Below, piece after piece: positions 1 through 64,000 of a DNA stretch of 64,000 bases. Source of the stretch: Stropharia rugosoannulata (taxonomy: Eukaryota; Basidiomycota; Agaricomycetes; Agaricales; Strophariaceae). Under the pieces are notes generated by a model. It ran no database searches. It was not told the DNA's origin and worked only from the letters and a program-made list of their open reading frames with translations. Position 1 is the first letter of the stretch, and every line of letters begins with the position of its first letter. Made by a program: the position numbers and the translations under genes. The stretch is taken from the NCBI GenBank assembly GCA_028532985.1, contig JANCIK010000012.1:2418001-2482000 (forward strand), written 5' to 3'.

Positions 1-539
1 CTGTTCACAAGATCCTCCAAAAAAGAAGCAGGTGAAGGTGAGAGGGGGCTAAGGACAACAAAGTAGGCATCAAAAGTGAACGAGCAAAGCAATATTTTGA
101 TACACACGTTGGGCATTACAGACAACATAGTAGACATTTCTACACGCATAGATGCAACCATATCGTCATCAACAGTCCTCCAAGTCTCATTCATTATGCT
201 TCAGAAAAGGAGGCAAGTTCACAAAGAGGGGCGACGGTGACCAAGGATGCGGTTGAATGTAAGCACAAAGAGATGGTGAGCGATACATATCAAGGGCAAA
301 AAAGAGCCAAAACATATGGCTGCAAATTTCAGACTAAAATCATGGCGATATGAGTTTGTAACCATCATGCGATTACTTTAAAAAGAAGTAATAACATATA
401 CACACGGACCTTAATACGCCGAGCGCAAACATAGTCCGTGATTTGCGCTTGAAAGATAATGAATATTTGAGATGATCGCGTTGAGCAACAATATTATCCC
501 TCCCTCCCGCCAACCAGACTTTCTACTAGGTGAATCGAT
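1..539. other. No gene seen; flank or 5' part of the Helitron
   Basis: AT-rich sequence without a convincing coding frame. It precedes the first Helitron reading frame and may hold its promoter and 5' terminus. I could not place a Helitron 5' TC end with confidence. Confidence 0.4.
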
Positions 540-878
540 ATGGGCGTTCTCGGTGACGAAGACCTACACGGTGTATCATTAGTAAATCTAGCAGCCATAT
601 GCAGAAAATTAGGCTTCGTTAAATATAAGGACACGCGAACACGCACATTACTTCATGCAGCGATAGAAGTTCTTACAGAGGAGGAAAGAGAAACAATCAT
701 GGACGAGCTGCGTCAAGCGGTAGTTGAAGGGGCCACTGGATACAAGCGCAAACGTGTCAACCAAATTTCTCATAATAACAAGCGACAGAAAATATGTGGA
801 CAGGGAGAAACACCTATACAAGACACTGACGGCAGTGATAGCGAACGTGAGCTGTCATATACTGAACAAGTTATGTGA
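540..878 (+). CDS. Helitron N-terminal reading frame, unknown function
   Basis: Open frame of 112 codons beginning with ATG at 540. It encodes a helical N-terminal half with many Leu and Glu residues, then a basic patch around residues 68-85 containing KRKR, which could be a nuclear-localisation-like segment. No family is recognised. It overlaps the DUF6570 frame in a different phase, and I found no donor/acceptor pair joining the two in phase. It is either the first exon of the Helitron gene with an unresolved junction or a separate small protein. Confidence 0.4.
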   Translation: MGVLGDEDLHGVSLVNLAAICRKLGFVKYKDTRTRTLLHAAIEVLTEEERETIMDELRQAVVEGATGYKRKRVNQISHNNKRQKICGQGETPIQDTDGSDSERELSYTEQVM

Positions 879-1887
879 CAGGAAACTGACCTACCACTAC
901 TCCATTAAAGACGATACCGTAATCAGGGAATATGGAGGATCAGGTGTTGAAGAGGGTATATCAACAGGCGAAGATCAAGGTTGTGCCGCATCATCTGCGG
1001 ACAGAATCAAGGAGATTATCGATTCTGATTTTTTGAGGCCACCAACCAAGGAGGAAATTGACGAAGTGACGGCCAGGTTCATCGACGCTACGAGTAACCA
1101 GGCATTGCAGACAGGAGCATGTGGCAGCTGCGCACGAGAGTCCAGCATTCGGGAACTGGTGGAGATGGACATTGATAAAATTCCTAACAAGGACATGTTA
1201 AAACCACATACCCCTCATCCTGCGCACGTATTAACAGCTGGCATTCTTCTTTATGACAAAGCACTGTACTTGGATGACCGTAAAACGCAGATATGCTGTG
1301 AATGCTTACTCTGTCTAAAATCCGAAAAACAACCAAAGTTCAGTCTAGCGAACAATATGTGGATAGGAGACGTACTGGCAGAGCTTAAAGGACTTTCCCT
1401 GGCAGAGCGTCTTCTAATAGCAAAATACTACCCTTCTGCATACGTCGTCAAGCTCTATCCTAAACATAAAAGGGCAAAGAAATGGGATAAGAAACTTCTA
1501 TACGACGGATTGAAAGGAAATGTGTCCACTTACAAGCTCAACCCTAAAGATGTTGCACCCATTATCGATGGTGAAACTTACCCACTGTCGCCCAAGATAT
1601 TGTCGGCCACCATAGGTGTAACATTTGTCGGACCAAAAGGCCGCATAGCGGAGGTGTTGCCACGCGATATTGCCAGGGTTAGGAGAAAGAGGATACGGAG
1701 TGCTTTGCAGTGGCTGAAGACTATATATGCGGATATAACGATATCTGAGGATAATTTGGCAAGTCTGCCGGAAGACAGCATACCGGAAGAGATTTTGTTG
1801 GTCACTAAACAGTCAGAAGATACGGAAGCATTAGGACGAGAACATAACAGATACATACCTGATGAGGAAGACGAAGCAAGTAATTAA
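724..1887 (+). CDS. DUF6570-type domain of the Helitron protein
   Basis: The frame is open to 1887, but the exon most likely ends at 1879, where a gtaatt donor starts a 48-bp intron (1880-1927). From about 1280 it encodes a CxxC pair (CCECLLC), then NMWIGDVLAEL and LAERLLIAKYY, then a C-terminal part with VRRKRIRSALQWL and SEDNLASLPED. This matches the DUF6570 domain found before the Rep domain of many basidiomycete Helitrons. The start is uncertain: the first 50-60 codons have low similarity to anything and overlap the 540-878 frame, so the true exon may begin near 900. Confidence 0.7.
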   Translation: MKGPLDTSANVSTKFLIITSDRKYVDREKHLYKTLTAVIANVSCHILNKLCDRKLTYHYSIKDDTVIREYGGSGVEEGISTGEDQGCAASSADRIKEIIDSDFLRPPTKEEIDEVTARFIDATSNQALQTGACGSCARESSIRELVEMDIDKIPNKDMLKPHTPHPAHVLTAGILLYDKALYLDDRKTQICCECLLCLKSEKQPKFSLANNMWIGDVLAELKGLSLAERLLIAKYYPSAYVVKLYPKHKRAKKWDKKLLYDGLKGNVSTYKLNPKDVAPIIDGETYPLSPKILSATIGVTFVGPKGRIAEVLPRDIARVRRKRIRSALQWLKTIYADITISEDNLASLPEDSIPEEILLVTKQSEDTEALGREHNRYIPDEEDEASN

Positions 1888-1927
1888 GATAACAACCATC
1901 TAATAATAGCTATTACTTACGGTATAG

Positions 1928-3972
1928 TCATAGACGTGAGACAACAAGAAGACATCAGGCTACAAGAGGCATTGAATGAAGCAGGTCTAGTTGAGGTTAA
2001 CGATGAAGATGAATGCTGTAAGTGTATATGTGTGAAGTGGCAAGCGAATCTGACCTTTTTGTGTGCCTGAATAGCCGTACCAATTGAGCCCTGTATAGTC
2101 CCGCTCCAGTCGTTAGGCGTGATAGACATTGAAGGAGCGGATATTTCATCCTCGGAGCTCATGGCACACGCTCTCAGTAACGCATGCCAACCAAAGGGAG
2201 ACTAAGATTTTGTGATATGTAGGGGAAGCGCGTTCATTAACGAATATGCACGCATTGACCCCAAGACCAAATTGTGCAACGACGGAGGACCTAGTAACCC
2301 CAACCATCTCCTGGGGTGCTTCCCAACATTGTTTCCATACGGCGCAGGCGGAGTAGAAACCGACAGGCCAATCAAACTACCCTACGAAACACATGTTAGA
2401 TGGAGCATGAATTATTGGGATCGAAGGTTCAGAAAGGACCCACAGTATATGTTTCAAGTGTTTGGCGTCATGCAAAAACGCCAAGTTTGTCGTTCAGCAT
2501 CCCTACAAATGAAGAAGTCAACCTTCAAAAAAAACATAGACTTGATTCACACATTGACGCCAGCCGATCTCATACAAGCGAGTAAAGAGGAAGCAAGGAA
2601 TGTTCATTTCAGTAACCCAGCAGTCAGAGCTCTGAGACAAGAACTAAGTGCCGTACATACGAAGGTCCAAGGAACCGATGAATCACGACACAGCGTACGA
2701 TCAAAAATTTGGGCGACGAACCTTGTATTCAATCCACCAACATTATGGGTTACTGTGAATCCAGCCGACACTCAAGATCCCATCGCGCAAGTACTGACAG
2801 GAGCGGAAATAGACTTGGACGCATTCTGTAGCACCGCTGGGCCGGATGTGAATGACAGAGCAAAGAACATTGCAGGAGATCCGTTTGCAGCCGTGCAGTA
2901 CTTCAACATGATTATTACATTGGTTCTAGAAGTGTTATTTGGTGTCAAGAAATTGCCATCAGGCTGCATAGACAGGACGTACGGGGCAATTGGGAAGGTA
3001 CAGAGCTACATAGGGACGGTGGAGGCGCAAGGCCGTGGTACTCTGCATCTACACACGTTAATTTGGCTGAAAGATGCCCCTTCTTCCAAGGAAATAAAAG
3101 AAGCACTGAAGTCGGAGGTGTTCAGAGAAAAGCTGAAGGAATATGTGGGGCAGGTTATCAAGGCAGATATTGATGGTAGAACGACAGAAGAAGTTAAGGA
3201 CATACCCAAGATAACAGCGGTATCGTACTCGCGACCCATAGACCCACGTAGTTCAACAACGAAAGAAACGAAAGCCCGGGAGAAAGAGCTGGTCAGAGCA
3301 CTCCAATTCCACGTATGCGATACAGAAAGATGCCTTAGTATGCTGAAAGGTCGATTGAAATGCAAACGTAGGGCACCATTCCAGACAGCCGGTCAGGATT
3401 GGGTAGACGAGATAGGGAATTGGGGGCCCAAATGTATATGCGAATTTCTTAATAACTGGAATCCATGCATATTGAACTGCGGGCGCTGCAATCACGATCT
3501 GAAGCTGATTTTGAGCGGAATGGATACAGCGACAATCACGTACTACATCACCAACTATGCGACCAAGAAACAACAGAAATCTTCAAATATATCGGCATTA
3601 CTTGCGGAGAGACTCGCGTTTATCAGGGAGACGGACAAAAAGCAAAAGGATCTAAATGCGATCAACAAACGTCTAATACAAAGATGCGCAAACAGTCTCG
3701 CTCGGTATCGTGAATTCAGCGCACCCGAAATTATGACGTACATTAACGGGTGGCCGGATATTTATGAACTACACAATTATGTGTCTCTGTACTGGGATTC
3801 AGCAATGAGAGCGCTCAGATCGTCGATACCATCACTTTGGGGGGAAACGTAAGTAATATTGATCAAATCAACGATATTTTGTATTTCTGACAAACCGATT
3901 TATAGCGCACAGACTAAAGGGGGCGCGAAAGGGCAAACAAAAGTAGACAATCCAGAGAACAACGACGTACAG
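1928..3972 (+). pseudogene. Helitron Rep (HUH endonuclease) exons, one in-frame stop
   Basis: Exons 1928-2017, 2075-3848 and 3906-3972 join in phase. The encoded Helitron-like domain starts with NPNHLLGCFPTLFPYG near 2305. It contains LWVTVNPAD, the HUH-type metal-binding motif GRGTLHLHTLIW near 3030-3065 and the catalytic two-tyrosine motif YYITNYATK near 3540-3570. These residues nick and join single strands during rolling-circle transposition. A TAA at 2203-2205 interrupts the frame just before DFVICRGSAF, where relatives read through. CAA to TAA would be one C-to-T change, which suggests decay. Confidence 0.82.
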
Positions 3973-4027
3973 GTCAGTATCAATATACCATAAGAAAATG
4001 AAGACAATATTAAATATACGTTTCAAG

Positions 4028-6716
4028 GGCCAGCAATGCACAGTTCAGGTTGTGGACGGAACAGTTTCACTTTGAGATCAGCTTCGTGATTACAGATATC
4101 GGGGACAAGAACTTGAACATATGAGCCTGTATGAATTTGTTGAGAATACATATGAAGGAGAAGAAACAGAAGAGCGCATGGAGGGCCAGTCAAAGGCAGG
4201 ACGTCTGCCCAATCAACGAAGTAAATATAAGCCAGAGGCAGGGAAAGGGAAAAAATGCCGAGTAATGCGGGTGACAGGACACGAAACCATAGTCCGTTTC
4301 GTTGGGAAATGGTTTCCGCGTAACGATGGACCAACAGCAGGAGAAGAGGAGATATATGCAGCCAGCATGCTTTTATTGCTACATCCATGGCGCAAAATCG
4401 AACACCTGAAACCGGCAGAGGGTACCTTTAAAACAAAGTTATCAAATATGCTATCGAGCGCAAGTAAGAAGACACGTACAATTGTGGAGAACATCCAATA
4501 TTACTATGAATGCGCAGACGGAGCGAAAGAACGGAGGGAACTGGAAAAAAATGGGGAAACTAGTCAGTTGCAAGGAGAATTCAACCTGGAGATTGACGAA
4601 GACGACCTGGAGTTAATGAAGATGGACCGAGAAAGCTGGGAGGCGATCGGGGAAGTAACAGAGGATGATATCAGAGTGGCGAGAATGACGCGCATAGCGA
4701 AGAGGGAGCTTCATTTTGGTGACATGGCGATGATGGAGGCAACAGACGCAGGAATATTTAACAATGAACAAGACGACATACCTGAATGGATAGGGAGTGC
4801 AAGGACACCAGAAGACGAGGAATTCGATAAGATCCGAGTGTGGGAGAAGCAATTGAAGGATACGACAAGGAATATGGTCAAAAATGGCATTGACATCACA
4901 TCGGGTCTACAGAACGAGGAAGAGGGCTTGTCAGAGACCGAAATCAAAAAGAAAAAGCATGCAAACGAGGTTGAACCTAGCATTGAGCGCATTATCCAAT
5001 CGCAAACGGGAAATGAAGCGCAAGGTGAACCAACGAGGCCAAAACTTCAAATGCTTAACAAGGAACAGAGGTGCGCACATGATATTAAGGATATCATAGA
5101 AGGTGAGGCGGAGAGGATCAAAAATAGAGATGTAATACTGACTTGGTTATGCAGGGCGAGAATCAGAACCATTGAAGATGTTGATCTTGGGTCAAGGAGG
5201 AACTGGGAAGTCCATGCTTATTAGCGCAATAACAGAGTCATTCGCATTTCACGGAAAAGAAGACATACTTGCTAAATGTGCAACCACGGGTATAGCGGCA
5301 ACAGATATAGGCGGAAGAACACTACATTCTTGGGCAGTGTTGGCAATAAAAAACCGTAATGCAGACTGGACCAAACAAAGAGGAGAAGCAGTGAGCAAGG
5401 ACAAACGTCGAACGCACATTATCGGAAAGGAATTTCTCATCATAGACGAAATATCGATGGCGGACAAAACTGATTTCTTCAACATGTCGCAAATAGCAGG
5501 GTACACCAGGGCTAGTGAATTCAAGGGATCGGCAGAAGATCCGTTTGGAGGAATGAATGTAATACTGACAGGCGATTTTCACCAGTTCCCGCCCGTTGGC
5601 AATTCATCAGGAGCACTATATGTTGATAAAAAAGACGACAAAGCGAATGCGAAACTGGGACGAGCAATATTCAAGCAATTCAACAAAGTGGTGATACTCA
5701 CGGAACAAGTACGCGTAAAGGATCATGTATGGATGAACATCCTCGACAAAATCAGGATCGGCGACTGCGACGAGAACGATATTCAAGAAATACGCCAACT
5801 TGTACTGTTGAATCCAGACTGCAAACGACCAGATTTTAGTCTTGACCCATGGAGAGAGGCGATCCTGGTAACTTCAAGACATTCTGTGCGAGAAAAATGG
5901 AATGAAAAGGCGATTATAAAACACAGTTTTAGAACAGGCAACATACGATATACGTTTCCAAGCGAAGACTTCATGAAGGACACGGGAGATAAACTGAATA
6001 TGGAAGCTCGACTTGCAGTTGCCCAACTTGATGAAAAGAAGACGGGAAAACTGAAGGATGAACTACAAATAACGAAGGGCATGAAAGCAATGGTCCTTCT
6101 TAACTTGGCGATTGAGGCAGACATAGCAAATGGGACGAGAGGGCAGATTTATGAAATTGTGTTGGATGAAAGGGAAGACAAGAACCTGGTACCTATAGAT
6201 GGGCATATCCATTTACAATATCCGCCCATGATGATCCTCTTCAAACCGGATAAAGCGTCCAACATCGAGTTCGAAGGCATACCGAAAGGACTTATACCTC
6301 TAACACCTTCGGAGTCATCGTTTACAGTAAGAGGAGCAGACAATGTGACTTACAAGATTCGTAGACGGCAGTACGCAATGACCGCAGGATACGCATTCAC
6401 GGATTATAAATCGCAAGAGCAAACTCTAGAATATGTCATAATCGACTTAGCAAGCCCTCCAACAGGGAGAATATCACCTTTCGCGGCGTACGTGGCGTTG
6501 TCGAGAAGCAGGGGAAGGAATACGATCAGGCTTCTGCGAGAATTTGACGAAGAAATATTTCAGCACCATCCATCCGAAGACCTGAGAAAAGAAAAGAAAA
6601 GATTTCAACAACTAAACGAAATAACGAAAGAAGACGAACAGAGACGCAGAGGAGGTAGCGATACACTATCAAGCGACATAGAAGACAATGTAACGACCAA
6701 GGATGCGGAAGAGTAG
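4028..6716 (+). pseudogene. Helitron PIF1-like helicase exons, one in-frame stop
   Basis: Exons 4028-5102 and 5155-6716 join in phase over a 52-bp intron (gtgagg donor, TACTGAC branch-like site, gcag acceptor). Helicase motifs are clear: Walker A GQGGTGKS near 5192, HSWAVLAI, Walker B FLIIDEISMAD near 5430, LTGDFHQFPPVG near 5565, EQVRVKD, and C-terminal GYAFTDYKSQEQT and YVALSRSRGR. This is the 5'-3' helicase that unwinds donor DNA in Helitron transposition. A TGA at 4073-4075 lies in frame upstream of QLRDYRYRGQELE, which normally bridges Rep and helicase. CGA to TGA is again a C-to-T change. An alternative acceptor at about 4081 could avoid it. Confidence 0.82.
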
Positions 6717-6746
6717 CATATAGTACAATTCGCTACGCATAGATAA

Positions 6747-6850
6747 TATTTGGCGGTGTTTGCTTCTAAGATCACAGACGGATGGCGAGAGAAACGAGGT
6801 TGTCTGTATAAGATCGTATTTGGCGGTGTTTGCTTCTAAGATCACAGACG
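6747..6850 (+). repeat. Pair of 34-bp direct repeats downstream of the helicase
   Basis: The same 34 bases lie at 6747-6780 and 6817-6850, 70 bp apart, starting TATTTGGCGGTGTTTGCTTC and ending ATCACAGACG. They lie just after the helicase stop codon, in the expected 3' region of the Helitron. They may be a local tandem duplication; their role is unknown. Confidence 0.85.
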
Positions 6851-7051
6851 AAACATTTGCACGAGAGCAAACTGACGACGAAACTACTATATATGGTGAA
6901 TTCCCACCTCGGGGAACCTTACTTTTCAAGCAAGGCCATTTCTCTATCCATGTAGGTCACATTCCTCTCACTCCGAGCCCACCACTTTCTCTGCACTCTC
7001 TGAGGTCCCCGTCTCTGAAGAACAATCCCGACCAACTATGACACCTAAAAG

Positions 7052-8077
7052 TATGGCGGTCCATGTGAGGAAATATTCCGCGCGGATATTTTGGGACTTT
7101 TCATGTGCGCGAAAGTTTACACACGCTGCGCGGAATAGTTGAGGCATGCGCGAAAGTTTTCGAGTCTGTGCGGAAAAGCTTAGCATGCACGAAAAGCAGT
7201 TCAAGGTCAAATCTAACCTGCACGGATTTTCTACATTCATTTCTGTGTGCGCGGAAATACTGGTACGGTGCGCGGAAAAGTTTGCAAAGTTGCGCGAAAG
7301 TTTTGAGAATTAAGGTTTACTAGGGTGCCGTGCTGCCGTGCTTAGATAATTGATGTGAACGGCAGAACACCGGCATGCTGAATGAGAGAATTCACACGGT
7401 TTTCCTACCATGAACTTCCGCCTGCACTTCCTTCACTATGCATGAAAACCAGCTGTATTGTGTTATTTATACAATTTAAAATACCAATAATGATTTTCCA
7501 CAGGTACTCTGGTACTGGCATATTGTGTACTTGCCCAATAATACTTAGATATGGGGTGGTTACATCTGAATTTAGGCATTCAAGCAATACCCAGGTCTTA
7601 CCAGTTCTACCCAATCAATCAAATGTATTCACAACAATATAATTGACGTCCTTAACATCTTTATGCGGTTTTAGAGTGTTCTACTTCAGTAGTAAGCCAG
7701 ACAGCAGGCGATATTTCATGGAAGAAAACCCGTGTGAATTCTCTCATTCAGCATGCCGGTGTTCTGCCGTTCACATCAATTATCTAAGCACGGCAGCACG
7801 GCACCCTAGTAAACCTTAATTCTCAAAACTTTCGCGCAACTTTGCAAACTTTTCCGCGCACCGTACCAGTATTTCCGCGCACACAGAAATGAATGTAGAA
7901 AATCCGTGCAGGTTAGATTTGACCTTGAACTGCTTTTCGTGCATGCTAAGCTTTTCCGCACAGACTCGAAAACTTTCGCGCATGCCTCAACTATTCCGCG
8001 CAGCGTGTGTAAACTTTCGCGCACATGAAAAGTCCCAAAATATCCGCGCGGAATATTTCCTCACATGGACCGCCATA
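7052..8077. mobile_element. Foldback/MITE-like element with long inverted repeats
   Basis: The left end begins TATGGCGGTCCATGTGAGG at 7052 and its reverse complement closes the element at 8077. The arms stay near-perfect for about 350 bp (7052 to about 7410 against about 7720 to 8077), with roughly 300 bp of unrelated sequence between. TAAAAG flanks both sides (7046-7051 and 8078-8083), a likely 6-bp target duplication. The arms contain about ten spaced copies of a GCGCGAAAG/GCGCGGAAA motif. There is no transposase, so it is probably non-autonomous. The superfamily is not clear from the ends. Confidence 0.85.
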
Positions 8078-8096
8078 TAAAAGCGCGTACGCCCGG

Positions 8097-9508
8097 TGAC
8101 AGGCCTGCGTCTACACCAAGGCTGTAAGTGGCTACAGTGGGCGCTTTGGGCTGAAGTGCAGGGGTACAGCAGAGCGGTGACTAGCCTGGTCAGCCGTCTC
8201 AGCGCTCAGCGCGTGCATCACAAATCATCACGCGTGTGTTCAGCGGGCGGTTGTGTGGGGTTCAGCGGACTGTACAGGCCATGAGTACACAGTTGAAGTA
8301 CCCGGAATAGCTGTCAGCGGAGCACATAACGGTTACTGTCTTCTCAGCGGAAGACAGGAGTACAGCTGAGTAAAAATATCAAAGGCGATGAGCAGGACTG
8401 TGTGTAGACGAGGCCTCAAGGGGCTTAGCGGAACACTTCATAAAGGCGAAATTTGCCTAAGTCCACTCGTCAGGTGACCGTGGCGCGCGCGCTGGAGCGT
8501 GTGATGCCCGAGGGAATGAACAATGCGCACAGCATGGGCTCCGCTTGGAAACTTTGACAGCGGTAACCAGACCTCAATAACCAAGAAGGAATCGCTCAGC
8601 GGAGTTTAACGGCGTCTCTCGGCGGAGGCTGGCGACGCAACGGGATCAGGTCGCGCTCAGCGGAGTAGTCATCAAAACGCCCAGCGGAGGCACATGCGCT
8701 CAGCGGACCTTTGGTCCGGCATTGCTAGTATTTACTCTCCACCTAAATTAGTACACAGCGCGCGTCTATATAAACTTGTAATTGTAACTATGGGAATTAA
8801 GCAATTGTCTACCCACTAGATCTGTGTGTTGGGCTCTGTCCCAGACTGTCAGCGGGCTGTGTTTAGCTTTTGTTAGGGTCTTTACTGTGAAGTGTATTGT
8901 GAATCATAGAAGTTTTGGATAGCTTCTGGCCACCGGGTCATTTGGAGAGCTCAGCGGGGAGTCAGTACAACCGTGTACGAAAACTCGCGCTGTAGTGTTT
9001 TGTGAATTGAGACTGCACCACCAGGTGAACGAGGTTCTGGATAGCCTCAGCGGAACAGGACTTTGGACAGTCCCAGCGGAATGACTTTGGATAGTCAGCG
9101 GAGCGGGGCACAATTGGGAATACCAGCTTGTGTGAGCATCTGCATCGGTCACCAGACCTCAAACTCACTCAGCAGAATAAGCCCCGCGGAGCCACCATCA
9201 AAACTATACATTACTATTGATACCCTGTGCTCAGCGGAGGTCGCCCAGACATTAATCTGAGACTTCTAGAATTAAACCCCTCCTTTAAAACAAACTTGCA
9301 GGCACTGTACAGCGGACATCTGGACTGAACTTACGAGACTCTTAAACATCACAGTCCGCTCAGCGGAGAGGACCAGGAGAAGTGTAGACATCTATAATCT
9401 GTTTAGCTGAAGAGCATCGCTCGATCTAAGGGATAGGATCTCGCTCCGCAGGGGTTGTGTGTGTTGTGTTTCTTGTGATTCGAGTCTAGCCCCGCGGCAG
9501 ACCTCTCA
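8097..9508 (+). repeat. 5' LTR of element A
   Basis: 1,412 bp, beginning TGACAGGCC and ending GACCTCTCA (TG...CA). It contains 16 exact CAGCGG hexamers by eye and no CCGCTG. A TATA box lies at 8767-8774. It is followed after 2 bp by a primer-binding-site-like sequence. Preceded by CCGG at 8093-8096, the likely 4-bp target duplication. Confidence 0.92.
8767..8774 (+). promoter_or_regulatory. LTR TATA box
   Basis: TATATAAA within GCGCGTCTATATAAACTTG, about 670 bp into the LTR. It probably marks the end of U3, with transcription starting roughly 30 bp downstream. The same sequence is kept in the other full LTRs (reversed near 24110; forward near 39530). Confidence 0.6.
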
Positions 9509-9741
9509 TCTGGAGCCCACTGCGAGGGGTAGGTTCAGAAATCTCATATAGTGTTTCGGGGACCACGGCTTAGCACCTATTACAAAACATTTTAAAAATT
9601 TCAAATACAACGGGGACGAGTAACAAGCGAGGCAAATTTCCTGCACTGTCGTCGCTAGCAGAACCAGCGGAGGCTAGACCATCATTTGGTATACTGCCTC
9701 CGAGCGGGCGATCGACTAGGAGCAAGAAAGACGCTGAGCTT
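9509..9741 (+). other. Leader between 5' LTR and gag, element A
   Basis: Untranslated leader holding the primer-binding site. The gag frame stays open upstream of 9742 to just after a TAG ending at about 9570. That TTAG would also serve as a splice acceptor, so a spliced leader is possible. No ATG lies in frame here. Confidence 0.5.
9511..9528 (+). promoter_or_regulatory. Candidate primer-binding site of element A
   Basis: TGGAGCCCACTGCGAGGG starts 2 bp after the LTR. It begins with TGG, as expected for pairing with a tRNA 3' CCA end. The matching tRNA was not identified. Confidence 0.55.
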
Positions 9742-11493
9742 GTGGAACCATTGGTGATTACACCTACTCGAGATAGAAAAGCGAAGAGGAAAGCAAGGGA
9801 AGAGGCGTGGCTACAGATAGAAACGCAGGATCTTGCTCAGCGCGTACCAGGAGCGCTTACAGAGAGTGACTCAGAGCAGGAGGATGGGCCCAGCGGATTC
9901 TGGGGACCGCCTTCTGGAATTGAAACAGACGACTGCTCAGCAGACGGAGACATTACGCTTGAAGTTGCACCATTTGGCTCATCAGATAGCCAAGCTACTC
10001 AAGACACACCTCCTCTGTTTTCGGAAGTATTCGAGACTGCTAAGAGATCCGCTCAGCAGACGACAGATAATAGTGAGAGCGAGGCCGAGCGCGTGGCCAG
10101 AGATATATTTGAAGGAGACTTGTCAGACCTTTCCACAAGTGAACACGAACCGCCCCCTGAAATTATCACCATGCCTAAGGAAACGTCTATGCCTGTGCGC
10201 GGAGCGCGCGGTGCACCAAGCTTCGACCCCTCTGCTGAGCGTGATGAACTCCCACGCTACTTCGAGGACTTAGAGGACTGGTTCAAGTGCGCTGAGGTGA
10301 CGGAGGATAATGAGAGGAGAGGCTATGTAATCAAATATGTACCCATGCAGACAGCGGAGGAGTGGAAGAATTTACCAGGCTATGACACCAAGAGTTACGC
10401 TGAGCTGAAGAAGATGATCCTCAATGAATATCCTGAGGTGATCAGTATTCAGACGGGGTCCATCGCGCGCCTAAAGAAGCTGTGCAAGGAGAACCAGCAC
10501 ATCTCGGAGGAAGACCTCCAGGTGCTGTTGGACTTCAAGCGGGCATTCTTAGCGGAGGCAGCGAAGTTGACCAAGGCGCCTACCTTGCTGGCCAATCATA
10601 CACTGGTGACCTACTTCACCAACAGTCTCACAGCGGGGTTCAGGGAGAGGTTGTTTAACAAGCTGGATATCGACTACACTACGAGAACGTCGTTTGACAA
10701 GTACCTAAAGGAACGCAATATACCCTTTACGGCGCCAGCAGGGGTTCAGGTGGAAGCGCAGACTGAGGACATGTATCCGCTGAAGCAGGTGGCGGAAATG
10801 GCAGAGCAGATGGCACGCACCAAGAACCCTAGTACTTCGCTCAGCTTGAGTCGAGACTCAGCGGACAGGCTCATGCCTGTGCCTGCCATCAAGACCGAGT
10901 CAGCGGAGGTGCATAAGAAGCGCTGGCAAATAGTGGACTTGAAGGGCTTTGTAGCGTCGTTTAAAGATACATTGTCGCTGGTAGAAAAGACGGTGTTGAA
11001 GTCAAAAGAGACCAATAAGAAGGAGTTGGAAGACATTCTGCGCAATGTAATGTCATCGCGGGCGGCGCCTGTAGCTGCGCCAGTCCAGCCAGCGGTGCCT
11101 ATGATGCCAATGGGAGGACCAGGTTTCAGCGGAGCGCCGCCGCGTCCGTTTCAATACCAACAGCGACCTGAACCGAGGTGCTTCTATTGTAAACAGACGG
11201 GACACATCATAGCGGAGTGTATTGTGAGACAACAGGATCTGTCCGCTGGGAAGATAATCATCACGGAAGCTGGAAGGCTCCAACTCCCGGATGGATCGTC
11301 ATTACCTTGGGACCCTTCGCGCGCTATCAAAGAATGTGTAGATGAGTGGCATAAGAAGAGTGGGCTGCCAGTGCAGCAGGCCTACATGGCGCCGGTACAC
11401 CCAGCATACATGGGGACTCCGCCGAGCATGGTGTACGCCCAGGTCTACCAACCAGCCAGCTCTCTCGATGAGACTTATGAAGAGCAAATTTGA
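9742..11493 (+). CDS. gag: Gag polyprotein of element A
   Basis: Structural protein that would package the element RNA. The coordinates give the 583-codon open frame, which begins at a GTG. The first in-frame ATG is near 10171 (MPKETSMPVRG) in a good context and leads into PSFDPSAERDELPRYFEDLEDWF, which resembles the start of other fungal Ty3 Gags, so the AUG product is about 440 aa. A CCHC zinc knuckle, CFYCKQTGHIIAEC, lies near residue 480 of the long frame. The N-terminal extension is acidic and Ser-rich, and is either non-coding or reached by splicing. It ends with TGA at 11491-11493, overlapping pol in the -1 frame. Confidence 0.8.
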   Translation: MEPLVITPTRDRKAKRKAREEAWLQIETQDLAQRVPGALTESDSEQEDGPSGFWGPPSGIETDDCSADGDITLEVAPFGSSDSQATQDTPPLFSEVFETAKRSAQQTTDNSESEAERVARDIFEGDLSDLSTSEHEPPPEIITMPKETSMPVRGARGAPSFDPSAERDELPRYFEDLEDWFKCAEVTEDNERRGYVIKYVPMQTAEEWKNLPGYDTKSYAELKKMILNEYPEVISIQTGSIARLKKLCKENQHISEEDLQVLLDFKRAFLAEAAKLTKAPTLLANHTLVTYFTNSLTAGFRERLFNKLDIDYTTRTSFDKYLKERNIPFTAPAGVQVEAQTEDMYPLKQVAEMAEQMARTKNPSTSLSLSRDSADRLMPVPAIKTESAEVHKKRWQIVDLKGFVASFKDTLSLVEKTVLKSKETNKKELEDILRNVMSSRAAPVAAPVQPAVPMMPMGGPGFSGAPPRPFQYQQRPEPRCFYCKQTGHIIAECIVRQQDLSAGKIIITEAGRLQLPDGSSLPWDPSRAIKECVDEWHKKSGLPVQQAYMAPVHPAYMGTPPSMVYAQVYQPASSLDETYEEQI

Positions 11494-14400
11494 ACGCTGC
11501 AGCAGGAGCTGGACAGTCGGAAGGCGTTCTTAAAAGAGCACTCAGCGGTCAAGACGCCAGAGGAGGTGATAGAGGAGCAGCGGCAGCTGATCGCAACTAT
11601 GAAAGCGGAGCGGGATGCAGTGCTGAGCCAGGGTTTCGATTGAGTCTGATGAAGGGAAGCGTGGGCAGAGTTCAGCGTAGCGGCTCTGATAAACCCAAGA
11701 ACCCGGAAGACGTAAATAAGAAGCTACCAGTAAGAGGTACACCAAGGACAACTATCGAGGAGGTCGACAGCGGAGATGAGGAAGAGTTTATAGAGGAGAT
11801 TAGTAGACAGGTGCCCAGCGGAGCAGAGAAAAAGAAAGTAAGCTTCGCAGCGCCAGCGCAGAAAGTTGGGGAGAATAAAAAGCCAGCGCAGGTGCCGTAT
11901 GTAATGGTTCCTCCGCTGTGCGTACCAGAAAAGAGTCAGCCGCCTGTAAGAGAGGTGCCGATGCCGGTGATAGAGAAAAGGAAGCCAGCGTATAAGTTGC
12001 ACACGTCCATTGAGGATGAAGCACAAGCGGACGAAGTCCTTAAGCGTTTAGAGAGCCAGAAAATAGAGATCACTCAAGGGCAATTATTGGGGATCTCTAC
12101 AGCGGGGTTTAGGAGGAAGTTTGTCGAGTGTATCATACCGCGCAAGGTTCCGCTGGATGTAAATACCATGCAGGTTTTGCAGTTGGATTATGAGGCAGAG
12201 GAGTGGGAGATGGACGAGGCCATCGCCCAGCTGAAGCAGGAGAATGAAGAAGAAGAGTTCATGCAAATGGACGAGCTCCCAGCGGCGACGTTCCTCACTT
12301 GCACGGAGGAGCGCGGTGGTTTACAACCCGGCACAATAATCATGGAGGATCCTTATGAGCAATACATCTCGACGCTACAACCCGGCGAAAAGCCAAAGGG
12401 ATTAATTGTGGCACGAGAATCGCACCATCTCAAGGCAGTATTTCTGCTGATTAATGGGAAAGGCCGTGCAGAGACTCTGCTCGACAGCGGATCGCAAATA
12501 GTGTCCATGGTGCAAGATATCATGGAGCGACTAGGCTTAAGCTGGGATCCTGACTTTACCATTAGGATGCAGAGTGCTAACAAACAAGTCGAGTCGACTA
12601 AGGGCTTAGCGCGGAATGTACCTTTTGTGTTCAGCAGACTGACAGTGTACCTACAAGTGCACGTTATCAGCACAGCCGCTTACGAGGTTCTGTTGGGGAA
12701 GCCGTTTGAGATTCTCACTGAAAGCAATGTGAAGACGCGCGGGGATGGCACAGTGGAACTTACGCTGACGGACCCAAACACTCAGCGGAAGCTAGTGGTA
12801 CCTACGTATAATCGAGTGCGGGCCGAAGATACTTCAGTGGGAGCCAGATGTGCAGGACTCCAGCGCAGCGGAGGAGCCGCATGCCGACCAGGATTTTCAG
12901 TCCTCGATGATTTGATGCATCAAGGAGAGGTCGCGTTAATGTTCGAGCGGGATGATAGGACTGGAAAGATAGAGATAGCGGGGTATGCGTTGCCAAAGAA
13001 TGGAGGGAGATTTGGCTCCGCTGAGCTGAGAGATGTGTACATGGCTCAAGCTGTGCACGAGGCTAGGATGGAGGATAAAGAGAAAGCATCAATTTATAAG
13101 TACTTTCAGCAAAAAGAATGGCGAGAAAAAGAGACAGTGAAAGGCGAGCCGAGGGGGCAATTCCGCTCAGCGGACCCCGAGCAAAGCCAGTCAGCGCGGA
13201 AAGGAGTAACTAGAAAGCAGTTAAGTGGTAAGAATGCCACTACCGTAACCGTCTTTGCAGGAAAGAAATATAAGCCAGTCGCTGACAAGGTCAGGCCCGT
13301 TTATCAAGAGCTACCAGAGAAATTCAGGATAGTGAGAGAGATAAAGGGAGATCCGCTGAAAGAAATGCCTCCGCTGACGGTACACCCACCAGAGTTTGTA
13401 CCCACGGGAAGGTACACAGCGGAGCGGAAGGAGGAAATAGATAAAGCGCACGGAGGAGATTTCCTGTGGCCAGAGGAGCGCAAGCTAGTACATCAGGTGT
13501 TCATGCAGCAGAACGAGGTGTTCGCGTGGGATGACACGGAAAAGGGGAGGTTTAGAACAGACTTCTTCCTGCCGGTGGATATTCCAACAGTAGAACATAC
13601 GCCGTGGGTACTGAAAAATATACCCATTCCGCCAGGCATGTATGAGCGGGTGTGCGAGTTCATCGCTACTAAGATCCGCACTGGGACTTATGAACCATCC
13701 AGTTCATCATACCAGTCGCACTGGTTCACAGTAACAAAGAAAGACGGGGTATCCTTTAGAATAGTACACAGCTTAGAGCCGCTGAACGCTGTTACCATCG
13801 CACACTCAGGATTGCCACCAGCAGCGGAGAGTTTGGCAGAACACTTCGCTGGGCGTGCGTGTGGCGGAATACTGGACTTGTATGTAGGCTACGACGAGCG
13901 GCTCTTAGCGGAGTCGTCTCGCGACCTAACAACATTCCAGACACCGTTTGGTGTGCTCCGCTTAGTGACCTTGCCAATGGGTTGGACCAATTCTGTACCC
14001 ATCTTCCATGAAGATGTAACTTATATTCTCCGCGATGAAATACCAGATGTCACGGAGCCGTACATTGACGATGTGCCTATCCGCGGACCGAAGACACGGT
14101 ATGAATTAGAGGATGGAGGGTATGAGACGATTCCAGAGAACAGCAGAATCAGGCGTTTTGTGTGGGAACACATGCAGAATGTGAATAGGATAGTTCAGCA
14201 GATGAAGTACTCAGGAGGGACTTTCAGCGGAAAGAAATCCATATTGTGTGCAGCGGAGATTGTAGTGGTGGGACACTTATGTACCTACGAGGGTCGAAAG
14301 CCAGCGCCAGATAAAGTACACGCTATCCTCAACTGGGGGCCGTGTAAGAATGTCAGCGATGTGTGCGCCTTCATGGGTACGATGGGGCTCCTGCGTATTT

Positions 14401-15680
14401 ACATCTCAGACTACGCTAAGCGAGCGGAGCACATACAGCGATTGTTGCGTGGGAAAGAACCCTTCGAGTGGGGGCCAGCGCAGCAAGCCAGTATGGATGC
14501 ACTGAAAGATGGAGCACGGAACGCACACTGTGTCAAGCCACTGGACTATACACTGCCAGGACCAATCACGCTGGCAGTAGATACGTCTTGGCGCGCTGTA
14601 GGATTTTATATCTACCAGCAAGATCCGCTGAACGCGAAGAAGCGTGTGTACGCCCGCTTTGGGTCAATTCTGTTAACTGAGAGGGAACAGCAGTTCTCAC
14701 AACCAAAGAGAGAGCTATACGGGCTATTGCGAGCACTGCAGGCGTGCTATTACTGGCTCATCGGAGCGCGGAAGTTGGTAGTGGAGACGGATGCCAAATA
14801 TCTCAAAGGGATGTTGGATAATCCGGGCATGGGACCTAACGCTACCATTAACCGCTGGATAGACAAGATCCTTATGTACCACTTTCAGCTGAAGCATGTA
14901 GCAGGCAAAACGTTTGGCGCAGACGGCCTGTCGCGACGAGAAGGACAACCAGGAGATGAAGAGTATGAGCACTCAGCGGAGGATGATGACCAAGAAGTAG
15001 GCCCGCTGGAGTACGAGAAAGTGTATGAAGAGGATCCCGATCTGCTGAGTTTAGAAGAGTTCAAGGACCAGATTGACGACCACAGAGGATATCTACAAGC
15101 TGGATTCCTCAACGAGTTGTTTGATGGTCCCGCTGAGCCAGCTAGAACGGAGGCACATTCGGTTGACTGTTTCCAGTTAGAACTGGAACGGGCGAGAAAA
15201 GAGACGAGAGCAGAACAGCAGACAGTGCGTAACTTCCTACAGACGGAGGAGGTGTTGCCCGCTCAGCGGGCGTACTTAGAGAAATTTGTTCTGGCACATG
15301 TAATTCCAGAGTCAAAGATAGATGAGTTGGAAGACGAAGAGTACGATGAGCGGAATCGAACGTCAGCAGGGAAGGACATGGATGATAAGCTGCCAATGAT
15401 AAGGTATTGGCTGCAAAATCCCAGTACAAGACCCAAGGATATGAGCGAACGGGAGTATCAGAATTTCATCCGTAACGCACGAAACTTCTTCTTAGACAAG
15501 GATGGGCGGATGTACCGGCGCTCAGTGGACGAGGCACATAAACTGGTCGTAGATCCCGCTCAGCGGACGCGCATGTTGCGTGCTGCGCATGACAGCCTGG
15601 GGCACAGAGGCGCATACACCACGCGCAAACTGCTGATGGAGCGCTTCTGGTGGCCAGAGCTGGAGCGGGATGTCTACTGA
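11490..15680 (+). CDS. pol: Pol of element A: protease, reverse transcriptase, RNase H, integrase N-terminus
   Basis: Open frame of 1,396 codons in the -1 frame relative to gag. It opens after a stop at 11478-11480, so frameshifting or reinitiation must occur in about 13 bases (11481-11493). Aspartic protease motif LLDSGSQIVS is at about residue 332, and the reverse transcriptase YIDD box at 858-861. RNase H follows, with TLAVDTSWRAVGFYI and VVETDAKYLKGML, then the connection ADGLSRREG. The integrase zinc finger begins with H1367-x4-H1372 (HDSLGH) and RFWWPELERDVY, then hits TGA. The Cys pair of the HHCC finger is absent, so the end is a truncation shared with element B. Confidence 0.88.
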   Translation: MNAAAGAGQSEGVLKRALSGQDARGGDRGAAAADRNYESGAGCSAEPGFRLSLMKGSVGRVQRSGSDKPKNPEDVNKKLPVRGTPRTTIEEVDSGDEEEFIEEISRQVPSGAEKKKVSFAAPAQKVGENKKPAQVPYVMVPPLCVPEKSQPPVREVPMPVIEKRKPAYKLHTSIEDEAQADEVLKRLESQKIEITQGQLLGISTAGFRRKFVECIIPRKVPLDVNTMQVLQLDYEAEEWEMDEAIAQLKQENEEEEFMQMDELPAATFLTCTEERGGLQPGTIIMEDPYEQYISTLQPGEKPKGLIVARESHHLKAVFLLINGKGRAETLLDSGSQIVSMVQDIMERLGLSWDPDFTIRMQSANKQVESTKGLARNVPFVFSRLTVYLQVHVISTAAYEVLLGKPFEILTESNVKTRGDGTVELTLTDPNTQRKLVVPTYNRVRAEDTSVGARCAGLQRSGGAACRPGFSVLDDLMHQGEVALMFERDDRTGKIEIAGYALPKNGGRFGSAELRDVYMAQAVHEARMEDKEKASIYKYFQQKEWREKETVKGEPRGQFRSADPEQSQSARKGVTRKQLSGKNATTVTVFAGKKYKPVADKVRPVYQELPEKFRIVREIKGDPLKEMPPLTVHPPEFVPTGRYTAERKEEIDKAHGGDFLWPEERKLVHQVFMQQNEVFAWDDTEKGRFRTDFFLPVDIPTVEHTPWVLKNIPIPPGMYERVCEFIATKIRTGTYEPSSSSYQSHWFTVTKKDGVSFRIVHSLEPLNAVTIAHSGLPPAAESLAEHFAGRACGGILDLYVGYDERLLAESSRDLTTFQTPFGVLRLVTLPMGWTNSVPIFHEDVTYILRDEIPDVTEPYIDDVPIRGPKTRYELEDGGYETIPENSRIRRFVWEHMQNVNRIVQQMKYSGGTFSGKKSILCAAEIVVVGHLCTYEGRKPAPDKVHAILNWGPCKNVSDVCAFMGTMGLLRIYISDYAKRAEHIQRLLRGKEPFEWGPAQQASMDALKDGARNAHCVKPLDYTLPGPITLAVDTSWRAVGFYIYQQDPLNAKKRVYARFGSILLTEREQQFSQPKRELYGLLRALQACYYWLIGARKLVVETDAKYLKGMLDNPGMGPNATINRWIDKILMYHFQLKHVAGKTFGADGLSRREGQPGDEEYEHSAEDDDQEVGPLEYEKVYEEDPDLLSLEEFKDQIDDHRGYLQAGFLNELFDGPAEPARTEAHSVDCFQLELERARKETRAEQQTVRNFLQTEEVLPAQRAYLEKFVLAHVIPESKIDELEDEEYDERNRTSAGKDMDDKLPMIRYWLQNPSTRPKDMSEREYQNFIRNARNFFLDKDGRMYRRSVDEAHKLVVDPAQRTRMLRAAHDSLGHRGAYTTRKLLMERFWWPELERDVY

Positions 15681-16796
15681 TTCCGTGGACAGAGACACAT
15701 ATGCCGTCCATCTTCCAGCAGCTACACGCGGACACTATGCACATGTCACCTGCCTCAAATGGGTACAACTACATAGTGCACGGGCGGTGCGCGCTGAGCT
15801 CATGGGTGGAAGGTCGTCCGCTGAAGAAAGAGAACGCAAGGGCGATAGTGCAGTGGATGTTTGAGGATATTATCTGCCGCTGGGGATGTCTTAGCGAGAT
15901 AATCACAGATAATGGTGGACCGTTCCGCGCAGCGCTCAAGTACTTAGAAAAGAAGTATGGTATTACAGGGATTACAATCTCAGCGTACAACTCTCAGGCG
16001 AACGGAAAGATAGAGCGCCCCATTGGGACATCAGACAAATGTTGTGGAAAGCGTGTGGAGGTACCGAGGGCGCACATAAGCGCTGGAGCAAGTTCTTCTA
16101 CCATGTGCTGTGGGCGGACCGCGTTACAGTGTGCCGCGGATTCGGTGTTCACCCTTCTTCATGGTCACTGGCACGCACCCGATACTACTGCTGGACATCA
16201 CTGAGGCGACATGGCTAGTCAAGTTACCAGATTGCGTACTTACCAAAGAGGAGTTAGTAGGGTATCGTGCGCGCGCGCTGGCCAAACATAGGGACACAGT
16301 GGAGGAGATGCGTCAGCGGGTGTCAAAAATAAAGCGGGATGCTATCAGAGAGTTCGAGTGGAAACACTCTGCTAAGATCAGAGACTATGCGTTCAAACCT
16401 GGCGATGTCGTACTGATGCATAACTCTGGCATTGAGTCCAGCTTAAATCGCAAAATGTTGGCGCGCTGGAATGGACCATACATTGTCATCGCGCGGAAGG
16501 AAGGAGGCGCTTATCTAGTCGCTGAGCTGGATGGGTCAGTGCTGAAAGACAAAGTCGCAGCATTCTGCTTAATACCCTACTTCGCCAGGCGCCAGCGGAA
16601 GCTGCCAGCGGACTTAGATGATATCATTGATCAAACGCGCAAGAACCTCAACAAGATGATGTCAGCGCCAGACTACGAGCCGGCCATACCTAAAGACTAT
16701 ATCTTTGATGAACCAGGAGTGGTTTCAGGCAGCGGCCAAGTCCCAGCGGACGAAGAGGATGATGATGAGGATGGGTGGGCGGAGCCCGATGCTTAG
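15650..16796 (+). pseudogene. Integrase core of element A, frameshifted
   Basis: Continues the integrase in another frame: LHADTMHM, IITDNGGPF and KIERP provide the D,D-35-E catalytic residues. Comparison with the nearly identical copy B shows single-base losses near 16017 (GAGCGCCCC against GAGCGGCCCC) and near 16148 (TTCGGTG against TTCGGGTG). The frame therefore breaks after KIERP and resumes near 16110-16150 with the C-terminal part (FKPGDVVLMHNSGIESSLNRKM, LIPYFARRQRKLP). The acidic tail ends at 16796. The protein cannot be made intact. Confidence 0.85.
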
Positions 16797-16916
16797 AAGC
16801 GCAAAGTAGAAAAGGAGACCACAATAGAGTAAATTGGGTAGACTAAAGGAGAAAGGCACAAAAGAAACTAGCTAAGGGCCACTTTGAGGCGCTCAGCAGA
16901 GTAATTAAGAGGGCCA

Positions 16917-18231
16917 TCACTGCAGCGCGGGCTCCTCAGCGGGGCTGTTCCCAGTCAAATCCAAGCTGCTCTGTAAAGTCTCTAACTCTTTAACGAGCAG
17001 AGCACGGCGCTTCAGGATGAAGTCAATCTTGTGCAAGTCACAGATGATCTCAGCTTGCAAGTCTCCGATGAGACAGCGAGTGACGAGCTCAGATGGGTTC
17101 CCGGTGTTCAGCAGTTCCTTAATGAGGTTGGTAGCGGTGTCGAGACAAGCATTGACCTTGTTGTTCGAGAGAGTAAGATTGGTACCTGAAAGAAGGTGAA
17201 AGAGCTCAGCGGACGCAACAGAGAAGAATAAGGGCAAAGAGCGCACCTTGTACAATGAAAGGAGAATCGGCGAAAGTAGGAACACCGTCAGCGCCGAGAC
17301 AGGCCTTCTTAGAGGAAGCGTCGTGGAACGGTGTGTCGCGCGGAGAGCGCCGGTTGTCAGAGGAGCGGAGTGTCATGCCGCGGCCAAGCACACGAGTGCG
17401 ATGTCCGCTGGCCTCAGTACGCTCCTGCTGACATAGAAGTGAGAAAGTAACGAGGGAGGGAAAACGCAACAAAACGAACCTGACGAGGAGTGTCGGGAGG
17501 AGGCGCTGAGCGCTTCTTCGAAGGGCTAGGCTCTGGGGTATTCTGGCGGCTAGGTACTCCGCCCTCAGTGGCAGCCTTGATCTTGTCATCGAGGGCCATC
17601 TTTTTAAGGAGGAGGTACAGCTGCATGTTAGTAATATCTAAAAGGGTGAAGGAAGTCAGTCACACCTTGTCGTCATCAGAATCGGGGGAGGAGGTACCTC
17701 CAGGGGCAGAGACCGTCTCAGGATCGGCAGCGGAGCGCGAGAGGAGGCGAACGTTGCGCTGAGTGGACGGTTAAAAAGATAAAGAGAGGCGGCAAGCACA
17801 CAGCATACTGGTCCAGTGGGAGTATGCATGCGCTGACGCGAAGCAGCGGCTTTCGCTTTTAAAACTTGCTCATGCAGAGTGATAAAAGCGTTGGCAGCGG
17901 GAGAGAAAGTGCGGAAGTGGTGATCCGCCTCCAAGGAGGTGTAGATGGCACGCGTCTCGTTGAGAATATCAATAGCCTCGCTGTTATTAATGATACGAGT
18001 AATGCCGCCGTGGGGATCACGCCAGCGGTTCTAAAAAGTTCGAGTGGTCAGCGGAGTACAAGGCCCAGCGGACCAGCTGAGTGCTGTGCGTACTAAGTCA
18101 ATAGCCAGAAGCTCGAGGCTCCCGGTATAGTTGGAAGGCATGGCGGAAGCCAAGCCTCTGATATCTTGGATTAATGCCAGCTGGTGTTTGACATTACTAA
18201 AGTTGTACAGCGGAGCAGGTGTGTTGGACAT
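16917..18231 (-). CDS. Accessory gene a4 of element A (347 aa, spliced, antisense)
   Basis: Mirror of copy B (29307-30621), with the same exon structure: 18231-18094, 18030-17809, 17758-17666, 17620-17480, 17427-17247, 17185-16917. The family is unrecognised. The protein has a helical N-terminus, a low-complexity Ser/Pro/Arg middle likely to be disordered, and a helical C-terminal domain with DLHKIDFILKRRALLVKEL. It lies tail to tail with gag-pol, its stop 120 bp from the integrase stop. Being antisense to the genomic RNA, its introns would not be spliced from that RNA. Confidence 0.68.
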
Positions 18232-18683
18232 GAGTGGCTGAGTGATTGAAAGTATGAGAGTAGGGCATATATATAGGCTCAGCAGAGTGCAGAGGACCTA
18301 ATGAGGGGCGGCCAGTGGTGAGGAATGTGGCATCCCAGCGGCCCAGACTCCCATCGGAGTTATGGTATGAACATTGGAGGTAGAAACAGACCACCACATG
18401 CAAGTTCGCATAAAACAGGGTGCAGAGCGGGAGCAGTTGAGAGACGAAATGAGATCCAGCGGAGAGGCGCGCCTAGCTGAAAGCGCTCAGCGGAGGCTGA
18501 TCATGTGATTACCGCATTTGGAAAAATTATGTCCGAATCAGGTATTGGCACCGACAATACATAGTGCCTAACTAGATACTTGTCATTTCAAATAGCTATG
18601 AAGGCACCACATGTAGAGGCATTTACTCTGGTTACTGTAACAAGGGTACTCTACAGAGTAAACCAAGGAAGGGGCGCAATGCC
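18232..18683. promoter_or_regulatory. Spacer between a3 and a4 with TATA box and hairpin (element A)
   Basis: Holds the a4 promoter: TATATATAGG near 18268-18277 on the plus strand (TATA on the minus strand), about 40 bp upstream of the a4 ATG. It also holds an inverted repeat near 18617-18690: GAGGCATT ... AATGCCTC enclosing TTTACTCTG ... CAGAGTAAA. No gene seen. Confidence 0.45.
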
Positions 18684-19228
18684 TCAAACATCCTGACATA
18701 ATCCTAGTCTCAGCGCAGCGGAGAAGGAAGAGAAAAGGGGACAGACGGGGAAGAAGTCCTCCTGGTAGAAATGCTGGGCGGCATAATGTAGGCGTTGAAA
18801 GTGTTTGGTGTGATTAAGAACGCCGTAGCGCTCAGCGTCGTTGGTACCACACAGACGAAGCACAAGTTCGGTGTAATACAGCTGAGCGCAGAGATGAGAA
18901 AGAAGCGGTAAATGACAGGTGGACTCGGTCAGCTCTAGGCTGCGCTGAGCGGACTACTCAGTGGGAGTGCACGGACAGTGGAGAAGGGGCTTACAGCGTG
19001 ATCTTGAACTCGGTTAAGCAGCAGGAGGCAGACACTCATGGGTAGCTGTTCCTCTGCAGCAGAATCCAGAATATAGTGAAGGGCAGTTATATAGATTCGG
19101 CATACTCGGGCTACATTGTGGGGAGGAATGTCGCTCAGCGGACGTCTAGACAAAGCATCAAGACGAAGGATGCGAGGATCGGAATGTGCAAGTAATAAGA
19201 GATTACTCTCAGCGGACAAGGAGGGCAT
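18684..19228 (-). CDS. Accessory gene a3 of element A (143 aa, spliced, antisense)
   Basis: Exons 19228-18995 and 18881-18684, identical in plan to copy B (28312-28856). Family unrecognised. The protein is Leu-rich and mostly helical, with no signal peptide, membrane segment or metal motif. See the element B entry for details. Confidence 0.6.
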
Positions 19229-19297
19229 GCTGGCGTATACAAATACAGACAGAGGGAGTTATATTATATACAAAGATGGTCAGCGCAGCGGACCACC

Positions 19298-19769
19298 CTA
19301 ATCAGAGCACATGTTGTCTACGATGAGTGCGGCATCAGGGTCCAATTCTTGAACATCGGCTGCAATTTGCTCAGAAGAAGGCAGCAGATGGAATGGCATG
19401 CCCAGATGACTGTATCGGTCGAGAATGCGTAAAGCAGCATTACTGAGTAAGCGAGGGTCGAAGTGATCATCGCTGAATGTCCGCTGAGCGCGGGCCTTGT
19501 AAAACACGATGGTCATGAGGAACGCCTGAAATTGGCGATTAAAGTCAATGAATCTCAGCGGGAGGGTAATACGATCCTGTGGAGATAGTCAGCGGAGTAG
19601 AATTTATAGAAGCAGGCCTTACCAGAGCACGGACAACAGCCTGCGCAGACTGCAACAACAAATGGAGCGTGGTCTCAGCAGAGTCTTCTGTGAGCTCAGC
19701 GTGGACGGCCAGCTGCTTGAGGATCGTGATGAACTGGCGGGCGACATTGGTGCGCTGATAGCGTTGCAT
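19298..19769 (-). CDS. Accessory gene a2 of element A (141 aa, spliced, antisense)
   Basis: Exons 19769-19623 and 19576-19298, with a 46-bp intron, matching copy B (27771-28242). It begins MQRYQRTNVARQF and ends IVDNMCSD. Small helical protein of unknown family. It lies between a1 and a3 in the antisense cluster and is preceded by a TATA-containing, PPT-like stretch. Confidence 0.65.
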
Positions 19770-19802
19770 GACAGAATGAAGGAGAAGGCTAGAGAGTCTG
19801 TC

Positions 19803-19835
19803 AACTGAGGACAGTTGATTTTATAGTGAGGGGGA
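19803..19835 (+). promoter_or_regulatory. Internal polypurine-tract-like sequence; also a2 promoter
   Basis: TGAGGACAGTTGATTTTATAGTGAGGGGGAGAG closely resembles the sequence next to the 3' LTR (TGAGGACAGTCAAAATTTTTAGTGAGGGGGAGA, ending at 22774). Read on the minus strand it gives the a2 TATA box (CACTATAAAATC). Near-identity between elements A and B stops here. Confidence 0.6.
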
Positions 19836-20235
19836 GAGAGTCCGCTGAAAAATTGACCACGGAGCACGTGCGAAGAAAAGAAGTCCGCTGAGCAGACCTG
19901 AGAAGAGAGAAAGAAACCAGCAAACATGCAGTAGACGAGAATTCCTCAGAAGTCTGCAGACTGCTCAGCGGAATTGCAGGGTCACACAAATAAAAAAGGG
20001 GCAACAATTAGGACACCTCCTTAGAGGCCTTTAGAGCAGCTCAGCAGAGTGGAGTCTATGACAAGGGACTTGAGAAACTTCAAACTCACTGCAGACTCAC
20101 ACAAAAGAGACAAGAACAAAAGAGGCATATTTGGATTGTGACAAAAGATAGACTACTTTACATATGCCAGGTAAAGTAAGGAGAACAAGAAGGGCAAGAA
20201 AATTGAAAGAAACAAATAAAAGCACGTGCCCGAAT

Positions 20236-22343
20236 TCAAACGCCCTCCGCAGGAACCTCATCGGCGTCAGCCTCGCTGGGGACGCGCGAAGGCTTCAAGG
20301 TCAGAGGACGAAGTTGGGGGGTGGGGCGAGCAGATGGGGTTGGCCGTACTTTGGAAGGAGCAGTCAGCGGAGTAAGACGAGAAGGACCGGCGACAGGAGA
20401 AGAAGGGGACGGGGACCTCAGCGGGCGCAACAGCAGGGCGCTCCGCTGTAGCCTTCTTAGACGAACGTTTCTTCTTCTTCTTCTCTTCGGCCAAGAGGTG
20501 GTCAGTGTCGCTGACCATGCGAGCGCTGGCTTCCTCAAAGACTTGTTCTTCGGTGGCGTGAAAGGCGCTCAGGGTGAGCGCTTGATCAGGTTGGGGCGCA
20601 GGGATAAAAGTCGAGGGGTCATACTGCAGAAAGCGGGGATCGTAGAATTTGGCCAGCGGAGCTACCACAGCAGGATCTTCGAGATCGACGGGCTTGCACA
20701 GCGAGGTATATGCGTTGCGGAGACGTTATATGTCCATGTTGCGCAGGGCGTCGAAAGTCTCGCAATCGCGGAAACGGGGGCTGACGACGATGCCAGTAGG
20801 CAGGGTGAGGGCCATGGTGTGGGCAAGCTGGACCAATTCCACCAATTGGGCAAAGTAAAGGCGCTCTGCGGAGCGGCGCTGCTCTTCAGCGATGTGCGCC
20901 TGTTCAGAGAAGGCGCTGAAGCCTGAGACGAGAGAACCCGGAAAGGAGGCCTTAGAAAGAGGTTAATATAGAAAATGAGTAATTAAGACAAAAGGGACTT
21001 ACTAGCTAAGGAAGTGCGGTGCCACAGCGTAGTGTCTTCGATGGCCTTGTCGATCTCAGCGGGCTCGCAGCAGAAGAGGCACTTGCCTTTCTGCTGACTG
21101 CTGCAAGTACAGCAGTTACGGCCCCAACCGCGACAAATGCATTGATGCAAGCCTTCATTCATCCGGGCATTGAATGGGCAGGCACAGTGGTTACACACCA
21201 TGCCCTTCTAAAGGAAAGATGTCAGCAGAGCGGGAGGAGAAGAGAGAAAAGGGAGAGACATACAATTATGGCGCCCTGAAGGCGATTTTCAGAAGGAAGT
21301 AAGTCCATTCCAATGGACTCGGGGAGGGGTACGCCAGCGAGGGCCAACTTGGCAGAGTAAACGGGGGGGAGGACGTTCAGAATAGGATAGGTCGATTTAT
21401 AGACCACCTTGTTGCTGTCCGCTCGCAGGACCGTGATCTCTTCAATCCTGCTGTCCGTAATGACAGCGGAGGCGCCAGTGCTGGGACGAAGGAGGGGGGT
21501 AAGAGGCTCGGGAGAAAGGCAATCGGCCATCTCAGCTGTGAGGAAAGTAGCCAAGTTAGTTAAGAAAATAGGAACTGAGAAGAAAGGGAGGAGCATACCT
21601 GCAATCGCAGCATTGGCGAGAATGGCAGCCTGACGCGCACGTTTGGGAGGCTTGTCAGCGGAAGGGGCAGGTGGAACCACGATGGGGGGAGAAGGGAGGC
21701 GTTTGCGCTTGTCCTTGCGCGCAATAGGGGACGGGGAAGCTCTGCAGGCATCGTTGTCGTCGGAAATCATCTGGATATCATCTCCAGGAAGAGGGAGCGC
21801 AGTTAGGTCAATAAAGGGCTGGGCAGTAGAGGGAGCGCCAGCGGAGGCCGCAACAGCAGAAGTGGTAGTGGCAGCGGACACCCCAGCAGCGGAGTTCATG
21901 AACGGGCAAGGGCCAGGATTGTCGGTACCATCCCATTGCGTGGGGAAAGCGGTCGCAAAGAAATGAACATAGGAAGCTATGGGTTTGTAACCGGTTACAA
22001 ACCAACGACGTGCTTGCAGCGTCGCGGCCAGCGAGGGGTCGTCGGCGACGAGCATGTCGGCTACAGTGGAGAGGAGGATGCACAGCTCTGGAATGCCCGT
22101 GTGGTAAAGACCATCGGAGCAATGAAGGGAGAGGTGGTCTTCGACCGCGTTGTCGATGATCACCCGTAACTCGTCCAAGCGAGTCATTCCCTCCTCGTCC
22201 AAGCGGTCAGCGCCGGCCAGAGTCTCGAATTCTCGATAAAAGGCGAGCGCGGGGCGGAGACAACAGAAGCGGTCTTGGGCATCTAATTCTGCCTCAGCAC
22301 ACTCTTGTGCGCGGCGGCGGCGGTCGAAATTTCGGAGGAACAT
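20236..22343 (-). pseudogene. Accessory gene a1 of element A (Cys-rich protein), broken
   Basis: Exons 22343-21599, 21535-21264, 21207-21003 and from 20922 join in phase. The protein starts MFLRNFDRRRRAQE and has a Pro/Ser-rich stretch with a basic patch (RKDKRKRLP). Next comes a Cys-rich block starting MVCNHCACPFNARM and continuing HQCICRGW, CCTCS and CLFCCEPAE, probably zinc-binding. TAA at 20728-20726 stops it after 472 residues. Copy B reads on, and similarity continues downstream here (FYDPRFLQYDPSTFIP, then a Lys run). A second break shifts the frame before PSRVPSEADADE. It is only distantly similar to copy B, unlike a2-a4. Its own plus strand is rich in CAGCGG. Confidence 0.65.
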
Positions 22344-22762
22344 AGCAGAGAAGAGTGCAGGAGAGGGTGCAGGTGGTCTACCAACGAGAGGAAAAAGAGG
22401 GAATGGGCATCAGAAGAACACCAGACAGTCCGTTTATAAACTAGAATGCCCGCACAGCGGAGGAATTTTCTGGAAGATAAAATAACGGGTGGCGGCGTCA
22501 CATAAACTTTCAGGTAATCTACATGGAGAGCGGCGGTTCAGAAGCGGCGGTGCAATGCTGAAAAAGGGAAGGAATATCCTTAAACGGAGGGAGAACCAGA
22601 TAACAATGGAAGTGACTGACGGAGACGACTGGGAACTAAAAATAGGCAAATAGGCGCTGGGGAAGGCTGAAAATAGAAAATGAGGCGCTAAAAGTGCACA
22701 CAGGAACAGTACTAGACCTAAAAATACAGGAGGAGCTTGACTGAGGACAGTCAAAATTTTTA
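22344..22762. promoter_or_regulatory. Region between a1 and the 3' LTR of element A
   Basis: No coding frame is supported. On the minus strand TTTATAAACGG near 22430-22441 is a TATA candidate about 90 bp upstream of the a1 ATG. The plus strand leads into the polypurine tract. Confidence 0.4.
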
Positions 22763-22774
22763 GTGAGGGGGAGA
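22763..22774 (+). promoter_or_regulatory. Polypurine tract of element A
   Basis: GTGAGGGGGAGA lies directly before the TGACAGG of the 3' LTR, the expected place for plus-strand DNA priming. The equivalent is present in reverse at 24782-24793. Confidence 0.75.
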
Positions 22775-23366
22775 TGACAGGCCTGCGTCTACACCATGGC
22801 TGTAAGTGGCTACAGTGGGCGCTTTGGGCTGAAGTGCAGGGGTACAGCGGAGCGGTGACTAGCCTGGTCAGCCGTCTCGGCGCTCAGCGCGTGCATCACA
22901 AATCATCATGCGTGTGCTCAGCGGGCGGTTGTGTGGGGCTCAGCAGACTGTACCAGCCATAAGTACACAGTTGAAGGACCCGGAATAACTGCCAGCGGGG
23001 CACATAACGGTTACTGTCTTCTCAGCAGAAGGCAGGAGTACAGCTGAGCGAGAAATATCAAAGGCGACGAGCAGGACTGTGTGTAGACAAGGCCTCAAGG
23101 GGCTTAGCAGAACACTTCATAAAGGCGAAATTTGCCTAAGTCCACTCGTCAGGTGACCGTGGCGCGCGCGCTGGAGCGTGTGATGCCTGAGGGAATGAAC
23201 AATGCGCACAGCATGGGCTCCGCTTGGAAACTTTGACAGCGGTAACCAGACCTCAATAACCAAGAAGGAATCGCTCAGCAGAGTTTAACGGCGTCTCTCG
23301 GCGGAGGCTGGCGACACAACGGGATCAGGTCGCGCTCAGCGGAGTAGTCATCAAAACGCCCAGCGG
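22775..23366 (+). repeat. First 592 bp of the 3' LTR of element A
   Basis: Matches the start of the LTR at 8097 and stops at CGCCCAGCGG, where the reversed LTR of element B begins. GCGG here is repeated (as CCGC) at 38851-38854, consistent with a 4-bp target duplication. It lacks the TATA part of the LTR. Confidence 0.88.
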
Positions 23367-24781
23367 TGAGAGGTCTGCCGCGGGGCTAGACTCGAATCAC
23401 AAGAAACACAACACACACAACCCCTGTGGAGCGAGATCCTATCCCTTAGATCGAGTGATGCTCTTCAGCTAAACGGATTATAGATGTCTACGCTTCTCCT
23501 GGTACCTCCCCACTGAGCGGAGTGTGATGTGTTAAGGGTCTCGTAAGTTCAGTCCAGATGCCCGCTGTACAGTGCCTGCAAGTTTGTTTTTAAGGAGGGG
23601 TTTAATTCTAGAAGTCTCAGATTAATGTCTGGGCGACCTCCGCTGAGCACAGGGTATTGATAGTAATGTATAGTTTTGATGGTGGCTCCGCGGGGCTTAT
23701 TCTGCTGAGTGAGTTTGAGGTCTGGTGACCGATGCAGATGCTCACACAAGCTGGTATTCCCAATTGTGCCCCGCTCCGCTGACTATCCAAAGTCATTCCG
23801 CTGGGACTGTCCAAAGTCCTGTTCCGCTGAGGCTATCCAGAACCTCGTTCACCTGGTGGTGCAGTCTCAATTCACAAAACACTACAGCGCGAGTTTTCGT
23901 ACACGGTTGTACTGACTCCCCGCTGAGCTCTCCAAATGACCCGGTGGCCAGAAGCTATCCAAAACTTCTATGATTCACAATACACTTCACAGTAAAGACC
24001 CTAACAAAAGCTAAACACAGCCCGCTGACAGTCTGGGACAGAGCCCAACACACAGATCTAGTGGGTAGACAATTGCTTAATTCCCATAGTTACAATTACA
24101 AGTTTATATAGACGCGCGCTGTGTACTAATTTAGGTGGAGAGTAAATACTAGCAATGCCGGACCAAAGGTCCGCTGAGCGCATGTGCCTCCGCTGGGCGT
24201 TTTGATGACTACTCCGCTGAGCGCGACCTGATCCCGTTGCGTCGCCAGCCTCCGCCGAGAGACGCCGTTAAACTCCGCTGAGCGATTCCTTCTTGGTTAT
24301 TGAGGTCTGGTTACCGCTGTCAAAGTTTCCAAGCGGAGCCCATGCTGTGCGCATTGTTCATTCCCTCGGGCATCACACGCTCCAGCGCGCGCGCCACGGT
24401 CACCTGACGAGTGGACTTAGGCAAATTTCGCCTTTATGAAGTGTTCCGCTAAGCCCCTTGAGGCCTCGTCTACACACAGTCCTGCTCATCGCCTTTGATA
24501 TTTTTACTCAGCTGTACTCCTGTCTTCCGCTGAGAAGACAGTAACCGTTATGTGCTCCGCTGACAGCTATTCCGGGTACTTCAACTGTGTACTCATGGCC
24601 TGTACAGTCCGCTGAACCCCACACAACCGCCCGCTGAACACACGCGTGATGATTTGTGATGCACGCGCTGAGCGCTGAGACGGCTGACCAGGCTAGTCAC
24701 CGCTCTGCTGTACCCTTGCACTTCAGCCCAAACCGCTTGCTGTGGCTATATTACAGCCTTGGCGTAAACGCAGGCCTGTCA
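23367..24781 (-). repeat. 3' LTR of element B (reversed)
   Basis: Full 1,415-bp LTR in reverse, from TGAGAGGTC to GGCCTGTCA. Its first 70 bp (LTR sense) are of a different type from the element A LTRs (GCGTTTACGCC, AATATAGCC, AAGCGGTTT) and match the LTR at 38855 instead. Confidence 0.9.
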
Positions 24782-24793
24782 TCTCCCCCTCAC
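24782..24793 (-). promoter_or_regulatory. Polypurine tract of element B
   Basis: TCTCCCCCTCAC, the reverse complement of the GTGAGGGGGAGA tract, directly next to the 3' LTR of B. Confidence 0.75.
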
Positions 24794-25220
24794 TAAAAAT
24801 TTTGACTGTCCCCAGTCAATGCATCCCAACCACCGGACTTAGCGTGATCAGCTATCCTCTAGCACCTCATCCTCTATTTTTAGCCCCCAGGCGCTTATCT
24901 GGCCTATTTTTAGGTCCGGTTACTCATTGTTCGTCATTCCTACACATATAGTAGATCTCTGCCCAATTTTGTTTTCAGGTCTCCGCTTTCCTTTCTGAGA
25001 AGTTCGCCGCTGCTTCTCGTCTCCGCTTTCTAAGTGAATTACCGCCGAGCCTATTGGACACTGCCACTACTTCGTTTTCTCTTTTCCCGCTTTTCTGTGT
25101 GCCAGAATCTTCTGGCATTCCGCTCCTGCCCTCTTTCTATTTAATGGGCTCTATTTTTCTCTGTGCTCCCCATCCTCTGCCTTTCTTCTCTCTCTGCTTT
25201 CCCCCTCTCTCTGTTTTCGA
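24794..25220. promoter_or_regulatory. Upstream region of a1, element B
   Basis: No gene seen. Pyrimidine-rich on the plus strand, typical of a fungal 5' region. CTATTTAATGGG near 25137-25148 is a TATA-like candidate about 75 bp before the a1 ATG. Confidence 0.35.
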
Positions 25221-27321
25221 ATGGCCTTCAGAAACTTCGACCGCAAGCGCCGCGCACAGGAGGCTGAGGACGCCCGCCTCGATGCCCAGGACTGCTTCCG
25301 CCATCTTCGCCTTGCCCTCGCCGAGTACGACGAATTCGAAGACCTTGCTGGCGGCTCGCGGATTTCCAGTGCTGACTCCGCTCGCCTTTACGCTATTCGC
25401 GACCTGTTCGCGTCGTGTGTCGAGCATCACCTCACCCGCTACCCCAGTGACCAGACCACTCATGCCGGCGTCCGTGAATTGTGCATCATCCTTTCTTGCA
25501 TCGCGGACTTTGTGGAGGATGACGAGTTTGGCTGGAACAAGGAGGACCCCTCTGAGCGGAGCATCTGGTACCTGGAGACGGACTTGAGTCCGGTGCGCCT
25601 CTTATATTTCTTTTTATTTCCTTTCTTTTTGCTGACTTTGTGAATTCTTTTCCCTTAGCTCCCATCTTACAAGGAGATCTTCACTACTGCCTTTCCTGCG
25701 ACCTGGCCTGGTTCCCGCGTCCCTGCTACTCGCGCCTCACTGACCGCTCTGCCTTCCGATGACAAGGACATCCAAATGACTTCTGGTCCTGGCTCCCCCC
25801 GTACTGCTTCCCCTGCCCCGTCCCGCAGCGCTGACAAGCGCAAGCGCTTATCATCCCCCGCGCTGATGCCTCCTCCTCCTGTCCCCAGCGGACAGCCCCA
25901 AAAGCGTCAGCGGAATGCTGCTGTAGCCGCTAACGCTGCTATCTCGGGTAATGTTCCCTTACTTCACTTCCTGCAAGGTCTACTGACCTGTTTCTTAGCT
26001 GCTCAAGCTCAGCTGGCCTCTAGTTCTGACTCTTCCGACTCTCCCATTTTTACTTATAGCGGGGTCGAGGAGCTCCCTCTCCTTTCTGCCCAGGACAGCG
26101 GCCGATCCGTTTACAAGTCCACTTATCCTATTCTCAACGTGGTCCCCCCCGTCTTTTCTGCAAAGCTGGCTGTCGCTGGCGCTCCGCTTCCTGGGGCTAT
26201 TGATATGTCCCAGATCCCCTCTGAGAATCGCCTCCAGGGGATTATCATCGTAAGTCTCTTTCTTTCCTTCCCACGCTGCTTTCTAACTTTATATTTCCCT
26301 TTCTAGAAGGGTATGGTGTGCAGTCTGTGCAACCGCCCCTTCAACGAGCGCGTCGACAAAAGCTTTCATCAATGCATCTGCCGTGGTTGGGCGAAAACCT
26401 GCTGTACCTGCAGCATACAAGGAAAAGGCCCCTGCCTATTTTGCTGCGAGCCCGCTGAGCTGGACAAATCCATTGCTGATTCCACTCTTTGGCATCAGAC
26501 ATCCCTTTCTAGTAAGTTTCTTTTCCCCTTTTTATATTATGTTCTACTGACATTCCGGTTTTGTAGATCTCCAGTTGGGCTTCGTGCGCTTATCCGTATT
26601 CGAAGATCAAGCCTGCGTCGCGGAAGAACAGCGCAGGAGCGCCGAGCGCCTCTACCTTGCTCAGTTGATGGAGCTTGCGCAGTTGGCACGCGCTATGGCC
26701 GCTACGCTCCCTACCGCCGTCCTTATCGGTCGTCGTTTCTCGGATAGCGAGACCTTGGATGCCCTCTGCTCGCTGGACTTAGAGCTCGTTCGCGACACGT
26801 ACACTCGCCTTTGCACGCCGTTGGACTTGGAAGCTCCTCCCAGCGTCATCCCCGTCTCTCGCTTCTACGACCCCGCGCACCCCCGCTTCGATCCTGCCTC
26901 CTTTGTTCCTTCCGCGCAGCCTACCGAGGCTCAGACCTTAGAAGATTTTACCACTGCTGAAAAGCAAAAGAAGAAGAAGTCCTCCAAGAAAGTCATATCC
27001 GACCCGCTCTCCGAGGAAACCGTCTCCCAGGTCCTTCTTGGGTCTGCTCCCGGTCCTAGTACCACCGCACGTTCTGCCCCAAGCTCCGCACTGACTTCTT
27101 CTAAGGGCAAGAGCACTGTGCGCCCCGCTCCCAGTCCTGCGCCTTCCTTGTCCAAAGGCAAGAGCACTGTACACCCCGCCCCCAGTCCTGCGCCTTCCTC
27201 TTCCAAAGGCAAAGGGGTTGCCCCACCTTGCCCTACACCTTGCCCTCGCGCACCCAAGTTGACCCCTTCCCGCGTCCCCAGCGAAGCGGACGCCGAGGAG
27301 GCTCCCGAGGATGACGTCTGA
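25221..27321 (+). CDS. Accessory gene a1 of element B: Cys-rich protein, 623 aa, five exons
   Basis: Exons 25221-25592, 25659-25947, 25999-26249, 26307-26511 and 26567-27321 join in phase. The protein starts MAFRNFDRKRRAQE, then has a Pro/Ser-rich basic stretch (DKRKRLSSP, QPQKRQR). A conserved block with STYPILNV and PLPGAID precedes the Cys-rich region, roughly residues 305-350: MVCSLCNRPFN, HQCICRGW, CCTCS, CLFCCEPAE. The spacing suggests two or three zinc sites. The C-terminus has a Lys run (KQKKKKSSKK) and imperfect repeats of about 15 residues (SKGKSTVRPAPSPAP). Function unknown; nucleic-acid binding is an inference. It is antisense to gag-pol and distantly related to the a1 of element A. 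Confidence 0.75.
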
Positions 27322-27770
27322 TCGGTGCGTGCTCTCAGCGGACTATTGTTCTCTCTTATTTTGTACCAGTCTTTCTTTCTTCCCTACTTTATCTAGCATA
27401 TGTAAAGTAGATTATGTCCAATATCAAATATGCTTCTTGTTGTCTTCCTCTGGGTTGGTGTGAGGTCCTTTAATCTTCCTAAGCTAAGCTGAGTTGTGAG
27501 GTCCTCTGAGTTCTTTTACCCTGGGCTCTTCTGAGTTTTTACAAACTGTCCAGGCTTCTATCTGCTTTTTCTGTTTTCCCCCGTATTCTGATTCTTTCTA
27601 TGTCCCCTCCTATTTTTTTACTTTTTTACTGAGCACCTGCTAAATCCGCTGAACGGACCTTTTCTTAACACGTGCCAGCGGATGTATTCTTCCCCTGTGG
27701 GCTCTCCCCCCCACTATAAAATCAACTGTCCTCAGTTGACAGACTCTCTAGCCTTCTCCTTCATTCTGTC
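27322..27770. other. Spacer between a1 and a2, element B
   Basis: No gene seen. It contains CAGCGG in both orientations (for example 27338 and 27675). It ends with CTCCCCCCCACTATAAAATC at 27704-27723, which is both the a2 TATA region and, on the minus strand, a polypurine-tract-like sequence. Near-identity to element A begins here. Confidence 0.5.
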
Positions 27771-28242
27771 ATGCAACGCTATCAGCGCACCAATGTCGCC
27801 CGCCAGTTCATCACGATCCTCAAGCAGCTGGCCGTCCACGCTGAGCTCACAGAAGACTCTGCTGAGACCACGCTCCATTTGTTGTTGCAGTCTGCGCAGG
27901 CTGTTGTCCGTGCTCTGGTAAGGCCTGCTTCTATAAATTCTACTCCGCTGACTATCTCCACAGGATCGTATTACCCTCCCGCTGAGATTCATTGACTTTA
28001 ATCGCCAATTTCAGGCGTTCCTCATGACCATCGTGTTTTACAAGGCCCGCGCTCAGCGGACATTCAGCGATGATCACTTCGACCCTCGCTTACTCAGTAA
28101 TGCTGCTTTACGCATTCTCGACCGATACAGTCATCTGGGCATGCCATTCCATCTGCTGCCTTCTTCTGAGCAAATTGCAGCCGATGTTCAAGAATTGGAC
28201 CCTGATGCCGCACTCATCGTAGACAACATGTGCTCTGATTAG
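27771..28242 (+). CDS. Accessory gene a2 of element B (141 aa, two exons)
   Basis: Exon 1 is 27771-27917 and exon 2 is 27964-28242, joined in phase 0 over a 46-bp gtaagg...cacag intron. ATG follows a TATA box (CACTATAAAATC near 27712-27723) by about 50 bp. The protein is mostly helical: LLLQSAQAVVRAL before the junction, then DRITLPLRFIDFNRQF and a C-terminus rich in Asp. No signal peptide, membrane segment or metal motif. No family is recognised. The sequence is essentially unchanged between the two elements, in contrast to a1. Confidence 0.68.
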
Positions 28243-28311
28243 GGTGGTCCGCTGCGCTGACCATCTTTGTATATAATATAACTCCCTCTGTCTGTATTTG
28301 TATACGCCAGC

Positions 28312-28856
28312 ATGCCCTCCTTGTCCGCTGAGAGTAATCTCTTATTACTTGCACATTCCGATCCTCGCATCCTTCGTCTTGATGCTTTGTCTAGACGTCC
28401 GCTGAGCGACATTCCTCCCCACAATGTAGCCCGAGTATGCCGAATCTATATAACTGCCCTTCACTATATTCTGGATTCTGCTGCAGAGGAACAGCTACCC
28501 ATGAGTGTCTGCCTCCTGCTGCTTAACCGAGTTCAAGATCACGCTGTAAGCCCCTTCTCCACTGTCCGTGCACTCCCACTGAGTAGTCCGCTCAGCGCAG
28601 CCTAGAGCTGACCGAGTCCACCTGTCATTTACCGCTTCTTTCTCATCTCTGCGCTCAGCTGTATTACACCGAACTTGTGCTTCGTCTGTGTGGTACCAAC
28701 GACGCTGAGCGCTACGGCGTTCTTAATCACACCAAACACTTTCAACGCCTACATTATGCCGCCCAGCATTTCTACCAGGAGGACTTCTTCCCCGTCTGTC
28801 CCCTTTTCTCTTCCTTCTCCGCTGCGCTGAGACTAGGATTATGTCAGGATGTTTGA
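28312..28856 (+). CDS. Accessory gene a3 of element B (143 aa, two exons)
   Basis: Exon 1 is 28312-28545 and exon 2 is 28659-28856. The 113-bp intron runs from gtaagc to ctcag and joins in phase 0 (VQDHA to LYYTEL). It starts 69 bp after the a2 stop, next to a TATATAATATAA stretch near 28270. The protein begins MPSLSAESNLLLLAHSD and has helical segments with ERYGVLNHTKHFQRLHYAAQHFYQ in exon 2. Unknown family. Similar in size to a2 but not visibly related. Without the intron the frame would end 20 codons after the donor. Confidence 0.62.
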
Positions 28857-29306
28857 GGCATTGCGCCCCTTCCTTGGTTTACTCTGTAGAGTACCCTTGT
28901 TACAGTAACCAGAGTAAATGCCTCTACATGTGGTGCCTTCATAGCTATTTGAAATGACAAGTATCTAGTTAGGCACTATGTATTGTCGGTGCCAATACCT
29001 GATTCGGACATAATTTTTCCAAATGCGGTAATCACATGATCAGCCTCCGCTGAGCGCTTTCAGCTAGGCGCCTCTCCGCTGGATCTCATTTCGTCTCTCA
29101 ACTGCTCCCGCTCTGCACCCTGTTTTATGCGAACTTGCATGTGGTGGTCTGTTTCTACCTCCAATGTTCATACCATAACTCCGATGGGAGTCTGGGCCGC
29201 TGGGATGCCACATTCCTCACCACTGGCCGCCCCTCATTAGGTCCTCTGCACTCTGCTGAGCCTATATATATGCCCTACTCTCATACTTTCAATCACTCAG
29301 CCACTC
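28857..29306. promoter_or_regulatory. Spacer between a3 and a4 with TATA box and hairpin (element B)
   Basis: TATATATA at 29263-29270 lies about 40 bp before the a4 ATG. Upstream, near 28852-28925, TTTACTCTG/CAGAGTAAA is nested inside GAGGCATT/AATGCCTC-type arms, a stem-loop kept in both elements. No gene seen. Confidence 0.45.
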
Positions 29307-30621
29307 ATGTCCAACACACCTGCTCCGCTGTACAACTTTAGTAATGTCAAACACCAGCTGGCATTAATCCAAGATATCAGAGGCTTGGCTTCCGCCATGC
29401 CTTCCAACTATACCGGGAGCCTCGAGCTTCTGGCTATTGACTTAGTACGCACAGCACTCAGCTGGTCCGCTGGGCCTTGTACTCCGCTGACCACTCGAAC
29501 TTTTTAGAACCGCTGGCGTGATCCCCACGGCGGCATTACTCGTATCATTAATAACAGCGAGGCTATTGATATTCTCAACGAGACGCGTGCCATCTACACC
29601 TCCTTGGAGGCGGATCACCACTTCCGCACTTTCTCTCCCGCTGCCAACGCTTTTATCACTCTGCATGAGCAAGTTTTAAAAGCGAAAGCCGCTGCTTCGC
29701 GTCAGCGCATGCATACTCCCACTGGACCAGTATGCTGTGTGCTTGCCGCCTCTCTTTATCTTTTTAACCGTCCACTCAGCGCAACGTTCGCCTCCTCTCG
29801 CGCTCCGCTGCCGATCCTGAGACGGTCTCTGCCCCTGGAGGTACCTCCTCCCCCGATTCTGATGACGACAAGGTGTGACTGACTTCCTTCACCCTTTTAG
29901 ATATTACTAACATGCAGCTGTACCTCCTCCTTAAAAAGATGGCCCTCGATGACAAGATCAAGGCTGCCACTGAGGGCGGAGTACCTAGCCGCCAGAATAC
30001 CCCAGAGCCTAGCCCTTCGAAGAAGCGCTCAGCGCCTCCTCCCGACACTCCTCGTCAGGTTCGTTTTGTTGCGTTTTCCCTCCCTCGTTACTTTCTCACT
30101 TCTATGTCAGCAGGAGCGTACTGAGGCCAGCGGACATCGCACTCGTGTGCTTGGCCGCGGCATGACACTCCGCTCCTCTGACAACCGGCGCTCTCCGCGC
30201 GACACACCGTTCCACGACGCTTCCTCTAAGAAGGCCTGTCTCGGCGCTGACGGTGTTCCTACTTTCGCCGATTCTCCTTTCATTGTACAAGGTGCGCTCT
30301 TTGCCCTTATTCTTCTCTGTTGCGTCCGCTGAGCTCTTTCACCTTCTTTCAGGTACCAATCTTACTCTCTCGAACAACAAGGTCAATGCTTGTCTCGACA
30401 CCGCTACCAACCTCATTAAGGAACTGCTGAACACCGGGAACCCATCTGAGCTCGTCACTCGCTGTCTCATCGGAGACTTGCAAGCTGAGATCATCTGTGA
30501 CTTGCACAAGATTGACTTCATCCTGAAGCGCCGTGCTCTGCTCGTTAAAGAGTTAGAGACTTTACAGAGCAGCTTGGATTTGACTGGGAACAGCCCCGCT
30601 GAGGAGCCCGCGCTGCAGTGA
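29307..30621 (+). CDS. Accessory gene a4 of element B (347 aa, six exons)
   Basis: Exons 29307-29444, 29508-29729, 29780-29872, 29918-30058, 30111-30291 and 30353-30621 all join in phase. The third intron holds a perfect TACTAAC branch site. The N-terminal part (about 1-120) is helical, with NRWRDPHGGITRIINNSEAI. The middle (about 125-255) is Ser/Pro/Arg-rich and probably disordered (EPSPSKKRSAPPPDTPRQ). The C-terminus (about 260-347) is helical, with LIKELLNTGNPSELVTRC. No family is recognised. It ends 121 bp from the integrase stop, tail to tail. Six phased exons and the same structure in the other element argue for a real gene. Confidence 0.72.
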
Positions 30622-30741
30622 TGGCCCTCTTAATTACTCTGCTGAGCGCCTCAAAGTGGCCCTTAGCTAGTTTCTTTTGTGCCTTTCTCCTTTAGTCTAC
30701 CCAATTTACTCTATTGTGGTCTCCTTTTCTACTTTGCGCTT

Positions 30742-31890
30742 CTAAGCATCGGGCTCCGCCCACCCATCCTCATCATCATCCTCTTCGTCCGCTGGGACTT
30801 GGCCGCTGCCTGAAACCACTCCTGGTTCATCAAAGATATAGTCTTTAGGTATGGCCGGCTCGTAGTCTGGCGCTGACATCATCTTGTTGAGGTTCTTGCG
30901 CGTTTGATCAATGATATCATCTAAGTCCGCTGGCAGCTTCCGCTGGCGCCTGGCGAAGTAGGGTATTAAGCAGAATGCTGCGACTTTGTCTTTCAGCACT
31001 GACCCATCCAGCTCAGCGACTAGATAAGCGCCTCCTTCCTTCCGCGCGATGACAATGTATGGTCCATTCCAGCGCGCCAACATTTTGCGATTTAAGCTGG
31101 ACTCAATGCCAGAGTTATGCATCAGTACGACATCGCCAGGTTTGAACGCATAGTCTCTGATCTTAGCAGAGTGTTTCCACTCGAACTCTCTGATAGCATC
31201 CCGCTTTATTTTTGACACCCGCTGACGCATCTCCTCCACTGTGTCCCTATGTTTGGCCAGCGCGCGCGCACGATACCCTACTAACTCCTCTTTGGTAAGT
31301 ACGCAATCTGGTAACTTGACTAGCCATGTCGCCTCAGTGATGTCCAGCAGTAGTATCGGGTGCGTGCCAGTGACCATGAAGAAGGGTGAACACCCGAATC
31401 CGCGGCACACTGTAACGCGGTCCGCCCACAGCACATGGTAGAAGAACTTGCTCCAGCGCTTATGTGCGCCCTCGGTACCTCCACACGCTTTCCACAACAT
31501 TTGTCTGATGTCCCAATGGGGCCGCTCTATCTTTCCGTTCGCCTGAGAGTTGTACGCTGAGATTGTAATCCCTGTAATACCATACTTCTTTTCTAAGTAC
31601 TTGAGCGCTGCGCGGAACGGTCCACCATTATCTGTGATTATCTCGCTAAGACATCCCCAGCGGCAGATAATATCCTCAAACATCCACTGCACTATCGCCC
31701 TTGCGTTCTCTTTCTTCAGCGGACGACCTTCCACCCATGAGCTCAGCGCGCACCGCCCGTGCACTATGTAGTTGTACCCATTTGAGGCAGGTGACATGTG
31801 CATAGTGTCCGCGTGTAGCTGCTGGAAGATGGACGGCATATGTGTCTCTGTCCACGGAATCAGTAGACATCCCGCTCCAGCTCTGGCCAC
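30742..31890 (-). CDS. Integrase core and C-terminus of element B
   Basis: Open for 382 codons. Catalytic residues lie in LHADTMHM, IITDNGGPF and KIERPHWD (D,D-35-E), followed by FKPGDVVLMHNSGIESSLNRKM and GGAYLVAELDGSV, the C-terminal DNA-binding part of Ty3-type integrases, and an acidic tail. It is in a different frame from the preceding pol and lacks the Cys half of the zinc finger. The start given is the beginning of the open frame, not a likely initiation codon. The core is intact here, whereas element A has two 1-base losses. Confidence 0.85.
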   Translation of the reverse strand: MARAGAGCLLIPWTETHMPSIFQQLHADTMHMSPASNGYNYIVHGRCALSSWVEGRPLKKENARAIVQWMFEDIICRWGCLSEIITDNGGPFRAALKYLEKKYGITGITISAYNSQANGKIERPHWDIRQMLWKACGGTEGAHKRWSKFFYHVLWADRVTVCRGFGCSPFFMVTGTHPILLLDITEATWLVKLPDCVLTKEELVGYRARALAKHRDTVEEMRQRVSKIKRDAIREFEWKHSAKIRDYAFKPGDVVLMHNSGIESSLNRKMLARWNGPYIVIARKEGGAYLVAELDGSVLKDKVAAFCLIPYFARRQRKLPADLDDIIDQTRKNLNKMMSAPDYEPAIPKDYIFDEPGVVSGSGQVPADEEDDDEDGWAEPDA

Positions 31891-34800
31891 CAGAAGCGCT
31901 CCATCAGCAGTTTGCGCGTGGTGTATGCGCCTCTGTGCCCCAGGCTGTCATGCGCAGCACGCAACATGCGCGTCCGCTGAGCGGGATCTACGACCAGTTT
32001 ATGTGCCTCGTCCACTGAGCGCCGGTACATCCGCCCATCCTTGTCTAAGAAGAAGTTTCGTGCGTTACGGATGAAATTCTGATACTCCCGTTCGCTCATA
32101 TCCTTGGGTCTTGTACTGGGATTTTGCAGCCAATACCTTATCATTGGCAGCTTATCATCCATGTCCTTCCCTGCTGACGTTCGATTCCGCTCATCGTACT
32201 CTTCGTCTTCCAACTCATCTATCTTTGACTCTGGAATTACATGTGCCAGAACAAATTTCTCTAAGTACGCCCGCTGAGCGGGCAACACCTCCTCCGTCTG
32301 TAGGAAGTTACGCACTGTCTGCTGTTCTGCTCTCGTCTCTTTTCTCGCCCGTTCCAGTTCTAACTGGAAACAGTCAACCGAATGTGCCTCCGTTCTAGCT
32401 GGCTCAGCGGGACCATCAAACAACTCGTTGAGGAATCCAGCTTGTAGATATCCTCTGTGGTCGTCAATCTGGTCCTTGAACTCTTCTAAACTCAGCAGAT
32501 CGGGATCCTCTTCATACACTTTCTCGTACTCCAGCGGGCCTACTTCTTGGTCATCATCCTCCGCTGAGTGCTCATACTCTTCATCTCCTGGTTGTCCTTC
32601 TCGTCGCGACAGGCCGTCTGCGCCAAACGTTTTGCCTGCTACATGCTTCAGCTGAAAGTGGTACATAAGGATCTTGTCTATCCAGCGGTTAATGGTAGCG
32701 TTAGGTCCCATGCCCGGATTATCCAACATCCCTTTGAGATATTTGGCATCCGTCTCCACTACCAACTTCCGCGCTCCGATGAGCCAGTAATAGCACGCCT
32801 GCAGTGCTCGCAATAGCCCGTATAGCTCTCTCTTTGGTTGTGAGAACTGCTGTTCCCTCTCAGTTAACAGAATTGACCCAAAGCGGGCGTACACACGCTT
32901 CTTCGCGTTCAGCGGATCTTGCTGGTAGATATAAAATCCTACAGCGCGCCAAGACGTATCTACTGCCAGCGTGATTGGTCCTGGCAGTGTATAGTCCAGT
33001 GGCTTGACACAGTGTGCGTTCCGTGCTCCATCTTTCAGTGCATCCATACTGGCTTGCTGCGCTGGCCCCCACTCGAAGGGTTCTTTCCCACGCAACAATC
33101 GCTGTATGTGCTCCGCTCGCTTAGCGTAGTCTGAGATGTAAATACGCAGGAGCCCCATCGTACCCATGAAGGCGCACACATCGCTGACATTCTTACACGG
33201 CCCCCAGTTGAGGATAGCGTGTACTTTATCTGGCGCTGGCTTTCGACCCTCGTAGGTACATAAGTGTCCCACCACTACAATCTCCGCTGCACACAATATG
33301 GATTTCTTTCCGCTGAAAGTCCCTCCTGAGTACTTCATCTGCTGAACTATCCTATTCACATTCTGCATGTGTTCCCACACAAAACGCCTGATTCTGCTGT
33401 TCTCTGGAATCGTCTCATACCCTCCATCCTCTAATTCATACCGTGTCTTCGGTCCGCGGATAGGCACATCGTCAATGTACGGCTCCGTGACATCTGGTAT
33501 TTCATCGCGGAGAATATAAGTTACATCTTCATGGAAGATGGGTACAGAATTGGTCCAACCCATTGGCAAGGTCACTAAGCGGAGCACACCAAACGGTGTC
33601 TGGAATGTTGTTAGGTCGTGAGACGACTCCGCTAAGAGCCGCTCGTCGTAGCCTACATACAAGTCCAGTATTCCGCCACACGCACGCCCAGCGAAGTGTT
33701 CTGCCAAACTCTCCGCTGCTGGTGGCAATCCTGAGTGTGCGATGGTAACAGCGTTCAGCGGCTCTAAGCTGTGTACTATTCTAAAGGATACCCCGTCTTT
33801 CTTTGTTACTGTGAACCAGTGCGACTGGTATGATGAACTGGATGGTTCATAAGTCCCAGTGCGGATCTTAGTAGCGATGAACTCGCACACCCGCTCATAC
33901 ATGCCTGGCGGAATGGGTATATTTTTCAGTACCCACGGCGTATGTTCTACTGTTGGAATATCCACCGGCAGGAAGAAGTCTGTTCTAAACCTCCCCTTTT
34001 CCGTGTCATCCCACGCGAACACCTCGTTCTGCTGCATGAACACCTGATGTACTAGCTTGCGCTCCTCTGGCCACAGGAAATCTCCTCCGTGCGCTTTATC
34101 TATTTCCTCCTTCCGCTCCGCTGTGTACCTTCCGTGGTACAAACTCTGGTGGGTGTACCGTCAGCGGAGGCATTTCTTTCAGCGGATCTCCCTTTATCTC
34201 TCTCACTATCCTGAATTTCTCTGGTAGCTCTTGATAAACGGGCCTGACCTTGTCAGCGACTGGCTTATATTTCTTTCCTGCAAAGACGGTTACGGTAGTG
34301 GCATTCTTACCACTTAACTGCTTTCTAGTTACTCCTTTCCGCGCTGACTGGCTTTGCTCGGGGTCCGCTGAGCGGAATTGCCCCCTCGGCTCGCCTTTCA
34401 CTGTCTCTTTTTCTCGCCATTCTTTTTGCTGAAAGTACTTATAAATTGATGCTTTCTCTTTATCCTCCATCCTAGCCTCGTGCACAGCTTGAGCCATGTA
34501 CACATCTCTCAGCTCAGCGGAGCCAAATCTCCCTCCATTCTTTGGCAACGCATACCCCGCTATCTCTATCTTTCCAGTCCTATCATCCCGCTCGAACATT
34601 AACGCGACCTCTCCTTGATGCATCAAATCATCGAGGACTGAAAATCCTGGTCGGCATGCGGCTCCTCCGCTGCGCTGGAGTCCTGCACATCTGGCTCCCA
34701 CTGAAGTATCTTCGGCCCGCACCCCCGATTATACGTAGGTACCACTAGCTTCCGCTGAGTGTTTGGGTCCGTCAGCGTAAGTTCCACTGTGCCATCCCCG

Positions 34801-36050
34801 CGCGTCTTCACATTGCTTTCAGTGAGAATCTCAAACGGCTTCCCCAACAGAACCTCGTAAGCGGCTGTGCTGATAACGTGCACTTGTAGGTACACTGTCA
34901 GTCTGCTGAACACAAAAGGTACATTCCGCGCTAAGCCCTTAGTCGACTCGACTTGTTTGTTAGCACTCTGCATCCTAATGGTAAAGTCAGGATCCCAGCT
35001 TAAGCCTAGTCGCTCCGCGGTATCTTGCACCATGGACACTATTTGCGATCCGCTGTCGAGCAGAGTCTCTGCACGGCCTTTCCCATTAATCAGCAGAAAT
35101 ACTGCCTTGAGATGGTGCGATTCTCGTGCCACAATTAATCCCTTTGGCTTTTCGCCGGGTTGTAGCGTCGAGATGTATTGCTCATAAGGATCCTCCATGA
35201 TTATTGTGCCGGGTTGTAAACCACCGCGCTCCTCCGTGCAAGTGAGGAACGTCGCCGCTGGGAGCTCGTCCATTTGCATGAACTCTTCTTCTTCATTCTC
35301 CTGCTTCAGCTGGGCGATGGCCTCGTCCATCTCCCACTCCTCTGCCTCATAATCCAACTGCAAAACCTGCATGGTATTTACATCCAGCGGAACCTTGCGC
35401 GGTATGATACACTCGACAAACTTCCTCCTAAACCCCGCTGTAGAGATCCCCAATAATTGCCCTTGAGTGATCTCTATTTTCTGGCTCTCTAAACGCTTAA
35501 GGACTTCGTCCGCTTGTGCTTCATCCTCAATGGACGTGTGCAACTTATACGCTGGCTTCCTTTTCTCTATCACCGGCATCGGCACCTCTCTTACAGGCGG
35601 CTGACTCTTTTCTGGTACGCACAGCGGAGGAACCATTACATACGGCACCTGCGCTGGCTTTTTATTCTCCCCAACTTTCTGCGCTGGCGCTGCGAAGCTT
35701 ACTTTCTTTTTCTCTGCTCCGCTGGGCACCTGTCTACTAATCTCCTCTATAAACTCTTCCTCATCTCCGCTGTCGACCTCCTCGATAGTTGTCCTTGGTG
35801 TACCTCTTACTGGTAGCTTCTTATTTACGTCTTCCGGGTTCTTGGGTTTATCAGAGCCGCTACGCTGAACTCTGCCCACGCTTCCCTTCATCAGACTCAA
35901 TCGAAACCCTGGCTCAGCACTGCATCCCGCTCCGCTTTCATAGTTGCGATCAGCTGCCGCTGCTCCTCTATCACCTCCTCTGGCGTCTTGACCGCTGAGT
36001 GCTCTTTTAAGAACGCCTTCCGACTGTCCAGCTCCTGCTGCAGCGTTCAA
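31860..36050 (-). pseudogene. pol: Pol of element B with two frameshifts
   Basis: Same protein as in element A, in three frames: 36050-34623 (protease, DSGS), 34722-34096, and 34142-31860 (reverse transcriptase YIDD, RNase H, HDSLGH). Against element A it has 2 extra bases near 34726 (AATCGGGGGTGCGG for AATCGAGTGCGG) and 2 missing near 34132 (GTACCACGGAAGG for GTACCCACGGGAAGG). It ends at the same TGA after ELERDVY as element A. A few substitutions distinguish the copies, for example DTAERL here for DIMERL. Confidence 0.88.
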
Positions 36051-37796
36051 ATTTGCTCTTCATAAGTCTCATCGAGAGAGCTGGCTGGTTGGTAGACCTG
36101 GGCGTACACCATGCTCGGCGGAGTCCCCATGTATGCTGGGTGTACCGGCGCCATGTAGGCCTGCTGCACTGGCAGCCCACTCTTCTTATGCCACTCATCT
36201 ACACATTCTTTGATAGCGCGCGAAGGGTCCCAAGGTAATGACGATCCATCCGGGAGTTGGAGCCTTCCAGCTTCCGTGATGATTATCTTCCCAGCGGACA
36301 GATCCTGTTGTCTCACAATACACTCCGCTATGATGTGTCCCGTCTGTTTACAATAGAAGCACCTCGGTTCAGGTCGCTGTTGGTATTGAAACGGACGCGG
36401 CGGCGCTCCGCTGAAACCTGGTCCTCCCATTGGCATCATAGGCACCGCTGGCTGGACTGGCGCAGCTACAGGCGCCGCCCGCGATGACATTACATTGCGC
36501 AGAATGTCTTCCAACTCCTTCTTATTGGTCTCTTTTGACTTCAACACCGTCTTTTCTACCAGCGACAATGTATCTTTAAACGACGCTACAAAGCCCTTCA
36601 AGTCCACAATTTCCCCGCGCAGCGTATGCACCTCCGCTGACTCGGTCTTGATGGCAGGCACAGGCATGAGCCTGTCCGCTGAGTCTCGACTCAAGCTGAG
36701 CGAAGTACTAGGGTTCTTGGTGCGTGCCATCTGCTCTGCCATTTCCGCCACCTGCTTCAGCGGATACATGTCCTCAGTCTGCGCTTCCACCTGAACCCCT
36801 GCTGGCGCCGTAAAGGGTATATTGCGTTCCTTTAGGTACTTGTCAAACGACGTTCTCGTAGTGTAGTCGATATCCAGCTTGTTAAACAACCTCTCCCTGA
36901 ACCCCGCTGTGAGACTGTTGGTGAAGTAGGTCACCAGTGTATGATTGGCCAGCAAGGTAGGCGCCTTGGTCAACTTCGCTGCCTCCGCTAAGAATGCCCG
37001 CTTGAAGTCCAACAGCACCTGGAGGTCTTCCTCCGAGATGTGCTGGTTCTCCTTGCACAGCTTCTTTAGGCGCGCGATGGACCCCGTCTGAATACTGATC
37101 ACCTCAGGATATTCATTGAGGATCATCTTCTTCAGCTCAGCGTAACTCTTGGTGTCATAGCCTGGTAAATTCTTCCACTCCTCCGCTGTCTGCATGGGTA
37201 CATATTTGATTACATAGCCTCTCCTCTCATTATCCTCCGTCACCTCAGCGCACTTGAACCAGTCCTCTAAGTCCTCGAAGTAGCGTGGGAGTTCATCACG
37301 CTCAGCAGAGGGGTCGAAGCTTGGTGCACCGCGCTCCGCGCACAGGCATAGACGTTTCCTTAGGCATGGTGATAATTTCAGGGGGCGGTTCGTGTTCACT
37401 TGTGGAAAGGTCTGACAAGTCTCCTTCAAATATATCTCTGGCCACGCGCTCGGCCTCGCTCTCACTATTATCTGTCGTCTGCTGAGCGGATCTCTTAGCA
37501 GTCTCGAATACTTCCGAAAACAGAGGAGGTGTGTCTTGAGTAGCTTGGCTATCTGATGAGCCAAATGGTGCAACTTCAAGCGTAATGTCTCCGTCTGCTG
37601 AGCAGTCGTCTGTTTCAATTCCAGAAGGCGGTCCCCAGAATCCGCTGGGCCCATCCTCCTGCTCTGAGTCACTCTCTGTAAGCGCTCCTGGTACGCGCTG
37701 AGCAAGATCCTGCGTTTCTATCTGTAGCCACGCCTCTTCCCTTGCTTTCCTCTTCGCTTTTCTATCTCGAGTAGGTGTAATCACCAATGGTTCCAC
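36047..37796 (-). pseudogene. gag: Gag of element B, frameshifted near its start
   Basis: Nearly identical to gag of element A, including the CFYCKQTGHIIAEC zinc knuckle. One CG pair is missing near 37335 (GGAGCGCGGTGC for GGAGCGCGCGGTGC). The frame that holds the likely AUG start (MPKETSMPVRGAR) therefore ends early at CTKLRPLC. The main part, from GAPSFDPSAERD on, is open in another frame to 36047. Confidence 0.85.
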
Positions 37797-38029
37797 AAGC
37801 TCAGCGTCTTTCTTGCTCCTAGTCGATCGCCCGCTCGGAGGCAGTATACCAAATGATGGTCTAGCCTCCGCTGGTTCTGCTAGCGACGACAGTGCAGGAA
37901 ATTTGCCTCGCTTGTTACTCGTCCCCGTTGTATTTGAAATTTTTAAAATGTTTTGTAATAGGTGCTAAGCCGTGGTCCCCGAAACACTATATGAGATTTC
38001 TGAACCTACCCCTCGCAGTGGGCTCCAGA
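37797..38029 (-). other. Leader and primer-binding site of element B
   Basis: Mirror of 9509-9741. The candidate primer-binding site is 38010-38027 (complement), two bases from the LTR at 38030. Confidence 0.5.
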
Positions 38030-38854
38030 TGAGAGGTCTGCCGCGGGGCTAGACTCGAATCACAAGAAACACAACACACACAACCCCTGCGGAGCGAGAT
38101 CCTATCCCTTAGATCGAGCGATGCTCTTCAGCTAAACAGATTATAGATGTCTACACTTCTCCTGGTCCTCTCCGCTGAGCGGACTGTGATGTTTAAGAGT
38201 CTCGTAAGTTCAGTCCAGATGTCCGCTGTACAGTGCCTGCAAGTTTGTTTTAAAGGAGGGGTTTAATTCTAGAAGTCTCAGATTAATGTCTGGGCGACCT
38301 CCGCTGAGCACAGGGTATCAATAGTAATGTATAGTTTTGATGGTGGCTCCGCGGGGCTTATTCTGCTGAGTGAGTTTGAGGTCTGGTGACCGATGCAGAT
38401 GCTCACACAAGCTGGTATTCCCAATTGTGCCCCGCTCCGCTGACTATCCAAAGTCATTCCGCTGGGACTGTCCAAAGTCCTGTTCCGCTGAGGCTATCCA
38501 GAACCTCGTTCACCTGGTGGTGCAGTCTCAATTCACAAAACACTACAGCGCGAGTTTTCGTACACGGTTGTACTGACTCCCCGCTGAGCTCTCCAAATGA
38601 CCCGGTGGCCAGAAGCTATCCAAAACTTCTATGATTCACAATACACTTCACAGTAAAGACCCTAACAAAAGCTAAACACAGCCCGCTGATGGTCTGGGAC
38701 AGAGCCCAACACACAGATCTAGTGGGTAGACAATTGCTTGATTTCCGTAGTTACAATTACAAGTTTATATAGACGCGTGCTGTGTACTAATTTAGGTGGA
38801 GAGTAAATACTAGCAACGCCGGACCAAAGGTCCGCTGAGCGCATGTGCCTCCGC
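38030..38854 (-). repeat. Part of the 5' LTR of element B (825 bp, reversed)
   Basis: Reverse complement of the last 825 bp of the LTR, from TGAGAGGTC to GTGCCTCCGC, where a forward LTR starts. Its sequence matches the same part of the LTR at 8097, not that of the LTRs at 23367 or 38855. Confidence 0.88.
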
Positions 38855-40273
38855 TGACAGGCCTGCGTTTACGACAAGGCTGTAATATAGCCACAGCAAG
38901 CGGTTTGGGCTGAAGTGCAAGGGTACAGCGGAGCAGTGACTAGCCTGGTCAGCCGTCTCGGCGCTCAGCGCGTGCATCACAAATCATCATGCGTGTGCTC
39001 AGCGGGCGGTTGTGTGGGGCTCAGCAGACTGTACCAGCCATAAGTACACAGTTGAAGGACCCGGAATAACTGCCAGCGGGGCACATAACGGTTACTGTCT
39101 TCTCAGCGGAAGGCAGGAGTACAGCTGAGCGAGAAATATCAAAGGCGACGAGCAGGACTGTGTGTAGACGGTGTCCCAAAAGGGGCTCAGCGGAACACAT
39201 CACGAAGGCGAGATTTGCCTAAGTCCACTCGTCAAGTGACCGTGGCGCGTGCGCTGGAGCGTGTGATGCCCGAGGGAAATAAATAATGCACACAGCACGG
39301 ACTCTGCTGGGGAACTTTGGCAGCGGTAACCAGGCCCCAGTAACCAGGAAGGAACCGCTCAGCGGAGTTTAGCGGTGTCTCTCGGCGGAGGCTGGCAACA
39401 CAACGAGGTCAGGTCGTGCTCAGCAGAGTAGTCATCAAAACGCCCAGCGGAGGCACATGCGCTCAGCGGACCTTTGGTCCGGCATTGCTAGTATTTACTC
39501 TCCACCTAAATTAGTACACAGCGCGCGTCTATATAAACTTGTAATTGTAACTATGGGAATTAAGCAATTGTCTACCCACTAGATCTGTGTGTTGGGCTCT
39601 GTCCCAGACTGTCAGCGGGCTGTGTTTAGCTTTTGTTAGGGTCTTTACTGTGAAGTGTATTGTGAATCATAGAAGTTTTGGATAGCTTCTGGCCACCGGG
39701 TCATTTGGAGAGCTCAGCGGGGAGTCAGTACAACCGTGTACGAAAACTCGCGCTGTAGTGTTTTGTGAATTGAGACTGCACCACCAGGTGAACGAGGTTC
39801 TGGATAGCCTCAGCGGAACAGGACTTTGGACAGTCCCAGCGGAATGACTTTGGATAGTCAGCGGAGCGGGGCACAATTGGGAATACCAGCTTGTGTGAGC
39901 ATCTGCATCGGTCACCAGACCTCAAACTCACTCAGCAGAATAAGCCCCGCGGAGCCACCATCAAAACTATACATTACTATTGATACCCTGTGCTCAGCGG
40001 AGGTCGCCCAGACATTAATCTGAGACTTCTAGAATTAAACCCCTCCTTAAAAACAAACTTGCAGGCACTGTACAGCGGGCATCTGGACTGAACTTACGAG
40101 ACCCTTAACACATCACACTCCGCTCAGTGGGGAGGTACCAGGAGAAGCATAGACATCTATAATCCGTTTAGCTGAAGAGCGTCGCTCAATCTAAGGGATA
40201 GGATCTTGCTCCGCAGGGGTTGTGTGTGTTGTGTTTCTTGTGATTCGAGTCTAGCCCCGCGGCAGACCTCTCA
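38855..40273 (+). repeat. Right-hand forward LTR (mosaic)
   Basis: Full-length 1,419 bp, TGACAGGCC to GACCTCTCA, followed by CCGG at 40274-40277. It is a patchwork. The first 70 bp match the B 3' LTR, the next 250 bp match the A 3' LTR piece, about 39165-39440 is a more diverged type, and the last 825 bp match the B 3' LTR. In the nested model its first part came from the 5' LTR of B and its last part from the 3' LTR of A. Confidence 0.88.
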
Positions 40274-40364
40274 CCGGGTTACCTGTGAGAAGTGAGTACC
40301 TGATACAGGGTTTGAGGTACTATCTCTTGACCATATCATATATTCATACAGGGTAGAGAGTTCC

Positions 40365-40607
40365 ATGCATGCACACCGGCACATGATGACTATTGAAGCC
40401 CAGCCTCACACTTTAAACATCTTCCCTTGTTGCTTACTTGGACTGGGCCTTGGTCTCTACGATGAGCGCCCCATCAATGCCAGGCAGGTGATAGAGTGTT
40501 TCAAGTTTGTGGAGAAATTGATTGGCGTACTCCAAGCCATTAGAAAGGCACAAGAATGGCATGAAATGTTCGCCTGCTCCGACTCTGAATCGGACTCCGG
40601 TGCATAA
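40365..40607 (+). CDS. Small hypothetical protein
   Basis: 80-codon frame; the ATGs at 40384 and 40387 (MMTIEAQPHTLN) are equally possible starts. It encodes a hydrophobic stretch (CCLLGLGLGLYDE), a helix with VIECFKFVEKLIGVLQAIRKAQ and an acidic end (SDSESDSGA). Family unknown. It lies 90 bp after the retrotransposon end and could be a host gene or part of another element. Confidence 0.4.
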   Translation: MHAHRHMMTIEAQPHTLNIFPCCLLGLGLGLYDERPINARQVIECFKFVEKLIGVLQAIRKAQEWHEMFACSDSESDSGA

Positions 40608-40690
40608 ATATATGTAGTGACGTGAAAGTGCTATGTAATACATCCGTACAAATATGTTTTTTCTGTCCCTTAAAGGTGATCTGCATTTGT

Positions 40691-41220
40691 ATGGAAGTGT
40701 TTGACCTCCAAGTCATGAAGTCTTCTCCAATCCCACGAATTGACACGGATGTTCGCCTCCTTGCTCTAGCAGACCAAGTAGACGATATCAAGCGATGTTT
40801 CCAGTCATATTTAGACGCCCGTGGGACCGTCCTGCCTCCATTACCTCGTGAAGGAGAACCCATGAGTGGTATGCTCTTCTTGTTTTTTGCTGATTGTTGT
40901 ACTAAATATTCATTACTATTATAGACGAATTTCGGGAGTTCTACTACAGCAAATTATGTAACAAGAACTCGCCTCTGGCCCAGAAAGAACCAAACATGGA
41001 CGCAGTTTGCGAGGTGTATGCGTCCATCATTGCAGAGGATCCCGAAATCCTGCAACTCGAGGCCGCGTATGAAGAAGCATGTCAGCAAGTACGAGGCTTC
41101 CTCAGCAAGCTTCCAGAACAGGAATATATTTTGCAGCAATCACAAGCCTTTTTCGACACCTTGGAATATGCACAGCTCGTGATGCTTGTTACGACACATC
41201 TTGAACGCATCTATGGTTAA
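40691..41220 (+). CDS. Hypothetical protein, 157 aa, two exons
   Basis: Exons 40691-40868 and 40925-41220 join in phase 1 over a 56-bp gtatgc...tatag intron. It starts MEVFDLQVMKSSPIPRID and is predicted helical (RLLALADQVDDIKRCFQSYL; EEACQQVRGFLSKLPEQEY). No recognised domain. It sits between two other short spliced genes on the same strand. Confidence 0.5.
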
Positions 41221-41534
41221 AAGGGGTCATCCGACTGATTAGGAAATTCGGCTACTTACCGATTGGTGTAGACCTCTATAGACCTGCGTAGACTTACGGA
41301 GAGTTACGGCATCATCCTAATATGTACAGATATGTATCCATTATGGTTATCAGTATATACTAGTCCCACATGAGCATCCGTGAGGTTGCACTTTGCCCAG
41401 ACAATGCGTTATCACGACATATGCTTGGAACTCTTGAGTAGGGCAAATACAACAGCCTATTGTACCTGCAGGACATTTTTGCCCCACCCACCCACCTCTC
41501 TCCCCTTTGTACGTATAGGACAATTTACCTCGAC
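41221..41534. other. Intergenic, nothing recognised
   Basis: Probable promoter region of the next gene. No repeat or RNA gene seen. Confidence 0.4.
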
Positions 41535-42781
41535 ATGCCCAACGGCGAAAATGAATGTGAGTCCATGTGCACAGTCTTGCTTTCTAAGTCTGAGGCATGT
41601 AAAATATTAGTAGATCTGGCTAGGAAGAAGGTGACGGAGTTGACGAAGCAATGGGATCTAGTTAAACGGCGAGTGAACATTAACCGTATGTGCAGTCCGT
41701 TATTTTGACTAGCCTATTTACTGAATTCAACTTACAGCTGAGAAGATCCTAGCAAAAGAACAGCTTGCTGCCGTGCAAGCACTCGTTACAGCTTTAGAAA
41801 GCAGGCTCGCACATGGTGTTGTAGAGGACATAAATCTTGAGTCGGAGTACGTCTCTGGTGCAGTGAACACACATACCCTAGCACTCCTGACAATGTACAT
41901 CATTTAGAGGTAGCCCTCTGACATCCATGTCAGATATTCAAGACAAACTCCCTGTACTATCACTGTCGGCGCCGGCACCTGCTTCCTTTTCATCTGCAAA
42001 CATTGATCCGGTGTTGCTGCAGATTAGTGCGCCCCCCGCTGCACCTCATAACGTGCGTGCTTTGTTTGAGCTTTTAAGTGTTATTCTTATTAACTAATAC
42101 ACAAAAATTTAGGACATAGAGTCTCTGCCCCAGGCAGCACCAGGAGTCAATGCCGCACTGCACACGCCCGCGCCCATGCCCACGCCCACTCCCACGCCCG
42201 CGCTCACGCCCACGCCCATGCCTGCGACACCTTACATCTCTGCACCCCAGGAAATGCCAACAGTCAATGCCACACCGCCTATGCTTGCGACGCCTTCTCG
42301 GGTCGATCCTGCTGTACAGGCTGCGCCTACCGAAACCCCTCCACCTTTGGCAACATCTTCTCAGCCTACAGATGAACTGTTGCACGTGGAGCCTGCACCA
42401 ATTGTCGAGTTCAAGTTCCCCCCAAACTTCCCTCCTGAAGAACACCCGCCCCTACCTGGACCCCCTCTGGGTGACATGATCTTTGCCAGGTACAACGAAG
42501 AATCTACGGTCAAGCGCGACTGTGAAGACAAGCAAGGGTCCTTAATAGGAGACTCACTGTTTCCTCTTCGCTCTCAACCGCTGTGGAAAAAGCAGAAGAC
42601 CAAGTCCTCGGGAGAGAGTGAAGTCCCAAACGAGGGATATATATTCGGCCCGAAGGGTAAATTTCATGTGCTGATGAAGGCACCGAAGAATGACAATCTA
42701 CCGACCCAGTTTGCCGGTGAAGCTGCCAAGATTTATTGGGACAACCTGGACGACGCTCAGAAGGCAGTTTGGAACAGTTAG
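41535..42781 (+). CDS. Hypothetical Pro-rich protein, 357 aa, four exons
   Basis: Exons 41535-41685, 41738-41846, 41908-42052 and 42113-42781 join in phase. Introns are 52-61 bp with gt...ag borders. The N-terminus is helical (coiled-coil-like KILVDLARKKVTELTKQWDLVKRR). The middle is a Pro/Thr/Ala low-complexity run (PMPTPTPTPALTPTPMPATP, about residues 155-175). The C-terminus, with GYIFGPKGKFHVLMKAPKND and YWDNLDDAQKAVWNS, is globular-looking. Family unknown. Confidence 0.58.
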
Positions 42782-43089
42782 TAAAACAAACCTATGTTTT
42801 ATCTGCTTAAATGTCGCTGAACTCGACGTTTAGAAGGTGGTTTACTGGCGATTTCTCGCCTTATCTCTTCAAATATGCAAATCCCCACTGTCATTCAAAC
42901 AATGGCATTACTGAACCAGGCATACCTTCCCATAGCTGCTACGCACTCCGTTGAAGTCTCCATTGCGTTCCTCATCACTAGCCATGGAAACATACGCTGC
43001 CTCTGTCATTATGCGGACCATAAGGCAGATGGCGGTCCCGATACTCAATATAAACTGACCGGCATCGCAACAGCTCGCACCTATAATGC
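42782..43089. other. Intergenic, nothing recognised
   Basis: An open frame runs from 42875 into the repeat below, but it uses repeat sequence and is not supported as a gene. Confidence 0.35.
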
Positions 43090-43211
43090 ACATCAGGAAA
43101 AACACTTTTTTGAAAAAAGTCTTTTAATTTTTCAAAAAGACTTAAAAAGACTTAAAAAGACCCCAGGAGACCTGGGTCTCTAGGAGACTTAAAAAGCAAA
43201 GTCTCCAGGTA
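43090..43211 (+). repeat. Hairpin-rich repeat, copy 1 (AAAGAC family)
   Basis: About 120 bp nearly identical to 63077-63200, from ACATCAGGAAAAA to TCTCCAGGTAT. It contains AAAAAGACTTAAAAAGAC iterations and a near-palindrome (ACTTTTTTGAAAAAAGT) with one arm base changed from the perfect palindrome of copy 2. A second stem is built from CCCAGGAGACCTGGG. The shared sharp start suggests the end of a mobile element. Confidence 0.75.
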
Positions 43212-43810
43212 TAAAAGTTAAAAAGACATTAAAAAGACTTTATGAAGCAATAAAAGACAATAAAAAGTGTACTTTAAGACATCACAGTTCTTAAAAAAAA
43301 GCAAAAAAAAGTAATTTAAAGCGCTCTTGAAGCAATCAAAAGACATCAAGTGCTTCAAATAAAGTATAATAAAAGACCTTGCTAAACATTTAAAAGATAT
43401 AAAAAAACCACATTAATACATTATCAGGCATATTTAAAGATCCTAAAAGATTCAAACAAGGTCTTTATATAGCATATTAATAGCTTTTGTAGACACTAAG
43501 AGAAACAAATAAACCCACTTAAAGATATAAAGGCACAACATAATGTCTTTTTTTTAAAAATATAAACATTTTTAGAGCTTTAGAAAGACCTAAAAGAGTA
43601 CAAAAGAAGACTCTTGTGATATCTCGTAGTATCTTTAAAACACTTCTCTATAGCACATTAGCAACCTTAGAAAGCTATTTAGAGATCTTATGAGACTTTG
43701 CAATCGCTCAAAATAGTGTATTAATTGTAGCCTTTTATCTAAAATAAGTATACAGGGAATCAAAAGAACGATTATAAAAGAAGGCATTATAAAAGAAGGC
43801 TAGATAACAG
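43212..43810. repeat. AT-rich AAAGAC-iterated sequence
   Basis: Many scattered AAAAGAC, TAAAAGA and AAAGACC words continue from the hairpin repeat. It looks like subterminal repeat DNA of a transposon. No gene. Confidence 0.45.
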
Positions 43811-43816
43811 TATAAA

Positions 43817-45752
43817 CTACAAATCCAGTGGTAATGCTGGCTCTGCCTCTGGTAGTACTGGTATAGTTGCATTCAAAGTTCCGAAATCAAAATCTGCTAA
43901 ATCATCTGTTTCATCATACCCAATAAACATATCTGACGAGCTATAAACATAATTAGTAAGGGAAAAAACCAGTGAACAAATTAAACCTACCATAGCTGTT
44001 GGAAAGCATCTTGCCTCCACTTTAAAGCCCATCCACTAGACTTCTGCTCGAGAACCATCCAGTTACCCATATGGCGACTATATCTATAGCAATATGATTA
44101 GTAGTGCAAGGTAATAAGTAATAGCAGAAGCACTGTACAAAACTCTAATAGTCATTTCATCAAAATTCTTCCGACTCTTTGTACCATGGCCTTCCTTGAG
44201 CTCTTGTAACGAATGCTCCATCTAAACCAATTGTGAGTAAGGATAGACTAGCGATAAAGTAACATTAATAGAAACATACAGCTGCTAAAGTAATCGCAAA
44301 CATCGATGGTGGTAATGCCTTGTCTATTGCTAATTGCCGAGTAACCAGAGTTGTCGAACTATTTGCTCGTGTTGCAGTCTTGAACCACAACTCTTCAATT
44401 ATATGAAGCATCTTCTCTGACTTGAATGGCTGTCCTCCAGTCGTCTTGGCCTAATACTCCTATTAGTATGTTAAATTATGAAAAAATATTACTTACAGTT
44501 GTATCAACTTGATCGTACATGAACTTCGCCTTTTCCAGGAGCCAGGTGATAATTTCTTGATCTTTCTTCTTATTGATACCAAGCCCATATGCATTCTGGG
44601 TCGCACTTCGGGCAGCAGTAATTACCGAGCTCATGAATTGTGAACGAGCATAGGAGATCTAGTACTAGTCAAAATACTTAACCAAACGAAATAATATAAC
44701 TTGTACTCACATAGCGAATGACGAGTGGCTTTGTAGCTCTTTCCTTTGAAACCTGGATAACAAGGGGGGTATTATCGCCTTGCTTAGCAGCTTCACAGAA
44801 AGCTGTCCAGCAAGCATCGATTCGGTCTGGACCTACCCCAGCAGTCCAGAAGCTTGGGCTATACACCATGTTAAAGCGAAGATACTTCTTCGCCTCTATA
44901 GCTGTATCCATAACATATGGTGGCAAACTACGCTTCGTCACCTTCTTTGAGTGCAAGGAAAACCCACTGTTCTGACTTTCCAAAAACGAAGCAGAAGTCT
45001 TAGAGGAGGTTGTTGACGATGGTGCAGAGCTCTTGAAAGAGGTTGCCACAGACTCCTGGGATCACCGAGTCCCAAGCCTCTTCGATGACTATAGAATATT
45101 ATTCAAGGTTAGTTCTATATTGAATAGCTACAAAGTGCTTACTTTATGCTCGGAATCCGATAAAATAATAATCTATATACGATAAGAAGAATAAGTATAG
45201 CATATACCGATAGTACTAGTAGAGAACATACCTCATTTCTGGCCATAGGAATATCATTAACCCCATCGTCATGATCCTCTTCATTGCCTTCATTTTCCCC
45301 ATCTTCCAAACTATCGTCAGTAGTATCCCCATCGTGCCTGTTAGTATTTGTCGCTTCGCCAAAAACCTGATTGCCTATGTCGAGTTCTTCCCTGTCGAGA
45401 TTGTCAACTCTTGGTCGTTTAGCTGCTCTATTGCTGTCTTCTTCATTACCATCAGAGTCTTTTTCATTCTCATTTTCCTCGCCCATAAGTCTTTTGTTGC
45501 GAGCAGTAATCTCTAGCCAAACCCATTAGTATCGTTTCAGCAAGGAGACAAATACATACCTTCTTCTTTCTCAGCCTCAGCTTGCTTTGAAGTACTCGCA
45601 TGCTGCTTGAGTATCTGTTGTATCATGTCCTGAGGTATATCATTTATAGTTAAATTCTTTCCCTTGTTAGAAGCTCTTGGCTTCCTTTTCGATGCTGCTG
45701 ACTTGCTGGAACCAGACTTCGCTTGGGAGGTAGTGCTTCTGGTGTTGGCCAT
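43817..45752 (-). CDS. Hypothetical spliced gene, possibly DUF6532-type
   Basis: ATG at 45752 (MANTRSTTSQAK). Exons 45752-45560, 45512-45232 and 45055-44711 join in phase. Further exons follow near 44665-44500, 44450-44285 and 44225-44140, and the last part ends at 43817. The N-terminus is basic and Ser-rich (SKRKPRASNKGK), followed by an acidic disordered region (EENENEKDSDGNEEDSN). The C-terminal part has LPPYVMDTAIEAKKYLRFNM, SQFMSSVITAARSATQNAYGL and LPPSMFAITLAA. This resembles basidiomycete DUF6532 proteins in layout, but the assignment is tentative. The last exons are uncertain. Same strand as the Plavaka gene. Confidence 0.5.
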
Positions 45753-45936
45753 AGGGATAGAAAACAAATAGAAAGCAGTATAAGTAAGCTTGCAAAAATG
45801 AATGCTTATAAGCAGGAAGTAATTGCCAGGTGTATATTTTACGAAGGGAAAGACACGATACAAGCAACTATTTCCGGTCTGACTAAGCTGGAATGGCTTA
45901 TATAATATAAAAAGATAGCGACTACCGAGTACAGCT

Positions 45937-48900
45937 CTACCATATAGTTTGGTATGCATATTTACTAGACCAGTTATTAATTAAAAAGGATGTGCATCTA
46001 TCAAGTATATTATCAGATGTCCATTCATTAGGCATTGGGGCAAGCTTGGGAAATACTGGAAATAGCATGCAACTTTGCCGAATATTTGAGACTGGAATAA
46101 TTGAGCACCAGGCTTGAGTACCTGTCGGATTGGCACCTGCTAAAGGTTCCATCTTTTTGATTAGATACATGTTACCATTAGAAACAGATGGCTGGGATGG
46201 TATTGGTGAGTACCACTCAATATATGCTAATGGCGAAGTTGGCCAATTGTGAGGGGCATCTTGTTGCCCTAAGCGAGTATCCAAACCTTCGGAAGAGTAA
46301 AAATAACCTTTACTCTTCCTATTCTTGTGCCTTGATTAAAAGAATTAGAAGTGCTATAGCAACATATAATCTACATACCTATAAGCCCAGTTGACTCTGC
46401 TTTATCATTAACCATAGCTATAACAGTATCAAATTTTCCTAAACTGTTCTGTTGTGATATTGGAATAGCTTTCACTGAGTCTTTTTCCCCTGTATTATCA
46501 TCATCAAGACTGGTAGGACTAAAGCGAAGTATGTTGTAGACATCAACTCGTGTAAAGGGTAAAGTAGCCTCAGCTAAAGCTTGTTGCGATAAAGGCTGGG
46601 ACCGGAGACCATTAATAAAGACCTTCAGTGAGTGAATAAAGCCACGAGCATTATGCTTCTCCTGGATTAGAGAAAGCATTCTTTTAGGATAATTGGGATA
46701 TTTTGCAAGGGATTTGACTGATTTTGGTGGTTTATTTAATGGTGTATTCATTTGTGGATTTGCTTCAAAGCCAGTAACTTTTTCCTGTCGTGAAAGCCAA
46801 GTAACCATTTGAGGAAACTCATCCCGTTGATTACTTGCTCTCCAACCATCCTTTGCAAAGTTGATGTGTAGTCGTTCAAACATCTCAGTGTTATAGTTGT
46901 CTGTTGTCCCAAAGAGCTTGATAGAATCAACATAATGCAGCAAAGAGTGAAACTTGGGGATATTGAAGTTGTCTCGTACACCAACATTGAGAAAGTATGC
47001 TTTGTGTTGGTGAAACCGCTTCAGAGCATCGGTCAAATACTCTAAAGTAGTTGTATCATGGGTGGGATATTGGGCAATATAGATAAAGTCTAGCAGTGCT
47101 GTAATTGCCTGGGCAGCTTGAGTTGGAATACTTCCGACTAAGCAGCCTAGAAGAATTTTAGCCATGTTTTTCCGTTCAGGCCCAGTTACTTGAGAGAGAG
47201 ATGTAAATCCATTTTTGAAGTGGCGAACTCCAAAGGAAGGTGGAAGACTTTGAATTCTCTGATCTAGCTCTCCTTTCTGTAAAAGCTTTCCACACCATGA
47301 GATTAGATGCTTTAGGACCCCTTGATAAAGCTGGTGTAATACATCAGGTGTTAATGACTGGTGAATGTCGGTCAGAGGAAAGTCTTCCCAAAAAGGCTTG
47401 AATACACTGCCTGCAACATTATGGGACATGCAATATTTATGAAACTGGTTCTGGTTGTCTCCCGAATAAAGTTTGGCCTCTTCAATGGTGGATTTTGTCC
47501 ATCGCTGAGTTCTGAGCTCCGATAGTGCTTCATCTCCAAGATTATTGGCCTTTGCTTTGCATTTGACACAAGTCCCATATTTCGTACAAGAAACAAGACA
47601 TTGTTCAGGATAGTCGGCAACATAGCAAGTAAGGATAGGAAAAACAAGACGAGTAGCACCATCAGAGCTTGCCATTTCTATGCCCTCATTTCCAGCTTTA
47701 ATGAGAGGTTCTAAAACGATTTTCATCGATTCATGGAAAAGCCTTTGAACTCTAGATCGGTGTTCATTTTCACTCATTTGTGATCGGTTGATTTTGTCAA
47801 CTGAAAGGTAGGCTATAAGGATGGTAGCATGGGAAGAGGGCTTTCTTCTTGTTGCTTTAGGGATGTTTCCAATCGTAAGATAAACAGGATAGGCTGATTT
47901 TCCCCCTGAAAACTGGGTTAACTGGGTTTTGTCTGTAGCAATTATGACAGGAGCTAAAGTAGCTCCAACTGGAAGTCGGCTCTAAAGTGAAGTAAATACA
48001 ACTTGCTATATCAAGAATTGCAATTTGAATATAACATACCTGAAGAACACTCCACCATTGACCTGTCCACATTTCATTGAATATTCGCCCATCTTTACGA
48101 GGACTAGTATACACCTTCTTAGGCTTAAATTTCATCATAGGCAACAGATGGGGGTCCTTCCAAAGAGACTCGATGGCTTGTATTGGATTACGATGCCGAA
48201 TAGTATATACTTCATTAGGTTTATTGGCAAATCTTAGTTTGCAAGTCTTCCATTCACCTGCTTTCTCGGGCATAGAGTCAAGTTTCTTGTGCAAACCCCG
48301 AATATTATGGTATGAGAGGCCAAGCTTTTCGACAACCTTGATAGTTTGAGTTAGTAAATACAATTGTATTAGTAGTATTGAACTTACCCCAGGAATTTTA
48401 AGTAATTGGTCAAATGCATTATGGCCTGGCCCATCGTTAACTGCCCATTGAGCTATTTTCCAATCTAGCTCTGAATGAAAGGGATGAAACTTGGGATCCA
48501 CTCCCTCTTGAAGCATATGAACATCACCATTGCCATCCAAAGTGTGGATATGTGGGTTACTGGTTGCTTGATATCGAAGAATTCTACCAGCAGTAGGATG
48601 CTCTTCTTCAATCCTTTCATCGTCATCATCATCATCTAGTAATCGCTTCATTGACAGCACTCTACTGCGATAAGCAGCAGTTAGAGGACCTGGGCCTGCC
48701 TCACCCTCCAAGTAGTCGTCAGGACCTGGAATAAGAGCAAACTCATCTACAATATTGTCGAATTCCTCATGAAAAAAGTCCTCAAGATCTTCGCCATCTA
48801 ATTCTTCGGGTGTTTGGTTACTAGCTTGCTGTCCAGTATTCAGGGCACTGCTAGCAATGTTGTCGTTGGATCCAAGGTCGTACTGTATTGGGGCATTTTC

Positions 48901-49050
48901 TTGTATCTCGTAGGTGTTTTCAGCATTCAAATCCTCTAGTTTTTCCTCCATATACCAGGAGCAAGATCGTGATGAGGTTAAATGGGCATTTACCCCACCC
49001 CAGGTTTTGAAAAATCTTTTGCATCCAGCAGGGCATTCAAAGTTGGGCAT
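45937..49050 (-). CDS. Plavaka-type (CACTA-related) transposase, probably frameshifted at its C-terminus
   Basis: Exons 49050-48388, 48336-48040 and 47981-46379 join in phase, with a further exon from 46330. The N-terminus holds a C2HC-like finger (CPAGCKRFF...AHLTSSRSC). The Plavaka core follows: FHSELDWKIAQWAVNDGPGHNAFDQLL, KLGLSYHNIRGLHKKLDS, MWTGQWWSVLQ, then GATLAPVIIATDKTQLTQFSGGKSAYPVYLTIGNIPK. The C-terminal half has LTPDVLHQLYQG and FNIPKFHSLLHYVDSIKLFGTTDNYNTEMFERLHINFAK. In the last exon GRVKVIFTLPK and PLAYIEWYSP lie in different frames with a stop between, so a 1-base frameshift near 46290 is likely. The rest is open. Confidence 0.8.
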
Positions 49051-49206
49051 TGCTTATCAGACTCCAAGAGAGATAGTGGGGGTTTTGGTACAACTCTCGG
49101 TTGCATTCTCACACATATATCTAAAGTACCAATTATAATTGTGCTATTAAAAGCTGTAAGCTCACGATTGCCAACCATATACACCAAATTGATTTAACAT
49201 ACCTAT

Positions 49207-49883
49207 TTATATAGTATATTTCCGTGAGTAAGCTAAGGTCTTCTTTGCATATCTGATCATTTTTGCTAATAGAAGCTGCTTTTGTCGAAGCAATGCAAGA
49301 AGCTTTACTCTTTTATTGCTCTTATGGCGATAAATGGCTTCCAAAGCTTTTGACTTACAATACAATCGCTGATGGTACCGAAGTGTCGTTTGCTGCAGCT
49401 CAATACATTTGGCCTTTAGTCTTTTGTTGGCAGCTGGTCTGGGCCAATATGGCAATGTAAGCTAAATAGTATGAATAGTATATTAGCAATAGCAGTTTGG
49501 AGGCAGTTTGTATAAGTGCGATTTTGAAATAGTACATACCTGTTCATCTGAAAATTGGGGCCATCTATTATATTTCAAAGTATAAGCATTGTAATATTCA
49601 CTACGATCTGAGAAGTCTTCAGGATGGAGTATTGCATAATCCAATGACAGACAATGCTGGTAGGACTTAGTAGATTCGGAATAGACATAGAGAAATACAT
49701 ACTTGGGAAGAGTTGGAAGAGTCAATGTTCTCAGGAGCTGCATCATCGGAAGTAGCAGGAGCAAGCAAATACTATAAGTACTAGTAATTAGCAGGCTGTT
49801 TCGGGAATGGCAAGGTTATAGTAATTACTCTTTCTTGCTCATAGTAAACTGAGCTTTCAACCTCATCACTATTGGGAAGCATG
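49207..49883 (-). CDS. Small spliced hypothetical protein
   Basis: Start ATG at 49883 (MLPNSDEVESSVYYEQE). Introns begin at gtaatt near 49843 and gtatgt near 49709. The exon after them reads SYQHCLSLDYAILHPEDFSDRSEYYNAYTLKYNRWPQFSDEQ. The last exon is basic and Leu/Arg/Lys-rich (LKAKCIELQQTTLRYHQRLYCKSKALEAIYRHK) and ends at 49207. No family known. It lies directly upstream of the transposase on the same strand. Exon borders are approximate. Confidence 0.42.
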
Positions 49884-51499
49884 AAATTTGGGGTTTCAAA
49901 AGCGAAGTCAAGTGAAAGGTCTCAAGCTGGTAAATAAATCATGTGATTATTGTTAATGATTCCGGGACTACAACAGGAAACTTTGGGCAGAGTTGTGAAT
50001 GTAATATTGATTGATTTGGTATGCAAAATACATGAAATGCATTTGCCATTTAACAAGTACTATTGAAAATTCTTATACAAAACAAGTTATATATTGACCC
50101 TAACAAGACTAGATACATATTATACAAAACATTGATAGGGCGCTTATGAAGATGATAATTCTGCTCGGAATAACGCGTTCAAGGGTTCGTTAGAAAGCTT
50201 GAATCAACATGAAGATGCTCCAAAAAACCGCGAGGCAATTGAGGAAGTTGTTCTTGACTTAGAGCAAAATTAGTCCAAGACAGGGAGATGGAGGAGGACA
50301 TGGCTACTCACAGGCATCCAGGAATCTCAAAATTTGTGTAAGGAACACGTTCAAACCCCACATAAATGGTGAATAAACATGCCAAGTTGCGAAAGCCTTT
50401 GATGAAAATTGAAGGAAGGAGATGATATTTAACTCTGCAGCAGTAGCCATATGGTCATTAAGGAGGTCGGATATTGAGGGCTTATCGGCTGCCGAAACCT
50501 AGACGAATAGTCTATAACTATGTGTAGTAAAAGACTCTAAAAAGAATTAGGTAAAAATACGAACAGGAACCCAAGATATGAAGTACTTTACCTGGGGGAG
50601 GGAGGAGGAGGAGGAGCACATAAGTGATTTCGGGTTCCAAGCAATGATATGAAGCGTTTGAGGGCTCGTTGGAAAGCTACAATCAAGGTGAATTCAGCAT
50701 TGCAAGAATTGAAGAGATGGAAGACAAACCTATGTCAGAATCAATGGGATACCTCAAAACTCCGAAGTTGGACACAACTTTAGATGCAGGATGCTTGGTT
50801 GCTCCATAAGTTAAGCCGTCGTAGAGGCAGGTAACTAATGTAGTTCAGTAAGTGTTCCCAAAGTTTGAAGGACTCAGGACAGCTGGAAGCGCACCTATGA
50901 ATTAATCTGTCCCATCTAGAGGAAGGAGGACACCTGTATCGACATCGCCTTTATACCCACTAAATCGCGCAATGAATGGTACTGTTGGATAGGTATTAAT
51001 GAGACAAATCAGGAAATGCTAAAATCATACTGTTTGGTTGGTTATTGGCAGATATATGACGAAAATTGTGTCCTAAGGGCACTTGACACCTATAAGATGG
51101 TACTTGTCTAGTACAGGATGGATTGGCATGATCTTGGAGATGGTTTGCAGAGGACTAAGATGTTCTTGAAGGTGCAAATGTGAGAAGAATGCTATATCCC
51201 CAGCCTACACCCTTTGCACTATGGTTATCTCCCAGACACTAGCAATCCACATCTTACTATGACTTAAGCAAGATTAAAACCCCACTATAGCCTGTAAGAA
51301 GTGTATTACCAATGTCTTTAGATCCACTAGCAGGAAAGGGTTGAGTGGGCCCAAAGCCAGTAAAAAGACAGAAACAGGACAGAAAGAGTAAGGGCAGTGG
51401 TGGTATTTGGCTGGTGTCGCTTACCTGATCGATGTTCAAGCTTGATCGCCAAATTTAATTCTTTATCTAATCTTCATCAGCAACCACCACATCGCCAGA
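49884..51499. other. Non-coding region with a diverged internal duplication
   Basis: No supported gene. A unit near 50175 (GCGTTCAAGGGTTCGTTAGA...) recurs, diverged, near 50656 (GCGTTTGAGGGCTCGTTGGA...). The part nearest 51500 would hold the promoter of the next gene. Open frames here are short and unconvincing. Confidence 0.4.
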
Positions 51500-53125
51500 A
51501 TGGCTCGCCTTTCGAAGCCAGCCAAAGCTCGCATTGCCCAATCTACTGTTTCTACTATTTCCAAGAAAGACCTGGAATCCTTACTTCAGTTTCTAGAATC
51601 TGACACTACTGCTCTTCGCTATCTCAAATCTAATAATAGAGCTGCCTTTGCAGCTTCTGCCAAAGCCTCTGAACTCGGTGCAGTCTATTTCTCTGGCAGC
51701 TCCTTTCCTAGCATATATGAAACAATCACATCTGCTCTTCCACCTCGCCATACACGCTTCCCTACTTTGTTTGCTGCCTATAAAGCTGGAAAAACTGCAG
51801 CAAAGTCGTATAAAAAGAGAAAATCCAACTTTACCAAAGCAACTAGACTTAACTGGACTAACAAGGATCGGGACGAGTTTCTTAAAGGCATCAAGAGGGT
51901 AAAGGTTCAGAAACTGGCTGAAAGCGACTACTACCCCCCCCCTATGCATATCATCACCAAGAATCAGGAAATCATGGACAAATGGAGGGACCATTTTACA
52001 GTAGGCAAACAGGCCGATGCTAGGATTCCTCGAAAGCCATTACATCTGTTCGATCCTTCTAGACTTTCTTTGGACATTGGTCCCGATGAGAATGTGATTC
52101 TCGAAGACTCTGAAACTGGCGAAATTGTTGGGGTTGTTATTCGTGGCTTTTGCAAGCATAAGGGTGCTCTCAAATGGGCGAAGGATACTGCCGAGTTTCA
52201 GACTAACATTCGCCGAAATCTTAGGGTATTCTTGTTTACTGTCTTTGTAACTTATACTAATATTTTTTATAGAAAGAAGATCCTGGGAAGCTTGTTCAGC
52301 TTGGTTGGTCTGCAGGTGCCAGAAGCCGATGCGAGTTTGGCTGGGTCCAAAACATTGTCGCATCAAAGAAGAAACTTTCGGACGATAAAAGGGTTGAGGC
52401 CAACATCGAGGGTTCCAATTTGTTTGCCTTTATATGGCAGCTTATGGAGAAACAGCTTCCTGAGGAGGTGACGACTGATATCAAGAACTTTTCAAAGGTG
52501 CTTAAAATTCCTTCAAACAATGGAGAAGGTAACAACTACCAGGAGTGCCATGAAGAATCATCGGTGAGGACAATGAAAGAAGGTGATTCGGAGGCTCCAA
52601 CTACCAATGTTACAAAGTATACTGTGTCTCTGCCCCATGAGTCATATGATTTCTTTGGTACTGGTCTTGCCCCACCAGGAGCTTTTATCACAAGAAATTA
52701 TTCAAGGTATATTTCTCTTGTTGCTATATCTCCATTTCTGATCATCCACTTTAACTTATAGGCATATGCATAAGGAAGGTCACCCCCACACATATGGAGC
52801 AATGCTTACCCTGCATCGTTCCCATAACTGTGTGTCGTATGGAGGAAACTTCTTTCTTCCAGAATATGGGATTCGTATCCAGCAAGCAACGAACACTTGT
52901 ATTGTCTGGCAGCCTAAAAGGCTTCATGGAACAGGAGTCCCCAATGTTGATCCGACCACTGAAGACCCTGATTTCCAGCAGCTTGTCACTGCTATCGTCA
53001 CTTCAAACACTTTAGCAGCAGCTTGGAGGAAGTATTGTGAGGGAAAGGTAAACCTAAAGGAGTTTGAGAATATGGTTGATGAAGTTGAAGCTGAGGGGCC
53101 TTTGAATCACGAAGGCGATAATTAG
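51500..53125 (+). CDS. Candidate TET/JBP-like 2-oxoglutarate/Fe(II) oxygenase, 507 aa
   Basis: Exons 51500-52225, 52273-52706 and 52762-53125 join in phase. The N-terminal half is basic and helical (MARLSKPAKARIAQ; KSYKKRKSNFTKATRLNW). The C-terminal half looks like a double-stranded beta-helix: RHMHKEGHPHTYGAML, then SYGGNFFLPEYGIRI, then WQPKRLHGTGVP. A likely iron triad is His and Glu of MHKE plus His of LHGTG. Fungal TET/JBP-type oxygenases with this layout are known to travel with transposons, especially KDZ, and oxidise modified bases. Substrate and activity are inference. It is divergent from the Plavaka transposase about 2.4 kb away. Confidence 0.6.
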
Positions 53126-53515
53126 TAGACTAAAGCTCCTAGTCATTATTATTTACAAAGTACATTCTACTATTGTACTATGGTTGCGAACAATACCCAT
53201 TATGTACTGGTATAGCGAAGTTGGGTAAATAATCAGGTGATCATTATAGTTACACAAACAGTAAATGTTCTTCGCTGTAGGCTTACTATATTCTGTGCTG
53301 TTTCAATCAACCCATACATTTCTTACAATGTCTACAACAACTTCTTGTCTTTCTATCAAAATGCCCATAGTAGCTAGTCGGCAAACCCACCAGGTGTATT
53401 TTGAACTGTTTTCTAAGTGTATGTTTATATGCCAGCTCAATATAAGCTTTACTGATTGTATCTGCTGCTATTAGTCGGAATACATAGCATTCACCTTATA
53501 GCTTATATATTTTCA
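53126..53515. other. Intergenic, nothing recognised
   Basis: AT-rich. A 69-codon frame at 53265-53474 has no supporting features. Confidence 0.35.
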
Positions 53516-54570
53516 TGGCTATACATATTATCCTCAACACTGCAAGAGATTCAGGAGCTTATTGCTCCTGGATGGACGAAAAGTATGTTGTATTTATTTT
53601 GGATTGTGATATACATTCTTATGTAGTGAAATGTAATAGTTCCCTTTGAGCTTCGGGATATTATTTTAGAAGCTTTGTTTTGGGAGCTGCCTAGCTACAA
53701 GTCAGGAGGTGTCTTTCGGCAGTTGGGATATAAGGCTTGGTTAGCAAGCCGAAACACTATGCCTTCGCTGACATCACTGGACCATTATGCAACCCAGCTC
53801 CAATTCTGTGAAGACTTTACTAGTTTCTACAGACAGCATCGCCTTTCCAGCTGCACCAATGCATTTGCTAACATTTGGGAATTGCAGTTCCGAATTCCCA
53901 GAGTCAACAACCAACAGAATACAATCGTGAAACTCTATGCGATTATGTTCTCCAATATGCAAGTAAAAGCCTTACAAATTCACTGTGGTGATGTTGCTTG
54001 GTTGGTTTCGGAGGTTTTGGATAAATGGGTCGATTCATTGGGTCCCCATTTAGTCAACCTTCAGGTTATATATGACTGTCGTATGCCAATACTACCGATA
54101 CAGGTTAGTTGTATACTTCTATGTTACCCTATCTTTACTCATATTCTTTATATTAGGATAATCGTCTTGGACTATATCCATGGTGTTCTAGAGACTGGGC
54201 CTCTGCTTTAGGTCGTCTTTCATTTCTGAAATCGGTCATTATCTATACTCCTCGGTTGCTACATTACCATATGTACGACACCAATCCTAGTATGGGTTAT
54301 ATGAGGGACTTTGTTTCCTCACTTGTGTCTGTTGTTTGGTCTCCGACAATGCCTCAACTGGAACGAGTCTACTTTCTGACAATCCAGGATAAGCATGAAA
54401 AGGACGATCAAAGTTACAGTGATGGCATACAGTTTCTAGCAGAACGACAAGTATTAGATCAGAATACCCAGAGTTGGAATGGGTGGGTTTGCCGACCAAT
54501 CAACTTGTATAATAGAGCCCGACAAGACCTGCATAGAAATGACCACCAGTTGCAACTTTTCTTTAGTTAG
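53516..54570 (+). CDS. Hypothetical protein with F-box-like N-terminus
   Basis: The exon ending near 53580 (STLQEIQELIAPGWTK) joins over an intron to IPFELRDIILEALFWELPSYKSGG, which looks like the first helices of a fungal F-box. A second intron at 54102-54156 (gttagt...ttag) joins RMPILPIQ to DNRLGLYPWCSRDW in phase. The rest has Leu-rich strands (LVNLQVIYDC, LSFLKSVIIYTPRLL, LERVYFLTIQ), as in LRR-type F-box proteins. The start is unresolved. The stop is at 54570. Confidence 0.45.
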
Positions 54571-54654
54571 TTTTTGTAATTAGATTAGAATTTACCCTAT
54601 AGCTATAGAATTTATGGTTTTACAGTGGAATGTACAAGTTTTATATGGTTATAA

Positions 54655-54775
54655 GAAAATGTACATAAAAAAGACTTGTAGAGACCTAAAGAGACCTACA
54701 GAGACCTACAAAGCTATACTTGGTTTAAGGCAAGGCTAAAAAGACTGCCAAAGACCTATCAAGCTATTTAAAGAT
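54655..54775 (+). repeat. Short AGACC/AAGAC-iterated stretch
   Basis: AAAAAAGACTTGTAGAGACC followed by repeated AGAGACCTA and AAGACCTA words. It resembles the AAAGAC-rich DNA at 43.1-43.8 kb and at the window end. Confidence 0.45.
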
Positions 54776-54830
54776 ATGATTGGGGCTTTAATTAAATCTA
54801 GTTTGAAACGATGGACTAAAAGTTACTAAA

Positions 54831-55427
54831 ATGTCTTTAAATAGCTCTCGGCAAAAAAGTGATTTTCCTGATGCAGAACAACGACCCTTGGCACTTCACT
54901 GTGGCTGCTCGCTGGATGATGCATTGTATCAGTTTTACCTGTGGAAGATGCTCGCCATGCGGTCAGGGAACCCGGTCCTGCACAATCATATATTCAATAT
55001 GGGCTCATTGCCGGGTAGAGCACCCGATTGTCATGCTAGTTGTTCGACTCGCCGTTTCTGGCTTGATTCACTTGTTCAGGCGACTGGTTTATCAGTATAC
55101 TCTCTTTATGTTGCTGACAACTCTGCAAACGACACAAATGCTTCGAAGATAGCCATCAAGCTACGGCAACTTCAAGCTATCCAGAGGGATCTAGGCGAGC
55201 TGGGAGTCGGCGTTGGTCTCACTTTCGACAACAATGCGCATGCGAGATGGTACCATGAAGTAACCAGTGCGGAACTGTCGCCTCACGCCCCGGACTCGAA
55301 GCCTAATCAGACCTTCAAGGCTGATGGTTTTTCGACTCAAGCTTGGATTGCCTTTCAACGGATTCAAGCTGATCAAGCCGTTACCGAGCGATTCACCATG
55401 CTTGAGAAGGACTCCGAGTCAAAGTAG
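54831..55427 (+). CDS. Hypothetical protein, 198 aa
   Basis: Intronless frame with ATG at 54831 (MSLNSSRQKSDFPDAEQ). It includes a Cys/His-containing segment (ALHCGCSLDD; DCHASCSTRRFW) and a helical middle (KIAIKLRQLQAIQRDLGELG). No family recognised. The start lies in AAAGAC-type repeat DNA, so it may belong to a mobile element. Confidence 0.45.
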   Translation: MSLNSSRQKSDFPDAEQRPLALHCGCSLDDALYQFYLWKMLAMRSGNPVLHNHIFNMGSLPGRAPDCHASCSTRRFWLDSLVQATGLSVYSLYVADNSANDTNASKIAIKLRQLQAIQRDLGELGVGVGLTFDNNAHARWYHEVTSAELSPHAPDSKPNQTFKADGFSTQAWIAFQRIQADQAVTERFTMLEKDSESK

Positions 55428-55599
55428 TGTAGAACCTTGTAACTCGTACATTTTCTTAAAATTTTATATGCTTTATTCTCCTGGAATAGTTCTCAAAGTA
55501 TAACAAAAGTAGAATTATAAGATACACGTAAGTACAACGTATAACATACAAATTTGCTTTGTGGTACGCCGCTTGATGTGTTTACTCAGATGCATACTG

Positions 55600-55920
55600 T
55601 ACATGTCCAACATCGCGATATTTTTGCAATGTGCATTCCACTGCACATTCATTCCACTCCTGAAATTCCACGGCTAATTATTAGAGTACTGCTCTGGCAT
55701 TATAAAAGTGAAGTTGTGTTGAAATATAATTGAGTATACTGATCTCCAACACTGTGTCTCGTCGAGTGTAGACTATGATCAACTAGATACTTGTGTTCAG
55801 CATCGTCATATTTTCACGTTATGCATACCTCTCCCACTTCCAAATTTCCACGTCTAATCAATAGAATACTACTCTGGCATCCTAAAAATGCTGTTTCATC
55901 GGAATATAATTGAGTTGACG
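55600..55920 (+). repeat. Diverged direct duplication of about 115 bp
   Basis: About 55610-55735 and 55796-55915 share the order: CATCG-CATATTT, a TTCCAC-type word, CTAAT-A-TAGA-TACT-CTCTGGCAT, then GAATATAATTGAGT. No gene is seen from 55428 to 56149. Confidence 0.5.
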
Positions 55921-56149
55921 AGTCTCAGTGCTGCTCACAAAATCAGGGGACTTTGAGTGTTCTTGATGTTATTGACTTGTTCGTGATAAGTTCTCGATGT
56001 TCTTGATATGTTCTTGATGTTATTCATCAAATTCATGGTTTCCTGTTTTCACAAGATGTCCATGATGCTTAACTGAACATGTCCGGTCAACCAGGCTTCA
56101 GAAATTAAGATCAATAGTCCATTTATAAGGTATACAATAACAATTCTAT

Positions 56150-57845
56150 TTAAACTTTATCACCAATAAGTTCTTCTCCAGACTCATCCTCCGTATCATC
56201 ATTTTCAGTATCTCGATCCTCTCCCATCTCGCTGGTTCTATCTAGTCCGTTGTCGTCCTCCGGCTCGCCAATTCCTTTGGCCCCCCCAACCAATGAAGCC
56301 TGGGTAGCCCCAGCCACTGACGTATTGCCCATGATCGCCCCAAACTGGTGAACATACTGTTCAAGCAATGCCTTTGTGTGAGCATTCTCATCTCGTAACT
56401 GACACATCTTCTCGTCCTGAAGCTTCTTTTCATACTGAAGCTCAACGGTATCTTTGCGCTTATTTTGGGCAGCATCATGTATGAGCTCGTGAAAACGGTT
56501 AGCAAATTCCGCACCAAACTTCCGAGAGTCGCGAAGGAGGCGATTGGACATGAAATGAATTGGGGGACCAGATGTGTTCGGGTGTTGAGTGCCAACAAAA
56601 ACCCATGAGCCAGTCAGAAGGGAGAGTTGTTCAGCCTAGTTATAACCCATTAGATACATTTATACAAATGATTATCAATGCTTACACTTTCAACTAGGGT
56701 ATGCATTCGACGCAGGAATGTTTTGGATGCCTTTGCTGTACTCATTATAGCCTCAGGGGGACTCTGCTGTCTAACAATATCTACCGCACAGATATCTGGT
56801 AAGTATGCACACCTAACTCGGAAGGTATGTAAACAACTTACCTAGCAAATTATTACCTCTCTTAGCACCCTTTACCACTCCATGTATAGGGTTTCGCTTG
56901 TTAGGCCTAACACGGCGGCGCTCTGTTGATGTTGGTGTGGCTTGCGGTGTGGGGTCAACATTGCTACTAGCATCAGCTGTTGCAGACGTTTCAACATCAT
57001 CAGATGCCAGAAGTGAAGGGTCAATATCGGCATCAGATATCGGGCAACCAGGTGTAACAGAAGGAAACACATATCCGTTTATGACCTGGGCCGCTGTGAG
57101 CTGGCTCGCGGTATTCCCTATGGGCGACGGCGACAACTGGGGGGAATGTAGGACTTGCAATGGCAAGTGACCAGCAGGCAAGGTAGGGCCTGGCAGCACA
57201 GATGCCATGGCCCGAGTAGTGGCATTGGGGATGGGAGACAACTGGGGAGACGGTATATTTGGCGAAGGCTGACTGCGAAGAGGTGTCTGCAATGTAAATG
57301 TACCAGTAGCTTGTTGTTCCGACCTCTAAAGAATTCATGTCAGAAAGATCATACATGGACAAGATCCATTGAATGTACCTGCGGAGGTTGCAAGAGAGTG
57401 TCGAGGAACGGGTTATTATTTGAGGACATGCTCTGTATAGGATATACATAGTAAGTACAAAAGTATTAGGCAAACAGGTTACAGGGAATGATCATACTGC
57501 ATTAGCTTGATTCCGGAGAATGTAAAGTCTTTCCGCCTTGGTATGCTGGCATTGAGAGCGCAGGGGTTGACCCGGACAGCCCTTATGGCATCGAGACGGG
57601 GTCCTTGGATTGACTTGAGGACTGCGTGGCGACGGACGCGGTACTACTGCTCCTGTGGCCTTTAGAGGACTGCGTGGTGATGGATGTGGTACTACTGCTC
57701 CTGTACTAGCCTTTAAAGCTTTTCGACGGGACGATGACGCAGATGTATCATCGCTTGTAACTTTGCATGGTCTTCCCCTCTTAGCCTTGACTGGAGAAGA
57801 GTCATGCTCTGTTCTGGAGAAGGACTTCCCGGTGCTTTGTTTCAT
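56150..57845 (-). CDS. Hypothetical spliced protein with AT-hook-like motif
   Basis: ATG at 57845 (MKQSTGKSFSRTEHD). An early KAKRGRPCK is an AT-hook-like core. Two PRSP repeats follow, then RCHKGCPGQPLRSQCQHTKAERLYIL, a small Cys/His motif. Downstream exons read SMSSNNNPFLDTLLQPPQ, RSEQQATGTFTLQTPLRSQP, then a Pro/Ser/Thr-rich stretch, ICAVDIVRQQSPPEAIMSTA, and AEQLSLLTGSWVFVGTQHPN up to a coiled-coil-like end (LQYEKKLQDEKMCQLRDEN) and an acidic tail. Junctions examined join in phase. It is transcribed away from the KDZ gene with the GTAC array between them. Unknown family; DNA binding is inferred. Confidence 0.55.
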
Positions 57846-57959
57846 GGGTGTGTTTGCAGATTTTGAACTGCACTGTCAAACCATGTGGAAATGAATGGTG
57901 ATAGAACAAGACAAAAAAGACTTCTGTACAGCTGGCACAGAGCATTTTCCTATCAAAGG

Positions 57960-58445
57960 TAAGTACGTGTACCAGACGTACCATATTGCCTAAATGTACT
58001 AGATGTACGTGTACCTGGCGTACAATACTGCGTCAAGGGACCATTTTTGTACCGGATGTACGAGTACTACACGTACAATATTAGTTTACCAGAGCATTGT
58101 TGTACCAGAGGTACGTGTACTAGGTGTACAGTATTGCAAGAGGGAAGAGTTTCCGTACAAGAGGTACTAGTACTTGGTGTACAATATTATATTCCCAGAG
58201 TATTTTCGTACCATAAGTATGGCACGTACTAGACGTACAGTATTGCATGAGGGTGGGATTTCCGTACGATAGGTACATGTACCTGGCGTACAATACTGCG
58301 TCAAGGGACCATTTTTGTACCGGATGTACGAGTACTACACGTACAGTATTAGCTTACCAGAGCATTTTTGTACCAGAGGTATGGGTACTAGGCGTACAGT
58401 ATTGTGTGCGGGGAGCTTCAATGTACAAAGTCCATACATAGCTAC
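57960..58445 (+). repeat. GTAC-rich repeat array, left side of the KDZ element
   Basis: Dozens of GTAC tetramers in units with the core GTACAATATT/GTACAGTATT. A segment of about 105 bp starting GTACCTGGCGTACAATACTG at 58011 recurs at 58279, a 268-bp period with very few changes. Sparser GTAC words continue to about 58720. Probably transposase-binding subterminal repeats. Confidence 0.75.
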
Positions 58446-58818
58446 ATGATATCGTACATATGGTACAATAAGATCTAATTATAGACTACATAGTACATAC
58501 CCTTACATACTGTAATGACATTCAAGGTACAATCTACATATACCCATCTGGCTAATTTTGTACTCTAAGAGACTAAGTTTAAAGTGCTGTCAATAACAAT
58601 GACATCAGACGTACGCGTACTTTGTACATATTACTGTTGTACCTCTAGTACAGAACAAACGAATGAACTGTTATTGTACCAGACATACACGTACTGCTGG
58701 TACATTTCTTCTTTACTCTGCTCTTAGCATACCCTTGGTACAAAATCAGTGCTGTGTGAATTATCACTCCACCTGACATTCTCAGGACTTGACGCCGACT
58801 CTGTCCTCACAGGTGACC

Positions 58819-60586
58819 ATGCCAGCCTATGACCCGCTGGACCCGATGCATGCCCTGGCTACTGTTGTTTATGATTCACCCCCATCATCACCCCTGGCAT
58901 CCAGGATACGCTACGAGAGCGAACCGGAAGATGAAGTCATTATCTCGCAGCAAAAGAAGGCGTGGAGCAGTACCAAACCATCCAGGCGTCGCCGGAAGGT
59001 TCCTGTTGGCAATCAGCAACCTCCAATACCTGTCCAAGTGACCAATTCTGACAATACTACTTTGAACTACTGGAACCGCAGTGATCTTGTAGATGGCCTG
59101 CAGGAAAATGACTGGCAACCGGAGGGTACTGAGAATCATGTCGCAGGTGACAATGATGGACCTTGCAGCTATGATGCCTTCTTGGAGAGTCTGGACTGGG
59201 ACGACTCTATGTTAACCCAGGTTACAGATGATCTGTTTGTAGTGCGCAGGTGGAATTTAAGGCAGGACTGTGCTACAGTAAGTAAATGTGTTGATTACTT
59301 CAAGGGGGGCCATGAGTTAATGGTTTTGGGTGTCAGGAATCTTTCTATCATCTAATGAGAACAAGGGAAGGGCATGGAATTTCTGTATTCTGTCTGTGTC
59401 CACACTATCAAGCAACCAAGAACTGTTTCCACAAGTGGTACCTAAACGACCGAGGAGGCTATGAACAATTTCCCTTGGAGAGTGGACTACCAAGTGAGCT
59501 GCACGCGCATGTATTTCACTATGAAGAGTTGTCTTTACTAACGAATATTAATAGCAAACAATAACTATTGTTTCTTATTCTCTAGATACGAAGACCTGAA
59601 GGACGACTACTATGTGTCAAAGTTCTCTGTCCCTCTGCCATCGCTACATAGAACAATCAAGGTGCGCACATTTGTTGAGCACTGCGGTCCAAACACCGGC
59701 GAGGGGACATGGAAATGCACAGCCGATCCGAGTGCCATTCAATGTGAGCACATTATGGAGGCGCGCAAAGTCCTTCGTGAACATGTACAGACGGTGGAGG
59801 CGGACGACGAGGAAACAAATGACAGCACTGTACAGTATCCAGGTTCGTCTTATTTATCCTGAACTCTGTTAACTCTATATACCCTTACTAACAAATGAAA
59901 CAGACCAACCACTCTGTAGAAGACTCCCAACAAGACTGCTGGCTGTGTCATACTTGCCATTGCCCCCTCCACTGTGGGCGCATATCAAGAGCAATGGCGA
60001 AGTTGATACTTTACCTACTGTTCATACGGCTCCGGAACTCATTAGGCTAACTGAGACGTCTTCTTGTCACTGCTCCAGTCCGAGGACAATGTATTCACCA
60101 TTCTATCCAATAACAGTCATTCCATGCAATATTTACACACTCACCGGAGTTCTGCAGTCCAAGATTGAGGTTCAAAAATGTCCAATATGTACTAAACGGT
60201 TTATCGGACCTGACTGCCGTGACTATGGCCTCTTCAACTGGAATAATCGCTCTCTGTTTACTCTCGATCTCCTTGACGATTACACAAGTGCCTATACATC
60301 ATCAGAAACACCATTTATCTCATGGGTCACTGTAGTCATCTGCAGATACTGCAATCGTAATGCTGGGGAGTTCATCAAGGATGACACATTCAGAGCCGTT
60401 TGGTTCGCCTATATTATGCTGGTGCAGCTCGAAAAAGACATGAATTGTCCGGATTGCAGACCAACGCCCGACATCACAATATTTGATGGAGTGACTCTGG
60501 CCTTTAACAGAAAAAATGTCCTGTCCACGATGCAGCCTCCAACAGCAATTTCCCCAGACGCAGAGGTCAAGAATCTCGTACGGTGA
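58819..60586 (+). CDS. KDZ transposase, N-terminal half with SWIM and CxC clusters
   Basis: ATG at 58819 (MPAYDPLDPMHALATVVYD). The first intron (59279-59337) joins LRQDCAT to ESFYHLMRTREGH. The next exon carries a SWIM-like zinc motif, CLCPHYQATKNCFH (CxCx8CxH). An exon with RYEDLKDDYYVSKF and CGPNTGEGTWKC follows. The last exon, from about 59905, has the KDZ-associated cysteine clusters: CPICTKRFIGPDCRDYGLFNW, CRYCNR, and CPDCRPTPDITIFDGVTLAFNRK followed by PPT. The frame stops at 60586, at the edge of a GC-rich insertion. The catalytic half lies beyond it. Confidence 0.78.
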
Positions 60587-61120
60587 TGAGCACGGCGCCG
60601 CGCCGCGCTCGGAAACAGCCGTTTCGGCATGTTGCGGATTAAGCGCCTGTTAAGCGCCTGCCTCGAGGAACACGCGTGCTGTGCAGAGCCGTAGCGTTCC
60701 GTGCCACGCTTTTACAGGAACAATAAGTATAGGAATGTTTAGGATCTACTACAGTCGAATTACAGGGTACATACAGTATTTAAAGCATGTAATAAGTACA
60801 GGACAAAGAGAATAGATCCCCCACATTCGTTTACCTTCGTTTTAGCGTCTCCGTTGCGTCCTCGCTGCGTCCAGCGTCCGAGAGTGGTTCGAAGCTGTCG
60901 TAGCAGCTTACACTCTCGCGTTTTTGTCTCGCTTTTAGCTCGTTCCGGCTCGCAATTGTGAGTTGTTTTGGGGTTTGGCTAGAAGCCGTGTGAAGCACCC
61001 TCGCATTCCGCGCATTGAGTGTGTGTGTGTGGTGTGGTTTCCGCGCCCATAGCACGCACGAGCGTATCAACGGCCCGCTCCTGATCTCCAGTGTTTCAAA
61101 GACAAAAAATTAAGACAAAA
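60587..61120. mobile_element. GC-rich insertion splitting the KDZ transposase
   Basis: About 535 bp with no frame related to KDZ. It begins with GC-rich palindromic sequence (GGCGCCGCGCCGCGC), holds a GT microsatellite near 61020-61036 and ends A-rich (CAAAGACAAAAAATTAAG). GGTTCGAAGCT near 60884 resembles a pol III B box, but no A box is convincing. Removing it would join EVKNLVR to NIRRILSGPEVVLP. No target duplication seen; a long intron is the alternative. Confidence 0.5.
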
Positions 61121-62411
61121 CATTCGAAGGATTCTTTCGGGGCCTGAAGTTGTGCTGCCGGATCTAACGGCCTTGGCATTGGACGATGACCCTACAGGGG
61201 ACCCCACAAATGCAAATAGAAAGCGCCAAGCAGCTCAGAAAAAGGCTGAAGACATCATGGAGAGACTCAATCTCATCCCGGTGGTTGTTGATGCTCTCAC
61301 AGAAATTTGTCCTGCGTTAGGGAACACATTCGCGTTACATTGCAGGCCATCTGCACTGGTGGACAGGACAGAATACATGTATCGTAAGCTATTTATACAG
61401 GTACGTGCTACAAACGTCTGAGATGGTTCATTATTGAACTTATTAATCAAATGTGCGTACAGATGGCTGCCGAAGAGTCGGTCTTGCAATTGGTCAATGG
61501 CGGAGTGCTCCCAAATTTGTTGGCATTCATTCACAGCCCAACACGGATCATGGAGTCGTCACTCAAGCGTATCCCGGCCTTATTTCATGTTGTTAAGCAT
61601 GAAATTAGATTGCTAGGTGAAGTAAAACCTGACACACTAGAAATCTGTCAGTTCCTGTACAAGAGTGCTTATGTCGTCTTGGGATCATTATCCAAGTACC
61701 ATCACATTCCGGAAGTTATACAATTGAATGAAAGCCCAACAGCATGGAAAGATGTAAGCCATTGTTTTTTGTACATATATTTTTATATCACTAATATACT
61801 CCAAGACTGGTGCGTGTTATCCAATGCCACCAATACGACTACGACCTCACTATCCAGCCTTCCCTAACGACTCCGGATTGGACAAGGCAAATCAAGAGAA
61901 ACGAGGAGAAGGCTGCAACAAATTCTATTCAAAATACGGAGAAAGTTGCCTAACCGGAGGAATCATGTGCGTGTGGTGCACCCACAGCATCTGCTATGGA
62001 TTCCATTGCATTACGGCTGCCGAAGGACGGAATGTCGTATTCTCGGCCTTGTTGACACGATGGAAAGAGGCACCAAAAATAGTCGTGTACGACTTCGCGT
62101 GCGCCTTGCAGCCTTATTGCATGGCGCACGAACCGGAGTTCTTTGCCAAGACAACATTCATAATTGATGCTTTTCACAGCAAGGGACACACGAAATGCGG
62201 CCAGGCTACATTCCTGAAGACTTACTGTGAAGCCGACCAGAAACTAGATGAAATCAACTCAAGTGCAGCAGAATGCGGGAATGGTGGCATTACAAAAATA
62301 CGGAAGTCTGTAAGTTATATGACACAAGACAGAGCCATCATCTTCACGAAGGTATTTTTATCTATATGGAATCGCCTCAGAATACAAAAGTTGGAGCTTG
62401 GGGTGTTTTAA
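61121..62411 (+). CDS. KDZ transposase, catalytic half
   Basis: Starts in frame at NIRRILSGPEVVLPD. Introns near 61400-61461 and 61755-61805 join to MAAEESVLQLVNGG and to YPMPPIRLRPHYPAF. The C-terminal exon holds the KDZ catalytic core: GGIMCVWCTHSICYGFHCI, EGRNVVFSALLTRW, VVYDFACALQPYCMAHEPEFF, FIIDAFHSKGHTKCG, SSAAECGNGGITKIRKSVSYM and FLSIWNRLR. Acidic residues in YDFAC, IDAFH and AAECGN are candidate catalytic residues. The stop is at 62411. Without the upstream half it is not a complete protein. Confidence 0.78.
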
Positions 62412-62539
62412 TTATGTATGAAGTATGTAAACTTCTATTTGAAATATAATACCTTGTGCGTGCAAGCAATAAATACTTCTTCTTGAAGTCCGTAAGTAGC
62501 TTTGATGTTTGTAGACTTATGTGCACACAGTACACATAA

Positions 62540-62760
62540 CAGCAGAGAGGATATTGTACCCTATGTACTTGTATGCTGAGTACAAATATATCCTACGGCA
62601 GATTTATTGTACCCTACGTAGTTGTACACTGAGTACAAATATATCCTACGGCAGATTTATTGTACTCTACGTACTCGTACGCTGAGTACCGCTCAAAGAC
62701 AATATCAATGTATCTCATGTAGTTTTATTGTACACTACGTACCCCTACGCGTCATGCAGA
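62540..62760 (+). repeat. GTAC-rich tandem array, right side of the KDZ element
   Basis: Three units of 53 bp start at about 62553, 62606 and 62659 (TTGTACCCTACGTA ... CTGAGTACAAATATATCC ... CGGCAGATTTA), followed by weaker GTAC copies to 62755. Counterpart of the left array. Confidence 0.75.
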
Positions 62761-63076
62761 TGTTTTGGTAAAGGGTAAGACAGTACGTACAACATTTGCA
62801 TTTGCACATACGATACATGCTTATTCCTTTCATTAAACACTCTTTAATATTGTAACCCACTTTATACTTCCGTTCTGCATGATTTTGACCCCACCTACAT
62901 AGTAAATGCTTGCAGAAAGCGTCAAATTTTGCTATGCAACATACATATCCTTATTATGTAATACATTGTATGATGCAGGGCGGCTGGGACCCGCCAGGCG
63001 GGGTGGGCACATCACATCACGGCAGGGTGCGCTTTGTGCACCCTGTCACATTACAGTTGTCCCCAAATTTGGGTAG
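62761..63076. other. Intergenic, nothing recognised
   Basis: Contains a short GC-rich patch (GGGACCCGCCAGGCGGGGTGG) and a small palindrome (GGGTGCGCTTTGTGCACCC) but no gene. Confidence 0.4.
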
Positions 63077-63200
63077 ACATCAGGAAAAAGACTTTTTTGA
63101 AAAAAGTCTTTTAATTTTTTAAAAAGACTCAAAAAGACTTAAAAAGACCCCAGGAGACCTGGGTCTCTAGGAGACTTTTAAAGCAAAGTCTCCAGGTATC
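63077..63200 (+). repeat. Hairpin-rich repeat, copy 2 (AAAGAC family)
   Basis: Nearly identical to 43090-43211. It contains a perfect 27-bp palindrome with 13-bp arms at 63086-63112 and the CCAGGAGACCTGG stem. After it, to about 63300, GTCTCTAG/ATGTCTTTT words dominate. Confidence 0.75.
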
Positions 63201-63300
63201 AAACTTTTAAAGACTTTTTTATGTCTCTAGGAGTCTCTTTAATGTCTTTTTATGTGTCGATAATGTCTCTAGATGTCTCTAAATGTCTTTTAATGTTACA

Positions 63301-64000
63301 TTTTTGCTTTATAAAAACATTAAAAACATGACCTCATCTTAGCCAAATCACTACTACATAGACTAGATTGTATTAGTAAGTGTATTTGTATTTGTAAGTA
63401 GGTAATTAGGTATATTTAAATGTACTTAAGATTTGTCATGAAGTAACTATATTAGTCAGCACCTTACATAAACATACAATGGCAAATAAACCATCACATT
63501 AACTTGGGTACAATGGGGAGAGGAACTTATATTGTGGAAATAATTTGCATTAGCCAGGAATTGAACCAACAGCTTCATGCATGACTTAAAACCAGCATAC
63601 TTCCCCCTACACCATGTGCCTGTGTAAGTAGTTTAACTGCAGGTCAAATATGATGATAATGCTCTAGACTACATTAATTTGTTACATCACAAGTCATTGA
63701 ATTTAGTCATGTTCAGATGTATTTTATATAAGATTTACAATGTAGATTACAAGTATTAGTTGACAATAGCTATTCATAAGTCAATTTTTTCCTAGTTTCT
63801 TATGTCTTTAAATCTCTTTTTGAGTCTTTTTGTAGCTTTTTAATACACTTTATGAGACATTTTTAAAATCTTTTAGAGACATAAAAAGATATATACAATT
63901 ACACCAATACATTCAAATACTTAGAAATTTTGAAAGACTTTAAAAGACATAAAAAGACCTAAAAGGACATTGGAAGAATTACATATTTCCCTAAAGTCTC
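63301..64000. other. AT-rich tail of the window with GTCTTT/AAAGAC words
   Basis: No coding frame. GTCTTT words cluster near 63795-63835 and AAAGAC near 63880-63975. A tRNA-like remnant lies at 63550-63620. Possibly the interior of the element that starts at 63077. Confidence 0.4.
63550..63620 (-). tRNA. Degenerate tRNA-like sequence
   Basis: On the minus strand TGGTGTAGGGGG matches a pol III A box, and GGTTCAATTCC, about 45 bp later, matches a B box. The acceptor, T and anticodon stems do not pair properly, so a functional tRNA is unlikely. A pseudo-tRNA or tRNA-derived SINE remnant fits better. Confidence 0.3.

Follow-up and report, generated by a model that had tools for sequence, protein, structure and literature searches.

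A family-specific motif fills Ty3-type retrotransposons of Stropharia rugosoannulata and may be read by an antisense-encoded cysteine-rich protein

The window analysed here comprises 64,000 nucleotides of Stropharia rugosoannulata (GCA_028532985.1, JANCIK010000012.1, positions 2,418,001-2,482,000) and contains an LTR retrotransposon (element A), an inverted relative (element B) and a third LTR (Table 1). The TG...CA ends of the LTRs and the order gag-asp_proteas, RT_RNaseH, Integrase_H2C2 identify the elements as Ty3-type. A and B match at 99.7%, and the match extends past the interior of B into its LTR part, up to 38856. The antisense gene a1 is located between pol and the 3' LTR. From the sequence, four GT...AG introns were assigned in the a1 of B, and those of A were deduced from GT...AG borders and comparison with B. 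The a1 of A has an in-frame stop at 20726-20728.

Table 1. Features of the two elements and the third LTR (positions in the window)
Feature	Position	Strand	Remarks
LTR, 5', element A	8097..9508	+	TG...CA ends; 17 CAGCGG / 0 CCGCTG; among 30 clade-1 LTR copies
gag ORF of A	9574..11493	+	CCHC knuckle narrowly below Pfam cut-off; 8 CAGCGG, 2 CCGCTG
pol ORF of A	11481..15680	+	Protease, reverse transcriptase RNase H, integrase start; 17 CAGCGG, 10 CCGCTG
Integrase remainder of A, two overlapping frames	15593..16796	+	5 CAGCGG within 16080-16796
Antisense gene region a2	16917..19820	-	Several exon-like ORFs
Antisense gene a1 of A	20726..22343	-	Exons 22343-21599, 21535-21264, 21207-21003, from 20922
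Six-cysteine domain of A's a1, proposed motif reader	21004..21207	-	
3' LTR of A, first 592 bases	22775..23366	+	Ends at inversion breakpoint; 6 CAGCGG / 0
LTR of B, reversed	23367..24781	-	Element strand 16 sites / other strand 0
a1 of B, antisense to B	25221..27321	+	623 aa
Exons of B's a1	25221-25592, 25659-25947, 25999-26249, 26307-26511, 26567-27321	+	
Six-cysteine domain of B's a1	26307..26510	+	68% identical to A's
B interior common with A	27702..38029	-	Motif reversed
B's counterpart of A's integrase remainder	30742-31947		89% identical to clade 2
LTR remainder of B	38030..38856	-	Ends at second inversion breakpoint; element strand 10 sites / 0
Third LTR, complete	38855..40273	+	16 CAGCGG / 0

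The LTR of A is crowded with a motif whose core is CAGCGG and whose extended form is CTCAGCGGA (motif 1). We found 17 forward and no reverse sites in 8097-9508, against means of 0.69 and 0.34 in dinucleotide shuffles; none of 500 shuffles reached 17 (maximum 5), and the order-2 expectation is 3.29. The first-pass annotation had counted 16 sites, overlooking the one at 8558, and was right about the absence of CCGCTG. In both the LTR and the interior of A, the top-ranked 6-, 7- and 8-mers are CAGCGG, CAGCGGA and TCAGCGGA / CAGCGGAG. The flanks, as had been reported, do not share this richness, with one forward and one reverse site in 8.1 kb on the left and none and four in 23.7 kb on the right. 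Across 30 LTR copies of the clade of A and B (clade 1), three of them from the window, each copy has 15-21 forward and 0-2 reverse sites, summing to 537 and 49. The LTR matches of this clade are clustered on C3 and C7, and copies are also nested. The LTR carries the motif at roughly double the interior density: the first kb holds 14 sites and later full kbs 5-9 each. We rejected tandem duplication as the route of spread, given that the flanks of LTR sites share little besides CTCAGCGGA and that TRF, where it reports an array in a window LTR, finds a small one of 24-26 bp with fewer than three copies. A likeness of TAGCTCAGCGGA to tRNA box A was also set aside, the pattern occurring only 5 times genome-wide (control 2+3).

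The motif runs on into coding sequence, as first described, and is present in gag, pol and exon 1 of a1. The interior of A has 59 forward and 19 reverse CAGCGG sites. In codon-preserving shuffles of pol, CAGCGGA is expected 1.64 times and found 12 times, and the reverse word TCCGCTG is expected 0.25 times and found 6 times (each 0/1000). Codon-aware shuffling, the control against which the idea had been staked, did not reproduce the CAGCGGA count in pol, gag or a1 exon 1 (0/1000), nor did dinucleotide shuffling in the LTR and interior (0/500); the a1 "exon 1" shuffled was 22385-21222, a single open frame extending over an intron and a small 5' segment as well. On the other hand, the motif does not always keep to one element strand, as had been claimed: the interior counts above include both orientations, and reverse sites are enriched in pol. 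Likewise, CCGCTG mirrors the motif in reversed B where B matches A, but not in B's own 3' part (24782-27701), which has three sites on the element strand and five on the other. In pol, codon composition accounts for most of the apparent bias, since the excess over expectation is relatively larger for the reverse than for the forward word. The bias in the non-coding LTR is real, and a strong one is found at 16801-19838 (18 forward, 2 reverse). A plain DNA-binding model does not predict the bias of the LTR sites.

In the 30 clade-1 LTRs, the non-CpG bases of the motif deviate in 0.0048 of cells, compared with 0.0232 at other non-CpG columns. This is an about five-fold lower rate of change; when 71 other blocks centred on a CpG were sampled at random 2000 times, 0.1% of the draws matched this conservation. 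The CpGs of the motif decay like other CpGs (0.071 vs 0.077), with no protection seen in the clade-1 LTR copies compared, and this similarity suggests that the copies are CpG-methylated. The family has retained a CpG-containing motif despite CpG decay.

The same genome holds a sister clade (clade 2), with a pol about 88% identical, that is devoid of motif 1 and carries the palindrome TGCGCGCA in its LTRs, pol and 3' region, and weakly in gag. The concern that related elements might lack the motif has a two-sided answer: all 30 clade-1 LTRs keep it, whereas 22 sister-clade LTRs carry 2-8 copies of TGCGCGCA instead, with 0-2 forward and 0-1 reverse CAGCGG. Conversely, TGCGCGCA occurs in 0 of the 30 clade-1 LTRs and once in the interior of A. 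In clade-2 pol, GCGCGCA (9 vs 1.74) and TGCGCGCA (4 vs 0.40) exceed codon-shuffle expectation (each 0/1000), and the gag-like ORF shows no clear enrichment (GCGCGCA 2 vs 0.92, 228/1000). The a1 regions of 12 further clade-2 loci have 6-18 GCGCGC per 3 kb, with an order-1 expectation of 1.0-2.3 at the 11 loci where it is among the top words listed; four of the 12 have at most nine GCGCGC and five just two TGCGCGCA. The spread is less even than in clade 1 (0-10 hits per kb in locus L035), and conservation is weaker: nominally 0.0110 vs 0.0221 on 33 columns, and complete TGCGCGCA words show no better retention than other 8-mers with two CpGs (0.727 vs 0.713). At the motif codons of pol, the amino acid differs between the clades in 8 of 41 cases, compared with 106 of 891 other codons. 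We saw no enrichment of either word in the pol regions of nine other loci with an integrase, among which L062 and L065 seem to represent a single family; L059 has a single TGCGCGCA and L058 three reverse CAGCGG. Some of these controls have over-represented 6-mers of their own (TCAAGA 10 vs 1.56 in L062), with no 8-mer present more than four times. No third clade with a third motif was seen among 93 C-terminal a1 loci, which are those used of 101 hits (clade 2, at least 66% identity to L036; clade 1, at most 58%); the eight left out are short or weak pieces (41-86%), and C1:2463844, at 65% over 72 residues, falls in the gap. Selection on the motif itself, as the first-pass annotation had proposed, is well supported by the codon-preserving and dinucleotide shuffles, the five-fold lower change and the different motif of the sister clade.

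We then asked of each gene how far it differs between the clades. Between A/B and the clade-2 element L035/L036, gag is 84% identical, pol 88% over 931 residues and integrase 89%, and the Gag zinc knuckle is nearly identical. Gag and integrase, both little changed, are unlikely readers of the motif. Aligned pieces of a2 are 56-86% identical in amino acids between the clades, making a2 a less likely reader than a1. The N-terminus and the cysteine domain of a1 are only 33-34% and 35-38% identical in this comparison. Towards 13 clade-2 loci, the cysteine domain (26-38%) and the N-terminus (28-41%) are the worst-kept parts of a1, the middle being at 34-57% and the C-terminal region at 58-68%. Across six more A-type loci of clade 1, the ranges place the cysteine domain first (82-93%), against 55-75% for the N-terminus, 72-84% for the middle and 70-79% for the C-terminal helix region. 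Within clade 2, the domain is 59-82% identical to that of L036, below the 83-92% of the C-terminal region. The B-type domain is 66-71% identical to the A-type's, though these elements share the same motif. Judged from these alignments, a1 is the gene most changed together with the motif.

The a1 domain has six invariant cysteines with a first loop of 13-16 residues, and probably binds zinc; basic, NLS-like stretches are also visible by eye in a1. Zn2Cys6 (Gal4-type) clusters are spaced C-x2-C-x6-C-x5-12-C-x2-C-x6-8-C, a spacing that the domain does not follow, and it has no Pfam match. No DNA-binding fold was matched for a1 in Pfam, PDB sequences or the protein database, no Pfam family matched its exon ORFs, and no homologue reached E 0.001 among 7993 scored candidates, a collection perhaps poor in fungi. 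The AlphaFold2 prediction for the cysteine domain reached a pLDDT of 48 and was not usable.

Binding sites for an element protein, which the first-pass annotation had suggested with plant VANC as a precedent, are the best reading of the motif because a1 changed most together with it. We give about even chances to a1 being an element-encoded DNA-binding protein that reads its own family's motif, most likely for anti-silencing. Each of the two Ty3-type sister clades is filled with a short sequence specific to its family, which resembles CTCAGCGGA in the LTRs, gag, pol and antisense genes of clade 1 and is TGCGCGCA in clade 2. The sites would be recognised as double-stranded DNA by the antisense-encoded a1 through its six-cysteine domain, which changed along with the motif. 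By coating the element's copies, a1 may shield them from DNA-methylation silencing or release them from it, in a VANC-like manner. We infer all three of these properties, namely motif binding, zinc binding and the anti-silencing effect, from sequence. The link between a1 type and motif is correlational, as the genome shows only two clades and the a1 type goes with the pol clade in every case (44/44 pairs on opposite strands, 3.0-9.5 kb apart, with 0/44 recombinants; 49 of the 93 a1 loci have no pol partner in the list), and another clade-specific difference could be the cause.

It is also conceivable, if rather unlikely, that a1 reads the motif for another purpose: LTR transcription, cDNA loading or nuclear import, or the steering of insertions into existing copies. 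The doubled density in the LTR would suit such a role, as would the clustering (C3, C7) and nesting of copies, with A, inverted B and a third LTR in this one window; however, a promoter factor needs no 78 interior sites. We consider it improbable that the motif is an RNA-level signal, read in genomic RNA by Gag, for instance, for packaging. The forward bias in the LTR copies and at 16801-19838 agrees with this possibility, but clades with different motifs have almost the same Gag zinc knuckle, the reverse word in pol exceeds codon expectation, and the motif of clade 2 is palindromic as DNA. Equally improbable is that the sites serve a DNA-binding protein of the host, for example an insulator protein or a transcription factor. 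The Su(Hw) sites of Drosophila gypsy are host-protein sites inside a retrotransposon, a host factor would likewise act on double-stranded DNA, and both motifs contain CpG. Yet two different factors would be required for sister clades of one genome, the nine control pol regions show no enrichment of either word, and clade-1 sites extend through coding sequence. Finally, although the strand bias in pol is partly compositional and an order-2 model raises the LTR expectation, it is very unlikely that codon usage, composition or mutational bias produced the word, in view of the shuffles, its peak density in the non-coding LTR, a CpG decay that opposes it and a sister clade without it.

Returning to a1 as a reader of its own family's motif, the closest parallel is found in the Arabidopsis VANDAL (MULE) elements, whose VANC anti-silencing proteins go with 8-9-base, high-density motifs (PMC5735166, PMC10398659). 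There, each motif is described as largely limited to one family group, with YAGTATTAY versus AGTTGTCC/AGTTGTAC in related families. A short dense motif, a fast-changing element-encoded protein and a methylating host are common to both systems, and in both, related families that share a genome have different motifs. Unlike here, the VANDAL motif is placed by these texts in non-coding tandem repeats, and exon probes lacked it (PMC5735166, PMC10398659); the clade-1 motif also occupies gag, pol and a1 exon 1, mostly without tandem repeats. Our elements have LTR retrotransposon domains rather than MULE VANA/VANB/VANC, their host is a fungus, and no relation of a1 to VANC was detected. VANC binding and demethylation have been demonstrated according to the same texts (PMC5735166, PMC10398659), whereas for a1 both are presumed. 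Many short, CG-rich, element-specific palindromic motifs (RM boxes) are likewise repeated in the LTRs of Sirevirus (Ty1/copia), mostly with a CGG-CCG core; they precede the promoter and, in some elements, env, and the portion of that report available to us names no cognate element protein (PMC2829016). The many LTR copies and the palindromic TGCGCGCA recall these boxes, but motif 1 is non-palindromic, motif 2 has no CGG-CCG, the element is Ty3-type, and the motif here also lies in interior and coding regions. Antisense extra ORFs between pol and the 3' LTR are described for the plant Ty3 elements Grande, RIRE2 and Retand, some with nuclear-localised products and none with a described function in the accessible text, from which the word "motif" is absent (PMC7264820). 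The position and orientation of a1 and a2 are alike, but the hosts there are plants. Binding sites of Spm TnpA and MURA are terminal in DNA transposons rather than spread over the whole element. These proteins of Spm and MuDR are linked to demethylation of their own family in the relevant part of one report (PMC10398659).

Because the sister family has another word, and the cysteine-rich part of one of its own proteins differs clearly, each family may well be marked by a code that its own protein reads. We propose tentatively, at somewhat less than even chances, that the family writes a self-address across its whole sequence, coding parts included, that the antisense strand encodes the reader, and that the address is rewritten when the cysteine domain changes. 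Rewriting would proceed by point substitution across some 15 kb, and sister families in one nucleus would become mutually invisible. Such a code would be without precedent, in the literature surveyed, both for LTR retrotransposons and for fungi. Should a1 read the motif, sequence-specific recognition of transposons by themselves would have arisen outside plant DNA transposons and would extend into coding sequence, and a function could be suggested for the antisense genes that certain Ty3 elements carry ahead of their 3' LTR. Two reader/motif pairs in one genome would then make the co-switching of a protein and about a hundred sites directly testable, and such pairs could become sequence-specific epigenome tools.

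The word CAGCGG, favoured in the context CTCAGCGGA with a weak G preceding and little further out (21 majority LTR sites), pervades element A, a Ty3-type LTR retrotransposon that shares its block with B, a relative in inverted orientation, and with a third LTR. Between 8097 and 22774, A carries 95 sites in either orientation, with a mean spacing of 151 bases and a largest gap of 568. We found CAGCGGA 13 times in the LTR and 42 times in the interior, against 0.13 and 1.96 in dinucleotide shuffles, and the reverse word 14 times in the interior against 0.48; none of 500 shuffles reached any of these counts. Moreover, the enrichment persists when protein and codon usage are held constant by codon-preserving shuffles: CAGCGGA occurs 12 times in pol (1.64 expected), 6 in gag (0.72) and 5 in the first exon of the antisense gene a1 (1.04), each unmatched in 1000 shuffles, and is less striking in the integrase frame (3 versus 0.61; 10/1000). 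In pol, CAGCGG is present in all three frames (8, 6 and 3). Across the searched genome (48 Mb, 20 contigs), CTCAGCGGA occurs 722+749 times and the reversed word 143+137 times. Short introns and the Plavaka/KDZ and Helitron genes point to a basidiomycete as the host.

Features of the block and its surroundings, with CAGCGG counts on the element strand (forward) and the other strand (reverse)
Feature	Position	Orientation	CAGCGG forward/reverse
Helitron-like N-terminal and PIF1 helicase genes (left of block)	2206-6716
Ty3-type element A, inverted relative B and third LTR	8097-40273
LTR of A	8097-9508		17/0
gag and pol		forward
Interior of A	9509-16800		30/14
Interior of A	16801-19838		18/2
Antisense gene region a2	16917-19820	antisense
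A's own 3' part			11/3
a1 of A	from 22343 downwards	antisense
B's own 3' part			3/5
a1 of B	25221-27321	antisense to B
Plavaka transposase and CxC4 cysteine cluster of KDZ kind (right of block)	46371-49053 and 59873-60586
Flank of 8.1 kb			1/1
Flank of 23.7 kb			0/4

A and B are 99.7% identical across 11.2 kb, and the last 2.9 kb of each differs. Their a1 regions (19839-22774 and 24782-27701), by contrast, match at no more than about 71% over 0.4 kb, which suggests that copies nearly identical elsewhere may swap a1 cassettes. A's a1 has an in-frame stop in its last exon, at 20726-20728 (minus strand); B's a1 is open to 27321. CCGG stands on both sides of the whole 32-kb block (8093-8096 and 40274-40277), as would a target-site duplication from one insertion event. 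The junctions 23366/23367 and 38855/38856 both lie near base 590 of the LTR, and the segment between them looks inverted via recombination inside the LTRs. Directly before the first LTR is a 374-base inverted repeat (7052-7425 and 7704-8077; 98% complementary, 278 bases apart). Diverged, GTAC-rich tandem repeats with a 53-base period occupy 57996-58428, and a second 53-base array lies at 62552-62689.

Conservation of the motif was assessed in 30 clade-1 (A/B family) LTR copies, three of them within the window, cut out from 58 matches (median pairwise divergence 5%). Non-CpG motif bases deviate in 12/2520 cells and other non-CpG bases in 783/33764, and only 0.1% of 2000 draws of random CpG-centred blocks were equally conserved, a comparison somewhat favoured by our choice of sites present in most copies. 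At motif sites, 102 cells deviate; 90 of these changes fall on the CpG, mostly giving CAGCAG or CAGTGG. Motif CpGs change about as often as CpGs elsewhere (0.071 versus 0.077), so these copies look CpG-methylated, with no protection of motif CpGs visible in single copies. In the LTR copies of both this and the sister clade, the motif is lost mostly through CpG changes, transitions for the main part, as would be expected if the elements are methylated at cytosines.

A pol search recovered at least 59 loci, a lower bound with 59 of 369 candidates scored: 20 at 96-100% identity and 39 at 85-91%. The sister clade (clade 2) has a motif of its own, TGCGCGCA. In the clade-2 element represented by loci L035 and L036, which belongs to the 85-91% group, this word occurs 5 times in the LTR (0.06 expected) and 14 times in the 5.6-kb 3' interior (0.23 expected), both unmatched in 500 shuffles, and CAGCGG 6 times in that interior (3.15 expected; 47/500). 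GCGCGCA is enriched in the pol of this element (9 versus 1.74 in codon shuffles; 0/1000), and its gag-like ORF has 2 versus 0.92 (228/1000). At sites homologous to those of clade 1, the clade-2 element is usually without the clade-1 word, and CTCAGCGGA is absent from both strands of L035. Twelve further clade-2 a1 regions (3 kb each) hold 6-18 GCGCGC and 2-6 TGCGCGCA, with CAGCGG 0-2 times forward and 0-1 reverse; eight clade-1 a1 regions hold CAGCGG 2-12 times forward and 1-5 reverse, and no TGCGCGCA. Likewise, TGCGCGCA occurs 2-8 times in each of 22 clade-2 LTRs (two from L035/L036 and 20 other LTR matches) and in none of the 30 clade-1 LTRs. Among other elements carrying an integrase, nine pol regions yielded CAGCGG 0-1 times forward and 0-3 reverse, one TGCGCGCA in total and no 8-mer more than four times. 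Genome-wide, TGCGCGCA occurs 2784 times and its reversed form 633 times.

Between the clades, aligned parts of gag, pol and integrase are 84%, 88% and 89% identical, the zinc knuckle is almost the same, and aligned pieces of a2 reach 56-86%. In a1 (A's sequence compared with 13 clade-2 loci, matches being counted over the full query), identity is 28-41% at the N-terminus, 26-38% in the cysteine domain, 34-57% in the middle part and 58-68% in the C-terminal helix region. The six cysteines are invariant in 23/23 aligned sequences, and the domain is the best-kept part of a1 (82-93%) in six other A-type clade-1 loci. Kept within A-type and changed between clades, its sequence follows the pattern expected of a motif-recognising part. 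Against this, the B-type domain (B, L055 and L056) is only 66-71% identical to that of A-type a1 and goes with the same motif, and within clade 2 the domain is more variable (59-82% identity to L036) than the C-terminal region (83-92%). The B-type 3' region has fewer, unbiased sites. The link between a1 and the motif rests on two lineages, since a1 clade and pol clade agree in 44/44 pairs. We give a1-based anti-silencing an even chance; that a1 has another role is rather unlikely.

The first-pass annotation had placed the motif always on the same element strand. This stands for the LTR at 8097-9508 and fails for the interior, since, measured against codon shuffles, the enrichment in pol is 24-fold for the reverse word and 7-fold for the forward word. 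The forward bias in LTRs is real (537 forward and 49 reverse in the 30 clade-1 copies); it might stem from a protein being loaded in one direction, or from some role left to the motif at the RNA level. An RNA-level reading of the motif as a whole is improbable, and its use by a host factor has only a small chance of being right.

Literature searches, covering few subscription papers, returned no earlier account of an LTR retrotransposon saturated, genes included, with a motif of its own. Sirevirus LTRs have a comparable high-copy motif (PMC2829016), and plant Ty3 elements are already known to carry antisense ORFs without an assigned function (PMC7264820). Arabidopsis VANDAL VANC proteins bind short family-specific motifs and remove methylation (PMC5735166, PMC10398659). 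Unlike in that system as described there, the motif here covers coding regions, tandem repeats are nearly absent, the sites are biased in strand, the element is of another class, and its protein shows no detected relationship to VANC. As in VANDAL elements, the family-specific motifs switch between close relatives, the element protein is fast-changing, and the host is probably methylating.
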